DNA of 64,000 nucleotides from Xanthobacter sp. NM-59. GTDB lineage: Bacteria > Pseudomonadota > Alphaproteobacteria > Rhizobiales > Xanthobacteraceae. Positions 1 to 64,000 of this stretch are shown here, piece by piece; position 1 is the first letter of the stretch; every line of letters starts with the position of its first letter. Where the stretch lies: positions 1-64,000 of the forward strand of contig NZ_JACBFQ010000009.1 in the NCBI RefSeq assembly GCF_021401125.1, in the 5' to 3' direction. The translations under genes and the position numbers were made by a program. The notes under the pieces were generated by a model. That model was not told the origin of the DNA and searched no databases. It saw only the letters and a list, made by a program, of their open reading frames with translations.

Positions 1-244
1 CCAGCGGGAACAGCGCGAAGGTGGCGAGCTGCACCACCAGGTGCAGCTGCCAGCGGGTCGCGCTCTCCAGCAGCCGCCGGGTGGCGAGCGACACGCCATA
101 GAGGAAGAAGATGACGCCGATCCCCCAGGTCGCCGCGCGGTCCGCGTGGAGAAAGCCCCCGGTCACCCCCGGCTGCGGCCAGACCAGGGCAAGCACAACA
201 ACCGCCACAAGGGCAGGAAGAAACGGGTCAATCTTGATGCGCAC
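1..244 (-). CDS. Bile acid:sodium symporter-like membrane protein (partial)
   Basis: Only the N-terminal 81 codons are present; the gene runs off the left edge. Reading from a GTG at 244, the protein starts VRIKIDPFLPALVAVVV, has a first hydrophobic helix (about residues 8-22) and a second one around FFLYGVSLATRRLL, followed by WQLHLVVQLATFALFPL. The FLYG...TRRLL...W.LHL spacing is what I expect from the SBF-like (YfeH/PF13593) branch of the bile acid:sodium symporter family, inner-membrane transporters of organic anions whose substrates are mostly unknown. It lies 93 bp downstream of the AhpD-like gene on the same strand and could be the last gene of that operon, but the gap is larger than the other operon gaps. 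No ATG start exists in frame; GTG is the best start I see. Family call is good, substrate unknown. Confidence 0.7.
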   Translation of the reverse strand, partial: MRIKIDPFLPALVAVVVLALVWPQPGVTGGFLHADRAATWGIGVIFFLYGVSLATRRLLESATRWQLHLVVQLATFALFPL

Positions 245-337
245 GAACGTTGACCTTGGAAAATGGGAACGGGAGCGGCCCCGGCGAGGAGAATAGATCG
301 GATCCGGGGCGGGAAATCATGCGATGGCGTGCGCCGG

Positions 338-916
338 TCACCCCTTGCGATGCGGCTCGCCCAGGGTGTGCATCAGCCGGTTGGCCCAGCCGAAGATGGC
401 GACCGCATGAATGAGATCCACGATCTCCAGATCGCTCAGCCCCATGTTGCGCAGATGATGGAGGTGATAGCTCGTCACTGACATGGGATCGGTGGTGATG
501 TCCACCGCGAAGTCGAACAGCGCCTGTTCCTCAAGGGGTAGGTCAGCCTTGGCGCCGTTCTCGAAGATTTCGGCGACGATCTCGGGCTTGCGCGCCTGCT
601 GGATATAGCGCGCCGCATGCACAGACGCACAGAAGACGCAATGATTGACCACCGAGGCCCCCAGCGCCCCAAGCTCACGACCGGCGCGGGAAAGACCGCC
701 CTCGCCATACATGATCTCGTTGAACAAGGGCGTGCGCTCGCGCAGCATGTCCGGCTCGTGGGCCAGCACCAGGACATAGGGCGAAACGCCCTTGTTCGAG
801 GGCGTCACCTTCATGGCGTCAAGCTGCTCGGGGGTCGCGCCGGCAAGGTCGACGGGGATGATATGGGGGCGCCAGTCCAGCGGATCGGTGGTGAAATCAA
901 GAACCGGATCTTGCAT
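338..916 (-). CDS. AhpD-like alkylhydroperoxidase (CMD family, Avi_7169-type)
   Basis: A 192-residue carboxymuconolactone-decarboxylase/AhpD-fold protein. It carries the complete peroxidase signature E-x11-C-x2-C-x3-H: Glu81, Cys93, Cys96 and His100 in RELGALGASVVNHCVFCASVH. This supports a thiol-disulfide peroxidase or reductase activity in the cytoplasm. I recognise the type as the alkylhydroperoxidase-domain family that accompanies oligopeptide-type ABC importers (named Avi_7169 family in TIGRFAMs; from memory). The reading frame extends upstream to a TTG at 937 that overlaps the previous stop; I chose the ATG at 916 (MQDPVLDF) because it is the first ATG in frame, but translational coupling at 937 is possible. 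It is the sixth gene of the ABC importer operon and probably handles a reactive by-product of the imported compound. Function within the pathway is inferred. Confidence 0.8.
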   Translation of the reverse strand: MQDPVLDFTTDPLDWRPHIIPVDLAGATPEQLDAMKVTPSNKGVSPYVLVLAHEPDMLRERTPLFNEIMYGEGGLSRAGRELGALGASVVNHCVFCASVHAARYIQQARKPEIVAEIFENGAKADLPLEEQALFDFAVDITTDPMSVTSYHLHHLRNMGLSDLEIVDLIHAVAIFGWANRLMHTLGEPHRKG

Positions 917-933
917 CTCAGTGGCCCTGCATC

Positions 934-1440
934 TCAATGGTCCCGCAGCAGTCGAAGGCCCGCGACGAGCACGATCTGATAGTTCACGAACGCGATGAGG
1001 CCCGAGAGCGCGACGATGTCGCGCTCATCCAGCCCACTCGCTTTCAGGGCCTCGATATCGGCCCGCGTCGCGCTTTTCGGCTTCAGGGTCACGAGGTCGG
1101 CGTGGCGCAGCACGGCAGCCAGCCGCCCGGCGGGCGCGGGCGGGGACCATGCAGGGTCCGCCAGGGCCGCTTCCGCCTCCCCGCCCCCTTCGGCCACCAT
1201 CCGGGCACGATAATGGGTGGCGAGCTCCTCGCAGCGCCACGCGGCGGCCATGCGCGCGGCCAGGGCCGCCCGCTCGGCGCGAGAGAAGTTGCACGGCTCC
1301 TCGGGCTCGAGAGCGGCGGCGTAGCTGGTCTGCGACAGATGCTTCAGCATCGGCCGCAGCCCGCGCAGTTCCGGGATCGGCGAGGAGGGCGTGAGACCGA
1401 GAACGCTCTCGATCACATCGCCATTCTGACGGGCGTACAT
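934..1440 (-). CDS. CMD-domain protein, cysteine-poor partner (Avi_7170-type)
   Basis: A 168-residue helical protein of the carboxymuconolactone decarboxylase superfamily, matching in context and sequence style the family I remember as CMD domain protein Avi_7170. Unlike its downstream neighbour it lacks the CxxC pair: the equivalent helix reads MAAAWRCEELATHYRARM with a single Cys. It may therefore be a structural partner or a non-redox member of the fold. The frame is open upstream to 1473, but the ATG at 1440 (MYARQNGD) is preceded by AAGGGAG at a proper distance, so I place the start there. It sits between the ABC ATPase (stop at 1470) and the AhpD-like gene, whose frame overlaps its stop codon. 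The pair probably acts together on the imported substrate or its oxidation products. Confidence 0.75.
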   Translation of the reverse strand: MYARQNGDVIESVLGLTPSSPIPELRGLRPMLKHLSQTSYAAALEPEEPCNFSRAERAALAARMAAAWRCEELATHYRARMVAEGGGEAEAALADPAWSPPAPAGRLAAVLRHADLVTLKPKSATRADIEALKASGLDERDIVALSGLIAFVNYQIVLVAGLRLLRDH

Positions 1441-1469
1441 GGGATCTCCCTTCGCGGTGCCGGCCGCCA

Positions 1470-3095
1470 TCACTGGGGCGCGGCCTCGGCGTGGCCCGGC
1501 GGTGTCCAGTTGCGGCCGGGAACCGCCCCGATCAGCATCTGGGTGTAAGGGTGGCGCGGGTTTTCGAGGATGTCGCTCGCCCGGCCAGCTTCCACCATCT
1601 CGCCGTTCTTCATCACGATCAGCTCATCCGTCACCTGCGCCGCCACGCGCAGATCATGGGTGATGAACAGCACTGAAAGGCCGAGCCGCTGGCGCAGGCT
1701 TTCCAGGAGATCCAGCACCTGCGCCTGCACCGACACGTCCAGCGCCGAGACCGCCTCGTCGGCAATCAGCACCTGCGGTTCGGGGGCGAGCGCCCGAGCG
1801 AGGCCGATGCGCTGGCGCTGGCCACCGGAGAATTCGTGCGGATAACGGCTCACCGCCTCCGGATCGAGGCCCACCATCTCGAACAGCAGCCGGGTGCGGT
1901 CCATGGCCTTGCCGCGATCGACGCCGCGGGCCACCAGCCCCTGCGCCACCAGCTCTCCCACCCGGCGGCGCGGATTGAGCGAGGCGAAGGGATCCTGGAA
2001 CACCATCTGCACCTTCTGGCTCTCCCGCCGCCACTGGCGCGCGGACAGGGCCAGAAGGTCTTCCGAACCCAGCGTCACGCTGCCGGTATCGGCCGCGATG
2101 AGGCGGGCGACGCAGCGGGCGGTGGTGGACTTGCCGGACCCGCTCTCACCGACGATGCCCAAGGTTGCGCCACGCCGCAGCTCGAACGACACGTCGCGCA
2201 CCGCATGGGTCACGCGGCCCTTGCCGAACAGGGTCTTGCGCCCATAGGTCTTGGACAGGCCGCTCACCCGCAACAGCACCTCGTTGTCACACGGCGGGCG
2301 CGCGGTGGGCTTCAGCGGCGGCACGGCGGCGATGAGGCTCTGGGTATAGGGATGCTGCGGATTGTTGAGGATCTCGCTGGCGGGGCCCTGCTCCACCACC
2401 TTACCCCACTGCATCACCGCGACCCGGTCGGCGATCTCCGCCACCACGCCGAAATCGTGGGTGATGAAGAGCACCCCGGTGCCCTTGCGCTTCTGCAGGT
2501 CGCGGATCAGCTTCAGGATCTGCGCCTGGGTGGTCACGTCGAGGGCGGTGGTGGGCTCGTCGGCGATCAGCACCGCCGGTTCAAGCGCCAGCGCCATGGC
2601 GATCATGGCCCGCTGGCGCTGGCCGCCCGACAGCTCATGGGGAAACGCCTTGGCGGCCGCCACGGGATCGGGGATCAGCACCTCGCTGAGCAGCTCCTGC
2701 ACCCGCTTGGCGGTCTCCGTCCGCGTCAGCTTGGTGTGGACGCGGAACACTTCGCCGATCTGGTCGCCGATGGTGCGCAGCGGGTTCAGGGCCGTCATCG
2801 GCTCCTGAAAGATCATGCCAATCCGGGAGCCCCGGATTTCGCGCATGGCGGGCTCCGGGAGGGAGAACAGCTCCTGGCCGTCCAGCCGGGCCTGCCCGGC
2901 CTGGATACGCACCGAGGGGGGCAGCAGGCGCATGATGGCCCGACCGGTGGTGGATTTACCGGAACCGCTTTCGCCCACCAGGCACAGGATCTCGTTCGAG
3001 CCCAGGGTCAGCGAGACGTTGTCCAGAGCGAGCGGCCGGTCGGCGCCCTTGGGCAGGGCGACGGAGAGGCCTTCGACGGCGAGACGATGGCTCAT
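1470..3095 (-). CDS. Peptide-type ABC transporter, fused double ATPase
   Basis: A 541-residue protein with two complete ABC cassettes, equivalent to DppD and DppF joined in one chain. Cassette 1 has Walker A GESGSGKSTTGR (residues 41-52), signature ELSGGQRQRAM and Walker B VLIADEPTTALD. Cassette 2 has Walker A GESGSGKSTTAR, signature EFSGGQRQRIGLA and VLIADEAVSALD, in which the usual Pro of the Walker B stretch is replaced by Ala. Each cassette ends with the HPYTQ segment typical of the oligopeptide/nickel family. The protein energises import through the two permeases encoded just upstream. The ATG at 3095 overlaps the permease stop as ATGA, indicating translational coupling. Substrate class is di/oligopeptide-like by homology; the real substrate is unknown. 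Confidence 0.93.
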   Translation of the reverse strand: MSHRLAVEGLSVALPKGADRPLALDNVSLTLGSNEILCLVGESGSGKSTTGRAIMRLLPPSVRIQAGQARLDGQELFSLPEPAMREIRGSRIGMIFQEPMTALNPLRTIGDQIGEVFRVHTKLTRTETAKRVQELLSEVLIPDPVAAAKAFPHELSGGQRQRAMIAMALALEPAVLIADEPTTALDVTTQAQILKLIRDLQKRKGTGVLFITHDFGVVAEIADRVAVMQWGKVVEQGPASEILNNPQHPYTQSLIAAVPPLKPTARPPCDNEVLLRVSGLSKTYGRKTLFGKGRVTHAVRDVSFELRRGATLGIVGESGSGKSTTARCVARLIAADTGSVTLGSEDLLALSARQWRRESQKVQMVFQDPFASLNPRRRVGELVAQGLVARGVDRGKAMDRTRLLFEMVGLDPEAVSRYPHEFSGGQRQRIGLARALAPEPQVLIADEAVSALDVSVQAQVLDLLESLRQRLGLSVLFITHDLRVAAQVTDELIVMKNGEMVEAGRASDILENPRHPYTQMLIGAVPGRNWTPPGHAEAAPQ

Positions 3096-3922
3096 TGTTC
3101 ATCCAGTCGAGGATTGAGGGCGTCGTTCAGTCCCTGTCCGACCAGAGACACGGCGAGAACGGTCAGCAGGATGGCGAAGCCGGGAATGGCGCTCACATAC
3201 CATTCCGAGCGGAGCACGGAGCGGCCCAGGCCCACCAGATTGCCCCAGGAGGGCACGTTGGGGTCGGAGAGGTTGAGGAAGGCCAGGGAGCTTTCCAGCA
3301 GGATCGAGGTGGCCATCACCACGCTGGCATAGACGATCACCGGCGGCAGGGCGTTGGGCAGGATCTCGCCAAAGATCAGGCGGGTGTCGCTGAGCCCCGA
3401 GAGGCGGGCGGCCTCCACGAACTCGCGATTTCGAAGGGTCATGAACTCCGCCCGTGTCAATCGCGCTGGTGCGGGCCAGGAGACGACGCCGATGGCGATC
3501 ACCACCATCTCGATGCGCGAGCCGAACACTGCGATGAGCAGCAGCAGCAGCAGAAAGTTGGGCAGGGTCTGGAAGGCATCGGTGATGCGCATCAGCACCT
3601 CATCCACCAGCCCGCCATAATAGCCGGCCACCGCGCCCACCAGGATGCCGACCGCAATGGCCAGCGAGGTGGCCACCACGCCGATGAGCAGCGAGATGCG
3701 GGCGCCGTAGAAGATCTGGGCGGCGATGTCGCGGCCCATATTGTCGGTGCCCAGCCAGAAACGCGGGTTGGCCATGGGCCATTGCAGGGGCCGGCCCGCC
3801 AGGGACAGCGGATTGCGGGGAAAGAGGAAATCCGCGCTGAGCGCCAGCAGCACTACGGCCACCAGCAACACCAGCCCCATCACCGCCGACGAATTGCGGA
3901 AGTAACGCTTGAAGGCGGGCAT
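3092..3922 (-). CDS. ABC transporter permease, DppC type
   Basis: A 276-residue inner-membrane permease. The N-terminal segment MPAFKRYFRNSSAVMGLVLL leads into a first transmembrane helix, and the sequence FWLGTDNMGRDIAAQIFYGARIS is the hallmark of the DppC/OppC subfamily (LGTDxxGRD). About six helices are predicted by eye. The EAA-like loop (EAARLSGLSDTRLIFGEILPNALPP) contacts the ATPase. It forms a heterodimer with the DppB-type permease whose stop lies only 3 bp upstream of this start, and it overlaps the ATPase gene by 4 bp downstream. The role is import of the ligand delivered by the binding protein encoded at 4960-6555. Confidence 0.93.
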   Translation of the reverse strand: MPAFKRYFRNSSAVMGLVLLVAVVLLALSADFLFPRNPLSLAGRPLQWPMANPRFWLGTDNMGRDIAAQIFYGARISLLIGVVATSLAIAVGILVGAVAGYYGGLVDEVLMRITDAFQTLPNFLLLLLLIAVFGSRIEMVVIAIGVVSWPAPARLTRAEFMTLRNREFVEAARLSGLSDTRLIFGEILPNALPPVIVYASVVMATSILLESSLAFLNLSDPNVPSWGNLVGLGRSVLRSEWYVSAIPGFAILLTVLAVSLVGQGLNDALNPRLDEQ

Positions 3923-3925
3923 GGA

Positions 3926-4906
3926 TCAGTTTCCTTTCCCGCGGATACGCGGATCGAGGCGGGCATAGATCAGGTCCACCGCGAAGTTGACCAGGATCAC
4001 CAGCAAAGCCGAAATAAAGACGATGCCGAGCAAGGTATTCAGGTCGCGCTGCACCACAGATTCGTAGGCGAGGCGCCCCAGGCCCGGCAGGGTGAACACG
4101 CTTTCCACCACCACAGCGCCACCGAGCATGGTGCCGGCATGCAGGCCGATCAGCGTGACCAGCGGCAGCAGCGCGTTGCGCAGGATGTGTCGGGTCACGA
4201 TGGAAGTTTCGTCCACACCCTTGGCCCGCGCCGTGCGCACGAAATCGAGCGTCGACACCTCCAGCATGGAAGCACGCATGATCCTGAGATAGGTGGCGAG
4301 GAAGATGAGGCTCAAGGTGATGGTGGGCAGCACCATGTGGTAGGCGATGTCCGCCGCCCGCCCCCAAGCCGAATATTCGACGCCGATCTCCTCGAAGCCG
4401 CCGGCCGGCAACCAGCCGAGCTTGATGGAGAAGATCACCACCGCCATCAGACCCAGCCAGAAGGCGGGCGTGGCGTAAAACAGCATGCCGAGGGTGGAAA
4501 TGAGCGTGTCCTGCCAGCGATGCACATAACGCGAGGCGATGACGCCCAGAACAACGCCACCCAAGGACGCGAGGGTAAGGGACGAGGCCATGAGCAGCAG
4601 GGTGACGGGCAGCCGCTCGAAGATGACATCGGCAACCGGCTTGCCATAGATGGCCGAATAACCGAGATCCAGATGCACCAGCCGCACGAGATAGTCGGCA
4701 AGCTGGATCCAGGCCGGCGTATCGACACCGTAATGCTGGCGCAGGGTTTCGATCATCTTGGCGTCGCCGCCGCCCATCTGGGCGAGAAGCGCGTCCACCG
4801 TGTCGCCGGGGGCGAGTTGCAGCAGGCCAAAGACGCCCACCAGGATAATCAGAAGGCTCGGCAGGCTGATGGCCAGACGCCGCAGCGCGAAACTCAACAG
4901 TTGCAT
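3926..4906 (-). CDS. ABC transporter permease, DppB type
   Basis: A 326-residue inner-membrane permease starting MQLLSFALRRLAISLPSLL, the usual DppB/OppB beginning (LRRL...P.L). It has the conserved GDTVDALLAQ region near residues 36-45, several hydrophobic helices, and an EAA-type loop (ARAKGVDETSIVTRHILRNALLPLVT) for ATPase docking. A longer frame opens at a GTG at 4963, but that would code through a perfect GC-rich hairpin (4928-4953) lying between this gene and the binding-protein gene. I therefore place the start at the ATG at 4906. The hairpin implies that the permease and ATPase genes are expressed at a lower level than the binding protein. Confidence 0.92.
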   Translation of the reverse strand: MQLLSFALRRLAISLPSLLIILVGVFGLLQLAPGDTVDALLAQMGGGDAKMIETLRQHYGVDTPAWIQLADYLVRLVHLDLGYSAIYGKPVADVIFERLPVTLLLMASSLTLASLGGVVLGVIASRYVHRWQDTLISTLGMLFYATPAFWLGLMAVVIFSIKLGWLPAGGFEEIGVEYSAWGRAADIAYHMVLPTITLSLIFLATYLRIMRASMLEVSTLDFVRTARAKGVDETSIVTRHILRNALLPLVTLIGLHAGTMLGGAVVVESVFTLPGLGRLAYESVVQRDLNTLLGIVFISALLVILVNFAVDLIYARLDPRIRGKGN

Positions 4907-4927
4907 GGGGGGCGTCCCAAGGCTGGT

Positions 4928-4953
4928 CCGGGCGCCGCCGAAGCGGCGCCCGG
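4928..4953 (-). terminator. UUCG hairpin between binding-protein and permease genes
   Basis: A perfect 11-bp stem (CCGGGCGCCGC / GCGGCGCCCGG) closed by a four-base loop that reads TTCG on the transcribed minus strand, giving the very stable C(UUCG)G tetraloop. No U-tract follows, so it is more likely an RNA-stabilising or partial-attenuation hairpin than a full terminator. It lies 6 bp after the binding-protein stop, the usual place for an element that raises binding-protein mRNA over permease mRNA in ABC operons. Confidence 0.7.
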
Positions 4954-4959
4954 ATCGTT

Positions 4960-6555
4960 TCACAGATAGAGGTCGTGCCAGGAGCTGGAGGGCCAGCGCG
5001 GCGTATTATTGTCGTTCTGCAGCTTGACGCTGGCGGCGGTGGTGAACAGGCGCTCGGTGGCGAACCACACCGGCAGCTCCTCATTCACCATCTGCACGAA
5101 CTTGGCGTACAGTGCCTTGCGCTTGACGGGATCGATCTCGGACGCCGCCTCGTCGATCAGCTTGTCGAGGGCCTCGGACTTGTAGCCGAACTGGTTGGTC
5201 CAGGGCGCACCCTTCGGGCTACCGGAGCGGAACCACACCGTGGTGGAAACCGCCGGATCGCCGCGATACTGGTGCCAGCCGGTGGCCAGATCGAAGTTCC
5301 ATTCCTTGTAGATGGTCGCCAGCGCGCCCGCATTGTCGAGCTGCACCACGTCCACCTTGATGCCCACTTCCGCCAGCGACTGCTGGATGTAGGTGCCGAA
5401 CAGCGGAACATCTTCCGCGTTCTGCACAGGCACCAGGCGCAGGGTGAAGCGATTGCCGTCGGCGCCGCGCTTGTAACCGGCCTCGTCCAGCAGCGCCTCG
5501 GCCTTCTTGCGATCGAACGGATAAGGGAAGGTGCCGCCGGGATAGAAGGCCTTCGACACCGAGGGGATCGGGCCGGTGGCCACCTTGCCGTTGCCATAGA
5601 GGAAGTTCTCGATGAAGAACTCGACGTCGATGGCATGGGCAATGGCGCGGCGCACCCGCACGTCCGCCAGCTCCTTGCGGCGGTGGTTGAACTCGACCGT
5701 GTTGTTGAACGGGTTCGCCTCGTTGCCACGGGTGCCGACGGAGAAGCGCGGATCCTTCTTCAGGCGATCGAGATCAGCGAGCGAGAGCTGGTTATAAGCG
5801 GAAAGCTGGACCGCACCGGTTTCCATCGCCGCGGCGGCCGCCGACTTGTCGGTGATGAAGCGCCAGGCGATGCGGTCCACATAGGGCTGGTCCTTGCGCC
5901 AGTAATTCGGGTTGCGCTCGGCGATGATGTACTGGCCGCGCTGGTATTCCACGAACTTGAACGGGCCGGTGCCGATGGGCGCGGTATTGGCGGGATTGTC
6001 GAGCGGGTTCGTGCCCTCATACAGGTGGCGCGGCACCAGATAGCCCAGGTCCACCATGGCGCGCAGAAGCAGATCCAGCGGCATGGGGCGAGAATAGCGG
6101 AAGATGGCCGTACGGTCGTCCGGCGTATCCACCGCGTCCAGGTAAAGCTGAAGCTGGGTGCCGTAGTTCTGGTACTTCTTCCAGAGCTGCATGGCATTGT
6201 ACTGCACGTCGGCGGACGTCAGCGGCTTGCCGTCGTGCCAGGTCACGCCTTCGCGCAGCTTGAAAGTCACGCTCTTGCCGTCGGGCGCGGCCTCCCAGGA
6301 TTCGGCCAGCACCGGGACGATGGAGCCGTCTTCCCCGAGATCCACCAGCGCTTCCACGATCTTGCCGGTGACGATGAACACCGAGGTCGAGGCACGGATG
6401 GCCGGATTCAGGATGCGCTGCTCGGCGCCGAGCTGAACTGTCAGCACCCCTCCCTTCGTAGGCGTGCTTTCGGCCGCGAAGACGCCCTTCGGGAGCACGC
6501 CCGCAAGGGCCGCCGCCGAAACGGAGGCAAGAAGGGTACGGCGAGACAAGTTCAT
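4960..6555 (-). CDS. ABC transporter substrate-binding protein, family 5 (peptide type)
   Basis: A 531-residue periplasmic solute-binding protein of the DppA/OppA family. The N-terminus MNLSRRTLLASVSAAALAG with a cleavage region near VFAAES contains SRRTLL, compatible with Tat or Sec export; there is no lipobox Cys. Family hallmarks are WEAAPDGKSVTFKLREGVTWHDGKP, RNPNYW and the C-terminal ATERLF region. It captures the ligand and delivers it to the DppB/DppC permeases. I recall a related family (SBP KPN_01854, TIGR04028) that co-occurs with the same two CMD proteins, so the operon type is known although its substrate is not. The start at 6555 is preceded by GAGGTGGAAG; a longer frame to 6750 would have no signal peptide at its N-terminus. 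It is the first gene of its operon, about 195 nt below the promoter at 6759-6786. Confidence 0.92.
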   Translation of the reverse strand: MNLSRRTLLASVSAAALAGVLPKGVFAAESTPTKGGVLTVQLGAEQRILNPAIRASTSVFIVTGKIVEALVDLGEDGSIVPVLAESWEAAPDGKSVTFKLREGVTWHDGKPLTSADVQYNAMQLWKKYQNYGTQLQLYLDAVDTPDDRTAIFRYSRPMPLDLLLRAMVDLGYLVPRHLYEGTNPLDNPANTAPIGTGPFKFVEYQRGQYIIAERNPNYWRKDQPYVDRIAWRFITDKSAAAAAMETGAVQLSAYNQLSLADLDRLKKDPRFSVGTRGNEANPFNNTVEFNHRRKELADVRVRRAIAHAIDVEFFIENFLYGNGKVATGPIPSVSKAFYPGGTFPYPFDRKKAEALLDEAGYKRGADGNRFTLRLVPVQNAEDVPLFGTYIQQSLAEVGIKVDVVQLDNAGALATIYKEWNFDLATGWHQYRGDPAVSTTVWFRSGSPKGAPWTNQFGYKSEALDKLIDEAASEIDPVKRKALYAKFVQMVNEELPVWFATERLFTTAASVKLQNDNNTPRWPSSSWHDLYL

Positions 6556-6750
6556 GGCTTCCACCTCATTTGGTGCCGGACGCGACCGGCGCGCGGAGAA
6601 CTCTGACCCCGACTTCCAGGATGCTTGAGGCGGCCCAGGGCCCGCCCCGATCACGCGCCGCAACCCCAATCCGGGACAGCGGCGCTTGGTGTTCACGGTC
6701 ACCCCGACCTGCGCCGGCTGCGGAAGCAGCCGAGGCGGAAGAGCCCGCAA

Positions 6751-6794
6751 CGCTGTCGATTATTCTGAATTCAGGATCGAATTCAATACCGTAT
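6751..6794 (-). promoter_or_regulatory. Shared promoter/operator element, copy 1
   Basis: On the minus strand this contains a -35-like TTGAAT (6781-6786) and a -10-like AATAAT (6759-6764) separated by 16 bp. The spacer holds the perfect palindrome CTGAATTCAG, and the -35 is overlapped by the dyad AATAC-G-GTATT as read on the minus strand. The first 25 bases and the last 11 bases are identical, at the same spacing, to the element at 14292-14335 in front of the second operon of the island. It is therefore most likely the promoter and operator of the ABC operon. Confidence 0.65.
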
Positions 6795-6826
6795 TTTACA
6801 GCTTCGACGCTTTTTTACGCTTCCGC

Positions 6827-6842
6827 AGATATGCACATATCT
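6827..6842. promoter_or_regulatory. 16-bp dyad upstream of the ABC operon promoter
   Basis: AGATATG-CA-CATATCT has perfect 7-bp arms around a 2-bp centre and lies about 40 bp upstream of the -35 box at 6786. The position suits an activator site. I do not find it in front of the other island operon, and no regulator can be assigned. Confidence 0.35.
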
Positions 6843-7223
6843 TGTCCAACCTGCCCATAAAGTACGCTTTTTGCAGTGCAGTCATGATGAGCCTTGCAGC
6901 ACATTGAGCAAACCTCACGCGCATTTTCCCGCCCCGTGGGCCTATGAATGGAAGATGCAGCCCTCGCCGGGCCCTGCGCGCGCAAGCGAATCCGCGCCAA
7001 AGGTCGGCACAGGTGGGGGGGAGAGAAGGCGTCGTCACGGGAGCGGGAAGCAGTCGCCCCGGCCGCCGCACGACTGCACTGCAGCATGAAATGACGGAAT
7101 GAGGGGTGAAGCCGCCCAGGTGACGCCGCAGCGCGCTTTCAGCCGCGTGGAGCGGGAGGGGCAGGCGGTCAACAGACGCGCGGGGATCGGACCCGGGCGC
7201 CGGTGACAATCTCGCGTGGCGCG

Positions 7224-8474
7224 TCAGCGGAAACGGCTGGGGTCGAATCCGTCCAGCGGGATCTCGGTCTTGCGGCCCTCGATGAGGTCCGGCATCAAGC
7301 GGCCGGTCCGGGCCGAGGCGACCAGCCCCACATGGCCATGGCCGAAGGCATAGATCACGTCCGCGGAACGGCGCGAACGGCCGATACAGGCACGCCCGTC
7401 CGCCATCGCGGGGCGGTGGCCCAGCCAGAACTTCGCGCCGGACAGATCGAGGCGAGGATAAAGCCGGGCCAGATGGGCCTTGAGGATCTCGGCGCGTCGC
7501 CAGTCGGGCGCGGCGTCCACGCTGGCAATCTCCACCTGCCCGGCCACGCGCAGGCCGCACTCCATCTCATGCACGACAATCTTGCCGTCGGACGCCATGA
7601 AGCTGGAGGTGAGCCCCACCGAGGCGCCCTCGACCATGACATGGTAGCCACGCTCGCTTTCCAGCGGCATGGGATCCCCGAGCCGGACCGTCAACGGCTT
7701 GGAGCGCGCGCCGGCGGCGATCACCACGCGATCGCATGGCACCTCACCCCGGTCGGTGATCACCGCGCGCAGGCGATCGGCCTCAAAGCGAAAATCGCGT
7801 GCGGCGGCTTCCAGCACCTGCGCACCGCGCGCACGCGCCAACCCGGCGAGCGCGGCCACATAGGCGCCCGGATCGCGGCAGCGCCCTGCCCCTTCCACCA
7901 TGCGGGCCACGGTGTAGCGCTCCGGCAGGGCGGGAACCTCGCGATGCAGCGCCTCGCCCGACAGCTCCCGCCACCGGATGCCCACGCTGGAGCGGATGGC
8001 CCAGCCCCGGTTTTCCGCCGCGAAGGCCGCCTGGTCCGGATAAGCGTGCAGCACGCCGCCGGGGGCAATGAGGTGGGACACCCCGGCTTCTGCCGCCAAT
8101 GCGCTGTGCAGCGCCAGCGTATCCTGGAGCAGCGGCTGGAGAATGCCCGCCGTCCTGGTGATGCGCTCGAAGGTGGAGCCCGCCAGCAGCGAGCGCAGCA
8201 GCCAGGGGGCCACGCGCGGCAGATAGGGCCAGCGGATGGCGAGGGGACCCAGCGGGTCCAGCAGGAACCGGGGCACCTTCTTCCACATGCCCGGCGTGGA
8301 GGTCGGGATCACCGACTGGCAGGAGAGCCAGCCGGCATTGCCGTAGCTCGCCGCCTGCTCACCCCCCGGCCGGCCGGGCTCGATGAGCGTGACCCGATAC
8401 CCCGCCCTGAGCAGCTCGATGGCGCTGATGACGCCCACCGCGCCCGCGCCGATCACGGCGACATGAAGAGACAT
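7224..8474 (-). CDS. DadA-like FAD-dependent amino acid dehydrogenase/oxidase
   Basis: A 416-residue flavoprotein of the DAO (D-amino acid dehydrogenase/glycine oxidase) family. The N-terminal Rossmann motif VIGAGAVGVISAIELLRAGY binds FAD ADP, followed by the family's YGNAGWLS segment, and the C-terminus has the second FAD contact FGHGHVGL. Length equals typical DadA. Such enzymes oxidise an amine alpha to a carboxylate to an imine, passing electrons to quinone or oxygen. RidA, which hydrolyses enamines/imines, is encoded 21 bp upstream, a logical pairing. It is the last gene of the operon that starts at 14210. A D-amino acid, an N-alkyl glycine or another secondary amine are all possible substrates. 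Confidence 0.87.
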   Translation of the reverse strand: MSLHVAVIGAGAVGVISAIELLRAGYRVTLIEPGRPGGEQAASYGNAGWLSCQSVIPTSTPGMWKKVPRFLLDPLGPLAIRWPYLPRVAPWLLRSLLAGSTFERITRTAGILQPLLQDTLALHSALAAEAGVSHLIAPGGVLHAYPDQAAFAAENRGWAIRSSVGIRWRELSGEALHREVPALPERYTVARMVEGAGRCRDPGAYVAALAGLARARGAQVLEAAARDFRFEADRLRAVITDRGEVPCDRVVIAAGARSKPLTVRLGDPMPLESERGYHVMVEGASVGLTSSFMASDGKIVVHEMECGLRVAGQVEIASVDAAPDWRRAEILKAHLARLYPRLDLSGAKFWLGHRPAMADGRACIGRSRRSADVIYAFGHGHVGLVASARTGRLMPDLIEGRKTEIPLDGFDPSRFR

Positions 8475-8495
8475 GATGGCACCCCGGAACAGGAA

Positions 8496-8870
8496 TCAGC
8501 CGACCTCGGCCACGACCTCGATTTCCACCAGCACGTCACGCGGCAGGCGGGCGACCTCCACGCACGAGCGGGCCGGCGCGTGGCTGCCGAAGGCCTCGGC
8601 ATAAACCGCGTTGAACTTGGCGAAATCAGCCATGTTCTTGATGAAGACGGTGGACTTCACCACCTTGTCCAGCGCGCTGCCCGCCCCCGCCAGCACGGCA
8701 CGCAGGTTGGCGAAGACCTGCCGGGTCTGTTCCTCGATCTCAGTGCCCACCACCTCGCCAGCGAGGTTCAGCGGGATCTGCCCGGACGAATAGAAATAGC
8801 CGCCGCTGACGATGCCCTGGGAATAGGGGCCAATGGCGGCGGGAGCGCTCTCAGTCTTCACGATCTTCAT
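8496..8870 (-). CDS. RidA family enamine/imine deaminase
   Basis: A 124-residue RidA/YjgF/UK114 protein. Recognisable features are [23 protein letters not shown] near the N-terminus, [10 protein letters not shown] in the middle and [12 protein letters not shown] with the ligand-binding Arg101. Members hydrolyse reactive enamines such as 2-aminoacrylate, the product of PLP-dependent beta-elimination, or imines from amino acid oxidases. Both kinds of enzyme are encoded in the same operon (a PLP enzyme at 12244-13371 and a DadA-like oxidase immediately downstream), so RidA most likely clears their intermediate. The start is preceded by AGAGGAAG. It is cytoplasmic; the strength of the call is high, the exact substrate is inferred. 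Confidence 0.92.
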
Positions 8871-8920
8871 GGAGGTCTTCCTCTTGGAAGCCGGGCCACG
8901 ACCCGGCGAAACGATAATCG

Positions 8921-10597
8921 TCAGGCCCCTTCAGGGCCGGCACCGGTGACCATGTGGTGGGCGCAGACATAGCCCCAGCTCATGAAGGGGCCGAGCGTGG
9001 TGCCCGCCCCCACCCCGCGGGTGCCGATGGGATTGGCCATGGACGCCCCCGCGCAATAAAGCCCTTCCACCACCGAGCCGTCCGCCCGCAGCGCCTGCCC
9101 GAAGGCATTGGTGCGCGGGCCGCCCTTGGTGGTCATGATGGAGCGGTCGAACCGCAGGGCGATGAAGGGCGCCTTCACGATGGGCGAGAGGCCGAGCCGC
9201 TTGCGCTTATCGGCCTTCTGGTGGGCGCGGGTCTGGCCGCGTCCGAAATCGAGATCCACCCCGCCCGCGCACAGAGCGTTGTAGCGCTCCACGGTCGCCT
9301 TCAGCGTCGCCGGCGCGAGGCCGATCTTGCCGGCCAGTTCCTCGATGGTGCGCGCCTTCACCATCCAGCCGGGAACCAGCCGCGCGAAATGGCGCACCAA
9401 AGGCGCGATGGAGAGATAGGTCGCATCGGTGATGACATGGGCCGGCAGGTGCCGGGGGCGGCCGTCCGCGTCGTATTCGTTGAGGCACTCGCCGATATTC
9501 ATGGCGAGTTCGTCGACGAACCGGCGCCCCTCGCGGTTCACGACGATGGCGTTGGGCTCGGCATGATAGGGCACCGGCATGCCATGCACGGCGCCATGAT
9601 AGCGCTTGGGAATGGCGGCGGTGACATTGGCCTCGTCCATGCGGGCCAGCTCCACGCCGATGGCTTCCGCCATCCGGTGCCCGTCGCCGGCATTGCCCTG
9701 GGGCGGGCCGAAGAATTGCAGCGGCCCCGGCAGATAGCGGGCCATCATCTCCGCATTCCACTCGAAGCCGCCGGTGGCGATCAGCGTCGCCCGCGCCGCG
9801 CGCATGGGGCGCCGGCCGGCGGGCCCCTCGATGATGGCGCCGGTGACGCGCCCGCCTTCCTCTATCAGCTCCACGCCGCGCGCGTTCAGCTCGAACCGAC
9901 AGCCATGGTCCAGGCAGCCGCGCACCAGCCCGATCATCAGCGCCGTGCCCTTGCCGGCCGACAGCGTGAGCAGGCGGGGCAGAAGGCGGGGCAGCAGCTT
10001 CATCGTGGTGGAGACGGGCTTGTGATAAAGGTCCGTCTCCAGCACCTCATGATAGGTGAACACCTCCGGCAGCGTGGACCCGCGCACCCTGAAGGCCAGA
10101 TGGCGCGCCGCGAGGCGGCTGATGGGCCGCGGCGACACCATGCGCCCCACAGCCCGCGCGCCGGGATGTGCGGCATAAGGGTCCGGCTCCCCGGTCAGGC
10201 GGAAGCGCAGCGGCGTGCGCTCCTCGATCATGCGCAGCATATGCGGGCCGGCCAGCACCATGTTGCGCCACTGCTCCGGCTCGCGGATGTGGTCGGGCGA
10301 CACCGAGGCGATGTAGCCGATGGCGTCCTCCACATCGTCGGCAATGCCGGCGGCGCGGGCGAGGTGGTTGGCGGGAACCCAGATCCCCCCCGCCGACATG
10401 GCGCTGGCGCCGCCCAGAAGGGCGGTCTTCTCACACACCAGAACCTTGAGCCCCGACGCGGCCGCATGGAGCGCCGCCGTGAGGGCGGCGCAGCCCGAGC
10501 CGAGCACGAGAACGTCGCAATCGGCGCCAGTTCCTGAGGTTTGCACGTTCGCCACCTGCTCGCTCGCCACCTGCTCGCCCACGCCGCTCGCGTTCAA
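8921..10597 (-). CDS. FAD-binding dehydrogenase (FAD_binding_2/fumarate reductase-like)
   Basis: A 558-residue flavoprotein. [19 protein letters not shown] is the dinucleotide-binding motif and [16 protein letters not shown] is typical of the FAD_binding_2 family (fumarate reductase, ketosteroid 1-dehydrogenase, tricarballylate dehydrogenase). The C-terminal FAD segment reads [24 protein letters not shown]. Members add or remove hydrogens across a C-C bond next to a carbonyl. The frame begins with a TTG at 10597 that overlaps the stop of the GGT gene (TTGA); the first 20 residues contain a short repeated EQVA and may not be conserved. No signal peptide is visible, so a cytoplasmic role in the same pathway as GGT is likely. 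The substrate cannot be read from sequence. Confidence 0.82.
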
Positions 10598-12225
10598 CCC
10601 ACCACGGCCTGGCCGTCCCGGCGCGGATCGCTGGCGGCGGCGTAGCCCTCCACCGACGGGTCGCCCATGCGCCAGATGAACTGGCCGGCGCCGAAGTCCT
10701 GGTAGGAATCGTCCAGGATCGCCGCCTCATGCCCCAATGCGGTGAGGCCGGCGAGAAGGGCCGGATCGGTGCCCTGCTCGATATTGATGGCCATGCCCCG
10801 GTCGAAGCGCCAGCGCGGCGCGTCGCAGGCCGCCTGCGGGTTCTGGCCGAAGTCCAGCATGCGCACGAGGGTCTGCACATGGCCCTGGGGCTGCATGTTG
10901 CCGCCCATCACGCCGAAGCTCATCACCGGCTGGCCGTCCTTGGTGACGAAGCCGGGAATGATGGTGTGGAACGGCCGCTTGTGCGGCGCCACCACATTAG
11001 GATGGCCCTCATTCAAGCTGAATCCGAAGCCCCTGTTCTGGAGCGAGAGGCCCCATTCCGGCAGCACCACGCCGGAGCCGAAGCCCATGTAATTGCTCTG
11101 GATGAAGCTGACCATCATGCCCGAGGCGTCGGCCGCCGCGAGATAGATGGTGCCGCCCTTCACCGGATTGCCCGGCGCGAACGGCTGGGCGCGGCGCGGG
11201 TCGATGAGACGGGCGCGGGAGGCGAGATAATCGGCATCCAGCATGTCCTTCGTCGGGATCGCGGCGGCGGCGGGGTCGGCCACGTAGCGATAGACGTCGG
11301 CGAAAGCCAGCTTGATGGCCTCGATCTGGAGGTGCTGCGCCTCCACCCCGTCCACAGCCATGGACGGCAAATCGAAATTGGAGAGGATGCCCAACGCCAT
11401 CAAGGCGGTGATGCCCTGCCCGTTGGGCGGGATCTCATGCACCGTATAGCCGCGATAGGGCATGGAGATGGGCTCGACCCATTCCGGCGCATAGGCGGCC
11501 ATGTCGGCGGCCTTCAGCGCCCCGCCATGGGCACGGGCGTTCATTTCCAGCGCTTCCGCGATCTCACCGCCATAGAGCGCCTTGCCCTTGGTTTCAGCAA
11601 TGCGGCGCAGGGCACGCGCGGCGCCCGGCAGGCGGAAGTGCTCGCCCACGCGCGGCGCGCGCCCGGCGGGCAGGAACGCCTCACTGAAGCCCGGCTGGCC
11701 GACCAGGTCCGGCAGGGTCGCGGCCGCCGCCCACTTGTGCTGCACATTGGTGGAAACGAGCCAGCCCGCCTCCGCGATCTCGATGGCGGGGGCCAGGAGG
11801 TCGGCAAAGGGCAGCCGCCCGAAGCGCTCCGACAGTGCCACCCAGGAGGCCACCGCACCCGGCACGGTCACCGAATCCCAGCCCCTCTTGGGGGGCGTGG
11901 CGGTGTCCTCACCGTACTTGCCGCGGAAATAATCGGGCGTCCACGCGGCCGGGGCGAAGCCGGAAGCGTTGAGGCCATGCAGGCGCTTGCCGTCCCACAG
12001 GATACAGAAGGCGTCCGAGCCCAGGCCGTTGCTGCAGGGCTCCACCAGCGTCATGACGGCAGCCGCCGCAATGGCGGCATCCACCGCATTGCCGCCGCGC
12101 CACAGCATCTGCAATCCCGCCTGCGCGGCGCGCGGATGGGAGGTGGACACCACATTGTTGCCGAACACGGGCAGGCGCCGTGAGGGATAGCCTGCCGTCC
12201 AGTCGAAGGTTCCGTGCATGATCAT
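10594..12225 (-). CDS. Gamma-glutamyltransferase family protein, cytoplasmic
   Basis: A 543-residue GGT/acylase-type N-terminal nucleophile hydrolase. The large-subunit part shows GGNAVDAAIAAAAVMTLVEPCSNGLG, and the autoprocessing site is expected at the Thr of KGGTIYLAAAD (around residue 360), where GGTs self-cleave and use the new N-terminal Thr as nucleophile. The small-subunit part contains NRGFGFSLNEGHPN and PFHTIIP. Unlike E. coli GGT there is no signal peptide (MHGTFDWTAGYPSRR), so hydrolysis of a gamma-glutamyl or similar amide bond would occur in the cytoplasm after import, which fits the peptide-type ABC importer of the same island. The start is ATG at 12225 or 12219. Cephalosporin-acylase-like or other amide substrates are alternatives. 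Confidence 0.85.
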   Translation of the reverse strand: MIMHGTFDWTAGYPSRRLPVFGNNVVSTSHPRAAQAGLQMLWRGGNAVDAAIAAAAVMTLVEPCSNGLGSDAFCILWDGKRLHGLNASGFAPAAWTPDYFRGKYGEDTATPPKRGWDSVTVPGAVASWVALSERFGRLPFADLLAPAIEIAEAGWLVSTNVQHKWAAAATLPDLVGQPGFSEAFLPAGRAPRVGEHFRLPGAARALRRIAETKGKALYGGEIAEALEMNARAHGGALKAADMAAYAPEWVEPISMPYRGYTVHEIPPNGQGITALMALGILSNFDLPSMAVDGVEAQHLQIEAIKLAFADVYRYVADPAAAAIPTKDMLDADYLASRARLIDPRRAQPFAPGNPVKGGTIYLAAADASGMMVSFIQSNYMGFGSGVVLPEWGLSLQNRGFGFSLNEGHPNVVAPHKRPFHTIIPGFVTKDGQPVMSFGVMGGNMQPQGHVQTLVRMLDFGQNPQAACDAPRWRFDRGMAINIEQGTDPALLAGLTALGHEAAILDDSYQDFGAGQFIWRMGDPSVEGYAAASDPRRDGQAVVG

Positions 12226-12243
12226 GTTCCGAGGCAGGGCGGC

Positions 12244-13371
12244 CTAGGGCCTGGTTCCGAAAACGGCGTCGAGACGGGCCGCGTAGGGGGAGACGTCGAG
12301 CCCGCTTTCGGCAAGCCAACGGTCGTCATAAAGGGTGGAGCGATAGCGCTCGCCGGAATCGCAAAGCAGCGTCACGATGGAGCCGCCCTCGCCGCGCGCC
12401 TCCATTTCACCGATCAGATCGAGGCAGGCGGAAATATTGGTGCCCGTCGATCCGCCGCAGGACCGGCCCGTGATGCTGGAAATCTTGCGCGCGGCCGCGA
12501 TGCTCGCCGCATCCGGCACCGCGATCATGCGATCCACCAGGTTGGGGTTGAAGGAGGGCTCCACCTCAGTGCGGCCGATGCCTTCGATCACGCTTTTGCA
12601 GGCGTCGACCCGCCGCACCGAACGATCCGCATAATAGCGATGGAACACCGAGGCGGCCGGATCGGCCACGCACAGGCGCGTGGACAGCTTGCGATAGCGG
12701 ATGTAGCGGCCGATGGTGGTGGCCGTGCCGCCGGTGCCCGCGCCGCACACGATCCAAGTGGGCACGGGATAGATCTCGCGGGTCATCTGGCTGAAGATGG
12801 AATCCGCGATGTTGTTGTTACCGCGCCAGTCGGTGGCGCGCTCGGCGAAGGTGAACTGGTCCATGTAATGGCCGTTCAGGTCGCGCGCGAGATCGCGTGC
12901 CGCCTGCGAGGTGTTCCAGCCGTCGATCAGATGGGGCTCGCCGCCCTGGAACGAGATCGCGGCCACCTTCTCGGGCGAGGTCGAGCGCGGCATGACCGCC
13001 AGAAAGCGCAGGCCCAGCAGCCGGGCGAAATAGGCCTCCGAAATGGCGGTGGAGCCCGACGACGACTCGATGATTGTCGTATCCGGCCCGATCCAGCCAT
13101 TGCACAAGGCGTATAGAAACAGGGAGCGCGCCAGCCGGTGCTTGAGGCTGCCCGTGGGGTGGCTCGATTCATCCTTGAGGTACAAGGTGATGGCCGGATT
13201 GTTCGGCAGCGGAACGCGAATGAGATGCGTGTCGGCCGAGCGATTGATATCGCCCTCGATGCGGCTCACCGCCTCGGCCACCCACTCCCGGTTCCGCGCG
13301 CCCGGGCGGCTTTCGCAAGCGCCCTGGCCCGGCTGCGGCTCCGGCGCGCGCTGGGGGACGGACTGATTCAT
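12244..13371 (-). CDS. PLP-dependent cysteine synthase-like lyase (Cds1 desulfhydrase-like)
   Basis: A 375-residue fold-type II PLP enzyme. Lys77 in [12 protein letters not shown] is the predicted Schiff-base lysine; [13 protein letters not shown] is the substrate-carboxylate loop, [12 protein letters not shown] the phosphate-binding loop and [13 protein letters not shown] the region that contacts the pyridine nitrogen. The sequence resembles, from memory, the mycobacterial L-cysteine desulfhydrase Cds1 more than CysK, with the long [17 protein letters not shown] segment. Beta-elimination would give 2-aminoacrylate plus a thiol or sulfide, matching RidA in the same operon. The start ATG at 13371 overlaps the VOC gene stop (ATGA); a longer frame to 13401 is less likely. 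Beta-replacement activity on an unknown acceptor is the alternative. Confidence 0.82.
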
Positions 13372-14210
13372 GACGGGCTCCGTGCAGAATTGGCGATGCA
13401 AAGAAATTCGAGGTGAAAAGCCGGCAGGGCCAGGGTGGCCACATCCGGGCCATGGCGGTGCCAGACGGCCGCGGGAAGCCCCTGCGCCCGCCGCTCGATC
13501 TCATCGAGCGCTGCGAAGATGAGCTCGGCTGTGACGAAGCGGGCCTTTTCGCCCTTGCGAACCACCAGATCCGCATTGGGCAGCGGCACCCGCCAGCCGG
13601 CGGCGCCGGGCACCACCTGGCTTCCCGCCACGGCGGCATAGCGCTCGGCCATCCGGTCCGCATCGGGGCTTTCAATGATGACGCGGCCGATGCCGCAATA
13701 GCCGTTGGCATGGACCAGCCATTCCGGCCGCCACACCAGATCGGGCGTCATGTGCTGGCAGAAATAGGTGCGCCCCGCCGGCAGGAATCCCGGCGCCATG
13801 CGCACGGTGCGGAAGGCCACATCGCGTTCAACGCCATCCACCACCAGCGGCCGCGAGAAGGCCAAAGGCTCCAGCGCCGGCAGGCCCGCACCCGAGAGGC
13901 GCGCGAAGGTGTCCTCCGCCGTGTCGCTGGCGAAGACGAGGCCGCTGATGCCCAGCGGACTGTCCAGCACCTCCTGGCGCTGCAAGCCCGTCTCAGGCAC
14001 GCCGACCAGTTCAAGATAGGAATCGCGCGACACCATCAGGTGGTTGATGGAGCCCAGGGAATGATGCCCCCGCGGCGTCAGCGTGAAGCCGAGCGCCGCA
14101 AACGCCGCCTCCGCCGCATCCATGTCCTTCAGCACATTGATGACAAGGTGATCGAGCGCGCTCGCCCCGGCCTGCTGCCCGCGTCCCAGATCCGGACTTT
14201 GAATGGACAT
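13368..14210 (-). CDS. VOC superfamily (glyoxalase-like) protein
   Basis: A 280-residue protein of the vicinal-oxygen-chelate fold, closest in appearance to Glyoxalase_3/PF13468. The N-terminal module starts [25 protein letters not shown] with metal-ligand candidates His21 and, later, Glu in YLELVGVPE; a second module around [22 protein letters not shown] completes the tandem fold. Such proteins are metal-dependent isomerases, lyases or dioxygenases. It is the first gene of the island's enzyme operon, about 80 nt below the promoter at 14300-14327, and overlaps the PLP gene by 4 bp. Which step it performs cannot be told. Confidence 0.78.
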
Positions 14211-14291
14211 TCGGCCTTCTCCTTGATGGTCGAGGGGAACTTTGCGACAGCTTCGCCGGGCGGGACAGGGCGACGCAACAGGTATCGGCCG

Positions 14292-14335
14292 CGCTGTCGA
14301 TTATTCTGAATTCAGGTCGAAATGCAATACCGTAT
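14292..14335 (-). promoter_or_regulatory. Shared promoter/operator element, copy 2
   Basis: Minus-strand -35-like TTGCAT (14322-14327) and -10-like AATAAT (14300-14305) are 16 bp apart, with the palindrome CTGAATTCAG in the spacer. The first 25 bases are identical to 6751-6775 and the last 11 to 6784-6794, at the same distance; the 8 bases between differ. It drives the VOC-to-DadA operon and lies between that operon and the divergent GntR gene, as expected for a target of that regulator. Confidence 0.65.
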
Positions 14336-14464
14336 ATCGACATTGCCATGCGCTCCACGCCGCCCGAGAGGCGGCTGGAGGAAGCGCTCCGAGGGGCAGA
14401 CTTTGCGGCACCCTGCTGCGGCAAAGGGGCGAACGGTTGCTGTTTCCTGATTTGCGCGGTACTC

Positions 14465-14484
14465 TGTATGCTAAGCAGCATACA
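14465..14484. promoter_or_regulatory. GntR-type dyad in front of the regulator gene
   Basis: Perfect 8-bp arms TGTATGCT and AGCATACA separated by AAGC, ending 24 bp before the GntR start codon. The half-site TGTATGC is of the GTAT...ATAC kind bound by FCD-type GntR repressors. The position suggests autoregulation. The dyad does not occur in either operon promoter, so different or weaker sites would be needed there. Confidence 0.55.
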
Positions 14485-14508
14485 AAGCGACAGGGAAAGC
14501 GACAGCCG

Positions 14509-15201
14509 ATGAGCGTAGACGCGGACGGCTCGGAAAGCATTGTCGACAGGGTCTACGCCGAGCTCCGCTCGCGTGCGATCAGCTTCGACTTCAAGCCCGG
14601 TGAACGCCTGAACGAGGGCGATCTCGCCAAGGGGCTCGGCGTGTCGCGCACGCCCCTGCGCGAGGCGTTGAACCGCCTGAACACCGAGGGGTTCCTGCGA
14701 TTCTCGCCGGGGCGCGGCTTCTTCTGCCGCGAGCTGGACGCGCAGGAGATCTTCGATCTTTATGAGCTGCGCAAGTCGCTGGAGGTGGCCGCCGTGCGCA
14801 TCTCCGCCGAGCGGGCTTCCGATGGGCAGATCGACTCGCTCTTGTCCTGGCTCAATTCCGCTTTGCCCTCGACCGACCTGGACACGCCCAAGCTGCTGGA
14901 GCTCGACGAGGAGTTTCACGAGCGGCTGATGGCCCTGTGCGGCAATGCCGAGATGCTGCGGGTGCTGCGCAACGTGAATGCCCGCATCCATTTCGTTCGC
15001 CAGACGGACATGACCAGCGCCAACCGCTCCTCCACCCAGCAGGAGCACCGCGTTGTCGTGGAGCATCTCAAGAGGCGCGACGGCCAAAGCGCCGCCCTGG
15101 TGCTCTCCCAGCACATCGACCGCCGGATCGACCGCATCAACGCCGCGATCAAGGAAGGCTACGCGCAGATCTACATGGCCAGCAACGCCCGGCGCAGCTG
15201 A
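14509..15201 (+). CDS. GntR family transcriptional regulator, FCD (FadR) subfamily
   Basis: A 230-residue regulator. The winged helix-turn-helix covers about residues 10-72 (KPGERLNEGDLAKGLGVSRT followed by PLREALNRLNTEGFL). The C-terminal all-helical FCD domain has the usual metal-binding set Asp133-x3-His137, His180 and His202, which in this family binds a carboxylate effector. It is transcribed divergently from the VOC-PLP-GGT operon and is the only intact regulator of the island, so it probably controls both operons through the repeated 44-bp element. The frame is open further upstream to 14242, but that extension would read through the promoter element and the dyad; the ATG at 14509 preceded by GGGAAAG fits the family length. 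Confidence 0.92.
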   Translation: MSVDADGSESIVDRVYAELRSRAISFDFKPGERLNEGDLAKGLGVSRTPLREALNRLNTEGFLRFSPGRGFFCRELDAQEIFDLYELRKSLEVAAVRISAERASDGQIDSLLSWLNSALPSTDLDTPKLLELDEEFHERLMALCGNAEMLRVLRNVNARIHFVRQTDMTSANRSSTQQEHRVVVEHLKRRDGQSAALVLSQHIDRRIDRINAAIKEGYAQIYMASNARRS

Positions 15202-15670
15202 ACGCACCGCGCGCTTGCGCCCGGCCCCATGACGGGGCCGCCATTTGGAAGCGCATCGCAGCCCGAAGCTTGCGCCCTCAAGCCCTCCGCGGACGGGGGC
15301 ATGGGCCCGCGAAACAGCATGCCCCTGAACCTCTCGGCGAGGCAGCAAGGCGCGCTGACGGATCGCCATGTCGCTTGATCGAGTCCAGGTTGAAGGAATA
15401 GGATCACGTTACCAACGGTGATCCTTTCCACTGCCGGCAGCGCCTTGAAAAGGCGCGTCATCCAGCGGGAACGGGCCGCCACGGCGTTCCCCTGTTGCAC
15501 GGAATCCGGGACATGGCTTCGCGACTTGAGCTGACACGCTTTCGGGGCGCGCCCTCCCCGCCCTTCCGCCCGCAAAAACTTTAAAATCGGGAGCATTCAG
15601 CATCGCCCGGAAGACGACCGGCGAGTTTTGCTGTTCCGATCCCATCCCAGATGATTAGTGGCGGCGGCAC
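15202..15670. other. Gene-free spacer with two hairpins
   Basis: About 470 bp between gntR and the broken araC gene. At 15222-15240 a 7-bp stem CGGCCCC / GGGGCCG lies 20 bp past the gntR stop and may be its weak terminator. At 15401-15424 the arms GGATCACGTT and AAC(G)GTGATCC form a 10-bp stem with one bulge, followed by CTTTCC on the plus strand. No coding frame looks real. Confidence 0.45.
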
Positions 15671-16674
15671 ATGGCGTCCAGGACGAGTGAAACCCTCTAC
15701 CCGCTGCTTTTCGGGACGCCGAACCAGGTGCTGACCCGCTCCATCCTGCAGATGCAGGATCAGATGCAGCGGGCCATGGGATGGGCAGCCGAATACGACG
15801 CCATCGGCGAGCGGGCCGCTTTTGCCACGCAGCAATCGTCCCTCGTCGTCAATGGGTTGAGGATCAGTGCCCTTGCCCACACGTCCATTCGCACCCGAGT
15901 GGATCCGACGAATTCTCCTTCTTCATGCCGGTGGATGGCGGCCCTATTCAATCGCAGGTGAATGGGGAAAGCATCCGCTGCGAGCCCGCGAAGGCCGCAC
16001 TGCTGGCACCGGAGGGCGAGCGGATCGGCATCGGCGGCTCGCGCTCCATCGTGGTCGCGACCCTCGACAAGCTGCGTCTGCTGGCCACGGCCCGCACCAT
16101 GCTTGGCGGCGACGACGTGCGGCTGGATCTGCAGCAGCCCACGGTGATGCCGCTGAGCGCCGGCAAGATGAATTTCAATCTTCGGCTGCGCAGCACCTGC
16201 AGCGCCCTCGATGCCTGCCGGATGAACGGACAGGCCGCCGCGGCCATGGCGCTCGACGACGTGTTCTATCGCACGCTCTGCGCCATGCTGCTCCACGCGC
16301 GCTTGTTTCCGGAAGAGGCCCGGTCGCCCGGCGCCAGCGTGGATGGGGGCCTGGGCCTGGCGTGCCAATACATCGTGGCCCATCTCGCCGAGCGCCTCAG
16401 CATGACCGACCTGGAGCAGATCAGCGGACTTTAGGCCCGGGCCCTGCAATATGCCTTTCAGCGACGCTTCGGCTGCACCCCAGTAACCTGGATCCGCAAC
16501 GAGCGCCTGAACGCCGCGCGTGAGCGCCTGCTTGCGGCCGGCGAGCAGGCGACGGTCACCGACGTCGCGCTTGCCTTCGGCTTCTCCAATTTGGGGAATT
16601 TCTCGAAATATTACTCGGACAAGTTCGGCGAATACCTCTCGCAGACCTTGAGTTCAGCCCGCGGCAAGCCGTGA
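15671..16674 (+). pseudogene. AraC family regulator, inactivated by a frameshift and a nonsense codon
   Basis: Joined across two lesions this is a roughly 334-residue AraC-type activator. The first part (15671 to about 15905) reads MASRTSETLYPLLFGTP...LRISALAHTSIRTRVDP. A 1-base deletion near 15901-15909 moves the frame, after which DEFSFFMPVDGGPIQSQVNG continues the ligand-binding domain to LERL-type HTH residues. At 16432-16434 TAG interrupts TDLEQISGL-stop-ARALQYAFQRRFG; AraC proteins normally have Ser there (GLSARALQYAF), so a single TCG-to-TAG change explains it. The second HTH helix set (VTDVALAFGFSNLGNFSKYY) follows intact to the TGA at 16672-16674. The truncated first product would lack all DNA-binding helices. 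No target gene is evident nearby. Confidence 0.85.
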
Positions 16675-16691
16675 TATCACGAACAGACGCA

Positions 16692-16725
16692 AGGGGCCGG
16701 TGAAGTGGCAGCTCCGCCGGCCCCT
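16692..16725. terminator. Convergent hairpin after araC remnant and sapC
   Basis: Perfect 9-bp arms AGGGGCCGG / CCGGCCCCT around a 16-base loop, between the end of the araC remnant (plus) and the end of the SapC gene (minus). The T content after the stem is low, so it is a probable but non-canonical bidirectional terminator. Confidence 0.5.
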
Positions 16726-16745
16726 GTCTTGTCGTCAGCCCGTGC

Positions 16746-17531
16746 TCAGTTCAGAGTGGAGGCAGGCGCGCCATCGCCGGCCGTGGCGCGTTCCATCAGC
16801 GTGAGCCAGCTCCCCTGCGAAGCAAGGTGCAGGACGATGAGGTCCAGCCAACCCTTGGCATGAAACTCCGCGACCACATCCGCGGGCAGGGCCCGAAAGG
16901 TGGGCTCGTCGATGAGGCGGAAGCCCTGCACCACCTGCTCCGCGCCATTGGGGTGCTTGATCCGCGCGGAACGCTCCGCCAGCAGGCCATGGGCCACCAG
17001 CGCGGCGGCGAAGGCGCGGGTGCGCTCATATTCCACCGCGTATGCGTCGCAGAAGGCCATGGCAGCACTGCCCACCTGGGTGGGCTTGCCGTCAGCCGTA
17101 AACAGCCGGTCCGCCCCGTCGCGGGCCGCATCCGCGCTCACGCGCGAGGAGGTGGCGTCGAGCCCGAGCATGGTGGCGCCGCCCGCTTCCGGCGCCATGC
17201 TGATGAAGGGATAGCGCCGCACATAGCCGGGCACATAGGTGCCCGCGGTCCAGTTCCCCTGCGGATCGACGAACAGGTTCCGCCCCATAGTAAGGCCCGT
17301 CACCGCCAGCGGCATGGCGCCTTCATTGCTGGCGAAAACGATGGGGTAATGCCGCTGCGCCTGCGCGAACTCAGTAGCGACCAGCGGAATCGCGGTGGCT
17401 TCCGCCGCAAACCCGAAGGTGACCTCGGGCCGCAGCCCGAACTGCCCATGCTCCTTGAAATTCAAGAGCACGGGAGACTGGTAGAACAGGGGGCTCGACG
17501 TCGGCGTGGCGCTGGAAGGGGTTGCGGCCAT
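16746..17531 (-). CDS. SapC family protein
   Basis: A 261-residue protein of the SapC family (PF07277), named after an S-layer-associated gene product of Campylobacter but of unknown biochemical role in alphaproteobacteria. Typical elements are FYQSPVLLNFKEHGQFGL near the start, the HYPIVFASNEGAMPLAVTGL block, GTYVPGYVRRYPFI, and FCDAYAVEYERTRAFAAAL in the C-terminal half. There is no signal peptide, so it is cytoplasmic unless exported by a dedicated route. The frame opens at 17576, but the ATG at 17531 (MAATPSSATP) fits family N-termini better. It lies 41 bp downstream of the IalB-like gene and may be co-transcribed with it. Confidence 0.85.
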   Translation of the reverse strand: MAATPSSATPTSSPLFYQSPVLLNFKEHGQFGLRPEVTFGFAAEATAIPLVATEFAQAQRHYPIVFASNEGAMPLAVTGLTMGRNLFVDPQGNWTAGTYVPGYVRRYPFISMAPEAGGATMLGLDATSSRVSADAARDGADRLFTADGKPTQVGSAAMAFCDAYAVEYERTRAFAAALVAHGLLAERSARIKHPNGAEQVVQGFRLIDEPTFRALPADVVAEFHAKGWLDLIVLHLASQGSWLTLMERATAGDGAPASTLN

Positions 17532-17572
17532 CGGATTGCCTTTTGCTTCAGCGGAAGGTGAAAAACGGCATC

Positions 17573-18142
17573 TCAAGACTTCAGGCTGGCGTCAAGTGCC
17601 GCTCCAAAACCTTTGAACGAGATCGGCAACGTCAACGTGCGCCGCGCACCATTCTCAAAAGTGAAGTTGCCCGGCTCGCTGGCGGCGCGCAATTGCTGAA
17701 GGGCGGCCGCATCCAGGGGCGCCTCGGCGAAGCAGCTTTGCAGGCACTTCTTGAATTCAAGCTGGATCGGCTTCGCCTTGTCGTCGACCTGCACCTTTAC
17801 GCCCGCCGGCAGCCACACGCCCGGCGGCAGTTGAATGACGAGGCTGACGGGCCCCTTCGGATCGGCGCGGCCGACGGCGATGCTCGCCACTGTGCCCTGG
17901 CCTTGCATCTGCAGGTTCTGGGCGATCTCGCAAACGCGCCCACTGCCCTGCCCGCCGCCCTCCTGGGTCACGCAGCGCAACACCCAGTCCCGATAGGTGG
18001 CCGTGGTGGCGCCCGGCTGGGAGGGCTGGGCGCCGGCGGCGGGCGCGGGCGGTGCTGCCGGCTTCTGCTGCGCCATGGCGGATCCGGCGGAAAGAAGGGA
18101 CAGGCCCAGCACGCCGGCCACCCGGAAAAGCGAACATCTCAT
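17573..18142 (-). CDS. Invasion-associated locus B (IalB) family protein
   Basis: A 189-residue secreted protein: MRCSLFRVAGVLGLSLLSAGSAMAQ is a clear Sec signal peptide, followed by a Pro/Ala linker and an IalB domain with YRDWVLRCVTQEGG, CEIAQNLQMQGQG and LPPGVWLPAGVKVQVDD. The three Cys visible after the signal (in LRCV, VCEIAQ and KKCLQSCF there are four in total) suggest two disulfides. The family is widespread in rhizobia and Bartonella and is periplasmic; in Bartonella it is linked to erythrocyte entry, but most members have no known function. The start at 18142 was chosen for the signal peptide. Confidence 0.87.
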   Translation of the reverse strand: MRCSLFRVAGVLGLSLLSAGSAMAQQKPAAPPAPAAGAQPSQPGATTATYRDWVLRCVTQEGGGQGSGRVCEIAQNLQMQGQGTVASIAVGRADPKGPVSLVIQLPPGVWLPAGVKVQVDDKAKPIQLEFKKCLQSCFAEAPLDAAALQQLRAASEPGNFTFENGARRTLTLPISFKGFGAALDASLKS

Positions 18143-18323
18143 CTTGAAATTTCCATCCTTGCCAAGGCATTGCCCGAAGCCACCGCGATGGCGTGCAGCG
18201 GGCGAATGCGTCAAACCCCAAAGCGTTTCCGAGCATCGCTGGGGCTAGCTCGTGCGAAGGACCCGCGTAAAAGCATTGACGGCCTCTCTACTTCCATCAA
18301 CGAAGCTGAAGCCGCCTAAGCCG

Positions 18324-18361
18324 AGGCCGGCCGCTGGCATCATGTGTCCAGCGGCCGGCCT
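18324..18361 (+). terminator. Strong hairpin between the IalB-like gene and the autotransporter
   Basis: Perfect 14-bp arms (AGGCCGGCCGCTGG / CCAGCGGCCGGCCT) around a 10-base loop, followed on the plus strand by TTGCTTCTC. The T-rich side makes it better as a plus-strand terminator, although it also sits 34 bp after the autotransporter stop on the minus strand. A 37-codon plus-strand reading frame (18206-18319) ends just before it. Confidence 0.6.
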
Positions 18362-18395
18362 TTGCTTCTCGCGGACGCTCGGGTCGCAGCTCCCG

Positions 18396-21300
18396 TCAGA
18401 ACTTCAGGGAGAACTGAGCGGTGAAGGCATTCTGCGAGGCCGAGGTCGCGAACTGGCCGCTATAGGTCACGGCCAGGGTCGCCGCATCCGACACGCCGTA
18501 CGCAAGGCCCGCATTCAGCAGCAACGCATCCTGCGCGATCGGCACGCCCTCCACCTCAAACGGGGTGGTCCCGCTCAGGAAGCGCATGGCGGCGGTGGGC
18601 GCGATGTCGCCGAAGGCGTGCTGCCAGCCCAGCGTCATGCTCGGCGTCAGGGCCCGCCCGAACAGCTCCACGGAGGTCGCGGCGCGCACGCCCAGGGTGC
18701 TGTAGAGCGTGTCCATGGCGCCAGTGTCCACCGCCAGCGCAGCGGCGCGATAGCTTTCGGAGAACGAGGCGCCACCGACATTCACATAGGCAAGGCCGGC
18801 GAACGGCTCGAAGACATAGCCGCCCAGGGAGACATCGTAGCCCACCTCGCCGAAGAGCTGGGAAGTGCCCAGGCTGTAGCCGCCGCTGGTGGTCTCGCTG
18901 AAGCCAGAGAAGGCGATGGACCGGCTCACCGACACATCGTGCCACCCATAGGCGAAACCGCCCCGCAGCGCCCAGGCTCCGAATTGCCCGCCGGCATAGA
19001 AGCCCACGTCGTAATTGTCGCTGTTGCCGCTGGAGGCGCGGGCATCCACCTCGAAGCTGGAGCGGCTGTAGCCGCCGAACACGCCGGCCCACACATTGGG
19101 CTGAACCACCACGTCGGCACCGATGAGGAAGCCACCCAGGCTGTTGGAAATGCTGGCGGCATTCCCGTTGCCGAAGCTGTTGCCCCAGCCGCCATAGCCC
19201 ATGGGCCCACAAGGTCACATCCAGGTCCTGGCTCAGACGCGCTGTGGAGGGACCGGCCCCCTGGGCCGCCCGGGCCAGGGCATCGGGGCCACTGGCCGCC
19301 TGCCGCAGACGCGCGCCCACCGCCTCGCGGACATAGATGGACTCTTGCAGCAGCACCGTATCCACCGAGGCATAGACCTCGCCGGAAAGGGCGTTGAAGG
19401 CCGCGGCCACGGACCCTTTCGGCAGGCCGAGGATGGCGTCATACACCCCGTTGCCGGCGCCGAGCGCCTGCGCCGCCACGGCCACGCCCGCCTCATTGGG
19501 CGTGCGCGCATAGGTGATGAAGTCGACCCCACTGTAGATCAGGCTTAGATAGACGTTCTGCGCGTCATAGGTAAGCGTCGGATCAAGGAAGGCGAAGTCC
19601 GATGTCACCGTGCCGAAAGTGCCGGCGAGCGTTCCGGACGTGGACAGGATGGTGATGCTGCTGGACGCCGGATAACGGCCACTCTCCGCCAACACCTGCA
19701 CCGCGGCACCGTCGGAAATGGTGACGGCTCCGGTGGCGGTGATCAAATCGTGCTCGCCTGCCGGCGTCACGTCCACCCGATAAACGGCGCCCGAGTTGAA
19801 GGTGACGGCCCCGTTCACCGTCAGGGTTCCCGGCGAGCAGCCGGGCGCGGCGATGCCGCCCGCATTCACCGTCAGCCCGCCAATGGTGGCGGTGCCGCCG
19901 AGCACCCCGCCGTCATTCACGGTGAAGGGCGAGGGGGTGAGCGTGCCCTTGGTGAGCACCACCGCCGCGTTATCCACCGCCACCGGGCCCTCATAGGGCG
20001 CGGAGAAGGTCACCTCGCCGCCGCCGGTGAAGGTCACGAGGCCGGTGCCGGAAATGGAGCCGTTGAAGGCGTAGCTGTCCGAACGGTTGAACACCAGGCT
20101 GGCATTGTTCACCACATCGCCGACGATGGACCCCGTGGTGCCGCCATTGCCGAGCTGCAGCGTGCCCTCGGCGATGGTGGTTCCGCCCGCATAGGTGTTG
20201 GTTCCGGCCAGGATCAGCGTGCCGCCGCCGGCCTTGGTGAGGGCGCCGTCGCCCGACACCACGCTGGACAGCGTCAGAGTCTGCGCGGCGTCGACGGCGA
20301 AGGTCCGCCGCCACTGCCGTCCATGGCCGTGAGCGTCACGCCGCACCATAGGCAAAAGTGCCGCCCGCGCTGAGGGCGCCCGCCCCGCTGAGGGCAAGGG
20401 CCCCGTTGCCGAGCGCCTGCGCCGCCGCGACCCGCACGGTGCCGGAGGCGATGGAGAGCCCGCCGGAGAAGGTGTTCGCGCCGCTGAGCGTCAGCGTGCC
20501 CGAGCCCTTCTGCACCACCGCGCCGGTGCCGGAGATGGTCCCCGCGAAGGTGCTTTCGCCGGAAAGGTCGACGGCGAGGGCGGCGTTGTTCAGCACATCG
20601 CCCAGGATCGAGCCCGAGGCACCGCCATCCCCGAGCTGAAGCGTGCCACCCGAGATGGTGGTGCCGCCCGTATAGGTGTTGGCGCCGGTGAGGATGAGGG
20701 TGCCGAAATCGCTCTTCTCGATGCCAGTGGAGCCCTTCAGCACGCTGGCGATGGTGGCCACCGTGCCGGCCCCGGCCGCGGTGCCGTCACCCACGCGGAT
20801 GGGTGCGGGCGAGACGCCGGAGAGAAGGATATCTCCGCCGGTCACCACATAGCCCGTGTCCAGGAACTGCATGCCGAGCGCGGTCACCCGGCCGTGGCTG
20901 TTGTCCACGCTCACCGTTCCGGCATTGGCCTGGAACACGGCGAAGCCACTGTTCCAGGCCCTGGAGATGGTGCCGCTGGCGTTGATCCAATTGGTCTGGG
21001 CATCCGCCGTCCACGTCCCGGTGCCTCCCAGCACCGTCTGCGTGGGCGCGGTGTGGGCGCCGTTCCAGAACAGGATCGGGCTGCCGGGCTCGTCCACCAC
21101 CAGGTTCACCTGGCCGGCGACGGAGGTTTGCACGCCGCCTTCATAGCCGCCGGGCATGGCGCCCACCTCAAGGCTATTGTCGGTGAGCGCGCCGGTATAG
21201 CTGACGATCCGATAGACACCGAGGCCGAAGCCGTCGGCGGAGGTCACGTTCAGTGTGCCGTCCAGCGTCACGTTGCCATTGACGTTGAACACCGCGCTGT

Positions 21301-24300
21301 CGCTCACCGCGCCCAGGGTCACCGCCAGGGTCGCGCCGGAGGACAGGTCGAGCCCGCCCATGGTGAGGCCGCTGAACTGGGTGCCGGCCAGGGTGCCGCC
21401 ATCAAGCACGTGCACCGTCCGCGCGATGGTGCCGCCGTTCACCGCCGTGTCGCCCGCATAGGTGTTCGCGCCCGAAAGGGTCAGCACTCCCGTGCCGGTC
21501 TTGGTGAGGCCGCCGGTGCCGGTGATGGAACCGGAGAAGCTCGTGCTGGCATTGTTGCCGCCGGTGACGAGACTCGCCCCCGCCAGCTCCACGCCGCCCC
21601 TGCCGCCGATCGAGCCCACCCTCTCGTCCGAGCGGAGGATGAAGCGGGCGCCGGAGGCCACATTCACGCCGCTGGTGTCGCCGATGGCCTGGCCACCGGT
21701 GGCGATGAGGGTTCCGGCGTCCACATTCGTGGCGCCGCCATAGGTGTTGGCACCGCCGATCACCAGCGTGCCGGCGCCGGTCTTGGCAAGGCTGCCGAGG
21801 CCCGCAATGGTCCCGGTCAACGTGAGGGTCTTGGCGTCGTCCACCTCAAAGGTGCCGCCCCCCGCGCCGCCGGTGGGCGTCAGCGAAACGGCCGTGGCGA
21901 ACGTGAAAGTGTCGCTGGCGCGCAGGGTGCCGGTGCCGGAAAGGGCGAGCGGGCCGCTGCCAAGCGCGCTTTCGCCATAGACCTGCACCGTGCCTTCGGA
22001 AACACTGGTGCCTCCGTCATAGTGTTGGTGCCGGTGAGGGTCAGCGTGCCCGCTCCGCTCTTGGCTAGGCAGCCCGAACCGGTGATGGCGCCGGAGAAGG
22101 TGGAGCTGGTGCCGTCGCCGCCCGTGCTGAGGCAATGGCCGTAGAGCGCCACGCCGCCGGCGCCCGCCAGCGAACCCACCGCCTCGTCTGCATCGGTGAG
22201 CGAGAGGCTGGCGCCGCCCGCCACCGACAGGCGCGCCGTATCGGAGAGCGAGGAGCCGCCGGCGATGAACAGCCGGCCGGCGCTGACAGTGGTGGTGCCG
22301 CTAAAGGTGTTGGCGCCCGTCAGCCACAGGTCGCCCGTGCCGCTCTTGGTGAGCTTGCCCGCGCCGGAAACGATGCCGGACACGGTGAGCACCTGCGCGT
22401 CATCCACCCTGAGGGTGCCGCCGCCGCTGGTGCCGGACGGGGTCAGGGACATACCCTTGGCAAAAGTGAAGCTGCTGCTGGCGCGCAGCGTGCCCGCCCC
22501 CAGAAGGGCCAGCGCGCCGCTGCCCAGCGCCTCGGCCCCCCACACCTGGACGGTGCCTTGGGAAACCGTGGTTCCTCCGGCATAGGTGTTGGCCCCGGTG
22601 AGCTTGAGGGTGCCCGCCCCGTGCTTCACCAAGGCGCCGGTGCCCGAGATGGCGCCGCCATAGGTCACGGTGTCGGCTCGGTTGAAGACCAGGGCGGCAT
22701 TGTCCGCGATATTCCCCGCGATCGATCCGGACGTGCCGCCATCGCCGATCTGGAGCGTGCCGGCGGTGATGGTGGTGCCGCCGGTGGCCTGCATGTCGCC
22801 GGTGAGGGTCAGCGTGCCCGCGCCCTGCTTCTCCAGCGTGCCGGTGCCGGTGATGCTGCCGGAATAAGCACCGCATTGGAGCGGTTGAAGATCAGCGCCC
22901 CGTCATTGGCGATGTCGCCGGACACGGACCCCGAGGCGCCCCCGGCACCCAGCTGGAGGGTGCCGGCCGAGATGGTGGTGCCGCCCGCGTAGGTGTTGTC
23001 CGCAGTGAGGATCAGCCTGCCGTCGCCGGTCTTCTCAAGGCCGTCCGAGCCAACGATCCCCGCCGAGATGGTGGCGATGGCGGACGCATCGACCACGTTC
23101 ACCACCGGCTGCACCGAAGCACTGGCCAGCGTGAGAACATAGCTCGAGGAATCAGCCGCGATCTCATAACCCGAGGTGACGAACTTGAGGCCCTTGGTGA
23201 TGACCGCGCCCGAGTGGTATCCACCCACACGGTGCCGGCCGCGCCCGCGAACACGGCGTTCTTGCCGTCGCTCCACGCGACGTGGCTGGTGCCGCCGGAA
23301 TTGGTCCAGTTGGTGGAGCCGTTGGCGCTCCAGGTCCCGGTGCCACCGTCAACCGAGGAGGTGCTGCCCCCCGTCGTGGTGCCGCTCCAATAGAGGCCGC
23401 CATCGGCCACCAGAAGCTGCACCTCGCCCGCAATACTGGTGTTGATGGTATATTCGAAGTCCGTCGGCGCGGTGCCGATGGTCAGGCCGGAACCGGCCAG
23501 CGTGCCGTCGTATTGAATCACCAGATAGGTGCCGAGCCCCATCGCACCATTGTCGGTGATGTTCAGCGTGAGGTTCGTCGACGCATAATAGACGGCGTTG
23601 CCGCTATCGGACGCGCCAAGGGTGGCGTCGAGGACCGCGCCGGAATGGAGGATGATCGCGCCCGCCCCGGACGAAATGGCCGAACGGTTCGCCACCACCG
23701 TGGCAGCGGGGTGGCCCCCGGCCTCAACCGTGATGTCGCCGAAAATGTATCCCGTGTGCGTCCCGGTGGGGTCATTGGAAAGGGTCGCGCCGTTCGCCAC
23801 CGTCGCCGACACCATGAGGCCGCCATTGACGCTCGAATTGCCGAGCTGCAGCGTGCCCGATTGCACCGCCAAAGCCGGGGCCGTCACGAAGGTTCCCCAG
23901 TTCACGGATGAGAAGTTCTTCACCACCCAGGTGCAGGCGGAGGCCACCTCGATGGCCGCGAAATTCTTGAACTGCCCGCCATTTCCGGCATCGATGTCAG
24001 CCGCGTCGAAAACACCGCCGGCGCCGGAAAGCTTCAAGGTGTCGGTGCCGCCGGACACCGCCACCATTTCGCCTGTGATCGTGGCATAGGCAGAGCCGTC
24101 ACCGGCAAGTTCGAGAATATTGGTTCCACCGGTGAACGCGATTGCATTCGCGCGGGTCACCCCATCACCACCCAGGCCACCTAACACCGCCGACGCCCGC
24201 TGTGGCCGCGACCAGCCCGCCACCGGCGCCGCCCTGCACCACCGCGCCATTGGCCAGGTTCACAGCGACAATGTCGGAGCAGCTGCCATTCACCACATAC

Positions 24301-25072
24301 AGGCCGCTGCCGCCGGCACCGCCGTGATAGGAGCGGCCACCGGCGCCACCGGTGACAATGGAGCCGATGGTGGCGGACGCCGCGGCGCCACTGGAGATGA
24401 AGAGACCACCGCCGCCGGCGCCGCTATATGAATCCCCACCGCCGCCGCCCGCGCCGCCGCGCCGCCTGTCACGGCCGTGGTCAGCACACCCAGGTCGCCG
24501 GAACCTCCGACGATGGCGCCAAAGCCGCCACCGCCTCCACCGCCTCCACCGCTCATGCTCGGCGAGTTGCCGTTGCCGCCGTCACCGCCCTTGCCGCCGG
24601 CTCCCGTATCGCCCGCGGCAACGCTGCCGCCATCCACGCCGTCGCCACCGAAGGGTGCTCCACCTGCGCCACCGCTGCCGTTGACGACGAGACCCGTGCC
24701 GTCCGCACCAGACGTGCTGCCGCCGTCGCCACCATTCCCCGGCTGCGCGATGGGCGCGAGGCCGCCATCCCCCCGCAGTGCCGCCATATGCGCCATAGCC
24801 GCCGGCGCCGGCGGGAGCGAGCGAGTTCGCGCCACCGCCGGCCGTTCCGCCGGCGCCGCCCAAGCCGCCTGCGATCGAGGGGATGTAGGTCCGCCCCCGC
24901 CGGCGAAGGCGGGGCCCGCGGTCGTCAGGAAGAGCGCCAGCACCGGCATCAGCGCGGACGTTACCAGGAGCCGCCGGCGGATGGAGACCACGCCGCCCGC
25001 GGCGCGCGCCTGAAGGGCCATGCCCGCCTCGCCATCGCGCGCCAACCGGCCGCCAACGTTCTTCCGCACCAT
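18396..25072 (-). pseudogene. Giant autotransporter adhesin with PATR repeats, multiply frameshifted
   Basis: If joined, about 2,225 residues. The start ATG at 25072 (after GGGGGAG) gives a long signal region ending LALFLTTAGPAFA. A glycine-rich segment, about ten beta-strand repeats of the [21 protein letters not shown] kind (autotransporter-associated repeat), two ...GGTGTW..N..TNW modules and a C-terminal beta-barrel (from about 19400, ending FTAQFSLKF with the terminal Phe needed for outer-membrane assembly) follow. The frame changes about ten times by single-base insertions or deletions, near 24885, 24765, 24450, 24190, 23215, 22865, 22015, 20330 (two within 40 bp) and 19200. Some lie in G runs. 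No segment contains substitution-type stops, so decay is recent, or the sequence has indel errors here. Type V secretion to the cell surface would be its role if intact. Confidence 0.85.
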
Positions 25073-25472
25073 GACCACTCCCCCGGAATGCCGCCGAGCG
25101 CAGACACAGCGACAGGGGGTGCCTGCCGGATCCGCGCGTTCCTTGGGGATTTCTCTGAGGAAGCCGTTAGGCCGCTACCACGATTGCGCAGCGGCTCGTC
25201 GAGATTGCGCAACCGGCGAAAATAAATCCGCGGCGGGCATTTGCGCCACAGAGGCCCGCCTTCTTCGAAGCGGCCGCCCGCATTCACGCATCGACCAATT
25301 GGCGAGAGCCACGCGCGGCGTTCGCGCCTAACGTCCGAGGTCGAAGCGAATTCCGCTTTCGCCGCGGGAGATATAGTGCATTCATACCTCCACCCACACG
25401 GGTGAGAGGATCGAGGATTGCCCTGCTCGGCGCAGAACGCCGAGCGCGCTGGACTGGACGAAGTGGGACGCC
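25073..25472. other. Divergent promoter region with a spaced direct repeat
   Basis: 400 bp between the autotransporter and the LuxR-type gene. GATTGCGCA occurs at 25182-25190 and again at 25203-25211, in the same orientation and 21 bp apart, i.e. two helical turns, which suits cooperative binding of a dimeric activator such as the adjacent LuxR-type protein. No coding sequence is evident. Confidence 0.5.
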
Positions 25473-26600
25473 ATGACCATGCCAACGCTCGAGCGGCTCG
25501 ACGATGTCATCTATGCGATCTACGGCGCCGCGCTGGCCCCGGAGCTGTGGCCGCAGGTGCTGTCCAAGATCGGCGCCGTGGTCGATGGCGAAGGGGCCAT
25601 CGTGCTCTTCTACAAGGAAAACGCGCCTTCCGAATTCATCCACGCGCCGGAGCTGCACGCCGCGGTGCGCACCTACCTGAACGGCGAATGGTGGACGCGC
25701 GACCTCCACGCGCTGCGCGCCATTGAGCATCACCTGCGCGACGGCGACGTGATGAGTGATTTCACCATCGCCACCAAGGAGGAGATGGAGACCCACCCCA
25801 TCTATACGGAATTCTTCCGCAGCGTGGGATTCGGCTGGCTCATGTCCGCGGTCATGCTACCGGATTTCGGATATCTGGTGGCGCTCTCGGTGCCCCGCGC
25901 CAAGGACAAGCCGCCATTCTGCCAACAGGACATGGAAACCCTGCGCCTGCTGGGCCGGCATGTGGAACAGGCGCTGCGGGTGTCCATGCGCATCGCCAAT
26001 CTCGACACCTCGCAGGTGGCCATGATCGCCGCCCTGGACGCCGTTTCGGCGGGCATCTACGCCCTCGACACGAGCGGGCGGCGGGTGATGGCCAACAAAA
26101 GCGCGCTTGCCCAGTTCGCCTCGTTCTTCTGCGAGCCCGCCGGCCGGATGATGCCGCGTCAGCCCGCCGAGCGACCGCGCTTCCAGGCGATGGTGAAGGC
26201 TGCGATGGAGGCCAGCGCATCGAGCGAGCCGCCCCACGCGTGCGTCCTGAGTGACGAGGATGGCCAGCGGCTCGCGGCATGGGCCCTGCCGGTGAGGGCG
26301 GAGGCGCAGGCGCGCTTCGGTGGGCAGGATGGCGAAGCGCGCACCCTCATCGTCGCCGTGCCCCTGGAACAACACCAGATGGTGGCGCCGGCGGTGATCC
26401 GCGACATGTTCGGCCTGTCGCTGGGCGAAGCGCGACTCGCCGCGCTCATCGGCAGCGGCGTGGCCCTGCAGCAGGCCGCCGGCCAGCTTGGCATCACCCA
26501 GGGCACCGCCCGCGTGGTGCTCAAGCGCGTATTCTCCAAGCTGGGCATCAACCGCCAGACGGAACTCGTACTCCAGCTCTCCAAGCTCACAGGCTGGTAA
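25473..26600 (+). CDS. LuxR-type helix-turn-helix transcriptional regulator
   Basis: A 375-residue protein with a C-terminal LuxR/GerE-type HTH: LSLGEARLAALIGSGVALQQ, then AAGQLGITQGTARVVLKRVF and SKLGINRQTELVLQLSKL (about residues 312-372). The N-terminal 300 residues are not an acyl-homoserine-lactone domain that I recognise; they include a central stretch (DAVSAGIYALDTSGRRVMANKSAL) that resembles a PAS sensor. This architecture is common in rhizobial stand-alone regulators. It is divergently transcribed from the autotransporter and may control it. The frame starts at ATG 25473; MTMPTLERLDDVIYAIY is a reasonable N-terminus. Confidence 0.87.
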   Translation: MTMPTLERLDDVIYAIYGAALAPELWPQVLSKIGAVVDGEGAIVLFYKENAPSEFIHAPELHAAVRTYLNGEWWTRDLHALRAIEHHLRDGDVMSDFTIATKEEMETHPIYTEFFRSVGFGWLMSAVMLPDFGYLVALSVPRAKDKPPFCQQDMETLRLLGRHVEQALRVSMRIANLDTSQVAMIAALDAVSAGIYALDTSGRRVMANKSALAQFASFFCEPAGRMMPRQPAERPRFQAMVKAAMEASASSEPPHACVLSDEDGQRLAAWALPVRAEAQARFGGQDGEARTLIVAVPLEQHQMVAPAVIRDMFGLSLGEARLAALIGSGVALQQAAGQLGITQGTARVVLKRVFSKLGINRQTELVLQLSKLTGW

Positions 26601-26666
26601 CGTTCCACGCCCCCTTCGAGCAAAGGTGGGCTAGGCCGGCGGGGAGCAAGCCCGTCTTTCCCATGC

Positions 26667-26728
26667 GCGACCGGCGCGGGCGGGCAAAACGGGGCCCGCG
26701 CCGGTCGCACCGGCTTTCGCCTTTTTAT
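26667..26728 (+). terminator. Terminator after the LuxR-type gene
   Basis: A perfect 15-bp stem (GCGACCGGCGCGGGC / GCCCGCGCCGGTCGC, 26667-26681 and 26694-26708) followed 12 bases later by CTTTTTATC. It lies between the convergent luxR-type gene and kdsB and can serve both strands. Confidence 0.75.
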
Positions 26729-26747
26729 CGGGTGGGAGGGGCGCCCC

Positions 26748-27551
26748 TCACTCCATCCCCATCTTCGCGAGATAGCCTTCGATCAGCGGCACGTCGGAGG
26801 GATTGTTCAGCTCCCAGAAGGCCGCGCCTCGCGCTTCCACCTCGACGGCGGCAATGGGCGTGCCGTGCTCCAGGAAGCGCAGCTGCTCCAGCCCCTCGAG
26901 GGTCTCGAGAACTCCCTGCTCCATCCGCCCATAGGCATCGAGCGCGCTGCGGCGGTAGGCATAAAGGCCCACATGGTGGAACACCGGCACCACCCCATCC
27001 ACCTTTGCCTTGCCATTGGTGAAGGGAATGACTTCCTTGGAAAAATAAAGGGCGTTGCCGGCCCGGTCGAACACCACCGTGGTCGCCCCGACCCGCCCGG
27101 CCCGCCGGTCGGCCAGAAAATGCTCCAGCGATTCCTCGTCGCAGCGCAGGACCGGCGTCGCAACCTCGCGCGCAGGCTCGTCACGCATGGCCTTCACCAG
27201 GGCCGTCACGAAGTGCGGCGGCGTCAGCGGCGCGTCACCCTGAAGATTGACGATGATTTCCGCCGTGATGGCGGCCCGCTCCACTGCCTGCGCCACGCGC
27301 TCGGTGCCATTGCGGCAAGCGGCATCGGTCATGATGACGGGCGTCGACAGGCGCCGGGCCTCGTCCGCGATTCGCTCGTCGTCCGTCGCCACATAGACCG
27401 CCGCGCCATCGGCCCCGGCGCGGGCTGCCAGAATGGAGCGCTCCACCAGGGTGCGCTCGATGCCGCTCGCGCCCTTCAGCTTCGCCAGCGGCTTGCCGGG
27501 ATAGCGGCTCGACGCATATCGCGCCGGAATGATGATGGCGACGTCACTCAT
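26748..27551 (-). CDS. kdsB: 3-deoxy-manno-octulosonate cytidylyltransferase
   Basis: A 267-residue CMP-Kdo synthetase: it joins Kdo to CMP from CTP, activating it for transfer to lipid A in LPS synthesis (cytoplasm). The N-terminus AIIIPARYASSRYPGKPL is the nucleotide-binding signature of the family; further hallmarks are IIVNLQGDAPL, FFSKEVIPF-like LYFSKEVIPF and HHVGLYAYRR. Length is typical. The ATG at 27551 (MSDVAIIIP) is preceded by AAAGGTG; a longer frame is spurious. It follows kdsA by 83 bp on the same strand, so the two Kdo genes are probably co-transcribed. Confidence 0.96.
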   Translation of the reverse strand: MSDVAIIIPARYASSRYPGKPLAKLKGASGIERTLVERSILAARAGADGAAVYVATDDERIADEARRLSTPVIMTDAACRNGTERVAQAVERAAITAEIIVNLQGDAPLTPPHFVTALVKAMRDEPAREVATPVLRCDEESLEHFLADRRAGRVGATTVVFDRAGNALYFSKEVIPFTNGKAKVDGVVPVFHHVGLYAYRRSALDAYGRMEQGVLETLEGLEQLRFLEHGTPIAAVEVEARGAAFWELNNPSDVPLIEGYLAKMGME

Positions 27552-27634
27552 GCTGCACCTTTCGGCAGAAGATGGGAAAAGCCCGAGCGCCGGCCTCCGC
27601 GGGGGTGGGGCGACGCGCAGGCCGGAGCCGCGCC

Positions 27635-28486
27635 TCAGAAGGCGGCAGTGAGGGACTTGTTCTTGGCGATGGCGTCGAGGGCGGTGAGATCCCTCAGCAG
27701 CGGGCCAATCCACTCCAGCGGCAGCATGTTCGGCCCATCGGAAGGCGCGTGGTCCGGATCATCATGCGCTTCCGCGAAGATGGCGGCCGCCCCCACCGCC
27801 AGCGCCGCGCGCGCGAGCGCCGGCGCGAAATCGCGCTTGCCACCGGAAGAGCCGCCCCGCCCGCCCGGCTCCTGCACCGAATGGGTGGCGTCGAAAACGA
27901 TGGGGTAGCCGGTCTGCGCCATGATGGGCAGGCCGCGGAAATCGCTCACCAACGTGTTGTAGCCGAAGGAGGTGCCGCGATCGCACAGCAGGATGCGCTC
28001 ATTGCCGGTGGACGCGATCTTGTCGGCCACATTGGCCATGTCCCACGGCGCCAGGAACTGCCCCTTCTTCACATTCACCACGGCACCCGTCTCGCCCGCC
28101 GCGATCAGCAGATCCGTTTGCCGGCAGAGGAAGGCGGGAATCTGGATGATGTCCACCACCTTGCCGGCGGTCCGCGCCTGCTCGATATCGTGGATGTCGG
28201 TGAGCACCGGGCAGCCGAACTCGGCGCGCACAGCCTCCAGGATCTTCAGCCCCTCGTCGAGGCCGATGCCGCGCCGGCCCTTGAGGGACGTGCGATTCGC
28301 CTTGTCGTAGGACGATTTGAAGATGAAGGGCACGCCGGCCTTCTCCGCTTCCGCCTTGAGAAAGGCCGCCAGGCGGAAGGTGTGATCCCGGCTTTCGATC
28401 TGGCACGGACCCGAAATGAAGGCGAACGGCAGATCATTGCCAAACGTCACGTTGCCGACGGTCACATGCTTTACAGCGTCGCTCAT
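27635..28486 (-). CDS. kdsA: 3-deoxy-8-phosphooctulonate synthase
   Basis: A 283-residue Kdo-8-phosphate synthase, which condenses phosphoenolpyruvate with arabinose 5-phosphate. Conserved blocks are FAFISGPCQIESRDH (the PEP-site Cys in GPCQIES), FKSSYDKANRTS, TDIHDIEQ, IIQIPAFLCRQTDLL, NVKKGQFLAPWDM and FDATHSVQEPGG. The Cys in ISGPC-Q position is the residue that in some KdsA enzymes binds a metal where others have Asn; metal dependence should not be deduced from that alone. Start at 28486 (MSDAVKHVTVG) suits the family length. It is directly upstream of kdsB. Confidence 0.96.
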   Translation of the reverse strand: MSDAVKHVTVGNVTFGNDLPFAFISGPCQIESRDHTFRLAAFLKAEAEKAGVPFIFKSSYDKANRTSLKGRRGIGLDEGLKILEAVRAEFGCPVLTDIHDIEQARTAGKVVDIIQIPAFLCRQTDLLIAAGETGAVVNVKKGQFLAPWDMANVADKIASTGNERILLCDRGTSFGYNTLVSDFRGLPIMAQTGYPIVFDATHSVQEPGGRGGSSGGKRDFAPALARAALAVGAAAIFAEAHDDPDHAPSDGPNMLPLEWIGPLLRDLTALDAIAKNKSLTAAF

Positions 28487-28662
28487 CCTGCACCCATTCG
28501 GCGCCGGCATCGGCGGCACCCTGTTCCAGAGCCAGTGCGCCGCTGACCGCGGCGCGCGAAACATGCGCCAGGAGCGCCAGCCGCTCAAGAGCCCCCCTCG
28601 CGCATCGCGGGCGACACCGCGCACGGAGGCGGCAGAGTTAGACTGAATTGAGCAGACTTCCT

Positions 28663-28697
28663 GAAAAACTCCGCCAAGAGCTAAAAGCTCAATTGGC
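28663..28697 (-). terminator. Rho-independent terminator of the first tRNA-Ala
   Basis: On the minus strand a two-part stem, GCCAA...TTGGC outside and GAGCT...AGCTC inside, is followed by GGAGTTTTTC. It lies 20 bp downstream of the tRNA 3' end. Confidence 0.75.
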
Positions 28698-28716
28698 TAT
28701 TCCCCTGGAAGGAGAC

Positions 28717-28792
<76 letters not shown>

Positions 28793-29213
28793 CAGGGGAG
28801 GCGCGTAAATGCCATAGGGAATCGCACCTGACAACCCCGCCGCTGAGGCCGTACATTCAAATACGGTGGACAACTTTCCGAAAGCAAGAAGCCGCAGGCG
28901 TTCGCGCGCCACATGCGAGCCCGCGATCCAAGTGCCGCCATGGTCAAAGCGGGCCATGACCCGAGTGGGGCAGCGACCCAGATGGGGCCGCGACCCGCGT
29001 CAAGCCTCAGGCCGTGGCACCAGGGGAGCTGCGTGCCGTGCGGCGCCGCGCGCGCAAGCTCCGCTAATGCGGAGCCGGTCGGGCCCCTGAAGCGGGTGAC
29101 AAAGCGGATCAGGAAAAGTGATTCAGACCCGCGCGCAAGCCAGCGACGCCGCACTTGTTCAAGGGCACGGGCGCCAACGCGGCATTTTTCAGGATCTGAT
29201 GGGATTAGAAATT
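28793..29213. other. Spacer between the two tRNA genes with a short tandem repeat
   Basis: No gene is apparent. At 28957-29000 a 17-bp unit (TGACCCGAGTGGGGCAG and a close variant CGACCCAGATGGGGCCG) occurs twice with the beginning of a third. The remainder is unremarkable GC-rich sequence containing the upstream region of the first tRNA. Confidence 0.5.
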
Positions 29214-29289
<76 letters not shown>

Positions 29290-29444
29290 ACCGGGCCGCG
29301 GGTGCGCGCAGCGATCTTGCGAACCTGATGGTTCCTCGACCTTTAGCGCGCCGGGAAGCCCCGCGGCGGGAGCCCGGCGGTTCATGTCCGCCGAGCGAGA
29401 GCGGCCTTAAAGCACAGACCGCGTTTGACTGCAAGCCCTTTTTT

Positions 29445-29837
29445 TCAGGCTTCCTCGTCGTCCTCGCGACCTTCGCCGATCAGGCCGGTCACGTCGTTGC
29501 CGTCGTCCTCGTCTTCCTCCAGGAAGGCGTCTTCGTCACCGGCCTCGATGTCTTCATCCATATCCACGTCGGGGGAAGCCGCACCCGCCTTGGTGGTGCC
29601 GGCGGCCTCCTCGTCAGCCTCTTCCAGGCTGATGACATCGGCGGCGGGTTCCTCGCCGTCGTGGTCGTCTTTGGTCACTTCTTCGGTGCGGCTGGCACCG
29701 CGGGCCGCAGGCTCGAAATAGGACCTGGGATAGGATTCGCCCGTGAAAGGAGAAACCACCGGGTCCTTGTTCAGGTCGTAGAATTTGCGCCCCGTAACAG
29801 GACAGATGCGCTTGGTGCCGAGTTCAGGCTTCGCCAC
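29445..29837 (-). CDS. FYDLN-acid domain protein (TIGR02300 type)
   Basis: A 130-residue protein with a conserved basic N-terminus, KPELGTKRICPVTGRKFYDL and NKDPVVSPFTGESY, and an extremely acidic C-terminal half (runs such as EEDEDDGNDV). This family is found almost only in alphaproteobacteria and its function is unknown; the CP..G..FYDLN block suggests a small metal- or nucleic-acid-binding knuckle. I place the start at the GTG at 29837 because the family begins (M)AKPELGTKR and GAGGAAC precedes it; the upstream ATG at 29879 would add 14 unsupported residues. It is divergent from aroA, a neighbour it has in many relatives. Confidence 0.88.
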   Translation of the reverse strand: MAKPELGTKRICPVTGRKFYDLNKDPVVSPFTGESYPRSYFEPAARGASRTEEVTKDDHDGEEPAADVISLEEADEEAAGTTKAGAASPDVDMDEDIEAGDEDAFLEEDEDDGNDVTGLIGEGREDDEEA

Positions 29838-29996
29838 GGCAAAGTTCCTCGGTAGGGCTGTAAACAGAGCGTGCTCCATTGGCGCCTCGCACGATTGGTG
29901 TCAAGGCACAATCTTGCTGATGCGGCCGCCATCCCGCCCGGAGCAGGCGCGTGGCACCGGCGAAAGGGCTGTGCTAAACGGCGCCGCACCCCATAA

Positions 29997-31397
<1,401 letters not shown>

Positions 31398-31404
31398 GAC
31401 AAGC

Positions 31405-32022
31405 ATGATCATCGCCATCGACGGGCCGGCGGCATCGGGCAAGGGTACCCTGGCGCGGCGCCTCGCGGCCCATTACGGCCTGCCGCATCTGGATACGGGC
31501 CTGCTCTACCGCGCGGTCGGCGCGCGCTGCCTGGCGGCGGGCGTGCTCGGCGATGCCGCGGCGGCGACCGCCGTCGCGCGCGCACTCGACGCCGCCGATC
31601 TGGATCCGGATGCGCTGCGCTCAGCCGAGGTGGGTGAGGCCGCATCCGTGGTTGCCGCCAACCCCGATGTCCGCGCCGCCCTGCTCGATCTGCAGCGCCG
31701 CTTCGCGGCCCAGCCCGGGGGCGCGGTGCTCGACGGGCGGGACATCGGCACCGTGATCTGCCCCGATGCGCCGGCCAAGCTGTTCGTCACCGCCTCCCCT
31801 GCGGTCCGCGCCGAGCGGCGCCACAAGGAGCTGGTGGGGCGCGGCGACGCGGTGAGCTACGACGAGGTGCTCGCGGACATCCGCAGGCGCGATGAGCGTG
31901 ATTCGAACCGCGCCGCCGCCCCTCTGACCCAGGCGAGCGACGCCGCTTTTCTGGACACCAGCAGTCTCGGCATCGCGGAGGCCTTCGCCGCGGCCCTCGC
32001 ACTGGTCGAAAGCCGCCGCTGA
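31405..32022 (+). CDS. cmk: Cytidylate kinase
   Basis: A 205-residue (d)CMP kinase. [20 protein letters not shown] is the Walker A/P-loop region, [11 protein letters not shown] and the [20 protein letters not shown] block form the CMP-binding site, and [19 protein letters not shown] is the LID. The enzyme phosphorylates CMP and dCMP with ATP in pyrimidine salvage. The ATG at 31405 lies 7 bp after the aroA stop, so the genes form an operon. In many relatives rpsA follows; here it does not, and 175 bp separate cmk from a convergent TetR-type gene. Confidence 0.96.
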
Positions 32023-32197
32023 AGGCATGCACGCTGCGGCAGCATGACTTCCGTCCAAGCTGGACACATGGCGGCGAGAGAGCGCTTCAAGCGCGGCGAA
32101 CAGCCGATGCTGTGAAGGGGCCGCAGCGACCTATTGCGCGCGGCGCAAAAGGCCGGCAGCCGCCACCGCTTTTCTAGACCGCGCCGATGCCCCCACC

Positions 32198-32854
32198 TCA
32201 ATCGGCCGGCGCCGAATCATCCGCCGGCGGGGAGGCGGTGCGGCGGCGGGTGCGCCAGGGCAGCGCGATGAAGGCCAGATCGTCCATCATCTCCAGAAGC
32301 TTGCCGCCCCGCGCCAATTCCTGATCGAGAGTCGCCATGGTGCGGGAGAGGCCGGGGTCGTCATCCTCAAGCCACACCTCCAGCACCCGGGCGAAGAGCA
32401 CCGCCAGCCCCTTGGCACGCACCGCGCCCGCAAGGCCCGCGCAATCAATGCCGGCAGCCGCCAGCATCCAGCGCTGGGAGCGGGCGGACAGGCGCAGCAG
32501 CTTGAGGGCCAGCAGCGGATCCCGCCGCGCCCCGCGCACCAGCGCCCGCACCGCTTCGCGGTGGGGCTCCAGCGCATCAAGCCGCCGCATGAGCACCTCG
32601 AACAGCCGCTCCTTCGGCCCCTCGCCGGCGAAATCCTCCGCATCGGGCCCCCCCTCCGCCAGCACATGCCGATCGGTAGCGCGAAAGAAAGCCGCCAGCA
32701 GATCGTCCACAGTGGCATAGGCCGCCCGCATCTCGGAAAGGGCCACCCCGCTCTCGGCGGCCACCGCCGCAAGATCGATCCGCCACAGGGGGCGTGTGGC
32801 CAGCAGATCCAGGAAGCTGCGCAGACAGGCCTCGCGGGCAGTCTCCGATGTCAT
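32198..32854 (-). CDS. TetR family-like transcriptional regulator
   Basis: A 218-residue protein with a TetR-like N-terminal three-helix DNA-binding segment (ACLRSFLDLLATRPLWRIDL, then AAVAAESGVALSEMRAAYAT and VDDLLAAFFRATDRHVL) and an all-helical C-terminal domain. Helix 3 is less canonical than in TetR proper, so the call rests on layout as well as sequence. The C-terminus (RTRRRTASPPADDSAPAD) is a basic-then-acidic tail. The ATG at 32854 has GGAGGG upstream; the frame to 32890 is not needed. It converges on cmk and has no obvious target next to it. Confidence 0.75.
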   Translation of the reverse strand: MTSETAREACLRSFLDLLATRPLWRIDLAAVAAESGVALSEMRAAYATVDDLLAAFFRATDRHVLAEGGPDAEDFAGEGPKERLFEVLMRRLDALEPHREAVRALVRGARRDPLLALKLLRLSARSQRWMLAAAGIDCAGLAGAVRAKGLAVLFARVLEVWLEDDDPGLSRTMATLDQELARGGKLLEMMDDLAFIALPWRTRRRTASPPADDSAPAD

Positions 32855-33374
32855 GGCTCGACCCTCCGTTGACTCGCCTGGGCACCGCACAGGGGCTCAC
32901 AACACGCGCCCCAGCTCCCCAAGCGGCTACATTTCCCACCTGGATGGGCCAGCGTGCCTTAGGAGATCCGAGGTTACGCCAACACTTCCGCCGAGCTTGC
33001 GGCGAACAGCCGGGATCCGTGCGCGCGCTTGGCATCCTGGTGAGGACCTGGGATCACGCTGGAGATCCTGGCGGACCGCCACGTCCCGGGTCAAGCGCCC
33101 CCATCTCTGGCCCGCTGCCTTCAGACGCACCGGGATGCGCGCGGCTGCCCCTTGGACGGCGGGGCCGCCCGTAGAGGCAAGGGGCGCGGACGAGCCCCGC
33201 CAGCGCCCCGGAAGGAACCGTTCGACAGTCAGCGCAGGCGGCAACGCAGACGCTCCTCCCACCAGCCTGTCCCTCGCGTGCCTTCCTCCCCCACTAGAGG
33301 GCGAGGGAAAGGCCCCATGGACAAACCTTGGTGCCGAATGTCGATCGACCGCCACTCAGCGGGTGCGGCCCGCC
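32855..33374. other. Gene-free spacer upstream of the TetR-like gene
   Basis: 520 bp of GC-rich sequence with several short frames on both strands, none with a ribosome binding site plus recognisable protein. Around 33280-33325 there is a short inverted pair (CCCTCGCG... / ...GGGCGAGGG) of the sort found in dispersed intergenic repeats, but only one copy is in the window. Nothing else is seen. Confidence 0.4.
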
Positions 33375-34211
33375 TCAGCCCGCAAGTTCCTTCCCGCGCC
33401 GCGTCGCGGCGGCGACAGCCGCTTCCATCAGGGGACCGAAACCGCGCGTTTCGTGCATGAGAACCGCGAGAGCCGCAGCCGTGGTGCCGCCAGGTGAGGT
33501 GACATTCTGCCTCAGGGTCGCCGCCGGAAGATCGGAGGCCTCAAGCAGCGCCCCGGAACCCGAAACGGTGGCGCGGGCAATGCGCGCCGCAAGATCGGCT
33601 GGAAGACCCGCAACCCGCCCCGCTTCGGCCAGCACCTCGGCCAACAGGAACACATAAGCCGGCCCGGAGCCGGAAACGGCCGTGGCTGCGTCCATCAGGC
33701 CTTCCTCATCCACCCACTCCACGATGCCGATGGCGCCGAGCAGCGCGCTGGCCAGGGCGCGGTCGGCGGCCGAAACCGTCTCGCTGGGCACCGCGACGCT
33801 GACGCCGCGTCCGATGGCCGCCGGCGTGTTCGGGATGGCGCGCACCAGGGGCGTGCCCTCAGGGAAATAGTCCGCAAGGAAGGAGAGGGTGCGCCCCGCC
33901 ATGATGGAAACCACCAGAGTGCCCGCGCGCGCCAGCGGCGCCACCTGCGGCACGGCCTCCGGCGCCACCTGGGGCTTCACCGCGAGCAGCAGCACGGCGG
34001 GCGACGCGACGAGGTGCGCCGGCGGGTTCACCGACACGCCCCGCGCCCTGAGATCGGCGGCCATGGCTTCGGGCAAATGGGGATCGATGACCACGGCCAG
34101 ATTGGCCGGCAGGCCGAGCTTCAGCCAGCCTTCCAGCATGGCCCCGCCCATCTTGCCCGCGCCCAGCAGCACCACCGGGCCGGACAGGTTCTTCAACACC
34201 ACGTCGCTCAT
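33375..34211 (-). CDS. proC: Pyrroline-5-carboxylate reductase
   Basis: A 278-residue NAD(P)H-dependent enzyme for the last step of proline synthesis. GPVVLLGAGKMGGAMLEGWL is the Rossmann motif, VVSIMAGRTLSFL and LVRAIPNTPAAIGRGVSVAV are family blocks, and the C-terminal signature ATVSGSGALLE...NVTSPGGTTAAAL matches the P5CR pattern. The ATG at 34211 (MSDVVLKNL) follows GAGGCGA. It lies 114 bp downstream of the YbjN-domain gene on the same strand; these two are often neighbours in rhizobia. Confidence 0.95.
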   Translation of the reverse strand: MSDVVLKNLSGPVVLLGAGKMGGAMLEGWLKLGLPANLAVVIDPHLPEAMAADLRARGVSVNPPAHLVASPAVLLLAVKPQVAPEAVPQVAPLARAGTLVVSIMAGRTLSFLADYFPEGTPLVRAIPNTPAAIGRGVSVAVPSETVSAADRALASALLGAIGIVEWVDEEGLMDAATAVSGSGPAYVFLLAEVLAEAGRVAGLPADLAARIARATVSGSGALLEASDLPAATLRQNVTSPGGTTAAALAVLMHETRGFGPLMEAAVAAATRRGKELAG

Positions 34212-34325
34212 AATCGCCTCGCATCGCGGCCGGCGAGCGCCTGGGCCATCGCCGACTGTTCGAGGCTCTGCTTTAAGCCAGCCGCGCGCGGGGGGAAACC
34301 CGCGCGGGCTCAAATCGGGAACGGC

Positions 34326-34826
34326 TCACGCTTCGCCCACGGTGTCGAACAAGGCGGTGTCCATGGCCTCGCGCGCGGTCTTGCCGGCCCACACCACGAA
34401 CTGAAAGGCGGGATAATATCGCTCGACCGCGTCAAGCGCGGCATCCACGATGGCCTCGCACTGCCGGTCGGAAGCCGTGGCCCCGCCCGCCAGCACCAAG
34501 GCATGGCGGAACATGACGACGCCTTCCTGGGACCAGATGTCGAAATGGCCGAGCCACATCTGCTCGTTGACCACGGCGAGCAGCTTCAACACCTCACCGC
34601 GGCGCCCCTCGGGCACCTTGAAATCGAACGCGCAGGCGACGTGCAGCGCCTCCAGCTCGTCCATCCACTGGAAGGAGACATGGCAGTCGGTCCAGCGGCT
34701 GGCGAGCGAGAGGGTGATCTCGTCTTCGTCGGAGCGCTCGAAGGACCAATCGTGGATAGCGGCGAGCTGCTCCACGAGATCCACGGGATTGGCCGGCGCT
34801 TCGGCTTCAATGTCGATGAGAGACAT
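34326..34826 (-). CDS. YbjN domain-containing protein
   Basis: A 166-residue acidic protein of the YbjN (type III secretion chaperone-like fold) family. Typical pieces are NPVDLVEQLAAIHDWSFERS, DEDEITLSLASRWTDCHVSF, LEALHVACAFDFKVPE, LAVVNEQMWLGHFDIWSQEG and AVERYYPAFQFVVWAGKTA. The family is thought to act as small chaperones or regulators; no enzymatic function is known. The start at 34826 has GAGG upstream. It precedes proC on the same strand. Confidence 0.88.
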   Translation of the reverse strand: MSLIDIEAEAPANPVDLVEQLAAIHDWSFERSDEDEITLSLASRWTDCHVSFQWMDELEALHVACAFDFKVPEGRRGEVLKLLAVVNEQMWLGHFDIWSQEGVVMFRHALVLAGGATASDRQCEAIVDAALDAVERYYPAFQFVVWAGKTAREAMDTALFDTVGEA

Positions 34827-35228
34827 GCCTCGACCTCGCGGTGGGAGGAACGCGGAGACGGCCGGACACGGCAGGGGCAAAACGACGCCCGGGCAACGAG
34901 GCCAAAGGCATGCGCAGAGCACCGCGCGCCATGAAACGACCCCCTTCAAGACGAACCACTTCAAACCGAGCACACGCCGGTGCCGCGCCGCCTGGTACGG
35001 GGTGAGGACCCGGAGAATCCGGAAGCCTGCGCCCCATGGCGGCGTGCCAGACACGATTGCGCCCGACACCCGCACCGGACCCGTGCACGTCAGGCGAGCC
35101 TACGCCCCGTCGTATACCCGCGACACGACGAACCGGCTTCGAATCGCCACGAAAATCAGTATATCGCGGGTAAAGATGGCGCGGCTACGACGGATTGTGT
35201 ACACCGCTTGCGCATGCACACAAAAGGT
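34827..35228. other. Gene-free spacer between the YbjN gene and ubiK
   Basis: About 400 bp with no plausible gene. It contains a 9-bp inverted pair TACCCGCGA / TCGCGGGTA about 40 bp apart (within 35110-35175), near an AT-rich ATCAGTATAT stretch. This may be part of the YbjN promoter region, but I cannot assign a regulator. Confidence 0.4.
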
Positions 35229-35250
35229 GCGCTCCGAACGCGCGGAGCGC
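35221..35250 (-). terminator. Rho-independent terminator of ubiK
   Basis: On the minus strand an 8-bp stem GCGCTCCG / CGGAGCGC (loop of six) is followed by ACCTTTTG, 11 bp after the ubiK stop codon. Confidence 0.7.
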
Positions 35251-35260
35251 CCGCGCCGCC

Positions 35261-35599
35261 TCAGGCCTGGGAGCCGTGGCCGAAGCTCTCGTCATAGGGC
35301 TGGGCCGGGGTCTCGCTCCCGTGCGCTCCAGCGGCAGGAGCATCCGCGCTCATACCGAGCTTGGCCTCCAGGGCGGCGAGGCGCTCGGCCAGGCGCTCAT
35401 TCTCCTCGCGGGCGGCGGCGGCCATGTCCTTCACGGCCTCGAACTCCTCGCGCTTCACGAGATCCATGTCGCGCAGGAAGCGCTCCACCTGGGTGCGCAT
35501 CATGGTCTCGGCCTCCCGCCGCACACCCTGCGCCACGCCCGCCGCATCGTTCACAAGGCGGGCCATCTCATCGAAAATGCGGCCGGTGGTCTGGGTCAT
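35261..35599 (-). CDS. ubiK: Ubiquinone biosynthesis accessory factor UbiK
   Basis: A 112-residue protein of the UbiK/YqiC (BMFP, PF04380) family. The sequence GRIFDEMARLVNDAAGVAQG and REEFEAVKDMAAAAREENER followed by LAERLAALEAKLG is the family's amphipathic helix plus C-terminal coiled coil that trimerises and attaches to membranes. UbiK assists aerobic ubiquinone synthesis by binding UbiJ and lipids. The start is the ATG at 35599 preceded by AGGAG. It is divergent from lgt, its usual neighbour in alphaproteobacteria. The disordered tail GAHGSETPAQPYDESFGHG is not conserved. Confidence 0.9.
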   Translation of the reverse strand: MTQTTGRIFDEMARLVNDAAGVAQGVRREAETMMRTQVERFLRDMDLVKREEFEAVKDMAAAAREENERLAERLAALEAKLGMSADAPAAGAHGSETPAQPYDESFGHGSQA

Positions 35600-35839
35600 G
35601 GCGGTGGTCTCCTGCGGCGGCGCGGCGGAACTCAGTGTGCGGCGGCGCGCGTCGATTTGCCGTGAACATGGCGAGAGCGCGCGTCCGGCGCAAGGCCCGC
35701 GCCGCTGCGGCACACCGGCACCGGGCCTGTGCGGTGCGGCATGCTTCCCGCCCGGCATCCTTGACGGCGGCGGCCCGCCCGCGCCAGATGCGCCCCGGTC
35801 ATCCGGCCCCGGCGCGCTCCAGTCCAGGATTTTCGCAGC

Positions 35840-36652
35840 ATGCTCGCCCTGCCCTTCCCCGCCATCGACCCCGTTCTGGTGCAGATCGGCCCGCTTTCCA
35901 TCCGCTGGTATGCCCTCGCTTACATTGCGGGGCTCGTGCTCGGCTGGCTGCTCGGGCGACGGCTGGTCGCCATGCCGAAGCTCTGGGGCGGCACCTCGCC
36001 CATGAAGCCGCAGGACCTGGACGATGCCCTGTTCTGGGCCACGCTGGGCGTCATCCTCGGCGGGCGCATCGGCTATGTGCTGTTCTACAACCTACCCCAT
36101 TTCATGGCCTATCCGGCGGACATCATCGCCGTGTGGAAAGGCGGCATGTCGTTCCACGGCGGGCTTACGGGCACCATCGTCGCGCTCGTCCTGTTCGCCC
36201 GCTCGCGCGGCATCCGCATCCTCTCGCTGCTCGATGTGGCGGGCGTGGTGGCGCCGCTCGGCCTGCTGTTCGGGCGAATCGCCAACTTCATTAATTCCGA
36301 GCTCTGGGGCCGCCCGGCCGATGTGCCCTGGGCCGTGATCTTCCCCAATGGCGGCGGCGTGCCGCGCCATCCCAGCCAGCTTTACGAGGCGGGGCTGGAA
36401 GGAATCCTGCTGTTCGCCATCATGCTGGTCGCGGTGCGCATGGGCGCCTTGAAGCGGCCCGGCCTTGCCGCCGGCATTTTCGGCATGGGCTACGGCTTCG
36501 GGCGCATCGTCGGTGAATTCTTCCGCGAGCCGGATGTGCAGCTTGGCTATCTCGCCTTCGGCACCACCATGGGCATGTGGCTTTCGGTGCCCGTGGTCCT
36601 GGCCGGCGCCGCGCTGGCGGCCTATGCGCTGAAGACGAAGGCCGCCGCGTGA
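35840..36652 (+). CDS. lgt: Prolipoprotein diacylglyceryl transferase
   Basis: A 270-residue inner-membrane enzyme that transfers diacylglycerol from phosphatidylglycerol to the lipobox Cys of prolipoproteins. The signature GRIANFINSELWGRP is complete, and FHGGLTGTIVALVLFARSRG carries the catalytic-region His-Gly-Gly; HPSQLYEAGLEG follows. About seven hydrophobic helices are visible. Lgt overlaps the next gene by 4 bp (GTGA), indicating coupling with the MidA-like methyltransferase. Confidence 0.96.
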   Translation: MLALPFPAIDPVLVQIGPLSIRWYALAYIAGLVLGWLLGRRLVAMPKLWGGTSPMKPQDLDDALFWATLGVILGGRIGYVLFYNLPHFMAYPADIIAVWKGGMSFHGGLTGTIVALVLFARSRGIRILSLLDVAGVVAPLGLLFGRIANFINSELWGRPADVPWAVIFPNGGGVPRHPSQLYEAGLEGILLFAIMLVAVRMGALKRPGLAAGIFGMGYGFGRIVGEFFREPDVQLGYLAFGTTMGMWLSVPVVLAGAALAAYALKTKAAA

Positions 36653-37746
36653 GCGGTCCTCTCGCGGCGGAGATCCGCGCCATCATCGCCGCCGACGGGC
36701 CCATGCCGGTGAGCCGCTACATGGGGCTGTGCCTCGGCCATCCCCGATACGGCTATTACATTACCCGCGATCCGCTGGGTGCGGGCGGCGATTTCACCAC
36801 CGCGCCCGAGATCAGCCAGATGTTTGGCGAGCTGCTGGGCCTGTGGGCGGTGGCCACCTGGCAGCAGATGGGCGCGCCCGCCTCCTTCGTGCTGGCGGAG
36901 CTCGGCCCCGGCCGGGGCACCCTCATGGCCGATGCCCTGCGGGCGGCGCGCATCCTGCCCGCCTTCGGCGCTGCGGCGCGAGTGCATCTGGTGGAAACGA
37001 GCCCGGTGCTGCGCGAGGCCCAGAGGCGCACCCTGGCGGATATTGACGTGCAGTGGCACGCGCGTATCGAGGAGCTGCCGCCGGGCCCAGCCATCGTGCT
37101 CGCCAACGAATTCTTCGATGCCCTGCCCATCGACCAGTATGTGGCCGCCGCCGATGGCTGGCACGAGCGGCGCGTGGGGCTCGACGGGGACGGGCAGCTG
37201 GTCTTCGGCCTCGATCCGCGCCCCTCGCCTCTGGCCGCGGCCTTCGCGCCGCGGGGCCCGGCCCCCGAGGGTGCGGTGCTGGAGCGCATGGAAAGCGGCC
37301 CCGCCCTTGCCCTCGCGCGCCGCCTCGTCGCCGAGGGGGGCGCGGCCCTGATCGTGGACTATGGCCACGCTGGCGGTTTCGGCGATACGCTGCAGGCCCT
37401 TGCCCGCCACGCCTTCGCCGATCCGCTGGCGGAGCCCGGCGAGGCGGACCTGACCGCCCATGTGGATTTCGCCGCCCTCGCCCGCATGGCCCGTGGGCAG
37501 GGCGCGGCCGCATTCGGCCCCCTGCCCCAGGGCGAGTTTCTGCTGCGGCTGGGGCTCGCCCAGCGGGCGGAACGGCTGATGGCGGAAGCTGGCGCGGCAG
37601 GTGAAGAGGCCGTTGCCGCAGCCGCCCTGCGGCTGGCCGGAACTGGGGAAGGGCAAATGGGCGAACTGTTCAAAGTGCTGGCCCTCGCGGGCCCATCCCT
37701 TGGTGCCCCGCCGGCCTTCGATGCGGCGGAGGCCTTCCACGGCTGA
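36649..37746 (+). CDS. SAM-dependent methyltransferase, NDUFAF7/MidA type
   Basis: A 365-residue member of PF02636, the family of mitochondrial NDUFAF7/MidA, an arginine methyltransferase needed for respiratory complex I assembly. Characteristic parts are MPVSRYMGLCLGHPRYGYY, GDFTTAPEISQMFGELLGLW, the SAM-binding FVLAELGPGRGTLMADALRA, IVLANEFFDALPI and LIVDYGHAG. The start is a GTG at 36649 overlapping the lgt stop. In bacteria its target is unproven. In relatives the next gene is usually pgeF; here pgeF is about 3.2 kb further on, beyond a transporter locus on the other strand. Confidence 0.9.
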   Translation: MSGPLAAEIRAIIAADGPMPVSRYMGLCLGHPRYGYYITRDPLGAGGDFTTAPEISQMFGELLGLWAVATWQQMGAPASFVLAELGPGRGTLMADALRAARILPAFGAAARVHLVETSPVLREAQRRTLADIDVQWHARIEELPPGPAIVLANEFFDALPIDQYVAAADGWHERRVGLDGDGQLVFGLDPRPSPLAAAFAPRGPAPEGAVLERMESGPALALARRLVAEGGAALIVDYGHAGGFGDTLQALARHAFADPLAEPGEADLTAHVDFAALARMARGQGAAAFGPLPQGEFLLRLGLAQRAERLMAEAGAAGEEAVAAAALRLAGTGEGQMGELFKVLALAGPSLGAPPAFDAAEAFHG

Positions 37747-38158
37747 GGGGCAGCCGGACGTTTGAGGCCCGCCGCGCCGTCCTCAAACGGACGATGGGCA
37801 ACGACCCGGCGCCGACATCGCAGGTGCCCAGAGTGCCACCGCCGTGTGGCGTGCCCGAAGGTCGCGGCCACCGGCTCGGTTCCGTCGCCAGGCATAGTCG
37901 ATGCTTCCAGCCTCCCAGCGACGAGGGCGACTTGCGCCTCCGTGCGCGAAGGGGGCATTCGGGCGGCGGGGCCCTTGCGCCCAGCACGATGATCCAGAGC
38001 GCATACGCCCCGCGCGCCCTATCCGCGTAGCTTCCGCCGGCCACCGCCACTCTTCGGCGCCGGCGCGAGCCCTCTTACGCGAACGCCCCCGATCGCTTAG
38101 AAAAACACGCTCACCCAGTGGCTTCTGCCTTTCCTCGTCTTCGCAGGCGCGGAAAGGC
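37747..38158. other. Gene-free spacer at the left junction of the transporter locus
   Basis: About 410 bp between the MidA-like gene and the convergent ABC ATPase gene. Only spurious frames. I see no target-site duplication, attachment site or inverted repeat that would mark how the transporter locus arrived. Confidence 0.4.
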
Positions 38159-38818
38159 TCAGGCGGCCTTGCGCTTGAGGCCCAGAAGGCCGGCCACCTC
38201 GGGGCTCGCCGGGTGCGCCATGAGGGCGTCGGGTGCGCCCTGCTGCACCACACGCCCCTGGGAGAGAATCACCAGATGGTCCGCCGCCAGGGCCATCTGC
38301 CGGTCGTGGGTGGAAGCGAGCACGGCGGGCCGCCCGTCGCGGCTGATGGCGATCAGCTCCGCCACCACCTCGTCCCGGGTGACGGGATCAAGCGCGGAGG
38401 TGGGCTCGTCCAGCAGCAGCAGCTCGGGCTCACGGGCGAGGGCCCGGGCCAGGGCCACGCGCTGCTGCTGGCCGCCGGACAATTGCCGGGGCCGCCGCTC
38501 CGCGAATGCGGCGAGGCCGAACCGCTCCAGCAGCGCCAGCGCCTTGGGCCGACGCTCGGCGCCGTCGAGGGAGAAGGCCACGTTCTGCCACACGCTCAGA
38601 TGGGGAAACAGGCACAGGCTCTGCGGCACATAGCCGATGGGCCGGGCCTGGGGCGGCTGGCCGTCGAACGGCGTGCCTTCGGAAGGCAGGAGACCGGCGA
38701 GCGCCTTCAGGATGGTGGTCTTGCCCTCCCCCGAGCGACCGAGCAGCACGGTGAGTCCGCGCACCTCGAACGCCACATCGAGCGGTACCGGGTGCTCCAG
38801 GTGGCAGGTGATTTTCAT
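38159..38818 (-). CDS. ABC transporter ATPase, molybdate/tungstate type
   Basis: A 219-residue single ABC cassette: Walker A LGRSGEGKTTILKAL (with Glu instead of the usual Gly/Ala in GxSGxGKT), signature QLSGGQQQRVALARAL, Walker B LLLLDEPTSALD and switch His in LASTHDRQ. It lacks the C-terminal regulatory (TOBE/Mop) domain of ModC, so it is a short cassette of the kind used by WtpC/TupC-like systems. The ATG at 38818 overlaps the permease stop (ATGA). It powers the importer formed with the permease at 38815-39606. Specificity is inferred from the binding protein and the ModE-like box. Confidence 0.9.
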   Translation of the reverse strand: MKITCHLEHPVPLDVAFEVRGLTVLLGRSGEGKTTILKALAGLLPSEGTPFDGQPPQARPIGYVPQSLCLFPHLSVWQNVAFSLDGAERRPKALALLERFGLAAFAERRPRQLSGGQQQRVALARALAREPELLLLDEPTSALDPVTRDEVVAELIAISRDGRPAVLASTHDRQMALAADHLVILSQGRVVQQGAPDALMAHPASPEVAGLLGLKRKAA

Positions 38819-39606
38819 GCGGGGCCGTCCCATCTGCGGGTGAAGGCGCGCATGAGCAGCGGCACCGGCATGGCCAGGAGAAAGAAGGCCCAGAGCAGCG
38901 GATAGACCGCCTGAAGGCCGAGATCCTGAAGATTGACCCACAGCTTCACGGGCATGCCCTGTGGGAAATAGGCGACCACCAGCACGATACCGAATTCGCC
39001 CACCGCCCGCACCCAGGCCACGGCCAGCGCCATCAGCAGCCCCGGCGCCGCCAGCGGCAGCGTGACCAAGGCCACCAGCTCCACCGGCCCGCGGCCGAGG
39101 GTAAGCCCCACCTCCTCCAGTTCCAGCGGCACCCCTTCAAAGGCCGAGCGGGCGGCGATCACGAAATAGGGCCCGGCGCCGTAGCAGGTGGCGAGAATGA
39201 AGGCCGGCGGATTGTTGCTGAGCACCAGCCCGGCGTGGGAGAGCAGCGCGCCCGCCGGCCCATAGGGGCCATAGAAGGAGGCCAGCAGAATGCCCAGCGC
39301 GAGCGGCGGCGAGAGCAGCGGCAGCAGCAGCAGCACATCCGCGATCCACTTGCCACGCGCGCGGCTGCGCGCCAGCCACCAAGCAAGCGGCGTGCCGAGC
39401 AGGATGATGATGACCATCGCCAGGCCGCCATAGCCCAGAGAGACCCAGATGGCGTCCCAGTCTCCATCGGCGAGCTGAAAGCTCGACCAGTCGGTGGCCG
39501 TGGCCAGGGTGACGAAGGGCGCGACCAGCACGGCGAGAACCAGCGCCGCGACCACAGCCGCGACGCCCAGCAGGCGGGAGCCGGAACGGCCCGATGTGAG
39601 GGACAA
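38815..39606 (-). CDS. ABC transporter permease, ModB/WtpB type
   Basis: A 263-residue permease with about six transmembrane helices. LLLLPLLSPPLALGILLASF and VGLTLGRGPVELVALVTLPL (the EAA-type ATPase-docking loop, here ELEEVGLTLGRG) place it among molybdate/sulfate/tungstate permeases. The reading frame begins with TTG at 39606, 15 bp after the binding-protein stop and preceded by GAGGCG; no ATG exists near the N-terminus, so TTG is the best start. It overlaps the ATPase gene by 4 bp. Confidence 0.9.
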   Translation of the reverse strand: MSLTSGRSGSRLLGVAAVVAALVLAVLVAPFVTLATATDWSSFQLADGDWDAIWVSLGYGGLAMVIIILLGTPLAWWLARSRARGKWIADVLLLLPLLSPPLALGILLASFYGPYGPAGALLSHAGLVLSNNPPAFILATCYGAGPYFVIAARSAFEGVPLELEEVGLTLGRGPVELVALVTLPLAAPGLLMALAVAWVRAVGEFGIVLVVAYFPQGMPVKLWVNLQDLGLQAVYPLLWAFFLLAMPVPLLMRAFTRRWDGPA

Positions 39607-39621
39607 GGCGCGCCTCGCAGC

Positions 39622-40527
39622 TCAGATCTTTCCGCCCTTGGGCGGGCCATAGCCCGCCTCCTGGAACATCTTCTGTCCCTCGGGCGTGGTCATGAACTTC
39701 AGGAATGCGACGCCGGCCTGCGGATTGGGGGCGTTCTTCAGCACTGCCGCGTAGAACACCATGGGCTGGGGCTTCACCACCTCCGGCTTGCCGTCCTTGC
39801 CGGGCAGCTCGAAACTCACCTTGTCGTACCATTCGGCGGACAAGGCGGGGTTGGAGAGGTTGATCTCGTCGGGAAGGGTGATGAAAGGCAGCTTGGCGGA
39901 AGCCGCCGCGCTCTGATAGCCGGAGCTGGCATCCACCTGCCCGGCTTCCAGCCGCGTCAGGGCCGAGCCCTCGGCGAAGATCTGCTGGTCGTTGAAGACG
40001 CCGCCCAGCACCTTCTGCATCAAATCCGGCTGGTTGTAGTAACGCTGCGCCAGCAGGAAGGTGAAGATGATGTTGCGCCCCTGGGGATCGGTGGCGGGAT
40101 CGGTGCGGCCGAACTTCACGCCCGGCTTCTCCAGCACCTTCCACCAGGGGGTCTTGCCCTTCCTGGCCGCGTGGAAATCGGCCGCGAATGCACTTCTCTC
40201 GTTGTAGACGATAACCATGGCCGTGCTCGCCACCGGCACGGCGCCATCCACGAGGCCCGCTTTCCTCAGGATCTCCACCGGCCCCGGGGTGATGGACACG
40301 AAGACGTCGGCCTGGATCTGCCCGCCGGCGATGAGCCGCGCCAGCCCATAGGCGCCCTGGCCAATGCCCTGGAAGGGGGCGCCGCTCTGCGCGGTGAAGG
40401 CGGGACCCAGCGCCCGGTCCATCACCACCCCCATGGAGCCCGCATAGGCCACACGCACCGGATCTGCGGCACGGGCCGTAGTGATACTCAGGGCCATCAC
40501 ACCCAGCAGGAACGCCAGTATTCGCAT
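39622..40527 (-). CDS. Periplasmic binding protein, tungstate/molybdate type
   Basis: A 301-residue protein: MRILAFLLGVMALSITTARA is a Sec signal peptide. The mature part starts RVAYAGSMGVVMDRALGPAF and shows ADVFVSITPGPVEILRKAGL and FGRTDPATDPQGRNIIFTFL. The AGS(M)...ADV(F)...FGR(T)(D)P..DP.G pattern resembles WtpA/ModA-like oxyanion binders (WtpA has FGRSNPN.DPCGYR). Ser/Thr and backbone groups in these segments normally hold the oxyanion. Start at 40527 is preceded by GGAGG; the longer frame to 40560 is rejected. First gene of the three-gene operon, controlled probably by the ModE-like box at 40623-40644. Confidence 0.85.
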   Translation of the reverse strand: MRILAFLLGVMALSITTARAADPVRVAYAGSMGVVMDRALGPAFTAQSGAPFQGIGQGAYGLARLIAGGQIQADVFVSITPGPVEILRKAGLVDGAVPVASTAMVIVYNERSAFAADFHAARKGKTPWWKVLEKPGVKFGRTDPATDPQGRNIIFTFLLAQRYYNQPDLMQKVLGGVFNDQQIFAEGSALTRLEAGQVDASSGYQSAAASAKLPFITLPDEINLSNPALSAEWYDKVSFELPGKDGKPEVVKPQPMVFYAAVLKNAPNPQAGVAFLKFMTTPEGQKMFQEAGYGPPKGGKI

Positions 40528-40933
40528 CTCGGTCCTCCGGAACGGAAAGGCACGCGCCATGCGTCCGAACGCGGAAGCGGCGAAGGCGCGGCATGCTTTG
40601 GCCGTCGGTGTCCGGGTGCCGTGTTATATTCTACTGAATATAGCTTGAATCAAGCCTCCAAAAGCCCCGCCCCTTGGCCGGCAACCTCCGCCGCTCCCTG
40701 CAACGCCCTGAAGACGCAGCGTGAACCCGGCGGCGTCCGCGCCTGCCGCGGCGATGCGGCGCAGCATCCGCCCCGACCGGCGACAAGTGCCCCAAGAGAC
40801 ACCCCAGGAAGTGCCCCAAGAAGAACCCTTTGCCCTTCCCGTTAAGAAGAAAGCGCTACAGACTTTCCCCAAGGCCCTGCCCCGCGCGGGTGGGGCGCGA
40901 GCCAGCGGAACGCGTGCAACGAGGACGCACCCC
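40528..40933. other. Divergent promoter region of the transporter and pgeF
   Basis: About 400 bp with AT-rich patch at 40620-40650, which holds a ModE-like dyad. Between 40780 and 40830 a purine-rich imperfect tandem (CCCCAAGAGACAC / CCCCAGGAAGTG / CCCCAAGAAGAAC) occurs. An in-frame upstream extension of pgeF runs through it but has no ribosome binding site or similarity. Confidence 0.5.
40623..40644. promoter_or_regulatory. ModE-like operator
   Basis: GTTATATT-N6-AATATAGC: arms match in 7 of 8 positions and the 6-bp spacing equals that of ModE sites as I remember them (CGTTATATT-N6-type boxes). It lies about 96 bp upstream of the binding-protein start, in the place of a promoter. It supports molybdate or tungstate as the transported ion. 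ModE itself is not encoded in the window. Confidence 0.55.
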
Positions 40934-41713
40934 ATGAAGATCGAGGCCCCCTCCCTCGCGGCCCTGCCCGGCATCCGCCACGCGTTTTTCACCCGTTCGG
41001 GTGGCGTCTCCACCGGCCTTTATGCGAGCCTGAATGGCGGCATGGGCTCCAGCGACGACCCGGAGGCGGTGCAGGAGAATCGGGCCCGCATGGCGGCCGC
41101 CCTCGGCCTTGCGCCGCAAAATCTGCTGGCCTGCTGGCAGGTGCATTCCCCCGACGCCGTTCTCGCCACCGCGCCCTGGACCCGCGAGGACGCGCCCAAG
41201 GCCGATGCCATCGTGACCCGCACGCCGGGGCTGGGCGCCGCCATTTCCATCGCCGATTGCGGGCCAGTGCTGTTCGCCGATCCCGAAGCGCGGGTGGTGG
41301 CCGCAGCCCATTCCGGGTGGAAGGGCGCCATCGGCGGCGTCATCGGCGCCACCATCGCGCTGATGGAGGCGCAGGGCGCGCGACGCGGCGCCATCCGCGC
41401 CGTCATCGGCCCCCTCATCCGCCAGTCGAGCTATGAGGTGGGAGAGGATTTCGTGGCGCGCTTCCTGGCGGTCGACAAGACTTACGCCCGCTTCTTCGCC
41501 CCCGCCGACCGGCCCCACCATGCCTTGTTCGACCTGCCGGGCTTCATCCGCCGCCGGCTGGAGGAAGCGGGGATCGAGCAGATCGAAGACCTGATGCTCG
41601 ACACCTATACGGACGAGGCGCGCTTCTATTCCTTCCGCCGCTCCACCCATCGCAAGGAGGCCGACTATGGCCGGCTCATCGCAGCCATCGCCCTGGTGCC
41701 CGATGCCGATTGA
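40934..41713 (+). CDS. pgeF: Peptidoglycan editing factor PgeF (multicopper polyphenol oxidase/YfiH)
   Basis: A 259-residue laccase-domain protein. The metal-binding triad is complete: His71 (CWQVHSPDAV), Cys109 (SIADCGPVLF) and His126 (AAHSGWKGA). PgeF removes wrongly incorporated L-Ser/Gly from UDP-MurNAc peptides in E. coli; homologues also have purine nucleoside phosphorylase-like activity. ATG 40934 follows GAGGACG; the frame is open upstream to 40721 but not supported. It is normally adjacent to lgt and the MidA-like gene. The next gene overlaps by 11 bp. Confidence 0.93.
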   Translation: MKIEAPSLAALPGIRHAFFTRSGGVSTGLYASLNGGMGSSDDPEAVQENRARMAAALGLAPQNLLACWQVHSPDAVLATAPWTREDAPKADAIVTRTPGLGAAISIADCGPVLFADPEARVVAAAHSGWKGAIGGVIGATIALMEAQGARRGAIRAVIGPLIRQSSYEVGEDFVARFLAVDKTYARFFAPADRPHHALFDLPGFIRRRLEEAGIEQIEDLMLDTYTDEARFYSFRRSTHRKEADYGRLIAAIALVPDAD

Positions 41714-42077
41714 GGCCGGAACGCCACAGGCTCCGGCCCGCCCCTTTCACCGGCGGCCGCATCTCGTGCCCGCCCTGAGCCTTGTTTTCGCCTTGGGCGC
41801 CACGCTGCCCGCCACCGCGTCCGACTTTGCGGACGGGCTCATGGGCGGCCCGGATGTGTGGGAGGTCCGCGGCCTGGAGCCGGGGCACGAGCTGGAGCTG
41901 CACGCTGGCCCCTCGTCCCGCGACAGTGTCCTTGCGCGCTTCGCCAACGGGGCGCGGCTGACCAACATGGGTTGCGCCATGAAGGACGATGAGCGCTGGT
42001 GCCAGGTTGCCCCGCGCGAAGGCGGCAAGCCCACGGGCTGGGTGCAGGGCCGCTTCCTGCGCGAAGGCGCGCCCTAG
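41703..42077 (+). CDS. Small secreted SH3-domain protein
   Basis: A 124-residue protein with an N-terminal hydrophobic export segment (HLVPALSLVFALGATLPATA, cleavage after TASD is plausible) and a bacterial SH3-like domain: DVWEVRGLEPGHELELHAGP, SSRDSVLARFANGARLTNMG, C..KDDERWCQVAPREG and GWVQGRFLRE. The two Cys in MGCAMKDDERWCQV may form a disulfide. Such periplasmic SH3 domains often bind peptidoglycan. It starts inside the end of pgeF (ATG at 41703, 11-bp overlap) and is translated with it, which suggests a cell-wall role. Confidence 0.8.
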   Translation: MPIEAGTPQAPARPFHRRPHLVPALSLVFALGATLPATASDFADGLMGGPDVWEVRGLEPGHELELHAGPSSRDSVLARFANGARLTNMGCAMKDDERWCQVAPREGGKPTGWVQGRFLREGAP

Positions 42078-42146
42078 GGCCGCCTCGTCCTATTGTGGAC
42101 ACACCTTAGCCTATTGAATTCACGTTCTTTCTTCGCGCAACGCGGC

Positions 42147-43139
42147 TCAAGGCACCGCATAGAGCACCGCGCCTGCCGTCAGGCCGGCGCCTACCGCCGT
42201 CATCAGCACCTTCTCGCCCGAAACAAGGGGCCGCTCCTCGGCGCTTGCTGCGAGGGAAAAGGGGATGGTGGCGGCCGAGGAATTGCCGAATTCGGCGATG
42301 GTGGAAACAACCGTTTCCGGTCCCAGCCCCACCGCCTTGCGCACCGCCTCGAAGATACGAACATTGGCCTGATGGGGCACGAAGCGGGTGACCGCGCTGG
42401 CCGCCACCCCCGCCTCATCCAAAGCGCGCCGCGCGCCCTGCGTCATCATCTCCACCGCCTGGGTGAAAACCGCGCGGCCATCCGGCATGCTCATCAACAA
42501 ATCCTCGGCCGGCACGTCCGGCCCATATGGCCTGCGGCTACCGCCGGCCGGAATACGAATGAGGTCGTAATGGGCGCCGTCGCCCGCCAGATGCACGCCC
42601 AGAAGGCCGGCATCCACCCGTTCGGAGGGCACCAGCAGCGCCGCGCCCGCGGCATCGGCGAACAGCACGGCGCTGGAACGATCCGCCGGATTGATGCGCC
42701 GGCTCAGGATGTTGGCGGCCACCACCAGGGCCGGCCGCCCCTGGGTGCGCACGAAGCCGTCGGCCAGGGCCAGGGCGTACAGGAAGCCCGAGCACGCGCC
42801 GGCGAGATCGACGCCCCCGGCCCCGGTCAGCCCCAGCCGGTGCGCCAGCAGCGGCGCCGAGGGCGGCAGCAGATGATCCGGCGTGGAGGTGGCGAGCAGC
42901 AGCAGGCCGACGTCCGCGCGATCGATGCCCGCGGAGGCCAGCGCCTGCTCACCGGCCGGCCGGGCAATATCCGTCAGCGCCTCGTCTGGTGCCGCATAGC
43001 GCCGGGCGCGGATGCCGGTGCGCCGGGCGATCCAGCCTGCTTCCAGCCCGAGAGCCGCCTCCAGCTCGGCATTCTCCACGCGCCGCGCGGGCGCGTGGCG
43101 GCCGAAGCCGGCGATGCGGCTCGCCGGCGCGCCCCTCAT
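42147..43139 (-). CDS. bioZ: BioZ, KAS III-like enzyme of biotin synthesis
   Basis: A 330-residue beta-ketoacyl-ACP synthase III homologue with full catalytic triad: Cys116 ([12 protein letters not shown]), His256 (VPHQANV) and Asn286 ([11 protein letters not shown]). Located as last gene of the bio operon it corresponds to BioZ of rhizobia and Brucella, which makes the pimeloyl-ACP precursor (from glutaryl-CoA and malonyl-ACP in Agrobacterium, from memory) and replaces the BioC-BioH route. The ATG at 43139 overlaps the bioA stop. Assignment as FabH is less likely given context. Confidence 0.9.
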
Positions 43140-44404
43140 GCGAGCACCCCCGGCAGCATGTCGATGGCGGCGTAGATCTCGCCCAGCTCGTCGCGGGTCA
43201 CGCAATAAGGGGGCATCACGTAGATGGTGTTGCCCAGCGGGCGCAGCAGCAGGCCGCGTTCCAGGAAATAGGCCATCAGGCGGGGCGCCACCTGGGCCAG
43301 GTAGCCCGCATCGCCCACCTTGAGGTCGAGCGCGGTGATGGTGCCGCAGCGGCGCACATTCTCAAACCGCGCATCGTGGCGGAAGGGCTCGATGAACGCG
43401 CCCTGCCAGGTGGCGAGGGTGGCGACCCGCTTCGCCACCGGCTCATTGCGCCATACCCCCACATTGGCCAGCGCCGCCGCGCAGGCGATGGGATTGGCCG
43501 TGTAGGAGGAGGAATGGAAGAAGGTGCGCGACCGGTCCATGGAGTAATGGGCCGTGAAGATATCCTCACGGCACAAAGTGGCCGCCAGCGGCACCAGGCC
43601 CCCGGTGATGCCCTTGGACAGGCACATGATGTCCGGGCTGATGCCGGCCTGGGTGCAGGCGAACAGCGTGCCGGTGCGGCCCCATCCGGTCATCACCTCA
43701 TCGGCGATGAAGAGCACGCCATGGGCCTCGCAGATGTCCTTCATGGCCGCCAGCACTTCGGGCGGATAGATCAGCATGCCCCCCGCCCCGAGCACCAGCG
43801 GTTCCACGATGAAGGCCGCCGGGCCTTCCGCGCACAAGGCGGAGAGGGCCTTCAGCGTCTCTTCCTCGCGCCCGGCGTGGGGGAAGGGAACGCGCTTCAC
43901 ATCGAACAGCAGCGGCTCGTAGGCGGAGTTGAACACCCCACGCTCGCCCACCGACATGGTGCCAATGGTGTCGCCGTGGTAGCCGCCCTCCATCACCACG
44001 ATGGAGCTGCGGTCGATGCCCATGTTGCGCCAGTAGCCCAGCGCCATCTTCAGCGCCACTTCCACGGCGGTGGAGCCGCTGTCGGAATAGAACACCCGCG
44101 ACAGCCCCTCGGGCGCCAGCGCCACCAGCTCCCGCGCCAGCCCTTCGGCCGGCGCATGGGTGAAGCCGGCGAAGATGATCTGGTCGAGGGTGTCCACCTG
44201 CGCCTTCACCGCCTCCACGATGGCCGGGTGGCGATGGCCGTGGGTGACCACCCACCAGGAAGAGATGGCATCGAGAATGCGCGCGCCCTCGGGCGTGTAG
44301 AGATGGGCCCCCTCGCTGCGGGCGATGGGCGTCATGACGGGCTGGAGCGCGTGCTGGGTAAACGGATGCCAGATGGGCGAGCCGCAGGGAATGGCGCCAT
44401 TCAT
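43136..44404 (-). CDS. bioA: Adenosylmethionine-8-amino-7-oxononanoate aminotransferase
   Basis: A 422-residue class III aminotransferase converting KAPA to DAPA with SAM as amino donor. Blocks: WHPFTQH near the N-terminus (BioA hallmark), [47 protein letters not shown] and the PLP lysine Lys264 in CLSKGITGG. The ATG at 44404 overlaps the bioD stop as ATGA, and the stop overlaps the bioZ start in the same way. Confidence 0.96.
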
Positions 44405-45057
44405 GAAAGCGTCTGTCCTTCTCGTCCTTCGAGAAAATCCTCCCGCCGGAAGCCGGCGGCGAAGGCCGCGGCGAGGCTGGCGGGCGTCAGAGGATCGAGC
44501 GGCACCAGGGTGCCGAGCACGCGCACCGCGCCAAGGCGGGCGATCATGCGCGCATTCTCCCCATGGGGCGGGCCGATGAGCACCACGCCCAGCACCGGCA
44601 CCGCGCGGGCGCGCAGCGCCTCCAGCGACAGCAAGGTGTGGTTGAGGGTGCCGAGGCCAGAGCGCGCGCACAGCACCACCGGCAGCCGCCAGCGGGCGAA
44701 CACGTCGATGAAAAGCAGATCATCGGTGAGCGGCACCATCAGCCCGCCCGCGCCCTCGATCACCAGCGGCTTCGCCGGATCATCGGCGGGCGGGTCGAGC
44801 CGGGCGGGGTCGATGGTCACGCCGTCGATGGCGGCGGCCAGATGGGGCGAGGCCGGCGTCTTCAGGCGGTAGGCCTCCGGCAGGACATCGGCCGCCGGCA
44901 GCGCGCCGAGCCGGGCGGCGGCCTCGGAATCAGTCTCTTCCTCCAGGCCGGATTGCACCGGCTTCCAGTAGCGGGCCTTCAGGAATCCGGCGAGGCCGGA
45001 GCTGAAAACCGTCTTGCCGATGCCGGTATCGGTCCCGGTCACCACGAGACGGGTCAT
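44401..45057 (-). CDS. bioD: Dethiobiotin synthetase
   Basis: A 218-residue P-loop enzyme that closes the ureido ring of dethiobiotin using ATP and CO2. [18 protein letters not shown] is the Walker A region, [15 protein letters not shown] is the DAPA/Mg segment (KPVQ(S/T)G) and [12 protein letters not shown] the conserved EGAGG(L) block. Length is typical. It overlaps bioF upstream and bioA downstream by 4 bp each. Confidence 0.95.
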
Positions 45058-46208
45058 GCCGCGCGGCTCCCCATGTCCTCGGCCAGGGCGTCCACCAGGG
45101 CGGTCACGTCCGCTTCTTCCACATTGAGCGTGAAGGACACGCGCAGGCGCGCCGTGCCCTCGGGCACGGTCGGCGGGCGCACGCCGCGCACGTCGAAGCC
45201 CCGCGCCTGCATGGCGCTCGCGAGCGCCATGGCCCGGCCGTTGTCGCCGATGATGATGGGCTGGATCTGCGATCCGGAAACAGGCACGCCGATACGCGCG
45301 AGCTGGCGCCCCGCATGGGCCACCAGCGCCGCGAGCCGCGCCCGCCGCTCCGGCTCCGCCTCCAGCAGCCGCAGCGCCTCCTCGGCCGCCACCGCGGTCA
45401 ACGGCGAGGGGGCCGTGGCATAGATGAAGGGCCGGGCCCGGTTCACCAGGAAGTCGCACAGCACCTTGGCGCCCGCCAGGAGCGCGCCGGAACCGCCCAG
45501 CGCCTTCCCGCAGGTGTGCAGCACCAGCACATTCTCGCGCCCCTCGAAGGACGCGGCCAGCCCGCGGCCGTCCTCCCCATAGACGCCGGTGGCGTGGGCC
45601 TCGTCGATGAAGAAGAAGGCGTCGTTGGCGTCGGCCAAGGCCATCAGCTCATGGAGCGGCGCCCGGTCGCCATCCATGCTGTAGAGGCTTTCCACCGCGA
45701 TCCAAACCCGCCCGGTGCCGCCGCCGGCACGGAACCGGCGGATCTCCTCGGCGAACGCCTCCACATCATTATGGCGCGCGGTGGCGGCGAGCGCGCGGCC
45801 GGCCCGCACCCCCTCATGGGCGCTGGCGTGCACCAGCTCGTCCATCACCACGAGGTCGCCCTTCTGCGGCAAAGTCGTGAGAGCGGTGTAATTGGCCACG
45901 AAGCCGCCGCCGAAGAACAGCGCCCGCTCGGCATGGAAGAACTGGGCGGCCGCGGCCTCCAGGCTTTCGTGCTCCTCGGTATTGCCGCGCAGCAGACGCG
46001 AGCCGCCGGCGCCCACGGGGGTGCCGGCATCCAGCGCGCGCCGCACCGCCTCGCCCAGGCGCCCCGAGGCGGCAAGGCCGAGATAGTCGTTGGAGGCGAA
46101 ATCACGCCCGGCGCGGGGAGCCAGGGTGCGCAGGCGATCCTTGCGCTCCAGCCCCCTGAGGGTGGCGGCATAGCGCTCCAGCAGGCCGGAGCGGCCGGGT
46201 TCGGTCAT
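45054..46208 (-). CDS. bioF: 8-amino-7-oxononanoate synthase
   Basis: A 384-residue alpha-oxoamine synthase that condenses pimeloyl-ACP/CoA with L-alanine. Conserved: [66 protein letters not shown] and the PLP lysine Lys235 in [11 protein letters not shown]. The start at 46208 ([10 protein letters not shown]) overlaps the bioB stop by ATGA. Confidence 0.95.
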
Positions 46209-47263
46209 TCCGCCGCTGCCGCCGCCATGGAGGCGCAGGGGGCCTCGACCTCCACGGTCTCGATCTCCACCTTCATTTCCATGGGGTGGAGCCCCAGCCG
46301 CTGGAACAGCTGCGTGTCCTTGTCCTCTTCGGGATTGCCGGCGGTGAGCAGGGTCTCGCCCACGAAGATGGAATTGGCGCCGGCGAAGAAGCACAAGGCC
46401 TGCATCTCGTCGCTCATCTCGGTGCGGCCGGCGGAGAGGCGCACGTGGGAGGTGGGCATCATGATGCGCGCGAGCGCGATGGTGCGCACGAAATCGATGG
46501 GGTCCACCTTCGGCGCGTTTTCCATGGGCGTGCCGGGGATCGCGATGAGCATGTTGATGGGCACGCTGTCCGGCGGCTCGGGCAGGTTGGCGAGGGTCAC
46601 CAGCATGTCGACCCGGTCCTCCGCCTTCTCGCCGAGGCCGAGAATGCCGCCCGAGCACACCTTGATGCCCGCCTCGCGCACATTATCCAGCGTCTCCAGC
46701 CGGTCGGCGAAGGTGCGGGTGGTGATGACGTTGGCGTAGTGGGCTTCGGAGGTATCGATATTGTGGTTGTAATAATCGAGCCCCGCCGCCTTCAGCCGCC
46801 CCGCCTGATCGGGGGAGAGCATGCCGAGCGTCATGCAGGTTTCCATGCCGAGGGCTTTGACCCCCTCCACCATGGCCAGCACGAAGCCCATGTCGCGTTC
46901 CTTGGGACTGCGCCAGGCGGCGCCCATGCAATAGCGCGTGGCGCCGGCGTCGCGGGCCTTCTTCGCCTCGGCCAGCACACGCTCCACTTCCATGAGCTTG
47001 GAGGCGTCGAGATCGGCATCATTGCGGGCGGACTGGCTGCAATAGCCGCAATCCTCCGGGCAACCGCCGGTCTTGATGGACAAGAGGCGGCTCAGCTGCA
47101 CCGCATTGGGGTCGAAGTTGGCGCGGTGGACGGTCTGGGCCTGGAACAAAAGATCGTTGAACGGCGCGCCGTAAAGCGCCAGCGCCTCGTCCCGGGTCCA
47201 AGCCCGACGGGACGCTCCGCCCTGCGAAGCCAACCCGTCTTCCATGTTCACGGCGACCGACAT
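46205..47263 (-). CDS. bioB: Biotin synthase
   Basis: A 352-residue radical-SAM enzyme that inserts sulfur into dethiobiotin. The [4Fe-4S] motif [15 protein letters not shown] supplies Cys68, Cys72 and Cys75; further signatures are [29 protein letters not shown] and LSAGRTEMS (Arg ligand of the [2Fe-2S] cluster). The C-terminus after GLHPM has an unusual Glu/Ala-rich tail ([20 protein letters not shown]). The ATG at 47263 follows GGGAG. It is the first gene of bioBFDAZ. Confidence 0.96.
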
Positions 47264-47304
47264 GTCCACTCCCGACCGTTTCTTGAAGTCCGCTTCCGGC
47301 GCGG

Positions 47305-47337
47305 ACCCGGGAGCGGGCCCGGAAGCGGGCCCCGGGT
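47305..47337 (-). other. GC-rich hairpin in the bioB leader
   Basis: Outer arms ACCCGGG / CCCGGGT enclose two copies of GCGGGCCC-like sequence, about 42-74 bp upstream of the bioB start. The hairpin is flanked by the direct repeat TCCGGCGCGG (47295-47304 and 47339-47348). It could be a transcript leader structure, or chance in GC-rich DNA. Confidence 0.3.
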
Positions 47338-47466
47338 GTCCGGCGCGGAAAGGGCGGACCTTAGCCAATGACGCCCCCGCAGGGAATAGCCGACAGCACG
47401 GCCAAGGTTCCCTCTTTGTCCACGCGCCCCTATGGGTTACCAATAAGGCGACGCTGGATGCTCCCC

Positions 47467-48279
47467 ATGAACGCCATCACCTCGCTCAAGTCGTTCTTCA
47501 TCGGCCGCGTCGCCGGCCTGCGTGCACCCCTTTATGCCCATGCCGGGCAAATCACCGTGCCCGCCGACGATCCCCATGACGAGATCGCGGACCACCGTCA
47601 CGACCACGACCCGGCCGAGGGCCAGTCCTTCGTCATCGATTACGTGGACCATGCCGGCAATCGCAGCCATCGGCGCATTTCGGTCTGGGCCGTGCAGCGC
47701 AATGTGGAGGGCGTGCCCATCCTGGTGGCTAAGTGCCACGAGCGCCAGGCCACCCGCGCTTTCCGGGTGGACCGCATCAAGGCCGTCACCGATTTCGACG
47801 GCACCCGGCGCGAGCCGCTTTCTCGCTTCTTCTTCGAAACCTTCGGCTTCACCTGGCCCAAGGACGCCATCATCGTGCCGAGCGCGGAACCCGCCGATGT
47901 GCGCTGGGACCGCATCCGCACCCTCATCGGCCAGTCCGGCGTGGTGCTGCTGCTCGCCCTTGCCCTCGCCGACGGCGACCTTGGCGCGGCGGAGATGGAG
48001 GAGATCCAGTTCTTCTGCGAGCGGACCTGCACCGCCGCCGGCCTCGACCTTTCCGGCGCCGAGCGGGAGCGGCTGGCGGCCCATCTCGGTCGCCTGCGGC
48101 CGACGCCGGAGAGCGTGGACCGGGCGCTTGACACCCTGCTGGACGCGGAACAGCCCGCCATCGCGCGCCTGCTCAAGGCCGGCCTTCAGGTGATCGCCGC
48201 CGACGGCACCCTGATGGAGGAGGAAGCGCGGCTGCTGGACAGCTTCTGCGTGACCCTCACCGGACAGAGCCTGCTTTAG
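47467..48279 (+). CDS. WYL-domain / TerB-like protein
   Basis: A 270-residue protein that seems to have two parts. Residues about 45-110 ([20 protein letters not shown], then [20 protein letters not shown] and [13 protein letters not shown]) look like a WYL ligand-binding domain, normally found behind a helix-turn-helix in regulators, but no HTH precedes it here. The C-terminal half ([20 protein letters not shown], then ERLAAHLG and [20 protein letters not shown]) resembles a TerB/DjlA-type acidic helical domain with the DG(x)L(x)xxE metal-binding-like repeats. A His/Asp-rich linker [15 protein letters not shown] lies in front. Start is 47467 or 47458. It is divergent from bioB; function unknown. 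Confidence 0.75.
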
Positions 48280-48414
48280 GGCGCTTTCGAGCGAAGCGGA
48301 AACAGGCTCGCCTCAAGAACATGCGTACAGACGAACGGATCGACCGCTCAGCGTTTCCATGGAAAGCTGAAGCAGTCGAGCCGGCCGGGAATGCCCGGCC
48401 CCCGCCGCCTGCGA

Positions 48415-51400
48415 TCAGCCCGGCGGGGTGTCGTTGGAATCCCGGAATTCGAAGATCTTGCGCAGGAAGCCCGGCGCCACGGCGGAGATGGGGTTCACCC
48501 GCAGCGTCGGCCCGCTCATGGGACCGACAACCTCGAACGTCACGCCCAACAGCCCTTCATTGGGGCCACCGCCGAGGAACATGCCCAGCACCGGCAGCTT
48601 GGAGAACATGTTGTTGAGGGCGTAAGCGGGCACGAAGGTGCCCCGCATGGACAGCCGGTTGGCGGCAAAATCCAGCGTGCCGTCGAAGGTCACGCCCGCG
48701 GAGGTGCCCCAGATGGCGCCATCCTTAAAGGTGATCTTGCCCGGCGTGCGCACGAACTGAGCCTGAGCTTTCTCGAACGCCGCCGATCCATCAACGATGT
48801 TGCCGGAGGAGTCGCGCACCGCGCTGGACAGCTGGGTGAGGCCCGGCTCCCCCTTCACGAAGAAGTTGCGCAGATGCAGCAGGCCCTGCTGCGGGGTGTC
48901 GTCGCTGCGTGGCGGGTCCACAACCAACCAGGCATCGCCCCCCTGCATCTTGGGATAGATGTCGAGAAAGCGCAGCAGCGCGCCGGCATCGGTGGTGGCC
49001 ACCTGCAGCGCCGGCCCCTTGCCGCGCCAGTCGCGGATCTCATTCTTCCAGTCCCGGATCTTGCCGGAAAGGGAGCCCTCGCGGCCCACCTTGGCCGAAA
49101 GGTCCAGCTCCGTTATCTCCACCCCGCGCCGCGCGACGCGCAGGTCGAACTGGCGCATCACCTCGCCATTGTTGCCGGTCAGGGCCCCCACCTTCGCGTC
49201 GAGATCCACATCCGGCATCTTGGTCTGGCGGCGGTTGGCCGAACCGGTGGGTGTGGTCATGATGCTCTTCATGATCCCGCGCGCGTCCATCACCTCGCCG
49301 GTGAGGCGGACCTTCAGCACCTCGCCCGCTTTGTCCGCCTTGAGCGCGGCCTTGTCGCCATCGGAAAGCTGGAACACCGGGAACTGGGCGGACAGCAGAT
49401 CCCCCGAATCCGAAAGCTCCAGCGAGCCCTTCAGCAGCGTGCCCGACCCTTCCATGGTCAGGTCGTTGAGCCGCACCGTGCGGCCCTCGTCATTCATGCT
49501 GAAGCGCGCCTTGAGGGGCTTGCCGCTGGGCTTGCTGAGGCCGGGAATAAGATCGGAAATGCGGGCCGCGGTCAGATCCACCTCGATGGTCGCGCGGGTG
49601 TCCACATTGTTGGTGGTGCCGACGAACTGCACCGCCAGCGGTCCCGTTATGCCCGGCACGTCCAGCCCGAGCTTCACCCGCGCCGCATCGTCCACCGTGG
49701 CGCTGATGCGGATGTCGGCGTCGGCCACATCCTTCTTCTTCTCATACTCGAAGGCGATGGGCGCGCCGCCGAGCTTGCCGTTGCCACGCAGCAGAATGCC
49801 GGTAGGCGAGGCAAACGCCTGCACCGTCGCGCCCTCGAGCCGCAGCGCCTTGAACACCTTGTCCACGCCGAAATCGGTGAGGGTGGCATCCACCGAGTAG
49901 TCAAGGTCTTCCGGCAGCGGCACCTTGCGGAAGATGATGTTGAGCTGGAGCAACGCGGAGAACTTGCCGCGCGTGGTGGAAGGGTCGAAGGCGGTTCCAG
50001 CCGGCCCCTTCAGAGGCTCCATGCCCAGCACCTCAACGGCAGCATCCGCCGGCCCGGCGAAGCGCACCGAAATCTTCGCCGTGGGCTCGCGCGGGAAATA
50101 ATCCGGCATGAACATCACGCCGTTATTCACCGCGATCTTCCGGTTTTGCGGCGTCACCATGGTTCCATCGGGCATGTCGATGCGCACGGTGCGGCCCGTC
50201 ACCACGATGGCGAGGCTGGCATTCTCCACCGGCGGCAGCCCCTTCACCGGCAGCAGGGTCACGCCCTTGCCGTTGATGGTGAAATGCACGCTGTCCTCGG
50301 GCAGCGGCACCTGCTTCTGGCCGATGAGGTCGAGCGGGATGTTGACCAGGAGATTGATGTCGCTGGCCGTGCCGCCGGAAACGTTCTCGATGGCGAACTG
50401 GCGCGCCGGGGGCGCGATGCTCACCGGCCAGAAGCGCTTGACGGTGGCCACCGGCATGGGCGAGGCAGCGCCCTGCATGCGCAGGCTCGGCACCTGCGCG
50501 CCGAAATCGAAGGCGGCGGTGAAGGTGAAGCTGCCGACCTTGCTGCCGAGCAGGCCGCGCTCAACCCGCAGCTGGCGGCTCGCGGTGTCATAGGCGCCAG
50601 CCACCTCCACCTGGTCGATGACGAGCGCCGGCTCGCTCATCTCCGGGCCCTTGAGCACCACAGAATCCTGCGAGATGGCGAAGGACCAAGGGTCGCGGGC
50701 CTGCGCCGGCACGTGGATCTCACCCTTCAGCGCCACCTTGTTCTCGTTCTTGGCGGCCACGATGGGGTCGAGCACGATCACCCGGCGGGTGGCATCAAGC
50801 CGGGCCCCCAGATGGGCATAGTCGATGATGAAGCGCTCGGTCGGCTCCTCGCCATTGCCGATGGCGCCGGCTCCCAGCTCGATATCGGCATCGGCGGCCT
50901 TCAGGTCGCCATTCAGGCCCAGGCGCGCCGTCAGCGTCGCGTTCAGGGGCGTGTCCATATAGAAGCGGCGGTGATCCTGGCTGAAGGCCTGGACCAGATC
51001 GCGCGTGGACAGGTCGTTGATGACCACTTCCACCGCCCGCTCGTCATTGCGGGCGGGCGCGATGCGCGCCACCGCCGTGGAGACGCCTTGCGGCCCCTGG
51101 GAGGTGAAGCTCAGCTCCGCGCCGCCCGCCGGCATCCGCGCCAGCCGCACGGTGATGTGGCGAAACACGATGCGCCGGCCGGAACTCTCATTCTCAACGA
51201 TGAGGGTGCCATCCTTCAGGCCCACGTCCGCCAGGGCGCCTCCATCGAAGCCCACCGCATCGAGATCCTTCAGCCATTGCGCCAGGAAGCGCAGCCGCAG
51301 GGGATCGATTTCATCGGGGGCGGCGGCCGGCATTGCGGCGTGGGCCGCCGGATCAGCCGCGCCGGGGACACCCACGGCCGCGACCGGCTGCGCGGAGGGC

Positions 51401-51966
51401 GCGCCGCCGGCCACCGGCGGAACCGGCTGCGACTTGAGGGATGGCTTCACCGGCTGGGCATCGTCGCCCGAGGCGACGGCCACGGCGAGCTGGCCGGAGG
51501 CGCTGATGTGAACCGTCATCTGCGCGCCGATGAGGTCCACACGGCGCGCCTTGGGCATGAGCGAGAGCAGGGAGCCTTCCAGCTCCACCTCGGCGCTGGG
51601 CGCGCTGGCCATCAGCTCGCCATCGGCCGCGAAAACCTTGATGTCGTGAACCACGACAGCGGTTGCGCCATCGCTCGCCCGCTCCACGGTGGTGGAACCG
51701 ATGGACACCTTCCGGCCATCGCCGATTCGGTCCTCCAGGGCTTGCTCGATATAGGGCGTCGCCACATTGGCGGTCACCACGCCCGTGGCGATGAGCGCGT
51801 AAAGGGTCAGCGCCGCGAGGCTGGCGAGGGCGATGAAGCCGAGCACGATGCTCGCGGCCACGCGCGCGATGCGCCCCCGCGGCACCAGCGCACCCATGAG
51901 GCTGCGGATGTGCGCGTGGCGTGGTCTGCGCCGCTGCGAAGCGGGGCTCGGCCCGAAATCCTCCAT
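48415..51966 (-). CDS. Large AsmA/TamB-like envelope protein (YhdP/DUF3971 type)
   Basis: A 1,183-residue protein with one N-terminal transmembrane helix (VAASIVLGFIALASLAALTLY) after a basic cytoplasmic stretch (MEDFGPSPASQRRRPRHAHI...), then a very long periplasmic region of amphipathic beta-strands. Such proteins (AsmA, TamB, YhdP) form hydrophobic grooves bridging the inner and outer membranes and move phospholipids. The C-terminal part (KITFKDGAIWGTSAGVTFDG, ANRLSMRGTFVPAYALNNMF and KLPVLGMFLGG) matches the typical AsmA-like-C/DUF3971 end. The ATG at 51966 is preceded by GGGAGGA. A long open frame on the opposite strand is a composition shadow. It converges with the WYL/TerB gene and is divergent from bcp. 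Confidence 0.85.
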   Translation of the reverse strand: MEDFGPSPASQRRRPRHAHIRSLMGALVPRGRIARVAASIVLGFIALASLAALTLYALIATGVVTANVATPYIEQALEDRIGDGRKVSIGSTTVERASDGATAVVVHDIKVFAADGELMASAPSAEVELEGSLLSLMPKARRVDLIGAQMTVHISASGQLAVAVASGDDAQPVKPSLKSQPVPPVAGGAPSAQPVAAVGVPGAADPAAHAAMPAAAPDEIDPLRLRFLAQWLKDLDAVGFDGGALADVGLKDGTLIVENESSGRRIVFRHITVRLARMPAGGAELSFTSQGPQGVSTAVARIAPARNDERAVEVVINDLSTRDLVQAFSQDHRRFYMDTPLNATLTARLGLNGDLKAADADIELGAGAIGNGEEPTERFIIDYAHLGARLDATRRVIVLDPIVAAKNENKVALKGEIHVPAQARDPWSFAISQDSVVLKGPEMSEPALVIDQVEVAGAYDTASRQLRVERGLLGSKVGSFTFTAAFDFGAQVPSLRMQGAASPMPVATVKRFWPVSIAPPARQFAIENVSGGTASDINLLVNIPLDLIGQKQVPLPEDSVHFTINGKGVTLLPVKGLPPVENASLAIVVTGRTVRIDMPDGTMVTPQNRKIAVNNGVMFMPDYFPREPTAKISVRFAGPADAAVEVLGMEPLKGPAGTAFDPSTTRGKFSALLQLNIIFRKVPLPEDLDYSVDATLTDFGVDKVFKALRLEGATVQAFASPTGILLRGNGKLGGAPIAFEYEKKKDVADADIRISATVDDAARVKLGLDVPGITGPLAVQFVGTTNNVDTRATIEVDLTAARISDLIPGLSKPSGKPLKARFSMNDEGRTVRLNDLTMEGSGTLLKGSLELSDSGDLLSAQFPVFQLSDGDKAALKADKAGEVLKVRLTGEVMDARGIMKSIMTTPTGSANRRQTKMPDVDLDAKVGALTGNNGEVMRQFDLRVARRGVEITELDLSAKVGREGSLSGKIRDWKNEIRDWRGKGPALQVATTDAGALLRFLDIYPKMQGGDAWLVVDPPRSDDTPQQGLLHLRNFFVKGEPGLTQLSSAVRDSSGNIVDGSAAFEKAQAQFVRTPGKITFKDGAIWGTSAGVTFDGTLDFAANRLSMRGTFVPAYALNNMFSKLPVLGMFLGGGPNEGLLGVTFEVVGPMSGPTLRVNPISAVAPGFLRKIFEFRDSNDTPPG

Positions 51967-52200
51967 GCCCGCGTCGTCCTCCCGCAACCGTCTCACTCAC
52001 CGGACGCTCTGGCGGGTGCCGCCGCGAACCGCCGCGCACCCATTACACGCCCCAACATTTCAACCTAATGTCCATCTTCGGCGTAAAGATGAGGTGGATC
52101 GATGCGCGCACAGCATACCGCCCGCCCACGGAACGGGACTATGCTCGCCTCAGGTCCAGCGATTTGCCGTATGGCGCGGAACACGTCGAAAGGAAGGCGA

Positions 52201-52674
52201 ATGGGTAAAATTCCCGAAGTCGGCTCCAAAGCACCCCCGTTTCGCCTCAAACGGGACGGCGGCGGCGAGGTGAGCCTCGACGATTTCAAGGGCCGCAAGC
52301 TGGCGCTTTATTTCTACCCCAAGGCCAACACCTCCGGCTGCACCAAGGAGGCGATCGCCTTCAACGGCCTCAAGGCCGCCTTTGCCGCCGCGGACACCGA
52401 CATCGTCGGCGTTTCCGCCGATCCGGTGAAGGCCCAGGACAGCTTCAAGGCCAAGCACGAGCTCGACTTCCCCCTCGGCTCCGACGAGACCCACGAGATG
52501 CTGGAAGCCTACGGCGTGTGGGGCGAAAAGAGCATGTACGGCCGCAAGTTCATGGGCATCACCCGCGCCACCGTGCTGATCGGCCGCGACGGCAAGATCG
52601 CCAGGGTCTGGCCCAAGGTGAAGGTGGATGGCCATGCCGAGGATGTTCTGAAGGCGGCCCAGGAGCTGGCGTGA
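52201..52674 (+). CDS. bcp: Bcp-type thioredoxin-dependent peroxiredoxin, 1-Cys
   Basis: A 157-residue AhpC/TSA-family peroxiredoxin. LALYFYPKANTSGCTKEAIA contains the peroxidatic Cys47; it is the only Cys in the protein, so the enzyme must be a 1-Cys type that is reduced by an external thiol (E. coli Bcp has a resolving Cys five residues later). The motif deviates from the usual TPGCT (TSGCT). DIVGVSADPVKAQDSFKAKH and LDFPLGSDE follow. The ATG at 52201 (MGKIPEVGSK) has AGGAAGG upstream. It removes hydroperoxides in the cytoplasm. Confidence 0.93.
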   Translation: MGKIPEVGSKAPPFRLKRDGGGEVSLDDFKGRKLALYFYPKANTSGCTKEAIAFNGLKAAFAAADTDIVGVSADPVKAQDSFKAKHELDFPLGSDETHEMLEAYGVWGEKSMYGRKFMGITRATVLIGRDGKIARVWPKVKVDGHAEDVLKAAQELA

Positions 52675-52702
52675 GGCCGCGCTCCGGCGGTGGAGCGCGG
52701 CC
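52675..52702 (+). terminator. Hairpin directly after bcp
   Basis: Perfect 11-bp arms GGCCGCGCTCC / GGAGCGCGGCC with a 6-base loop begin 1 bp after the bcp stop codon. No T-run follows, so it is a stabilising or Rho-related 3' end structure rather than a textbook terminator. Confidence 0.55.
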
Positions 52703-52818
52703 ATCCCGGTGGCGAAAGAGACGCCGCGACCGCTGACTTGTCCACAGATCCCCGCCCCGATGGGCGGGTTCCACCGCCGCGCCGGCCCATCTGACCTTCC
52801 GTCAGATAAGGCAGAGAA

Positions 52819-53604
52819 TCAGGCCACGGCGACGTTCTGCGGCAGCACGAACGGACCGGGCGGGGCCACCCCCACCCGCACCTTCACCCCGAAGGCCCGC
52901 TCCAGCACCTCGTCCGTGAGCACCCCGGCCACCGGGCCCTCGGCCACCAGGCCACCATGGGCGAGCACCACCAGGCGGTCCGCCACCATGGCCGCGAGGT
53001 TAAGGTCGTGCAGCACGGCCAGCACGCCGCCGCCGGCATCCGCATGGGCCCGGGCGAGGCGCAGGACCGTGAGCTGGTGGGCAAGATCGAGGCTGGCCGT
53101 GGGCTCGTCCAGGAACAGGTAGGAGGGCTTGCCCGCCTGCGCGCATTCCAGCTGGGCCAGGATGCGCGCGAGCTGCACGCGCTGGCGCTCGCCGCCCGAA
53201 AGGCTCTCATAGCGGCGCTCCGAAAAGCCCGGCAGGTCCACCTGCCGCAACAGCCTCGCGACGCGCGATGCGCCCTCCCCGCCCGCCGTGGGACCGACGC
53301 CCATGAGGCCCACCGAGATCACCTCCGCCACCGAGAAGGCGAACGCCACTTCCGCCGCCTGGGGCAGCACCGCGCGGCGCCGCGCCAGCTCGGCCGCCGG
53401 CATGGCGTGAATGTCCGCTCCATCGAGCCGCACCGTGCCGCCCGCCAGCCGGTGCTCGCCCGACAGGGCTCTCAGCAGCGTGGACTTGCCGGCGCCATTG
53501 GGGCCCACCAGCACCGTCACCTCGCCCGGCCGCAGGGCCAGGGCTACGCCATCCAGCAGCACCCGGCCGCCGGCCACGACCCGCACATCCTTCGCTTCAT
53601 ACAT
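52819..53604 (-). CDS. hmuV: Haem ABC transporter ATPase
   Basis: A 261-residue ATPase of the FecE/HmuV group: Walker A LVGPNGAGKSTLLRAL, Q-loop RRAVLPQAAEVAFAFSVAEV (the PQ...FAFTV-type stretch typical of HmuV), signature SLSGGERQRVQLARIL and Walker B SYLFLDEPTASLD, then HQLTVLRLAR and HDLNLAAMVADR. It powers haem import through HmuU. The ATG at 53604 (MYEAKDVRVV) is 4 bp after the hmuU stop; the longer frame is spurious. Confidence 0.94.
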   Translation of the reverse strand: MYEAKDVRVVAGGRVLLDGVALALRPGEVTVLVGPNGAGKSTLLRALSGEHRLAGGTVRLDGADIHAMPAAELARRRAVLPQAAEVAFAFSVAEVISVGLMGVGPTAGGEGASRVARLLRQVDLPGFSERRYESLSGGERQRVQLARILAQLECAQAGKPSYLFLDEPTASLDLAHQLTVLRLARAHADAGGGVLAVLHDLNLAAMVADRLVVLAHGGLVAEGPVAGVLTDEVLERAFGVKVRVGVAPPGPFVLPQNVAVA

Positions 53605-53608
53605 CGTC

Positions 53609-54694
53609 TCACCCCACGAAGGCGCGGCGCCGCAGCAGCAGCCACAGAAAGAAGGGCGCACCCACCAGGGCCGTGACCACGCCCAAGGGCAGTTCCGCCG
53701 GCGCGGCGAGCATGCGCGAGAGAATGTCGGCCGCCAGTAGCACCGCGGCCCCCAGCAGGGCCGAGGCCGGCAGCAGCACCCGATGGGAGGGGCCCAGCGC
53801 CAGCCGTGCCAGATGGGGCACCACGAGGCCGATGAAGCCCACCACCCCGGCGGCCGCCACCGATGCGCCCACGCCCGCAGCGACACCGATGATGGCAATG
53901 CGCTTCAGCCGCTCCACCGCGATGCCCACATGGAAGGCCTCCGCCTCACCGAGCGCCAGGGCGTCGAGCCCGCGCGCCAGCAGTGGAGAGGCCAGCACCA
54001 GAGCGATGATGAACGGCGCGGCAAGCCCCACCTTCACCCAGGTGGCGCCGCCGAGGCTGCCCATGGTCCAGAACAGGAACTCGCGGGTCTGCTGCTCGGA
54101 GGCCATGAACACCATGACGCCGGTGCCGGCGCTCGCCAGCGCGCCCAGCGCCAGCCCCGCGAACAGCAAGGTGGCGACCGAGGTGCGGCCGTCGCTGGTG
54201 GCGAGCCGGCCGATGAGCAGCGTGGTGGCAAGCCCGCCCAGGAACGCCGCCAACGGCAGGCCGAGCAGCTGCACCGAAGAGGGCAGCACTGCCCCGAGCG
54301 CGCCGCCGAACACCACCCAGGCCACGGCCGCCAGCGCCGCCCCGGGCGCCACGCCCACAAGTCCCGGATCGGCCAGGGCATTTCGGAACACCCCCTGCAT
54401 CATGGCCCCGGCCACCGCCGTGCCGGCCCCCACCAGGGCGCCGAGGACCGCGCGCGGCAGGCGCACATCCAGGATGACGATGCGTTCGCGCAAAAGCCCC
54501 TCGGCCGCCGGAACGCCGCTCACCGCATCCCACAGCACCGCCAGCACCCGGGCCGGCGGAATGGCGAACGGCCCGATGGCGAGCGCGCCCAGGAAGGACA
54601 GCACCGCCAGCACCGCGAACAGGCCCAGGCCCGCCGTCACCGGCCGGCGCGCGGGGCGCGCGGCGGCGGAAAGGGGCATGTGTTCCGCGCTCAT
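53609..54694 (-). CDS. hmuU: Haem ABC transporter permease (FecCD family)
   Basis: A 361-residue inner-membrane permease with about nine to ten hydrophobic helices. Conserved FecCD elements: RLPRAVLGALVGAGTAVAGA, FRNALADPGLVGVAPGAALA, GVVGFIGLVVPHLARLALGP, SHRVLLPASALLGAAVLLAA and PAELPLGVVTALVGAPFFLWLL. It forms the homodimeric channel with HmuV. The ATG at 54694 overlaps the hmuT stop (ATGA). Confidence 0.94.
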   Translation of the reverse strand: MSAEHMPLSAAARPARRPVTAGLGLFAVLAVLSFLGALAIGPFAIPPARVLAVLWDAVSGVPAAEGLLRERIVILDVRLPRAVLGALVGAGTAVAGAMMQGVFRNALADPGLVGVAPGAALAAVAWVVFGGALGAVLPSSVQLLGLPLAAFLGGLATTLLIGRLATSDGRTSVATLLFAGLALGALASAGTGVMVFMASEQQTREFLFWTMGSLGGATWVKVGLAAPFIIALVLASPLLARGLDALALGEAEAFHVGIAVERLKRIAIIGVAAGVGASVAAAGVVGFIGLVVPHLARLALGPSHRVLLPASALLGAAVLLAADILSRMLAAPAELPLGVVTALVGAPFFLWLLLRRRAFVG

Positions 54695-55623
54695 TCGTCG
54701 GGCTCCGCCGCCCAGGGCCGCGCCGGCAGCTCGGGCATGTTCGAGTCATGAAGCGCGGCTGCCAGGTCACGCGCCGCCTGCGGCGCCCGCGGGCCGAAGC
54801 CGAGCAGATAGGAGCCGGGCAGGCTGACGAATCGTTTCTGCGTTGCCGCCGGCGTGCCGGCGAAGGCGGGCAGGCCGAGCACGCTTTCAGCGTCCAGCAC
54901 CTGCCCGCCGCCGCGCATCACCACCACCGCGTCTGGATCGGCGGCCATGGCCGCCTCGTCCACCGCCGGCTTGTAGCCCTTGATGGCGGCCATGGCGTTC
55001 CGCACCCCCGCCAGCTGGAACATGGCATCCGCGCTGGTGTCCACGCCGCCCACCACCGCCGTGCCATTGCCGATGGAGAGCACGAACACCGCGCGCGGAT
55101 GCGCCTTCAGCTCCGCCACGGCCTTGCCGAGCGCGGTGAAATCGGCGCGCACGGCCTCGGCAAGGGCCCTGCCCTTTTCCGGCTCGCCCACCGCGGCCGC
55201 CACCGCCTCGATCTTGCGCACCACGCCGTCCGCGTCATGAGCATCGGGAATGATGACGACCGGCACCGAGGCGCTCTCCAGCACATCGAGGGTGGAGCGC
55301 GGCCCCGCACCCTCCACGGCCAGGATGACGCTGGGCCCCACCGACAACACGCCTTCGGGCGCCAGCGTCCGCGAATAGCCCACGTCCGGCAGCTTGCGCG
55401 CGGCGGCGGGATAACGGCTGGTCTGGTCCACCGCGATCACCCGATCCCCCAGGCCAAGGGCGAACAGGATCTCCGTGACCGAGCCGCCGATGGACACGAT
55501 GCGGGAGGCATCCTTCACGGACACCACCCGCCCGCGCGCGTCCATCACCTCCACCGCCCGGGCTGAGGCAAGAGCCGGCAGGATCGCGAAAAGCATTGCA
55601 GCCACAACGATATTGAGCGACAT
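54691..55623 (-). CDS. hmuT: Periplasmic haem-binding protein
   Basis: A 310-residue class III (TroA-fold) binding protein. Starting at the ATG at 55623, MSLNIVVAAMLFAILPALAS is a Sec signal peptide. The mature protein begins RAVEVMDARGRVVSV and has SIGGSVTEILFALGLGDRVI, YSRTLAPEGVLSVGPSVILA and a conserved C-terminal GFGPRAPQAARDLA. A Tyr in the ...DVGYSRTL segment is the axial haem ligand in HmuT/ShuT. The frame is open to 55707, but that stretch has AT-rich, non-typical codons and would bury the signal peptide, so I exclude it. Confidence 0.92.
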   Translation of the reverse strand: MSLNIVVAAMLFAILPALASARAVEVMDARGRVVSVKDASRIVSIGGSVTEILFALGLGDRVIAVDQTSRYPAAARKLPDVGYSRTLAPEGVLSVGPSVILAVEGAGPRSTLDVLESASVPVVIIPDAHDADGVVRKIEAVAAAVGEPEKGRALAEAVRADFTALGKAVAELKAHPRAVFVLSIGNGTAVVGGVDTSADAMFQLAGVRNAMAAIKGYKPAVDEAAMAADPDAVVVMRGGGQVLDAESVLGLPAFAGTPAATQKRFVSLPGSYLLGFGPRAPQAARDLAAALHDSNMPELPARPWAAEPDE

Positions 55624-55909
55624 CAATATGCGCAATTTTGAATCACTCCAATCTCGTATTTCAGAGTCGATCTGATTCACTTGACTCGCCATATTCGATT
55701 TATTCAAAATTAAAAACCTCTATAGATGGCGACAATCGTGCATCAATAGATGGATTTATTTTCATATTTTGACAAGCGCGCATTGACTCAGCTTGACGCA
55801 TCATTGGTAGCGCGATAACCCGGACCTCGCAGGCGAGACGGTCCTGCAGCGCGCGAAGTTCTGCCCCACGAACGGTAGCCAGCCACGACATGACGCGGAG
55901 ACGATCATC
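55624..55909. promoter_or_regulatory. AT-rich divergent promoter region of hmuTUV and the receptor
   Basis: 286 bp with conspicuously low GC content (for example ATTTATTCAAAATTAAAAAC around 55698-55717) compared with the rest of the window. This is where iron regulation (Fur, Irr or RirA) would act, but I do not find a clean palindromic box for any of them. No HemP/HmuP-type small gene is readable here. Confidence 0.5.
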
Positions 55910-58096
55910 GTGCGTGGGCCATCACACCCCCATCGAGCCCCTTTCATTCGTTCATTTCTTTTGAGCGGCGCCGCAGCCGGCGCGCTGTTTCTGAACGGCG
56001 CCGCCGCGCTGGCGCAGAGCCTGCCGCCGGCTTCCGCCAGCGAAGACGAAATCGCCCTCGACACCCTGACGGTCGCGGCCACGCGCGGCATCGAGACCAC
56101 GGCGGTGGACGCGCTCGCCGGCGTCAGCGTCATCACGCCCGATGAGCTGCAGCAGCTCATGGCCTCGACCACGCAGCAGGTGTTTTTCGGCATTCCGGGC
56201 ACCACGGTGCTTCAGAACGGCAATTCCACCCAGGCATCCATCAATATTCGCGGCATGCAGGACTTCGGTCGTGTCGCGGTCATCCTCGATGGCGCGCGCC
56301 AGAACTTCACCCAGCTCGGCCACAATGACGGCGCCGGCTCCTTCTTCCTGGAGCCCGCTCTGCTCAGCACGGTGGACGTGGTGCGCGGCCCGGTGGCCAA
56401 CATCTACGGTTCCGGCGCCATCGGCGGCGTGGTCAGCTTCCGCACCAAGGATGTGAGCGACATCCTGAAGCCCGGCCAGAAATGGGGGGTGGAAACCAGC
56501 GGCGAGTTCGGTTCCAACGGCCCCATGGGCTTCGGTTCCGCCTTCGCGGCCACCCGCATCAACGACAATATGGACCTGTTCTTCGGCGGCACCCTGCGGG
56601 ACCAGTCGCCCTACACCGACGGCGACGGCAATGAGGTGATCGGCACCGGCTACCAGACCTGGACCGGCCTCGCCAAGCTCACCGTGCGGCCAGCGGATTT
56701 CCACGAGGTGAAGCTCACCGCCCTCAACCTCGACAGCAGCTACACCACCGCCAACAGCTATCCGCCCACCGGCACCACCCAATACGGCACCGACGTGACC
56801 AACCGCACGTTGACCGCCAGCTACAATTACTCGAACCCGGACGACACCTGGTTCGACTGGCGCTCCACCGCCTATTGGAACCAGGTGAACCAGGACCAGA
56901 CCAAGGTGGACGGCACCTGCTCCACCTCCACCGGCTGCGTCGGCGATCCGCGCAGCTTTGGCATCGACACCTGGGGCTTTGATGTGAACAACACATCCCG
57001 GCTCAATGTCGGCTCCGTGAAGAATGCCCTCACCATCGGCGGCGATTACTTCCACGACGACGTGAGCAACGAGGACAATTACGGCTTCGGCGCCGGATAC
57101 AATCCCTCGGGCGAGCGCTCCGTGGGCGGCGCCTTCGCCCAATGGCAGGCCGACTGGACCTCTTGGCTTCAGACCATCGCCGCCGTGCGCTACGATTCCT
57201 ACAAGCTTTCCAGCGACACCACTCCGGGCACCAGCGGCGACCGCTTCTCCCCCAAGATCACCGTGGGCGTCACGCCGTTCGAGTGGATCACCTTCTACGC
57301 CACCTATGCGGAAGGCTACCGCGCCCCGGCCGTGACCGAGGCCCTCGTGAATGGCGAACACCCCTCGGTGAGCCCGTATTTCAGCTTCGGCTTCCTGCCC
57401 AACCCCGACCTGAAGGCCGAGGTGGGCAAGAACAAGGAAATCGGCGTCAACCTGCGGTTCAACGACATCTTCGCCAAGGGCGACAAGTTCCGCGCCAAGG
57501 CCAATCTCTACCGCAACGACGTCTCGGACTATATCGAGATCGACTACATGACCGCCGCCGTGCCGGCATGCGCCGCCGCGGGCTGGATGCTCTGCTACCA
57601 GTACCAGAACGTGGCCGAGGCCCAGCTCCAGGGCTTCGAGTTCGAGAGCATGTATGATGCGGGCTATTGGTTCCTGGGCTTCAACGCCACCGTCTCGTCC
57701 GGCGACAACCAGACCGACAACCAGCCGCTCGTTTCCGTGATGCCCAACAACGTGGCCACGACCCTGGGCACGCGCCTGTTCGACAAGCGCCTGCAGGCAT
57801 CGGTGCGCTGGCAGTGGGTAGCGGCCAAGACGGCGGAAGACCTGCCTTCCACCTACACCGCCTCGCAGCTCGAGGAGCTGGTGACGCCCAGCTTCAACCT
57901 GGTGAACGCCTATCTTTCCTACCAGGCCACCGAGTGGATCACCGCCCAGTTCGCCCTGGAGAACCTGCTCAATGAGCAATACACTGTCTATCAGCAGTTC
58001 GTGCCCAGCGCCGGCATCACCTTCAAGGCCGGGCTGAAGGTCACGATCGGCGGCGACGTTATCGCCGCCGCGACCCCTGCCCCCATCGTCAAGTAG
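55910..58096 (+). CDS. hmuR: TonB-dependent haem receptor (HmuR type)
   Basis: A 728-residue outer-membrane receptor. After a signal peptide (SFLLSGAAAGALFLNGAAAL-AQ) the TonB-box region LDTLTVAATRG leads to the plug (INIRGMQDFGRVAVILDGAR, then VDVVRGPVANIYGSGAIGGV) and a 22-strand barrel. Haem receptors carry FRAP and NPNL motifs around a His; here they read GYRAPAVTEALVNGEHPSVS and LPNPDLKAEVG, keeping the central His. The terminal strand is not a perfect aromatic end because a tail (IAAATPAPIVK) follows. The start is a GTG at 55910 with GGAG upstream. It is divergent from hmuTUV and followed by hmuQ. Confidence 0.9.
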   Translation: MRGPSHPHRAPFIRSFLLSGAAAGALFLNGAAALAQSLPPASASEDEIALDTLTVAATRGIETTAVDALAGVSVITPDELQQLMASTTQQVFFGIPGTTVLQNGNSTQASINIRGMQDFGRVAVILDGARQNFTQLGHNDGAGSFFLEPALLSTVDVVRGPVANIYGSGAIGGVVSFRTKDVSDILKPGQKWGVETSGEFGSNGPMGFGSAFAATRINDNMDLFFGGTLRDQSPYTDGDGNEVIGTGYQTWTGLAKLTVRPADFHEVKLTALNLDSSYTTANSYPPTGTTQYGTDVTNRTLTASYNYSNPDDTWFDWRSTAYWNQVNQDQTKVDGTCSTSTGCVGDPRSFGIDTWGFDVNNTSRLNVGSVKNALTIGGDYFHDDVSNEDNYGFGAGYNPSGERSVGGAFAQWQADWTSWLQTIAAVRYDSYKLSSDTTPGTSGDRFSPKITVGVTPFEWITFYATYAEGYRAPAVTEALVNGEHPSVSPYFSFGFLPNPDLKAEVGKNKEIGVNLRFNDIFAKGDKFRAKANLYRNDVSDYIEIDYMTAAVPACAAAGWMLCYQYQNVAEAQLQGFEFESMYDAGYWFLGFNATVSSGDNQTDNQPLVSVMPNNVATTLGTRLFDKRLQASVRWQWVAAKTAEDLPSTYTASQLEELVTPSFNLVNAYLSYQATEWITAQFALENLLNEQYTVYQQFVPSAGITFKAGLKVTIGGDVIAAATPAPIVK

Positions 58097-58134
58097 CCGG
58101 GCCGCCGCGCCCCATTTTCAGACGGAGCCATAGC

Positions 58135-58470
58135 ATGTTCATTGCCACCAACCGCTTCAAGGTCAAGCACGGTTCGGAAGCCGCCTTCGAGACCGTCTGG
58201 CGCGAGCGCGACACCTACATCGCCGCCGTGCCCGGCTTCGTCGCCTTCGATCTGTGCCGGGGCCCGGAGAAGGAGGAATACACCCTCTACATTTCCCACA
58301 CCGTGTGGGCCACCAAGGCCGATTTCGAGGCCTGGACCAAGTCGGATGCCTTCCGCCTCGCCCACCGCAAGGCCGGCGAGAGCACCAACACGGTGAACTA
58401 TATCGGCGGCCCGGAATTCGAGGGCTTCGAATCCGTGCTCTCCCTCACGCCCGGCGAAAAGGCGGCCTGA
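58135..58470 (+). CDS. hmuQ: IsdG-type haem-degrading monooxygenase (HmuQ-like)
   Basis: A 111-residue ABM-fold protein. The IsdG catalytic triad Asn-Trp-His is visible at the expected positions Asn6 (MFIATNRFKV), Trp67 (DFEAWTKS) and His77 (FRLAHRKAG), which makes haem degradation likely. Other family parts are VPGFVAFDLCRGPEKEEYTL and YISHTVWATKADFEAW. It lies 38 bp downstream of the haem receptor, as hmuQ does in Bradyrhizobium, and would open imported haem to release iron. Start at 58135 is preceded by GGAG. Confidence 0.9.
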   Translation: MFIATNRFKVKHGSEAAFETVWRERDTYIAAVPGFVAFDLCRGPEKEEYTLYISHTVWATKADFEAWTKSDAFRLAHRKAGESTNTVNYIGGPEFEGFESVLSLTPGEKAA

Positions 58471-58643
58471 CGCCGCCCTTCCCCAACCTGTCATTGCCTC
58501 CACCCGGCCCGGTTCTCCGGCGCCGGGTTTTTTTCGCTCCGCCGACGGCCTTTCGCGCAAAGCCACGGCGCATTACCTTCTCCCCATTGCCTTGCCCGCC
58601 CTTTCGGCCGCCGCGGCGGCTCAGCGTTCGGAAATCGTGAGAC

Positions 58644-60140
58644 ATGACCGCCTACACCGATCTTTCCGCCCATTTCGGCCGCGCTTCCGCACTGTCCAAC
58701 GCCATCGGCATCCTGCAATGGGACAGCGATGTGATGATGCCCAAGGGCTCCATGGATACGCGATCCGAGAGCCTCGCTCTGCTGCGGGTGCTGCACCATG
58801 GCCTCGTCACCGACCCGCGGGTGGGCGAATGGCTGCCCGATGCGGAAGCGGACAACGGCCTCAGCGCGTGGGAGCGCGCCAATCTCCGCGAAATCCACCG
58901 CTTGTGGACGGTGCAGACCGCCCTGCCCTCCGACCTGGTGGAGGCCTCCTCCAAGGCCGTTTCCCGATGCGAGATGGCTTGGCGCAAGGCCCGCGCGGAG
59001 GCGGATTTCGCCAGCCTGCTGCCACTGCTGGAAGAGGTGCTGCGCCTGCAGCGGGAGATCGGCACCGCCAAGGGCGAGAAGCTGGGCCTTTCCCCCTATG
59101 ACGCGCTCCTCAACGATTACGAGCCCGGCGGCCACTCCGAGCGCATCGATACCCTGTTCGACGACCTTGCCGCCTTCCTGCCCGCCTTCACCGAGAAGGT
59201 GCTGGAGATTCAGGCCCGGCGGCCCAACACCCCCCTGCCGGCAGGCCCCTTCTCCGTCGAGGCGCAGCGGGCGCTCGGGATGGAGATGATGAAGGTGGTG
59301 GGCTTCGATTTCGATCGCGGCCGGCTCGATGTCTCCACCCATCCGTTCTGCGGCGGCGCGGACGACGACGTGCGCATCACCACCCGCTATGACGAGGGCG
59401 ATTTCTCATCCGCCCTCATGGGGGTGCTGCACGAGACCGGCCACGCCCTCTATGAGCAGGGCCGCCCGGCCGCGTATCTGAGCCAGCCGGTGGGCCAGGC
59501 GCGCTCCATGAGCGTGCATGAAAGCCAATCCCTGCTGATGGAGATGCAGGCCTGCCGCAGCCGCGAATTCCTCGCCTTCGCCGCGCCCCGCATGCGCGCG
59601 ACCTTCGGCGGCTCCGGCCCGGCCTGGGAGGCGGATGCCCTGTGGCGCCACTACACAACCGTGAAGCGCGGCTTCATCCGCGTGGACGCCGACGAGGTGA
59701 CCTACCCGGCCCACGTGATCCTGCGCTATCGCCTGGAAAAGGCGCTGATCGCCGGCGACATGGCGCTGAAAGACCTGCCCGGCGCCTGGGCAGAGGGCAT
59801 GCGGGCGCTGCTCGGCGTGGTGCCGCCCGATGACCGGCTGGGCTGCCTTCAGGACATCCACTGGCCCAGCGGCGGCTGGGGCTATTTCCCCACCTACACC
59901 CTGGGCGCCATGACCGCCGCCCAGCTCTTCGACGCCGCCTGCACGGCCGATGGCGATATTCTGCCCGGCATCGCGCGGGGCGATTTCGGCCCGCTGCTGT
60001 CGTGGCTGCGCACGAATGTGCATTCCCAGGGCTCCCTGCTGGAAACCGACGCGCTCCTCACCCATGCCACCGGCCGCCCGCTCGACGCCCGCGTCTTCAA
60101 GGCCCACCTGGAACGGCGCTACGGCGGCAGCCAGGAATGA
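58644..60140 (+). CDS. Carboxypeptidase M32 (thermostable carboxypeptidase 1 family)
   Basis: A 498-residue zinc metallocarboxypeptidase. HETGH (about residue 263, in MGVLHETGHALYEQG) supplies the zinc ligands and general base; the downstream MSVHESQSLLMEMQA segment carries the third ligand Glu, and the DxRxT-type region is DVRITTRYDEGDF. GDF..SALMG and the late WAEGMRALLGVVPPDD complete the family picture. M32 enzymes remove C-terminal residues from cytoplasmic peptides. The start at 58644 (MTAYTDLSAHFG) fits. It ends 25 bp before a strong hairpin and converges with ccmH. Confidence 0.94.
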   Translation: MTAYTDLSAHFGRASALSNAIGILQWDSDVMMPKGSMDTRSESLALLRVLHHGLVTDPRVGEWLPDAEADNGLSAWERANLREIHRLWTVQTALPSDLVEASSKAVSRCEMAWRKARAEADFASLLPLLEEVLRLQREIGTAKGEKLGLSPYDALLNDYEPGGHSERIDTLFDDLAAFLPAFTEKVLEIQARRPNTPLPAGPFSVEAQRALGMEMMKVVGFDFDRGRLDVSTHPFCGGADDDVRITTRYDEGDFSSALMGVLHETGHALYEQGRPAAYLSQPVGQARSMSVHESQSLLMEMQACRSREFLAFAAPRMRATFGGSGPAWEADALWRHYTTVKRGFIRVDADEVTYPAHVILRYRLEKALIAGDMALKDLPGAWAEGMRALLGVVPPDDRLGCLQDIHWPSGGWGYFPTYTLGAMTAAQLFDAACTADGDILPGIARGDFGPLLSWLRTNVHSQGSLLETDALLTHATGRPLDARVFKAHLERRYGGSQE

Positions 60141-60164
60141 AGCGCCGAGTGGGGGGTCTTCCTT

Positions 60165-60202
60165 CAGTCGCGCCATCCGCTCATGACCGGATGGCGCGAC
60201 TG
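60165..60202 (+). terminator. Hairpin terminator-like structure after the M32 gene
   Basis: Perfect 15-bp arms CAGTCGCGCCATCCG / CGGATGGCGCGACTG with an 8-base loop, 24 bp past the stop codon. No T-run follows on either strand, so termination efficiency is uncertain. Confidence 0.6.
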
Positions 60203-60375
60203 CGGCCCCGCGACAGAGCCACCTGATGCAGCCTTCTCGTTCAGGCGCCCCCGCACGCCGCAAGATGGCGCCGACCGAGCGCACCAGGATCGCGGCGGCC
60301 GAAAGGTGGTACCGCCGGAGGGCACCAGCCCGGCCTCCCACGGACCATGAAGCGGGACGCAATCCCCCGCAGCCC

Positions 60376-60480
60376 GTCGACCATGAGGCCTCAGGCCTTG
60401 GACGGCGGCGCCAATCGCAGAGAAGGCGCTTCCGCTTGGCCTTAGTCTCCGCGCTCAGGTCGGCATCGAGGGAGGCGGCA
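60376..60480 (-). pseudogene. Degenerate partial duplicate of the ccmH 3' end
   Basis: About 105 bp align without gaps (roughly 70 percent by eye) to 60617-60721, the last codons of ccmH and the bases after its stop. Examples: GACCATGAGGCCTCA versus GACCACGAGGCCTCA, and CCTTGG(A/C)(C/G)GGCGG. It lies about 240 bp further downstream on the same strand and has no open frame of its own, so it is a relic of a partial tandem duplication. Confidence 0.6.
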
Positions 60481-60629
60481 ACAGGCCGCCCACGCGCCGC
60501 AACGCCAGGCCGGCCGCATCAGGATCGCGCGCGCGATCTCAAGGGCGCCACGCCCCCGAAAGCGCCCGCGCAGCTTCCCGCACAGCAGGAACGCGCTCCA
60601 TCCGCTCACAGTCAGCCGACCACGAGGCC

Positions 60630-61124
60630 TCACCCCTTGGCGGGCGGTGCCCCGTCGGAAAGGAGGCGTTTCAGCTTGGCTTCCTCCTCCGCCGTTAGAT
60701 GCGCATCGGCGGAGGTTGCGGCGGCCCGGCGGCGGCGGAGCGCCACCACGGAAGCGAAGGCGCCGAGGGCAAGCACCAGCGCCGGCGTCGCCCACAGAAG
60801 GGCATTGCGCCAGGAGAAGCGCGGCCGCAGCAGCACGAACTCCCCATAGCGCGCCACCATGAAGTCGAGCACCTGGCTGTCGCTGTCGCCCGCCTTCAGC
60901 CGCTCCCGCACGATGAGGCGCAGGTCCCGCGCCAGTGGAGCGTCGGAATCGTCGATGGACTGGTTTTGGCAGACCATGCAGCGCAGCTCGGCGGAAAGGG
61001 TGCGCGCGCGACTCTCCAGGTTCGGATCGCTCAGCACCTCGTCCGGCTGGACGGCACGCACGGGCGCCACTAGGAGCAGACCCGCCAGGAGGGCCAGGGC
61101 CAGTCGGGTGAAAAAGGGTGCCAT
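60630..61124 (-). CDS. ccmH: Cytochrome c maturation protein CcmH
   Basis: A 164-residue periplasmic-facing thioredoxin-like protein of haem attachment. MAPFFTRLALALLAGLLLVA is the signal peptide; Cys49 and Cys52 lie in LRCMVCQNQS, the RCxxCQ redox motif that reduces apocytochrome c Cys. A C-terminal transmembrane helix (LLWATPALVLALGAFASVVA) is followed by basic residues and a charged tail. Start at 61124 (GTG/ATG-type frame open upstream is spurious). It is 5 bp downstream of ccmF. Confidence 0.94.
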   Translation of the reverse strand: MAPFFTRLALALLAGLLLVAPVRAVQPDEVLSDPNLESRARTLSAELRCMVCQNQSIDDSDAPLARDLRLIVRERLKAGDSDSQVLDFMVARYGEFVLLRPRFSWRNALLWATPALVLALGAFASVVALRRRRAAATSADAHLTAEEEAKLKRLLSDGAPPAKG

Positions 61125-61129
61125 CAGCC

Positions 61130-63112
61130 TCACTCCGCCGGAACCGCCGCCTCGCGCCGCCGCGCGGGCTTGGGCACGCCGATGCGCAGACGCCGATCCA
61201 TCAGCGAGAGCAGCCCACCGCACGCCATCACCACCGCACCGAGCCAGATCAGCGTCACATTGGGCTTGAAGGTGGCACGCACGGACACATGCCCGTCCGT
61301 CGTCTCCTCCGCCATGCTCACATAGAGCTGGCTGAAGCCGAAGGTGCGGATGCCGGCCTCGGTGGTGGCCATCTGCCGCGAGGAGAAGATGCGCCGCGAC
61401 GCCTCGATGGTGCCCTCCGAGACACCGTCATGGCGGATGGAGAACACCGCGGTGCGCGAGCGATAGTTCGGGCCCGTGCGGTTCTCCATGCGCTCCAGGG
61501 TGAGGTCGCGGGTGCCGATCACGATCTGGTCCCCCACCTTCACGGCGGCGATCTTCTCATGGCTCCAGGAGGCTTCGCACACGATGCCCAGCAGGCACAC
61601 ACCCACGCCGAAATGGGCGATGGCGGTGCCATAGGCCGAGCGCGGCACGCCGGCGAGACGCGCCACGGCCACCTTCGCCCGCACCCGGCCGAGGCCAGCA
61701 CGCTCGGCGATGTCAGTCAGGGCGCCGAGCATGATGAACACGGCAAGGCCCACCGCCAGCGGCGCCAGCACCGGGCCGCCGGTCACCGCCGCCGCCGTCA
61801 CCACGGCCGCCACCACCGCAAGCCCGGCTGCCAGCATCAGCCGCTGGGCGACGCCCAAAAGGTCGCCGCGCTTCCAGGCCAGCAGGGGGCCGAAGGGAAT
61901 GGCGAAGATCAGGGGCAGCATCAGCCCGCCGAAGGCGAGATTGAAGTAAGGCGGCCCCACCGTGATCTTCGCGCCCGTCAACGCCTCCAGCGCCAGGGGA
62001 TAGAGCGTGCCCACCAGCACCGCGGCCGTGGCGGCCGTGAGGAACAGGTTGTTCAGCACCAGCGCCCCTTCCCGCGACACGGGCGCGAACAGCCCGCCCT
62101 GCTTCAGCTCTGACGCGCGGAAGGCGAACAGGGTGAGCCCACCGGCGATGAAGAAGGTGAGGATGCCCAGGATGAAAACGCCACGCGCCGGATCGGTGGC
62201 GAAGGCGTGCACCGAGGTGAGCACGCCCGAACGCACCAGGAAGGTGCCCACCAGCGACAGCGAGAAGGCCAGGATGGCGAGCAGGATGGTCCACACCTTC
62301 AGCGCGTCCCGCTTCTCCATCACCACGGCCGAGTGCAGGAGCGCGGTGGCGGCGAGCCACGGCATGAGGGAGGCGTTTTCCACCGGATCCCAGAACCACC
62401 AGCCGCCCCAGCCGAGCTCGTAATAGGCCCAGTAGGAGCCCATGGCGATGCCGAGCGTGAGGAACACCCAGGCCGCCAGCGTCCAGGGCCGCACCCAGCG
62501 CGCCCAGGCGGCGTCGATGCGCCCCTCGATCAGGGCCGCGATGGCGAAGGCGAACGAGACCGAAAGCCCCACATAGCCGAGATAGAGCAGCGGCGGATGG
62601 ATGGCGAGGCCCGGGTCCTGGAGGATGGGATTGAGATCGCGCCCCTCCGCCGGCGGCGGGGCGAGGCGCAGAAAGGGATTGGAGGTGAACAGGATGAAGG
62701 AGAGAAAGGCGAGGCCGATCAGCCCCTGCACCGCCAGCACATGGGCCTTCAGCCGATCCGGCAGGTTGCCACCGAAGGCCGCCACCAGCGCGCCGAACAG
62801 CGCCAGCACGAACACCCACAGGAGCATGGAGCCCTCGTGGTTCCCCCAGGTGGAGGTGATCTTGTAGATCAGCGGCATCTGGGAGTGGGAGTTTTCCACC
62901 ACGTTCAGGACCGTGAAGTCCGACGTGACATAAAGCTGGATGAGAGCCGCGAATGCGAAGCTCACGAAGCCCATGAGGCCGAAGGCGATGGGGGCGGCGG
63001 TGCCCATCAGCACCGCGTCGCCCCTGGCCGCGCCCCAGCTGGGCAGCACCACCTGGAGAATGGAGAGGGCGAACGCCAGGGCAAGGGCGTATTGGCCGAG
63101 TTCAGCGATCAC
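61130..63112 (-). CDS. ccmF: Haem lyase CcmF
   Basis: A 660-residue polytopic inner-membrane protein of the haem-handling family. The WWD domain reads YYELGWGGWWFWDPVENASL and conserved His ligands sit in neighbouring periplasmic loops (e.g. SHSQMPLIYKITSTWGNHEG). It ligates haem from CcmE to apocytochrome c together with CcmH. It is 6 bp downstream of ccmE and 5 bp upstream of ccmH. The C-terminal basic end (KPARRREAAVPAE) is usual. Confidence 0.96.
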   Translation of the reverse strand: MIAELGQYALALAFALSILQVVLPSWGAARGDAVLMGTAAPIAFGLMGFVSFAFAALIQLYVTSDFTVLNVVENSHSQMPLIYKITSTWGNHEGSMLLWVFVLALFGALVAAFGGNLPDRLKAHVLAVQGLIGLAFLSFILFTSNPFLRLAPPPAEGRDLNPILQDPGLAIHPPLLYLGYVGLSVSFAFAIAALIEGRIDAAWARWVRPWTLAAWVFLTLGIAMGSYWAYYELGWGGWWFWDPVENASLMPWLAATALLHSAVVMEKRDALKVWTILLAILAFSLSLVGTFLVRSGVLTSVHAFATDPARGVFILGILTFFIAGGLTLFAFRASELKQGGLFAPVSREGALVLNNLFLTAATAAVLVGTLYPLALEALTGAKITVGPPYFNLAFGGLMLPLIFAIPFGPLLAWKRGDLLGVAQRLMLAAGLAVVAAVVTAAAVTGGPVLAPLAVGLAVFIMLGALTDIAERAGLGRVRAKVAVARLAGVPRSAYGTAIAHFGVGVCLLGIVCEASWSHEKIAAVKVGDQIVIGTRDLTLERMENRTGPNYRSRTAVFSIRHDGVSEGTIEASRRIFSSRQMATTEAGIRTFGFSQLYVSMAEETTDGHVSVRATFKPNVTLIWLGAVVMACGGLLSLMDRRLRIGVPKPARRREAAVPAE

Positions 63113-63118
63113 GACAGC

Positions 63119-63604
63119 TCAGCTCCCCGTATTGGCGGCGCCGGTGGCGCGGGCGGGCACGGGCGCGCCATTCTCGCCCTCCTTCCACACGCCCTGCTTC
63201 TTGAGGGCGTCGGCCACCTCGCGCGGCATGTATTTCTCGTCGTGCTTGGCGAGCACGCTGTCGGCGCGGAAGGTGCCGTCGGGCAGAAGAGCGCCCTCGG
63301 CCACCACCCCCTGCCCCTCGCGGAACAGGTCCGGCAGGATGCCGGAATAGGCCACCTTCACGGCGGCATTGCCGTCGGTCACCGAAAAGGTGGTGAGCGT
63401 GCCGGCCTTGGTGACGGAGCCCGTCTCCACCAGCCCGCCCAGCCGCAGCCGCGAGCCGGGCGCCACCTGCTGCTGCGCCACCTCGGTGGGCGTGCGGAAG
63501 AACACGATGGTATCGTTGAGCGCCGACAGGATCAGGCCGGCGGCGAGCGCCAGCACGCCCAGTCCGGCGGCAATCAGCACGAGGCGACGGCCCTTGCGCG
63601 TCAT
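63119..63604 (-). CDS. ccmE: Haem chaperone CcmE
   Basis: A 161-residue membrane-anchored periplasmic protein. [20 protein letters not shown] is the anchor with basic N-terminus, the OB-fold domain follows ([20 protein letters not shown]) and the haem-binding motif is His121-DEKYMP with Tyr125, where haem attaches covalently to His. The start at 63604 fits all relatives. It is followed by ccmF and preceded, after 170 bp, by the end of ccmI. Confidence 0.96.
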
Positions 63605-63774
63605 TGTGTGTCCTCCCGGTGTCCCACGTTTTCCGACACCCAAGCCTCAACTCGATTGGTCGGGCACCCCGGCGTTTCCCGATAAAACCCGGGAAAGCAA
63701 GGAGCGGTACCCGCCCGCTTTCTTCTTATGGAGCCCTTGAGGCGAGGGGCAGCCCTCACCCAAAGGCAGGCGCC

Positions 63775-64000
63775 TCAGCCTCCCTGCCCCAGGTCCTTCG
63801 CCGCGGCATCGATGCGCGCCAACGCCTCTGCATTGCCTGCGAACGCGGTCCGCGCGGAGGCCAGAGCTTCCTTCACCTTTTCGCCATCCCCCAGCACCTT
63901 GTAGGCGCGGGCGAGGCGCAGCCACCCCTCGAGGTCGTTGGGCGAGGCGGTCAGGCGGTCCTGCAGCCTCTGCACCATACCGCGAATCATGGTGCTTCTG
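63775..64000 (-). CDS. ccmI: Cytochrome c biogenesis protein CcmI, C-terminal part (truncated by window edge)
   Basis: Reading frame enters from the right edge (in frame RSTMIRGMVQRLQDRLTASP) and ends at 63775 with DAAAKDLGQGG. The MIRGMVQRL...DLEGWLRLARAYKVLGD sequence is the start of the TPR part of CcmI (CycH), the apocytochrome c chaperone that brings apocytochromes to CcmF/H. Only about 75 residues are here; the N-terminal membrane part lies outside. Same strand and usual order (ccmI-ccmE-ccmF-ccmH). Confidence 0.88.
   Translation of the reverse strand, partial: RSTMIRGMVQRLQDRLTASPNDLEGWLRLARAYKVLGDGEKVKEALASARTAFAGNAEALARIDAAAKDLGQGG

Follow-up and report, generated by a model that had tools for sequence, protein, structure and literature searches.

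A two-operon island of Xanthobacter sp. NM-59 that may serve uptake and breakdown of an acylated cysteine compound

Layout of the island and its promoters

The island spans positions 338–15201 of the window, the 64,000-nucleotide stretch of Xanthobacter sp. NM-59 DNA analysed here, and comprises 13 genes, 12 on the minus strand and the GntR gene alone on the plus strand. All 13 were scanned against NCBIfam and ten of them against Pfam (the ATPase and the two permeases were left out). Together with the open reading frames, these matches bore out the gene content proposed in an earlier sequence-only reading: a peptide-type ABC importer, a CMD pair, an enzyme operon and a GntR regulator.

The importer operon opens with a family 5 solute-binding protein (SBP, 4960–6555; SBP_bac_5, PF00496, 292.6 bits), whose start ATG at 6555 is preceded by GAGGTGG and whose N-terminus, MNLSRRTLLAS, resembles a Tat signal by eye. 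It is followed by two Opp-type permeases identified by NCBIfam, one DppB/OppB-type (3926–4963) and one DppC/OppC-type (3092–3922), and by a two-domain DppD/DppF-type ATPase (1470–3095), a single chain matched by two NCBIfam stretches. A PDB sequence search with the SBP gave no clear ligand, the best matches binding heme, opine, nickel or peptide. The operon continues with CMD2 (934–1473) and the AhpD-like CMD1 (338–916, with ATG 916 picked among candidate starts; TIGR01926 207.8 bits, PF02627 59.8). Of the two CMD/AhpD proteins proposed earlier, CMD1 is confirmed by Pfam and by its CxxC (CVFCASVH), whereas CMD2 appears to be a degenerate partner: it lacks CxxC and is recognised by TIGR04029, but Pfam gives nothing for it at E ≤ 0.001. 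The earlier KPN_01854/Avi_7169/Avi_7170 label likewise fits one protein of three: CMD2 narrowly passes the Avi_7170 family (TIGR04029, 106.0 against a cut-off of 100.75), but CMD1 falls below the Avi_7169 family (TIGR04030, 149.3 against 233.15) and the SBP far below the KPN_01854 family (TIGR04028, 105.6 against 468.5), and we rejected KPN_01854-system membership for these two. A search of the open-licence literature for Avi_7169, Avi_7170, KPN_01858 and TIGR04028–04030 found KPN_01858 named; KPN_01854 was not found there. Position 1 of the window is also the start of its contig (C36), and the contig edge truncates an SBF_like transporter gene there, leaving its 5' part (2–244, minus strand; open-ended reading frame, PF13593 71.9 bits). 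Judged from the shared strand and the gap of 93 bp past CMD1, the importer operon may go on into this gene.

The enzyme operon encodes, in order of transcription, a two-domain VOC protein (13368–14210), a Cds1-like PLP enzyme (12244–13371), a GGT-family hydrolase (10594–12225), an FAD_binding_2 flavoprotein (FAD2, 8921–10597), RidA (8496–8870) and a DadA/ThiO-like FAD amine oxidase or dehydrogenase (7224–8474). The likeliest PLP start among the candidates, ATG 13371, gives a 4-base overlap with the VOC gene. Beside this operon and divergent from it lies the GntR/FCD regulator gene (14509–15201, start ATG 14509; PF00392 60.2, PF07729 81.4); the perfect inverted repeat upstream of it, TGTATGCT-AAGC-AGCATACA (14465–14484), is a possible operator.

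A promoter block stands before each operon, on the minus strand at 14292–14335 (TTGCAT-16-AATAAT, by eye) and 6751–6794 (TTGAAT-16-AATAAT), and is oriented alike relative to both. In each copy the spacer contains CTGAATTCAG and ATACGGTAT lies upstream, and the palindrome of the block sits within the −35/−10 spacer. The copies align over 45 columns with 25 consecutive identical bases. When 1,939 pairs of stretches were drawn at random from the window, a single pair outscored the block copies, and it lies inside repeats near 20–23 kb; the next-best pair consisted of two stretches of ABC-transporter genes. The exact 18-base core occurs at these two sites only in the 4.96-Mb genome and has zero copies in nine other genomes; with three mismatches allowed, there was one extra site in the same genome and five sites in four of the nine others. 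A scan of 6400–7300 found no terminator. Because the core is confined to these two sites, we take the importer and enzyme operons to belong together, and the earlier view of them as one unit is upheld by the common block. Judged from the DNA, they would form a co-regulated catabolic island, and the duplicated promoter tells which genes to study jointly.

Related loci in other genomes

For comparison with other genomes we kept 93 loci; eight repeats were skipped and the duplicates L004, L005 and L006 are still included. In none of the other genomes sampled did we find both operons in this exact arrangement; the expected co-occurrence of the two holds there for sub-modules and not for the exact pair. 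Ten other genomes have the GGT-PLP-VOC core, four out of 13 from the same genus and six out of 11 whose locus encodes a full-length GGT at 72–75% identity (a twelfth relative, in G410, matches at 74% over residues 323–543 only and was left out). The PLP gene is missing from the other five of these 11 loci, and thus is not essential to the GGT module. Elsewhere the core is accompanied by a sulfonate-type (SsuA/NMT1-type) importer, an acyl-CoA ligase, a thioesterase and a reductase. From the many GGT relatives at 55–59% identity we took eight loci (L122–L129), none of which showed VOC, ligase, thioesterase or MDR matches.

Other parts of the island recur in different company. Dpp-type importer genes lie near hydrolase relatives at L113, L117, L121, L122, L126 and L129. 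In genome G277, a CMD1-CMD2 pair, a Dpp-type importer, a bisC-family S/N-oxide reductase and a Cds1-like PLP enzyme are grouped, and G237 holds the first three of this set; the G277 reductase has no match in the window's genome at E ≤ 1e-40. PLP was present at one of the eight CMD loci examined and adjoins DadA in G031; a GntR relative lies close to DadA at 5 of 12 loci. G237 also holds FAD2 (69%), GGT (56%) and VOC (39%) together; this FAD2 orthologue is the only one in 346 other genomes, and a set of 17 selected relatives, which included 13 of the genus, had no FAD2 at E ≤ 1e-100. The open-licence literature offered nothing on point by title for Cds1, GGT, RidA and ABC transporter together, and no paper that combined two of succino cysteine, the yxe operon, S-alkyl cysteine and alkylhydroperoxidase.

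The importer was followed in 15 of the 48 genomes with a match (45–73% SBP identity). Within these neighbourhoods, some of which end at contig ends, no PLP, GGT, FAD2, DadA, RidA or CMD match was found at 1e-8. The importer's companions there are a VOC protein from a different branch and, in many cases, a flavoprotein resembling pipecolate oxidase (in L146 also a RidA-like gene), company which suggests that the importer may carry a sulfur-free nitrogen compound. Such neighbourhoods, together with the pairing of GGT-PLP-VOC with an SsuA/NMT1-type importer elsewhere, are what would be expected if the island held two separate systems with a common promoter only, the importer and CMD proteins serving one compound and the VOC-to-DadA operon another. 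We regard this as unlikely given the common block with its palindrome in the −35/−10 spacer, and the presence of Dpp-type importers beside the GGT cluster at L113 and L117 and beside the CMD pair plus PLP in G277.

Enzymes and candidate substrates

The GGT homologue matches G_glu_transpept at 486.8 bits and retains the Ntn catalytic threonine (predicted as T359) and the oxyanion glycine pair. No signal peptide was seen by eye, in agreement with the earlier description. Its S/Y/R/H-T pocket and best structural matches, 2nlz, 2i3o and 5hft (beta part), place it in the YwrD/HpxW branch. We take 5hft to be HpxW, an oxamate amidohydrolase; HpxW acts on oxamate in urate breakdown. A structure model of the homologue reached pLDDT 39.6 with seven close sequences and was set aside. 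Minami et al. reportedly found in 2004 that GGT, not YwrD, is important in the use of extracellular glutathione by B. subtilis. YwrD has so far no assigned role according to one review (PMC8062742).

The PLP enzyme, of fold type II, matches PALP at 161.5 bits and the Cds1 family NF052478 over nearly its full length, at 521 bits against a cut-off of 600. Data on M. tuberculosis Cds1 strongly suggest that it converts cysteine to H2S, pyruvate and ammonia (PMC8389258). In a tree from which the duplicates L004, L005 and L006 were taken out, the 11 distinct cluster sequences form one clade (support 0.989) apart from 80 others. Across both sets, 118 of 357 positions are near-invariant, among them K87 of the SLKHR motif, by analogy the putative PLP lysine. 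This Cds1-like core and the G277 gene grouping lend support to the sulfur part of the proposed function.

In our judgement the substrate is quite unlikely to be, instead, an alanine with a sulfur-free beta substituent, such as an amide resembling N-oxalyl-diaminopropionate, from which an HpxW-like hydrolase would remove the acid and the PLP enzyme would then eliminate an amine or some other leaving group. Tyrosine, arginine, histidine and threonine do agree with the HpxW B chain at E. coli positions 411, 430, 462 and 463, and both RidA here and the acyl-CoA ligase of related clusters are compatible with such a compound; against it, the PLP enzyme retains the near-invariant core, and mid-chain the cluster clade is set apart from the rest by residue 165 only.

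The sequence-only reading had offered a gamma-glutamyl or an S-substituted cysteine compound as substrate; the first part fails and sulfur is favoured. Import of glutathione or a gamma-Glu-Cys derivative, with the glutamyl group stripped in the cytoplasm, would suit the family match and the retained catalytic residues, and the freed cysteine could supply the Cds1-like enzyme. However, where E. coli GGT has the glutamyl-binding residues R114, N411 and D433, the homologue has serine, tyrosine and glycine; it scores 317.8 against the TIGR00066 equivalog cut-off of 357.85, and its closest structure is the YwrD-like 2nlz (516.7 bits), with E. coli GGT at 184.2. E. coli R114L and R114D have no detectable activity, whereas single losses are tolerated elsewhere: B. 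licheniformis R109S, with serine at the arginine position, keeps 85% of its activity, and B. subtilis D445A keeps 40% of hydrolysis (PMC8062742). Loss at the arginine position alone is, given the B. licheniformis variant, not decisive. On the active-site residues, the score and the branch taken together, we set the gamma-glutamyl reading aside as highly improbable. An antibiotic-modifying or detoxifying set with a cephalosporin-acylase-like hydrolase is barely credible: the closest solved structure bears that label and D433N gives E. coli GGT some acylase activity, as the same review reports (PMC8062742), but the label is the depositors' molecule name and the gene context looks catabolic.

The remaining enzymes are less specifically assigned. 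RidA (2-aminoacrylate/imine deaminase) scores 160.9 over a TIGR00004 cut-off of 106.25. The DadA-like oxidase matches DAO at 163.1 bits and remains below D-amino acid dehydrogenase (PRK00711, 183.4 against 383), and FAD2 (PF00890 185.9) resembles 3-ketosteroid dehydrogenases at a score well under their cut-off (PRK12844, 306.6 against 789); PDB sequence searches with both flavoproteins gave no clear ligand. The VOC protein matches Glyoxalase_3 at 91.5 bits, no NCBIfam model and nothing in the PDB by sequence at E ≤ 0.1; its structure model (pLDDT 92) has fold matches to 3p8a, HPPD and hydroxymandelate synthase, which name no reaction.

Proposed function and known systems

The reading we prefer, with somewhat less than even confidence, is that the island takes up and breaks down an acylated, non-gamma-glutamyl cysteine compound through amide hydrolysis, desulfhydration and RidA. 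It could be that a sulfur amino acid is taken up as its amide, probably not a gamma-glutamyl one; gene and protein comparisons favour a sulfur-containing cysteine compound. The SBP and importer would take up a small acylated compound, and the hydrolase, self-cleaved at Thr359, would cut the amide to release a small acid other than a gamma-glutamyl group. From the cysteine or S-substituted cysteine released in this way, the Cds1-like enzyme would remove the sulfur by beta-elimination, as sulfide or a thiol, and leave 2-aminoacrylate, which RidA would convert to pyruvate and ammonia. The leftover amine and carbon part would be processed by the two flavoproteins and the VOC enzyme, whereas CMD1 and CMD2 may deal with peroxide or thiol redox by-products. 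The earlier order of import, amide cleavage, PLP elimination and RidA is coherent.

There is also a slim chance that the GGT-PLP-VOC core is an undescribed bacterial route for degrading N-acyl (e.g., N-malonyl-type) cysteine S-conjugates. N-malonyl-type conjugates are end products of plant detoxification of foreign compounds. The YwrD-branch hydrolase would remove the acid and the Cds1-like enzyme release the thiol, with the acyl-CoA ligase, thioesterase and reductase, or alternatively FAD2, RidA and DadA, finishing the route. The cluster ligase gives the malonyl idea no support, its NCBIfam matches being unspecific and under cut-off (best PRK06187, 318.9 against 476; malonyl-CoA synthase PRK07514, 228.5 against 558). 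If true, this route would assign a function to the roleless YwrD branch. By title, the open-licence literature on N-malonylcysteine and bacteria concerned mycotoxin conjugates in grain.

With uptake and breakdown of an acylated cysteine compound as its preferred role, the island offers a testable context for the YwrD branch, for Cds1-like enzymes in catabolic operons and for importer-linked CMD pairs, and it cautions that a GGT-family gene is not automatically a glutathione enzyme.

Several known systems resemble the island in part. It shares adjacent CMD genes and a TIGR04029 member with the Avi_7169/Avi_7170/KPN_01854 families, from which its SBP and CMD1 depart by score. The PLP enzyme keeps the near-invariant core of the L-cysteine desulfhydrase Cds1 (Rv3684), but lies below the equivalog cut-off and within a catabolic-looking operon. 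The hydrolase has the Ntn threonine and the S, Y, R, H and T pocket of 2nlz and 5hft (beta chain), whereas none of the 13 island genes matches an HpxW-type oxamate or urate pathway in NCBIfam or Pfam. In the importer-VOC-flavin amine oxidase clusters of the order, the closest 11 loci have SBPs at 60–73% and permeases at 68–77% identity; their VOC belongs to the Pfam family of the island VOC yet to another branch, and, unlike the island, the stretches examined contain no GGT, PLP or CMD match. The GntR-SsuABC-like-MDR-thioesterase-VOC-acyl-CoA ligase-PLP-GGT cluster, present in the window's genus and in Methylopila/Hansschlegelia, has orthologous GGT (72–83%), PLP (73–81%) and VOC (49–56%), but combines them with a different importer and has a ligase, thioesterase and reductase in place of the island's FAD2, RidA, DadA and CMD proteins, of which it carries no orthologues.

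Layout of the island and its promoter regions

Gene calls and profile searches bore out the gene list of the sequence-only reading, with 13 genes at 338–15201. Twelve of these lie on the minus strand in two compact groups (intergenic gaps or overlaps of 50 bases or less) separated by 668 bp (6556–7223), and gntR lies on the plus strand with its start at 14509. The first base of the window is base 1 of contig C36, and a gene for an SBF_like transporter (2–244), truncated at this edge, lies 93 bp past the gene for the AhpD-like protein CMD1 and on the same strand. Based on this position, the importer operon may extend further than visible, into the transporter gene. Elsewhere, the window contains a pair of tRNA-Ala (GGC) genes with about 420 bp between them (28717–28792 and 29214–29289) and, at about 18400–24250, long and repetitive reading frames that by eye appear autotransporter-like.

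Local alignment of the regions upstream of both operons identified a common block of 45 columns (14292–14335 and 6751–6794) that includes 25 consecutive identical bases. On the transcribed strand, each copy features a −35-like hexamer (TTGCAT in one, TTGAAT in the other) with ATACGGTAT upstream of it, followed by a 16-base spacer with the palindrome CTGAATTCAG at its end and then AATAAT; the promoter scan covered the importer copy, and the elements of the other copy were assigned by eye. An 18-base core of the block, allowing up to three mismatches, matched two sites in the window versus none in 100 shuffles. The 4.96-Mb genome contained no further exact copy of this core and one extra site at three mismatches; the exact core was absent from nine other genomes, four of which contained three-mismatch sites. 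A single one of 1,939 pairs of window stretches drawn at random scored above the block (79 versus 69), and it corresponded to repeats near 20–23 kb in the autotransporter-like frames. The next-best pair scored 53, with both stretches within ABC-transporter gene regions. The shared block and its rarity in the genome and among random pairs support common control of the two operons, and the earlier claim that they form a single system therefore stands. GntR is a candidate to bind the block. A perfect inverted repeat in front of gntR (14465–14484) is unlike the palindrome of the block.

The GGT-family hydrolase

Among solved structures, the closest relative of the island's GGT-family Ntn hydrolase was 2nlz (516.7 bits), followed by 2i3o (233.6), whereas full-length E. 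coli GGT scored 184.2 in the same structure-sequence comparison. In a 38-row alignment, the positions of E. coli R114, N411, Q430, D433, S462 and S463 are occupied by S, Y, R, G, H and T in the window hydrolase and by S, Y, R, N, H and T in 2nlz. The B chain of 5hft, which we take to be the oxamate amidohydrolase HpxW, shows Y, R, A, H and T at the five positions that it covers. Leaving aside E. coli GGT, 2nlz and 5hft, the remaining 35 rows (i.e., the window hydrolase and its relatives, including some duplicates from overlapping loci) all lack the E. coli residues at positions 114, 411 and 433 (R, N and D). The pairs R114/S88 and N411/Y378 are named in PMC4568574 among the sites at which the E. 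coli and B. halodurans GGTs differ; the same comparison pairs S462 with I422, whereas our alignment pairs S462 differently. A review (PMC8062742) gives B. halodurans as the source of 2nlz, describes YwrD as intracellular and without an assigned role, and reports that EcGGT R114L and R114D are inactive, that BlGGT R109S retains 85% activity and that D433N confers acylase activity.

The pocket residues and the closer kinship to 2nlz argue against a typical gamma-glutamyltransferase, and the gamma-glutamyl substrate proposed from sequence alone was abandoned: the amide cleaved is probably not a gamma-glutamyl one. Judging by the R/H/T pocket, the acyl group removed may be small and acidic. The same genome also encodes a second hydrolase of this branch (G000:C30:268846–270453; 73% identical), near which we found no matches to the PLP enzyme, VOC protein or ligase.

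The PLP enzyme and the proposed pathway

The Cds1-like PLP enzyme scored 521 on the Cds1 model (cut-off 600). The 11 cluster PLP enzymes form a single clade (support 0.989) relative to 80 distinct homologues from genera such as Sphingomonas, Vibrio and Micromonospora, with 118 of 357 positions near-invariant across both sets. Apparent specificity differences were localised only to residue 165, a serine in the clade and mostly a tyrosine outside it, and to C-terminal position 380. PMC8389258 reports data on M. tuberculosis Cds1 that point strongly to the breakdown of cysteine into H2S, pyruvate and ammonia. Based on this report and the conserved core, cysteine or an S-substituted cysteine is the likeliest substrate. 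The cysteine chemistry envisaged earlier is retained as probable. An Lrp/AsnC-type regulator lies near the PLP gene in 28 of 93 loci (median midpoint distance 893 bp); the one tested matched Lrp below the cut-off.

The simplest chain that we found using the families present would proceed from import to amide hydrolysis, desulfhydration and RidA. Its substrate and step order are inferred, as is what the VOC protein, the two flavoproteins and the CMD pair would contribute; the sequences themselves show the gene content, the common promoter block, the branch to which the hydrolase belongs, the conserved PLP core and the recurrence of the GGT-PLP-VOC core.

Related gene groups in other genomes

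The GGT-PLP-VOC core recurs in a cluster ordered GntR, ATPase, permease, SsuA/NMT1-type binding protein, MDR reductase, hotdog thioesterase, VOC, acyl-CoA ligase, PLP and GGT. Four of the 13 same-genus genomes carry the whole cluster (L103–L106). Full-length GGT matches at 72–75% identity occurred in 11 of 396 other genomes of the order sample; an additional match in G410 spans only 221 residues and is not among the 11 fetched loci. VOC, ligase, thioesterase and reductase genes adjoin GGT in 10 of these loci, and PLP is present in six. A Dpp-type importer is located just past GGT in L113 and L117 (ATPase 42–43% identical to that of the window), and Dpp-type genes also occur near GGT relatives in L121, L122, L126 and L129.

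One of 346 other genomes, G237, has an orthologue of the FAD_binding_2 flavoprotein (69%). Cyclophilin-like and BAAT-domain genes separate it from a GGT of 56–57% identity about 1.9 kb away (L130). This group (L130 2555–14381) also contains caprolactamase-like genes (480.8 and 237.4 bits; cut-offs 1000) and a binding protein (33%), and a VOC (39%) lies nearby.

CMD2 matched in 13 of 296 other genomes (E ≤ 1e-12), and CMD1 adjoins it in all eight fetched loci. In G237 and G277, the only two of these loci searched for a bisC-family S/N-oxide reductase, this gene accompanies the CMD pair and a Dpp-type importer (L172 and L177), a combination suggesting that the imported compound is an S- or N-oxide. 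The G277 locus also contains a Cds1-like PLP gene (55%) divergent from CMD2. Orthologues of the DadA-like oxidase were found in 25 of 316 other genomes (E ≤ 1e-95), with a GntR relative nearby in 5 of 12 fetched loci (three at 66–68% identity, the other two at 57% and 44%); in G031, DadA (54%) adjoins PLP (55%).

The importer matched in 48 of 346 other genomes (E ≤ 1e-110). VOC was detected by tblastn in 13 of the 15 fetched, and PLP, GGT, FAD_binding_2, DadA, RidA and CMD matches at 1e-8 in none of the 15, within the fetched stretches. A pipecolate-oxidase-like flavoprotein cluster occurs in at least 11 of the 17 importer loci examined, which comprise those of the 15 genomes, L130 and a second G301 stretch. 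An importer with Glyoxalase_3 VOC, pipecolate-oxidase-like flavoprotein, cupin and NIPSNAP genes recurs in L147, L149, L152, L153 and L158, the Pfam names being confirmed for L147 alone.

Every family in the island is already known, and a literature search of open-licence papers did not find this combination. The island looks like a mosaic of modules united under one promoter block: a GGT-PLP-VOC core as in the same-genus and order-sample clusters, with whose VOC the window VOC groups in a tree without support values; a GntR-DadA pair as at DadA loci elsewhere; a flavoprotein as in G237; and an importer plus CMD pair, as seen at CMD and importer loci elsewhere.
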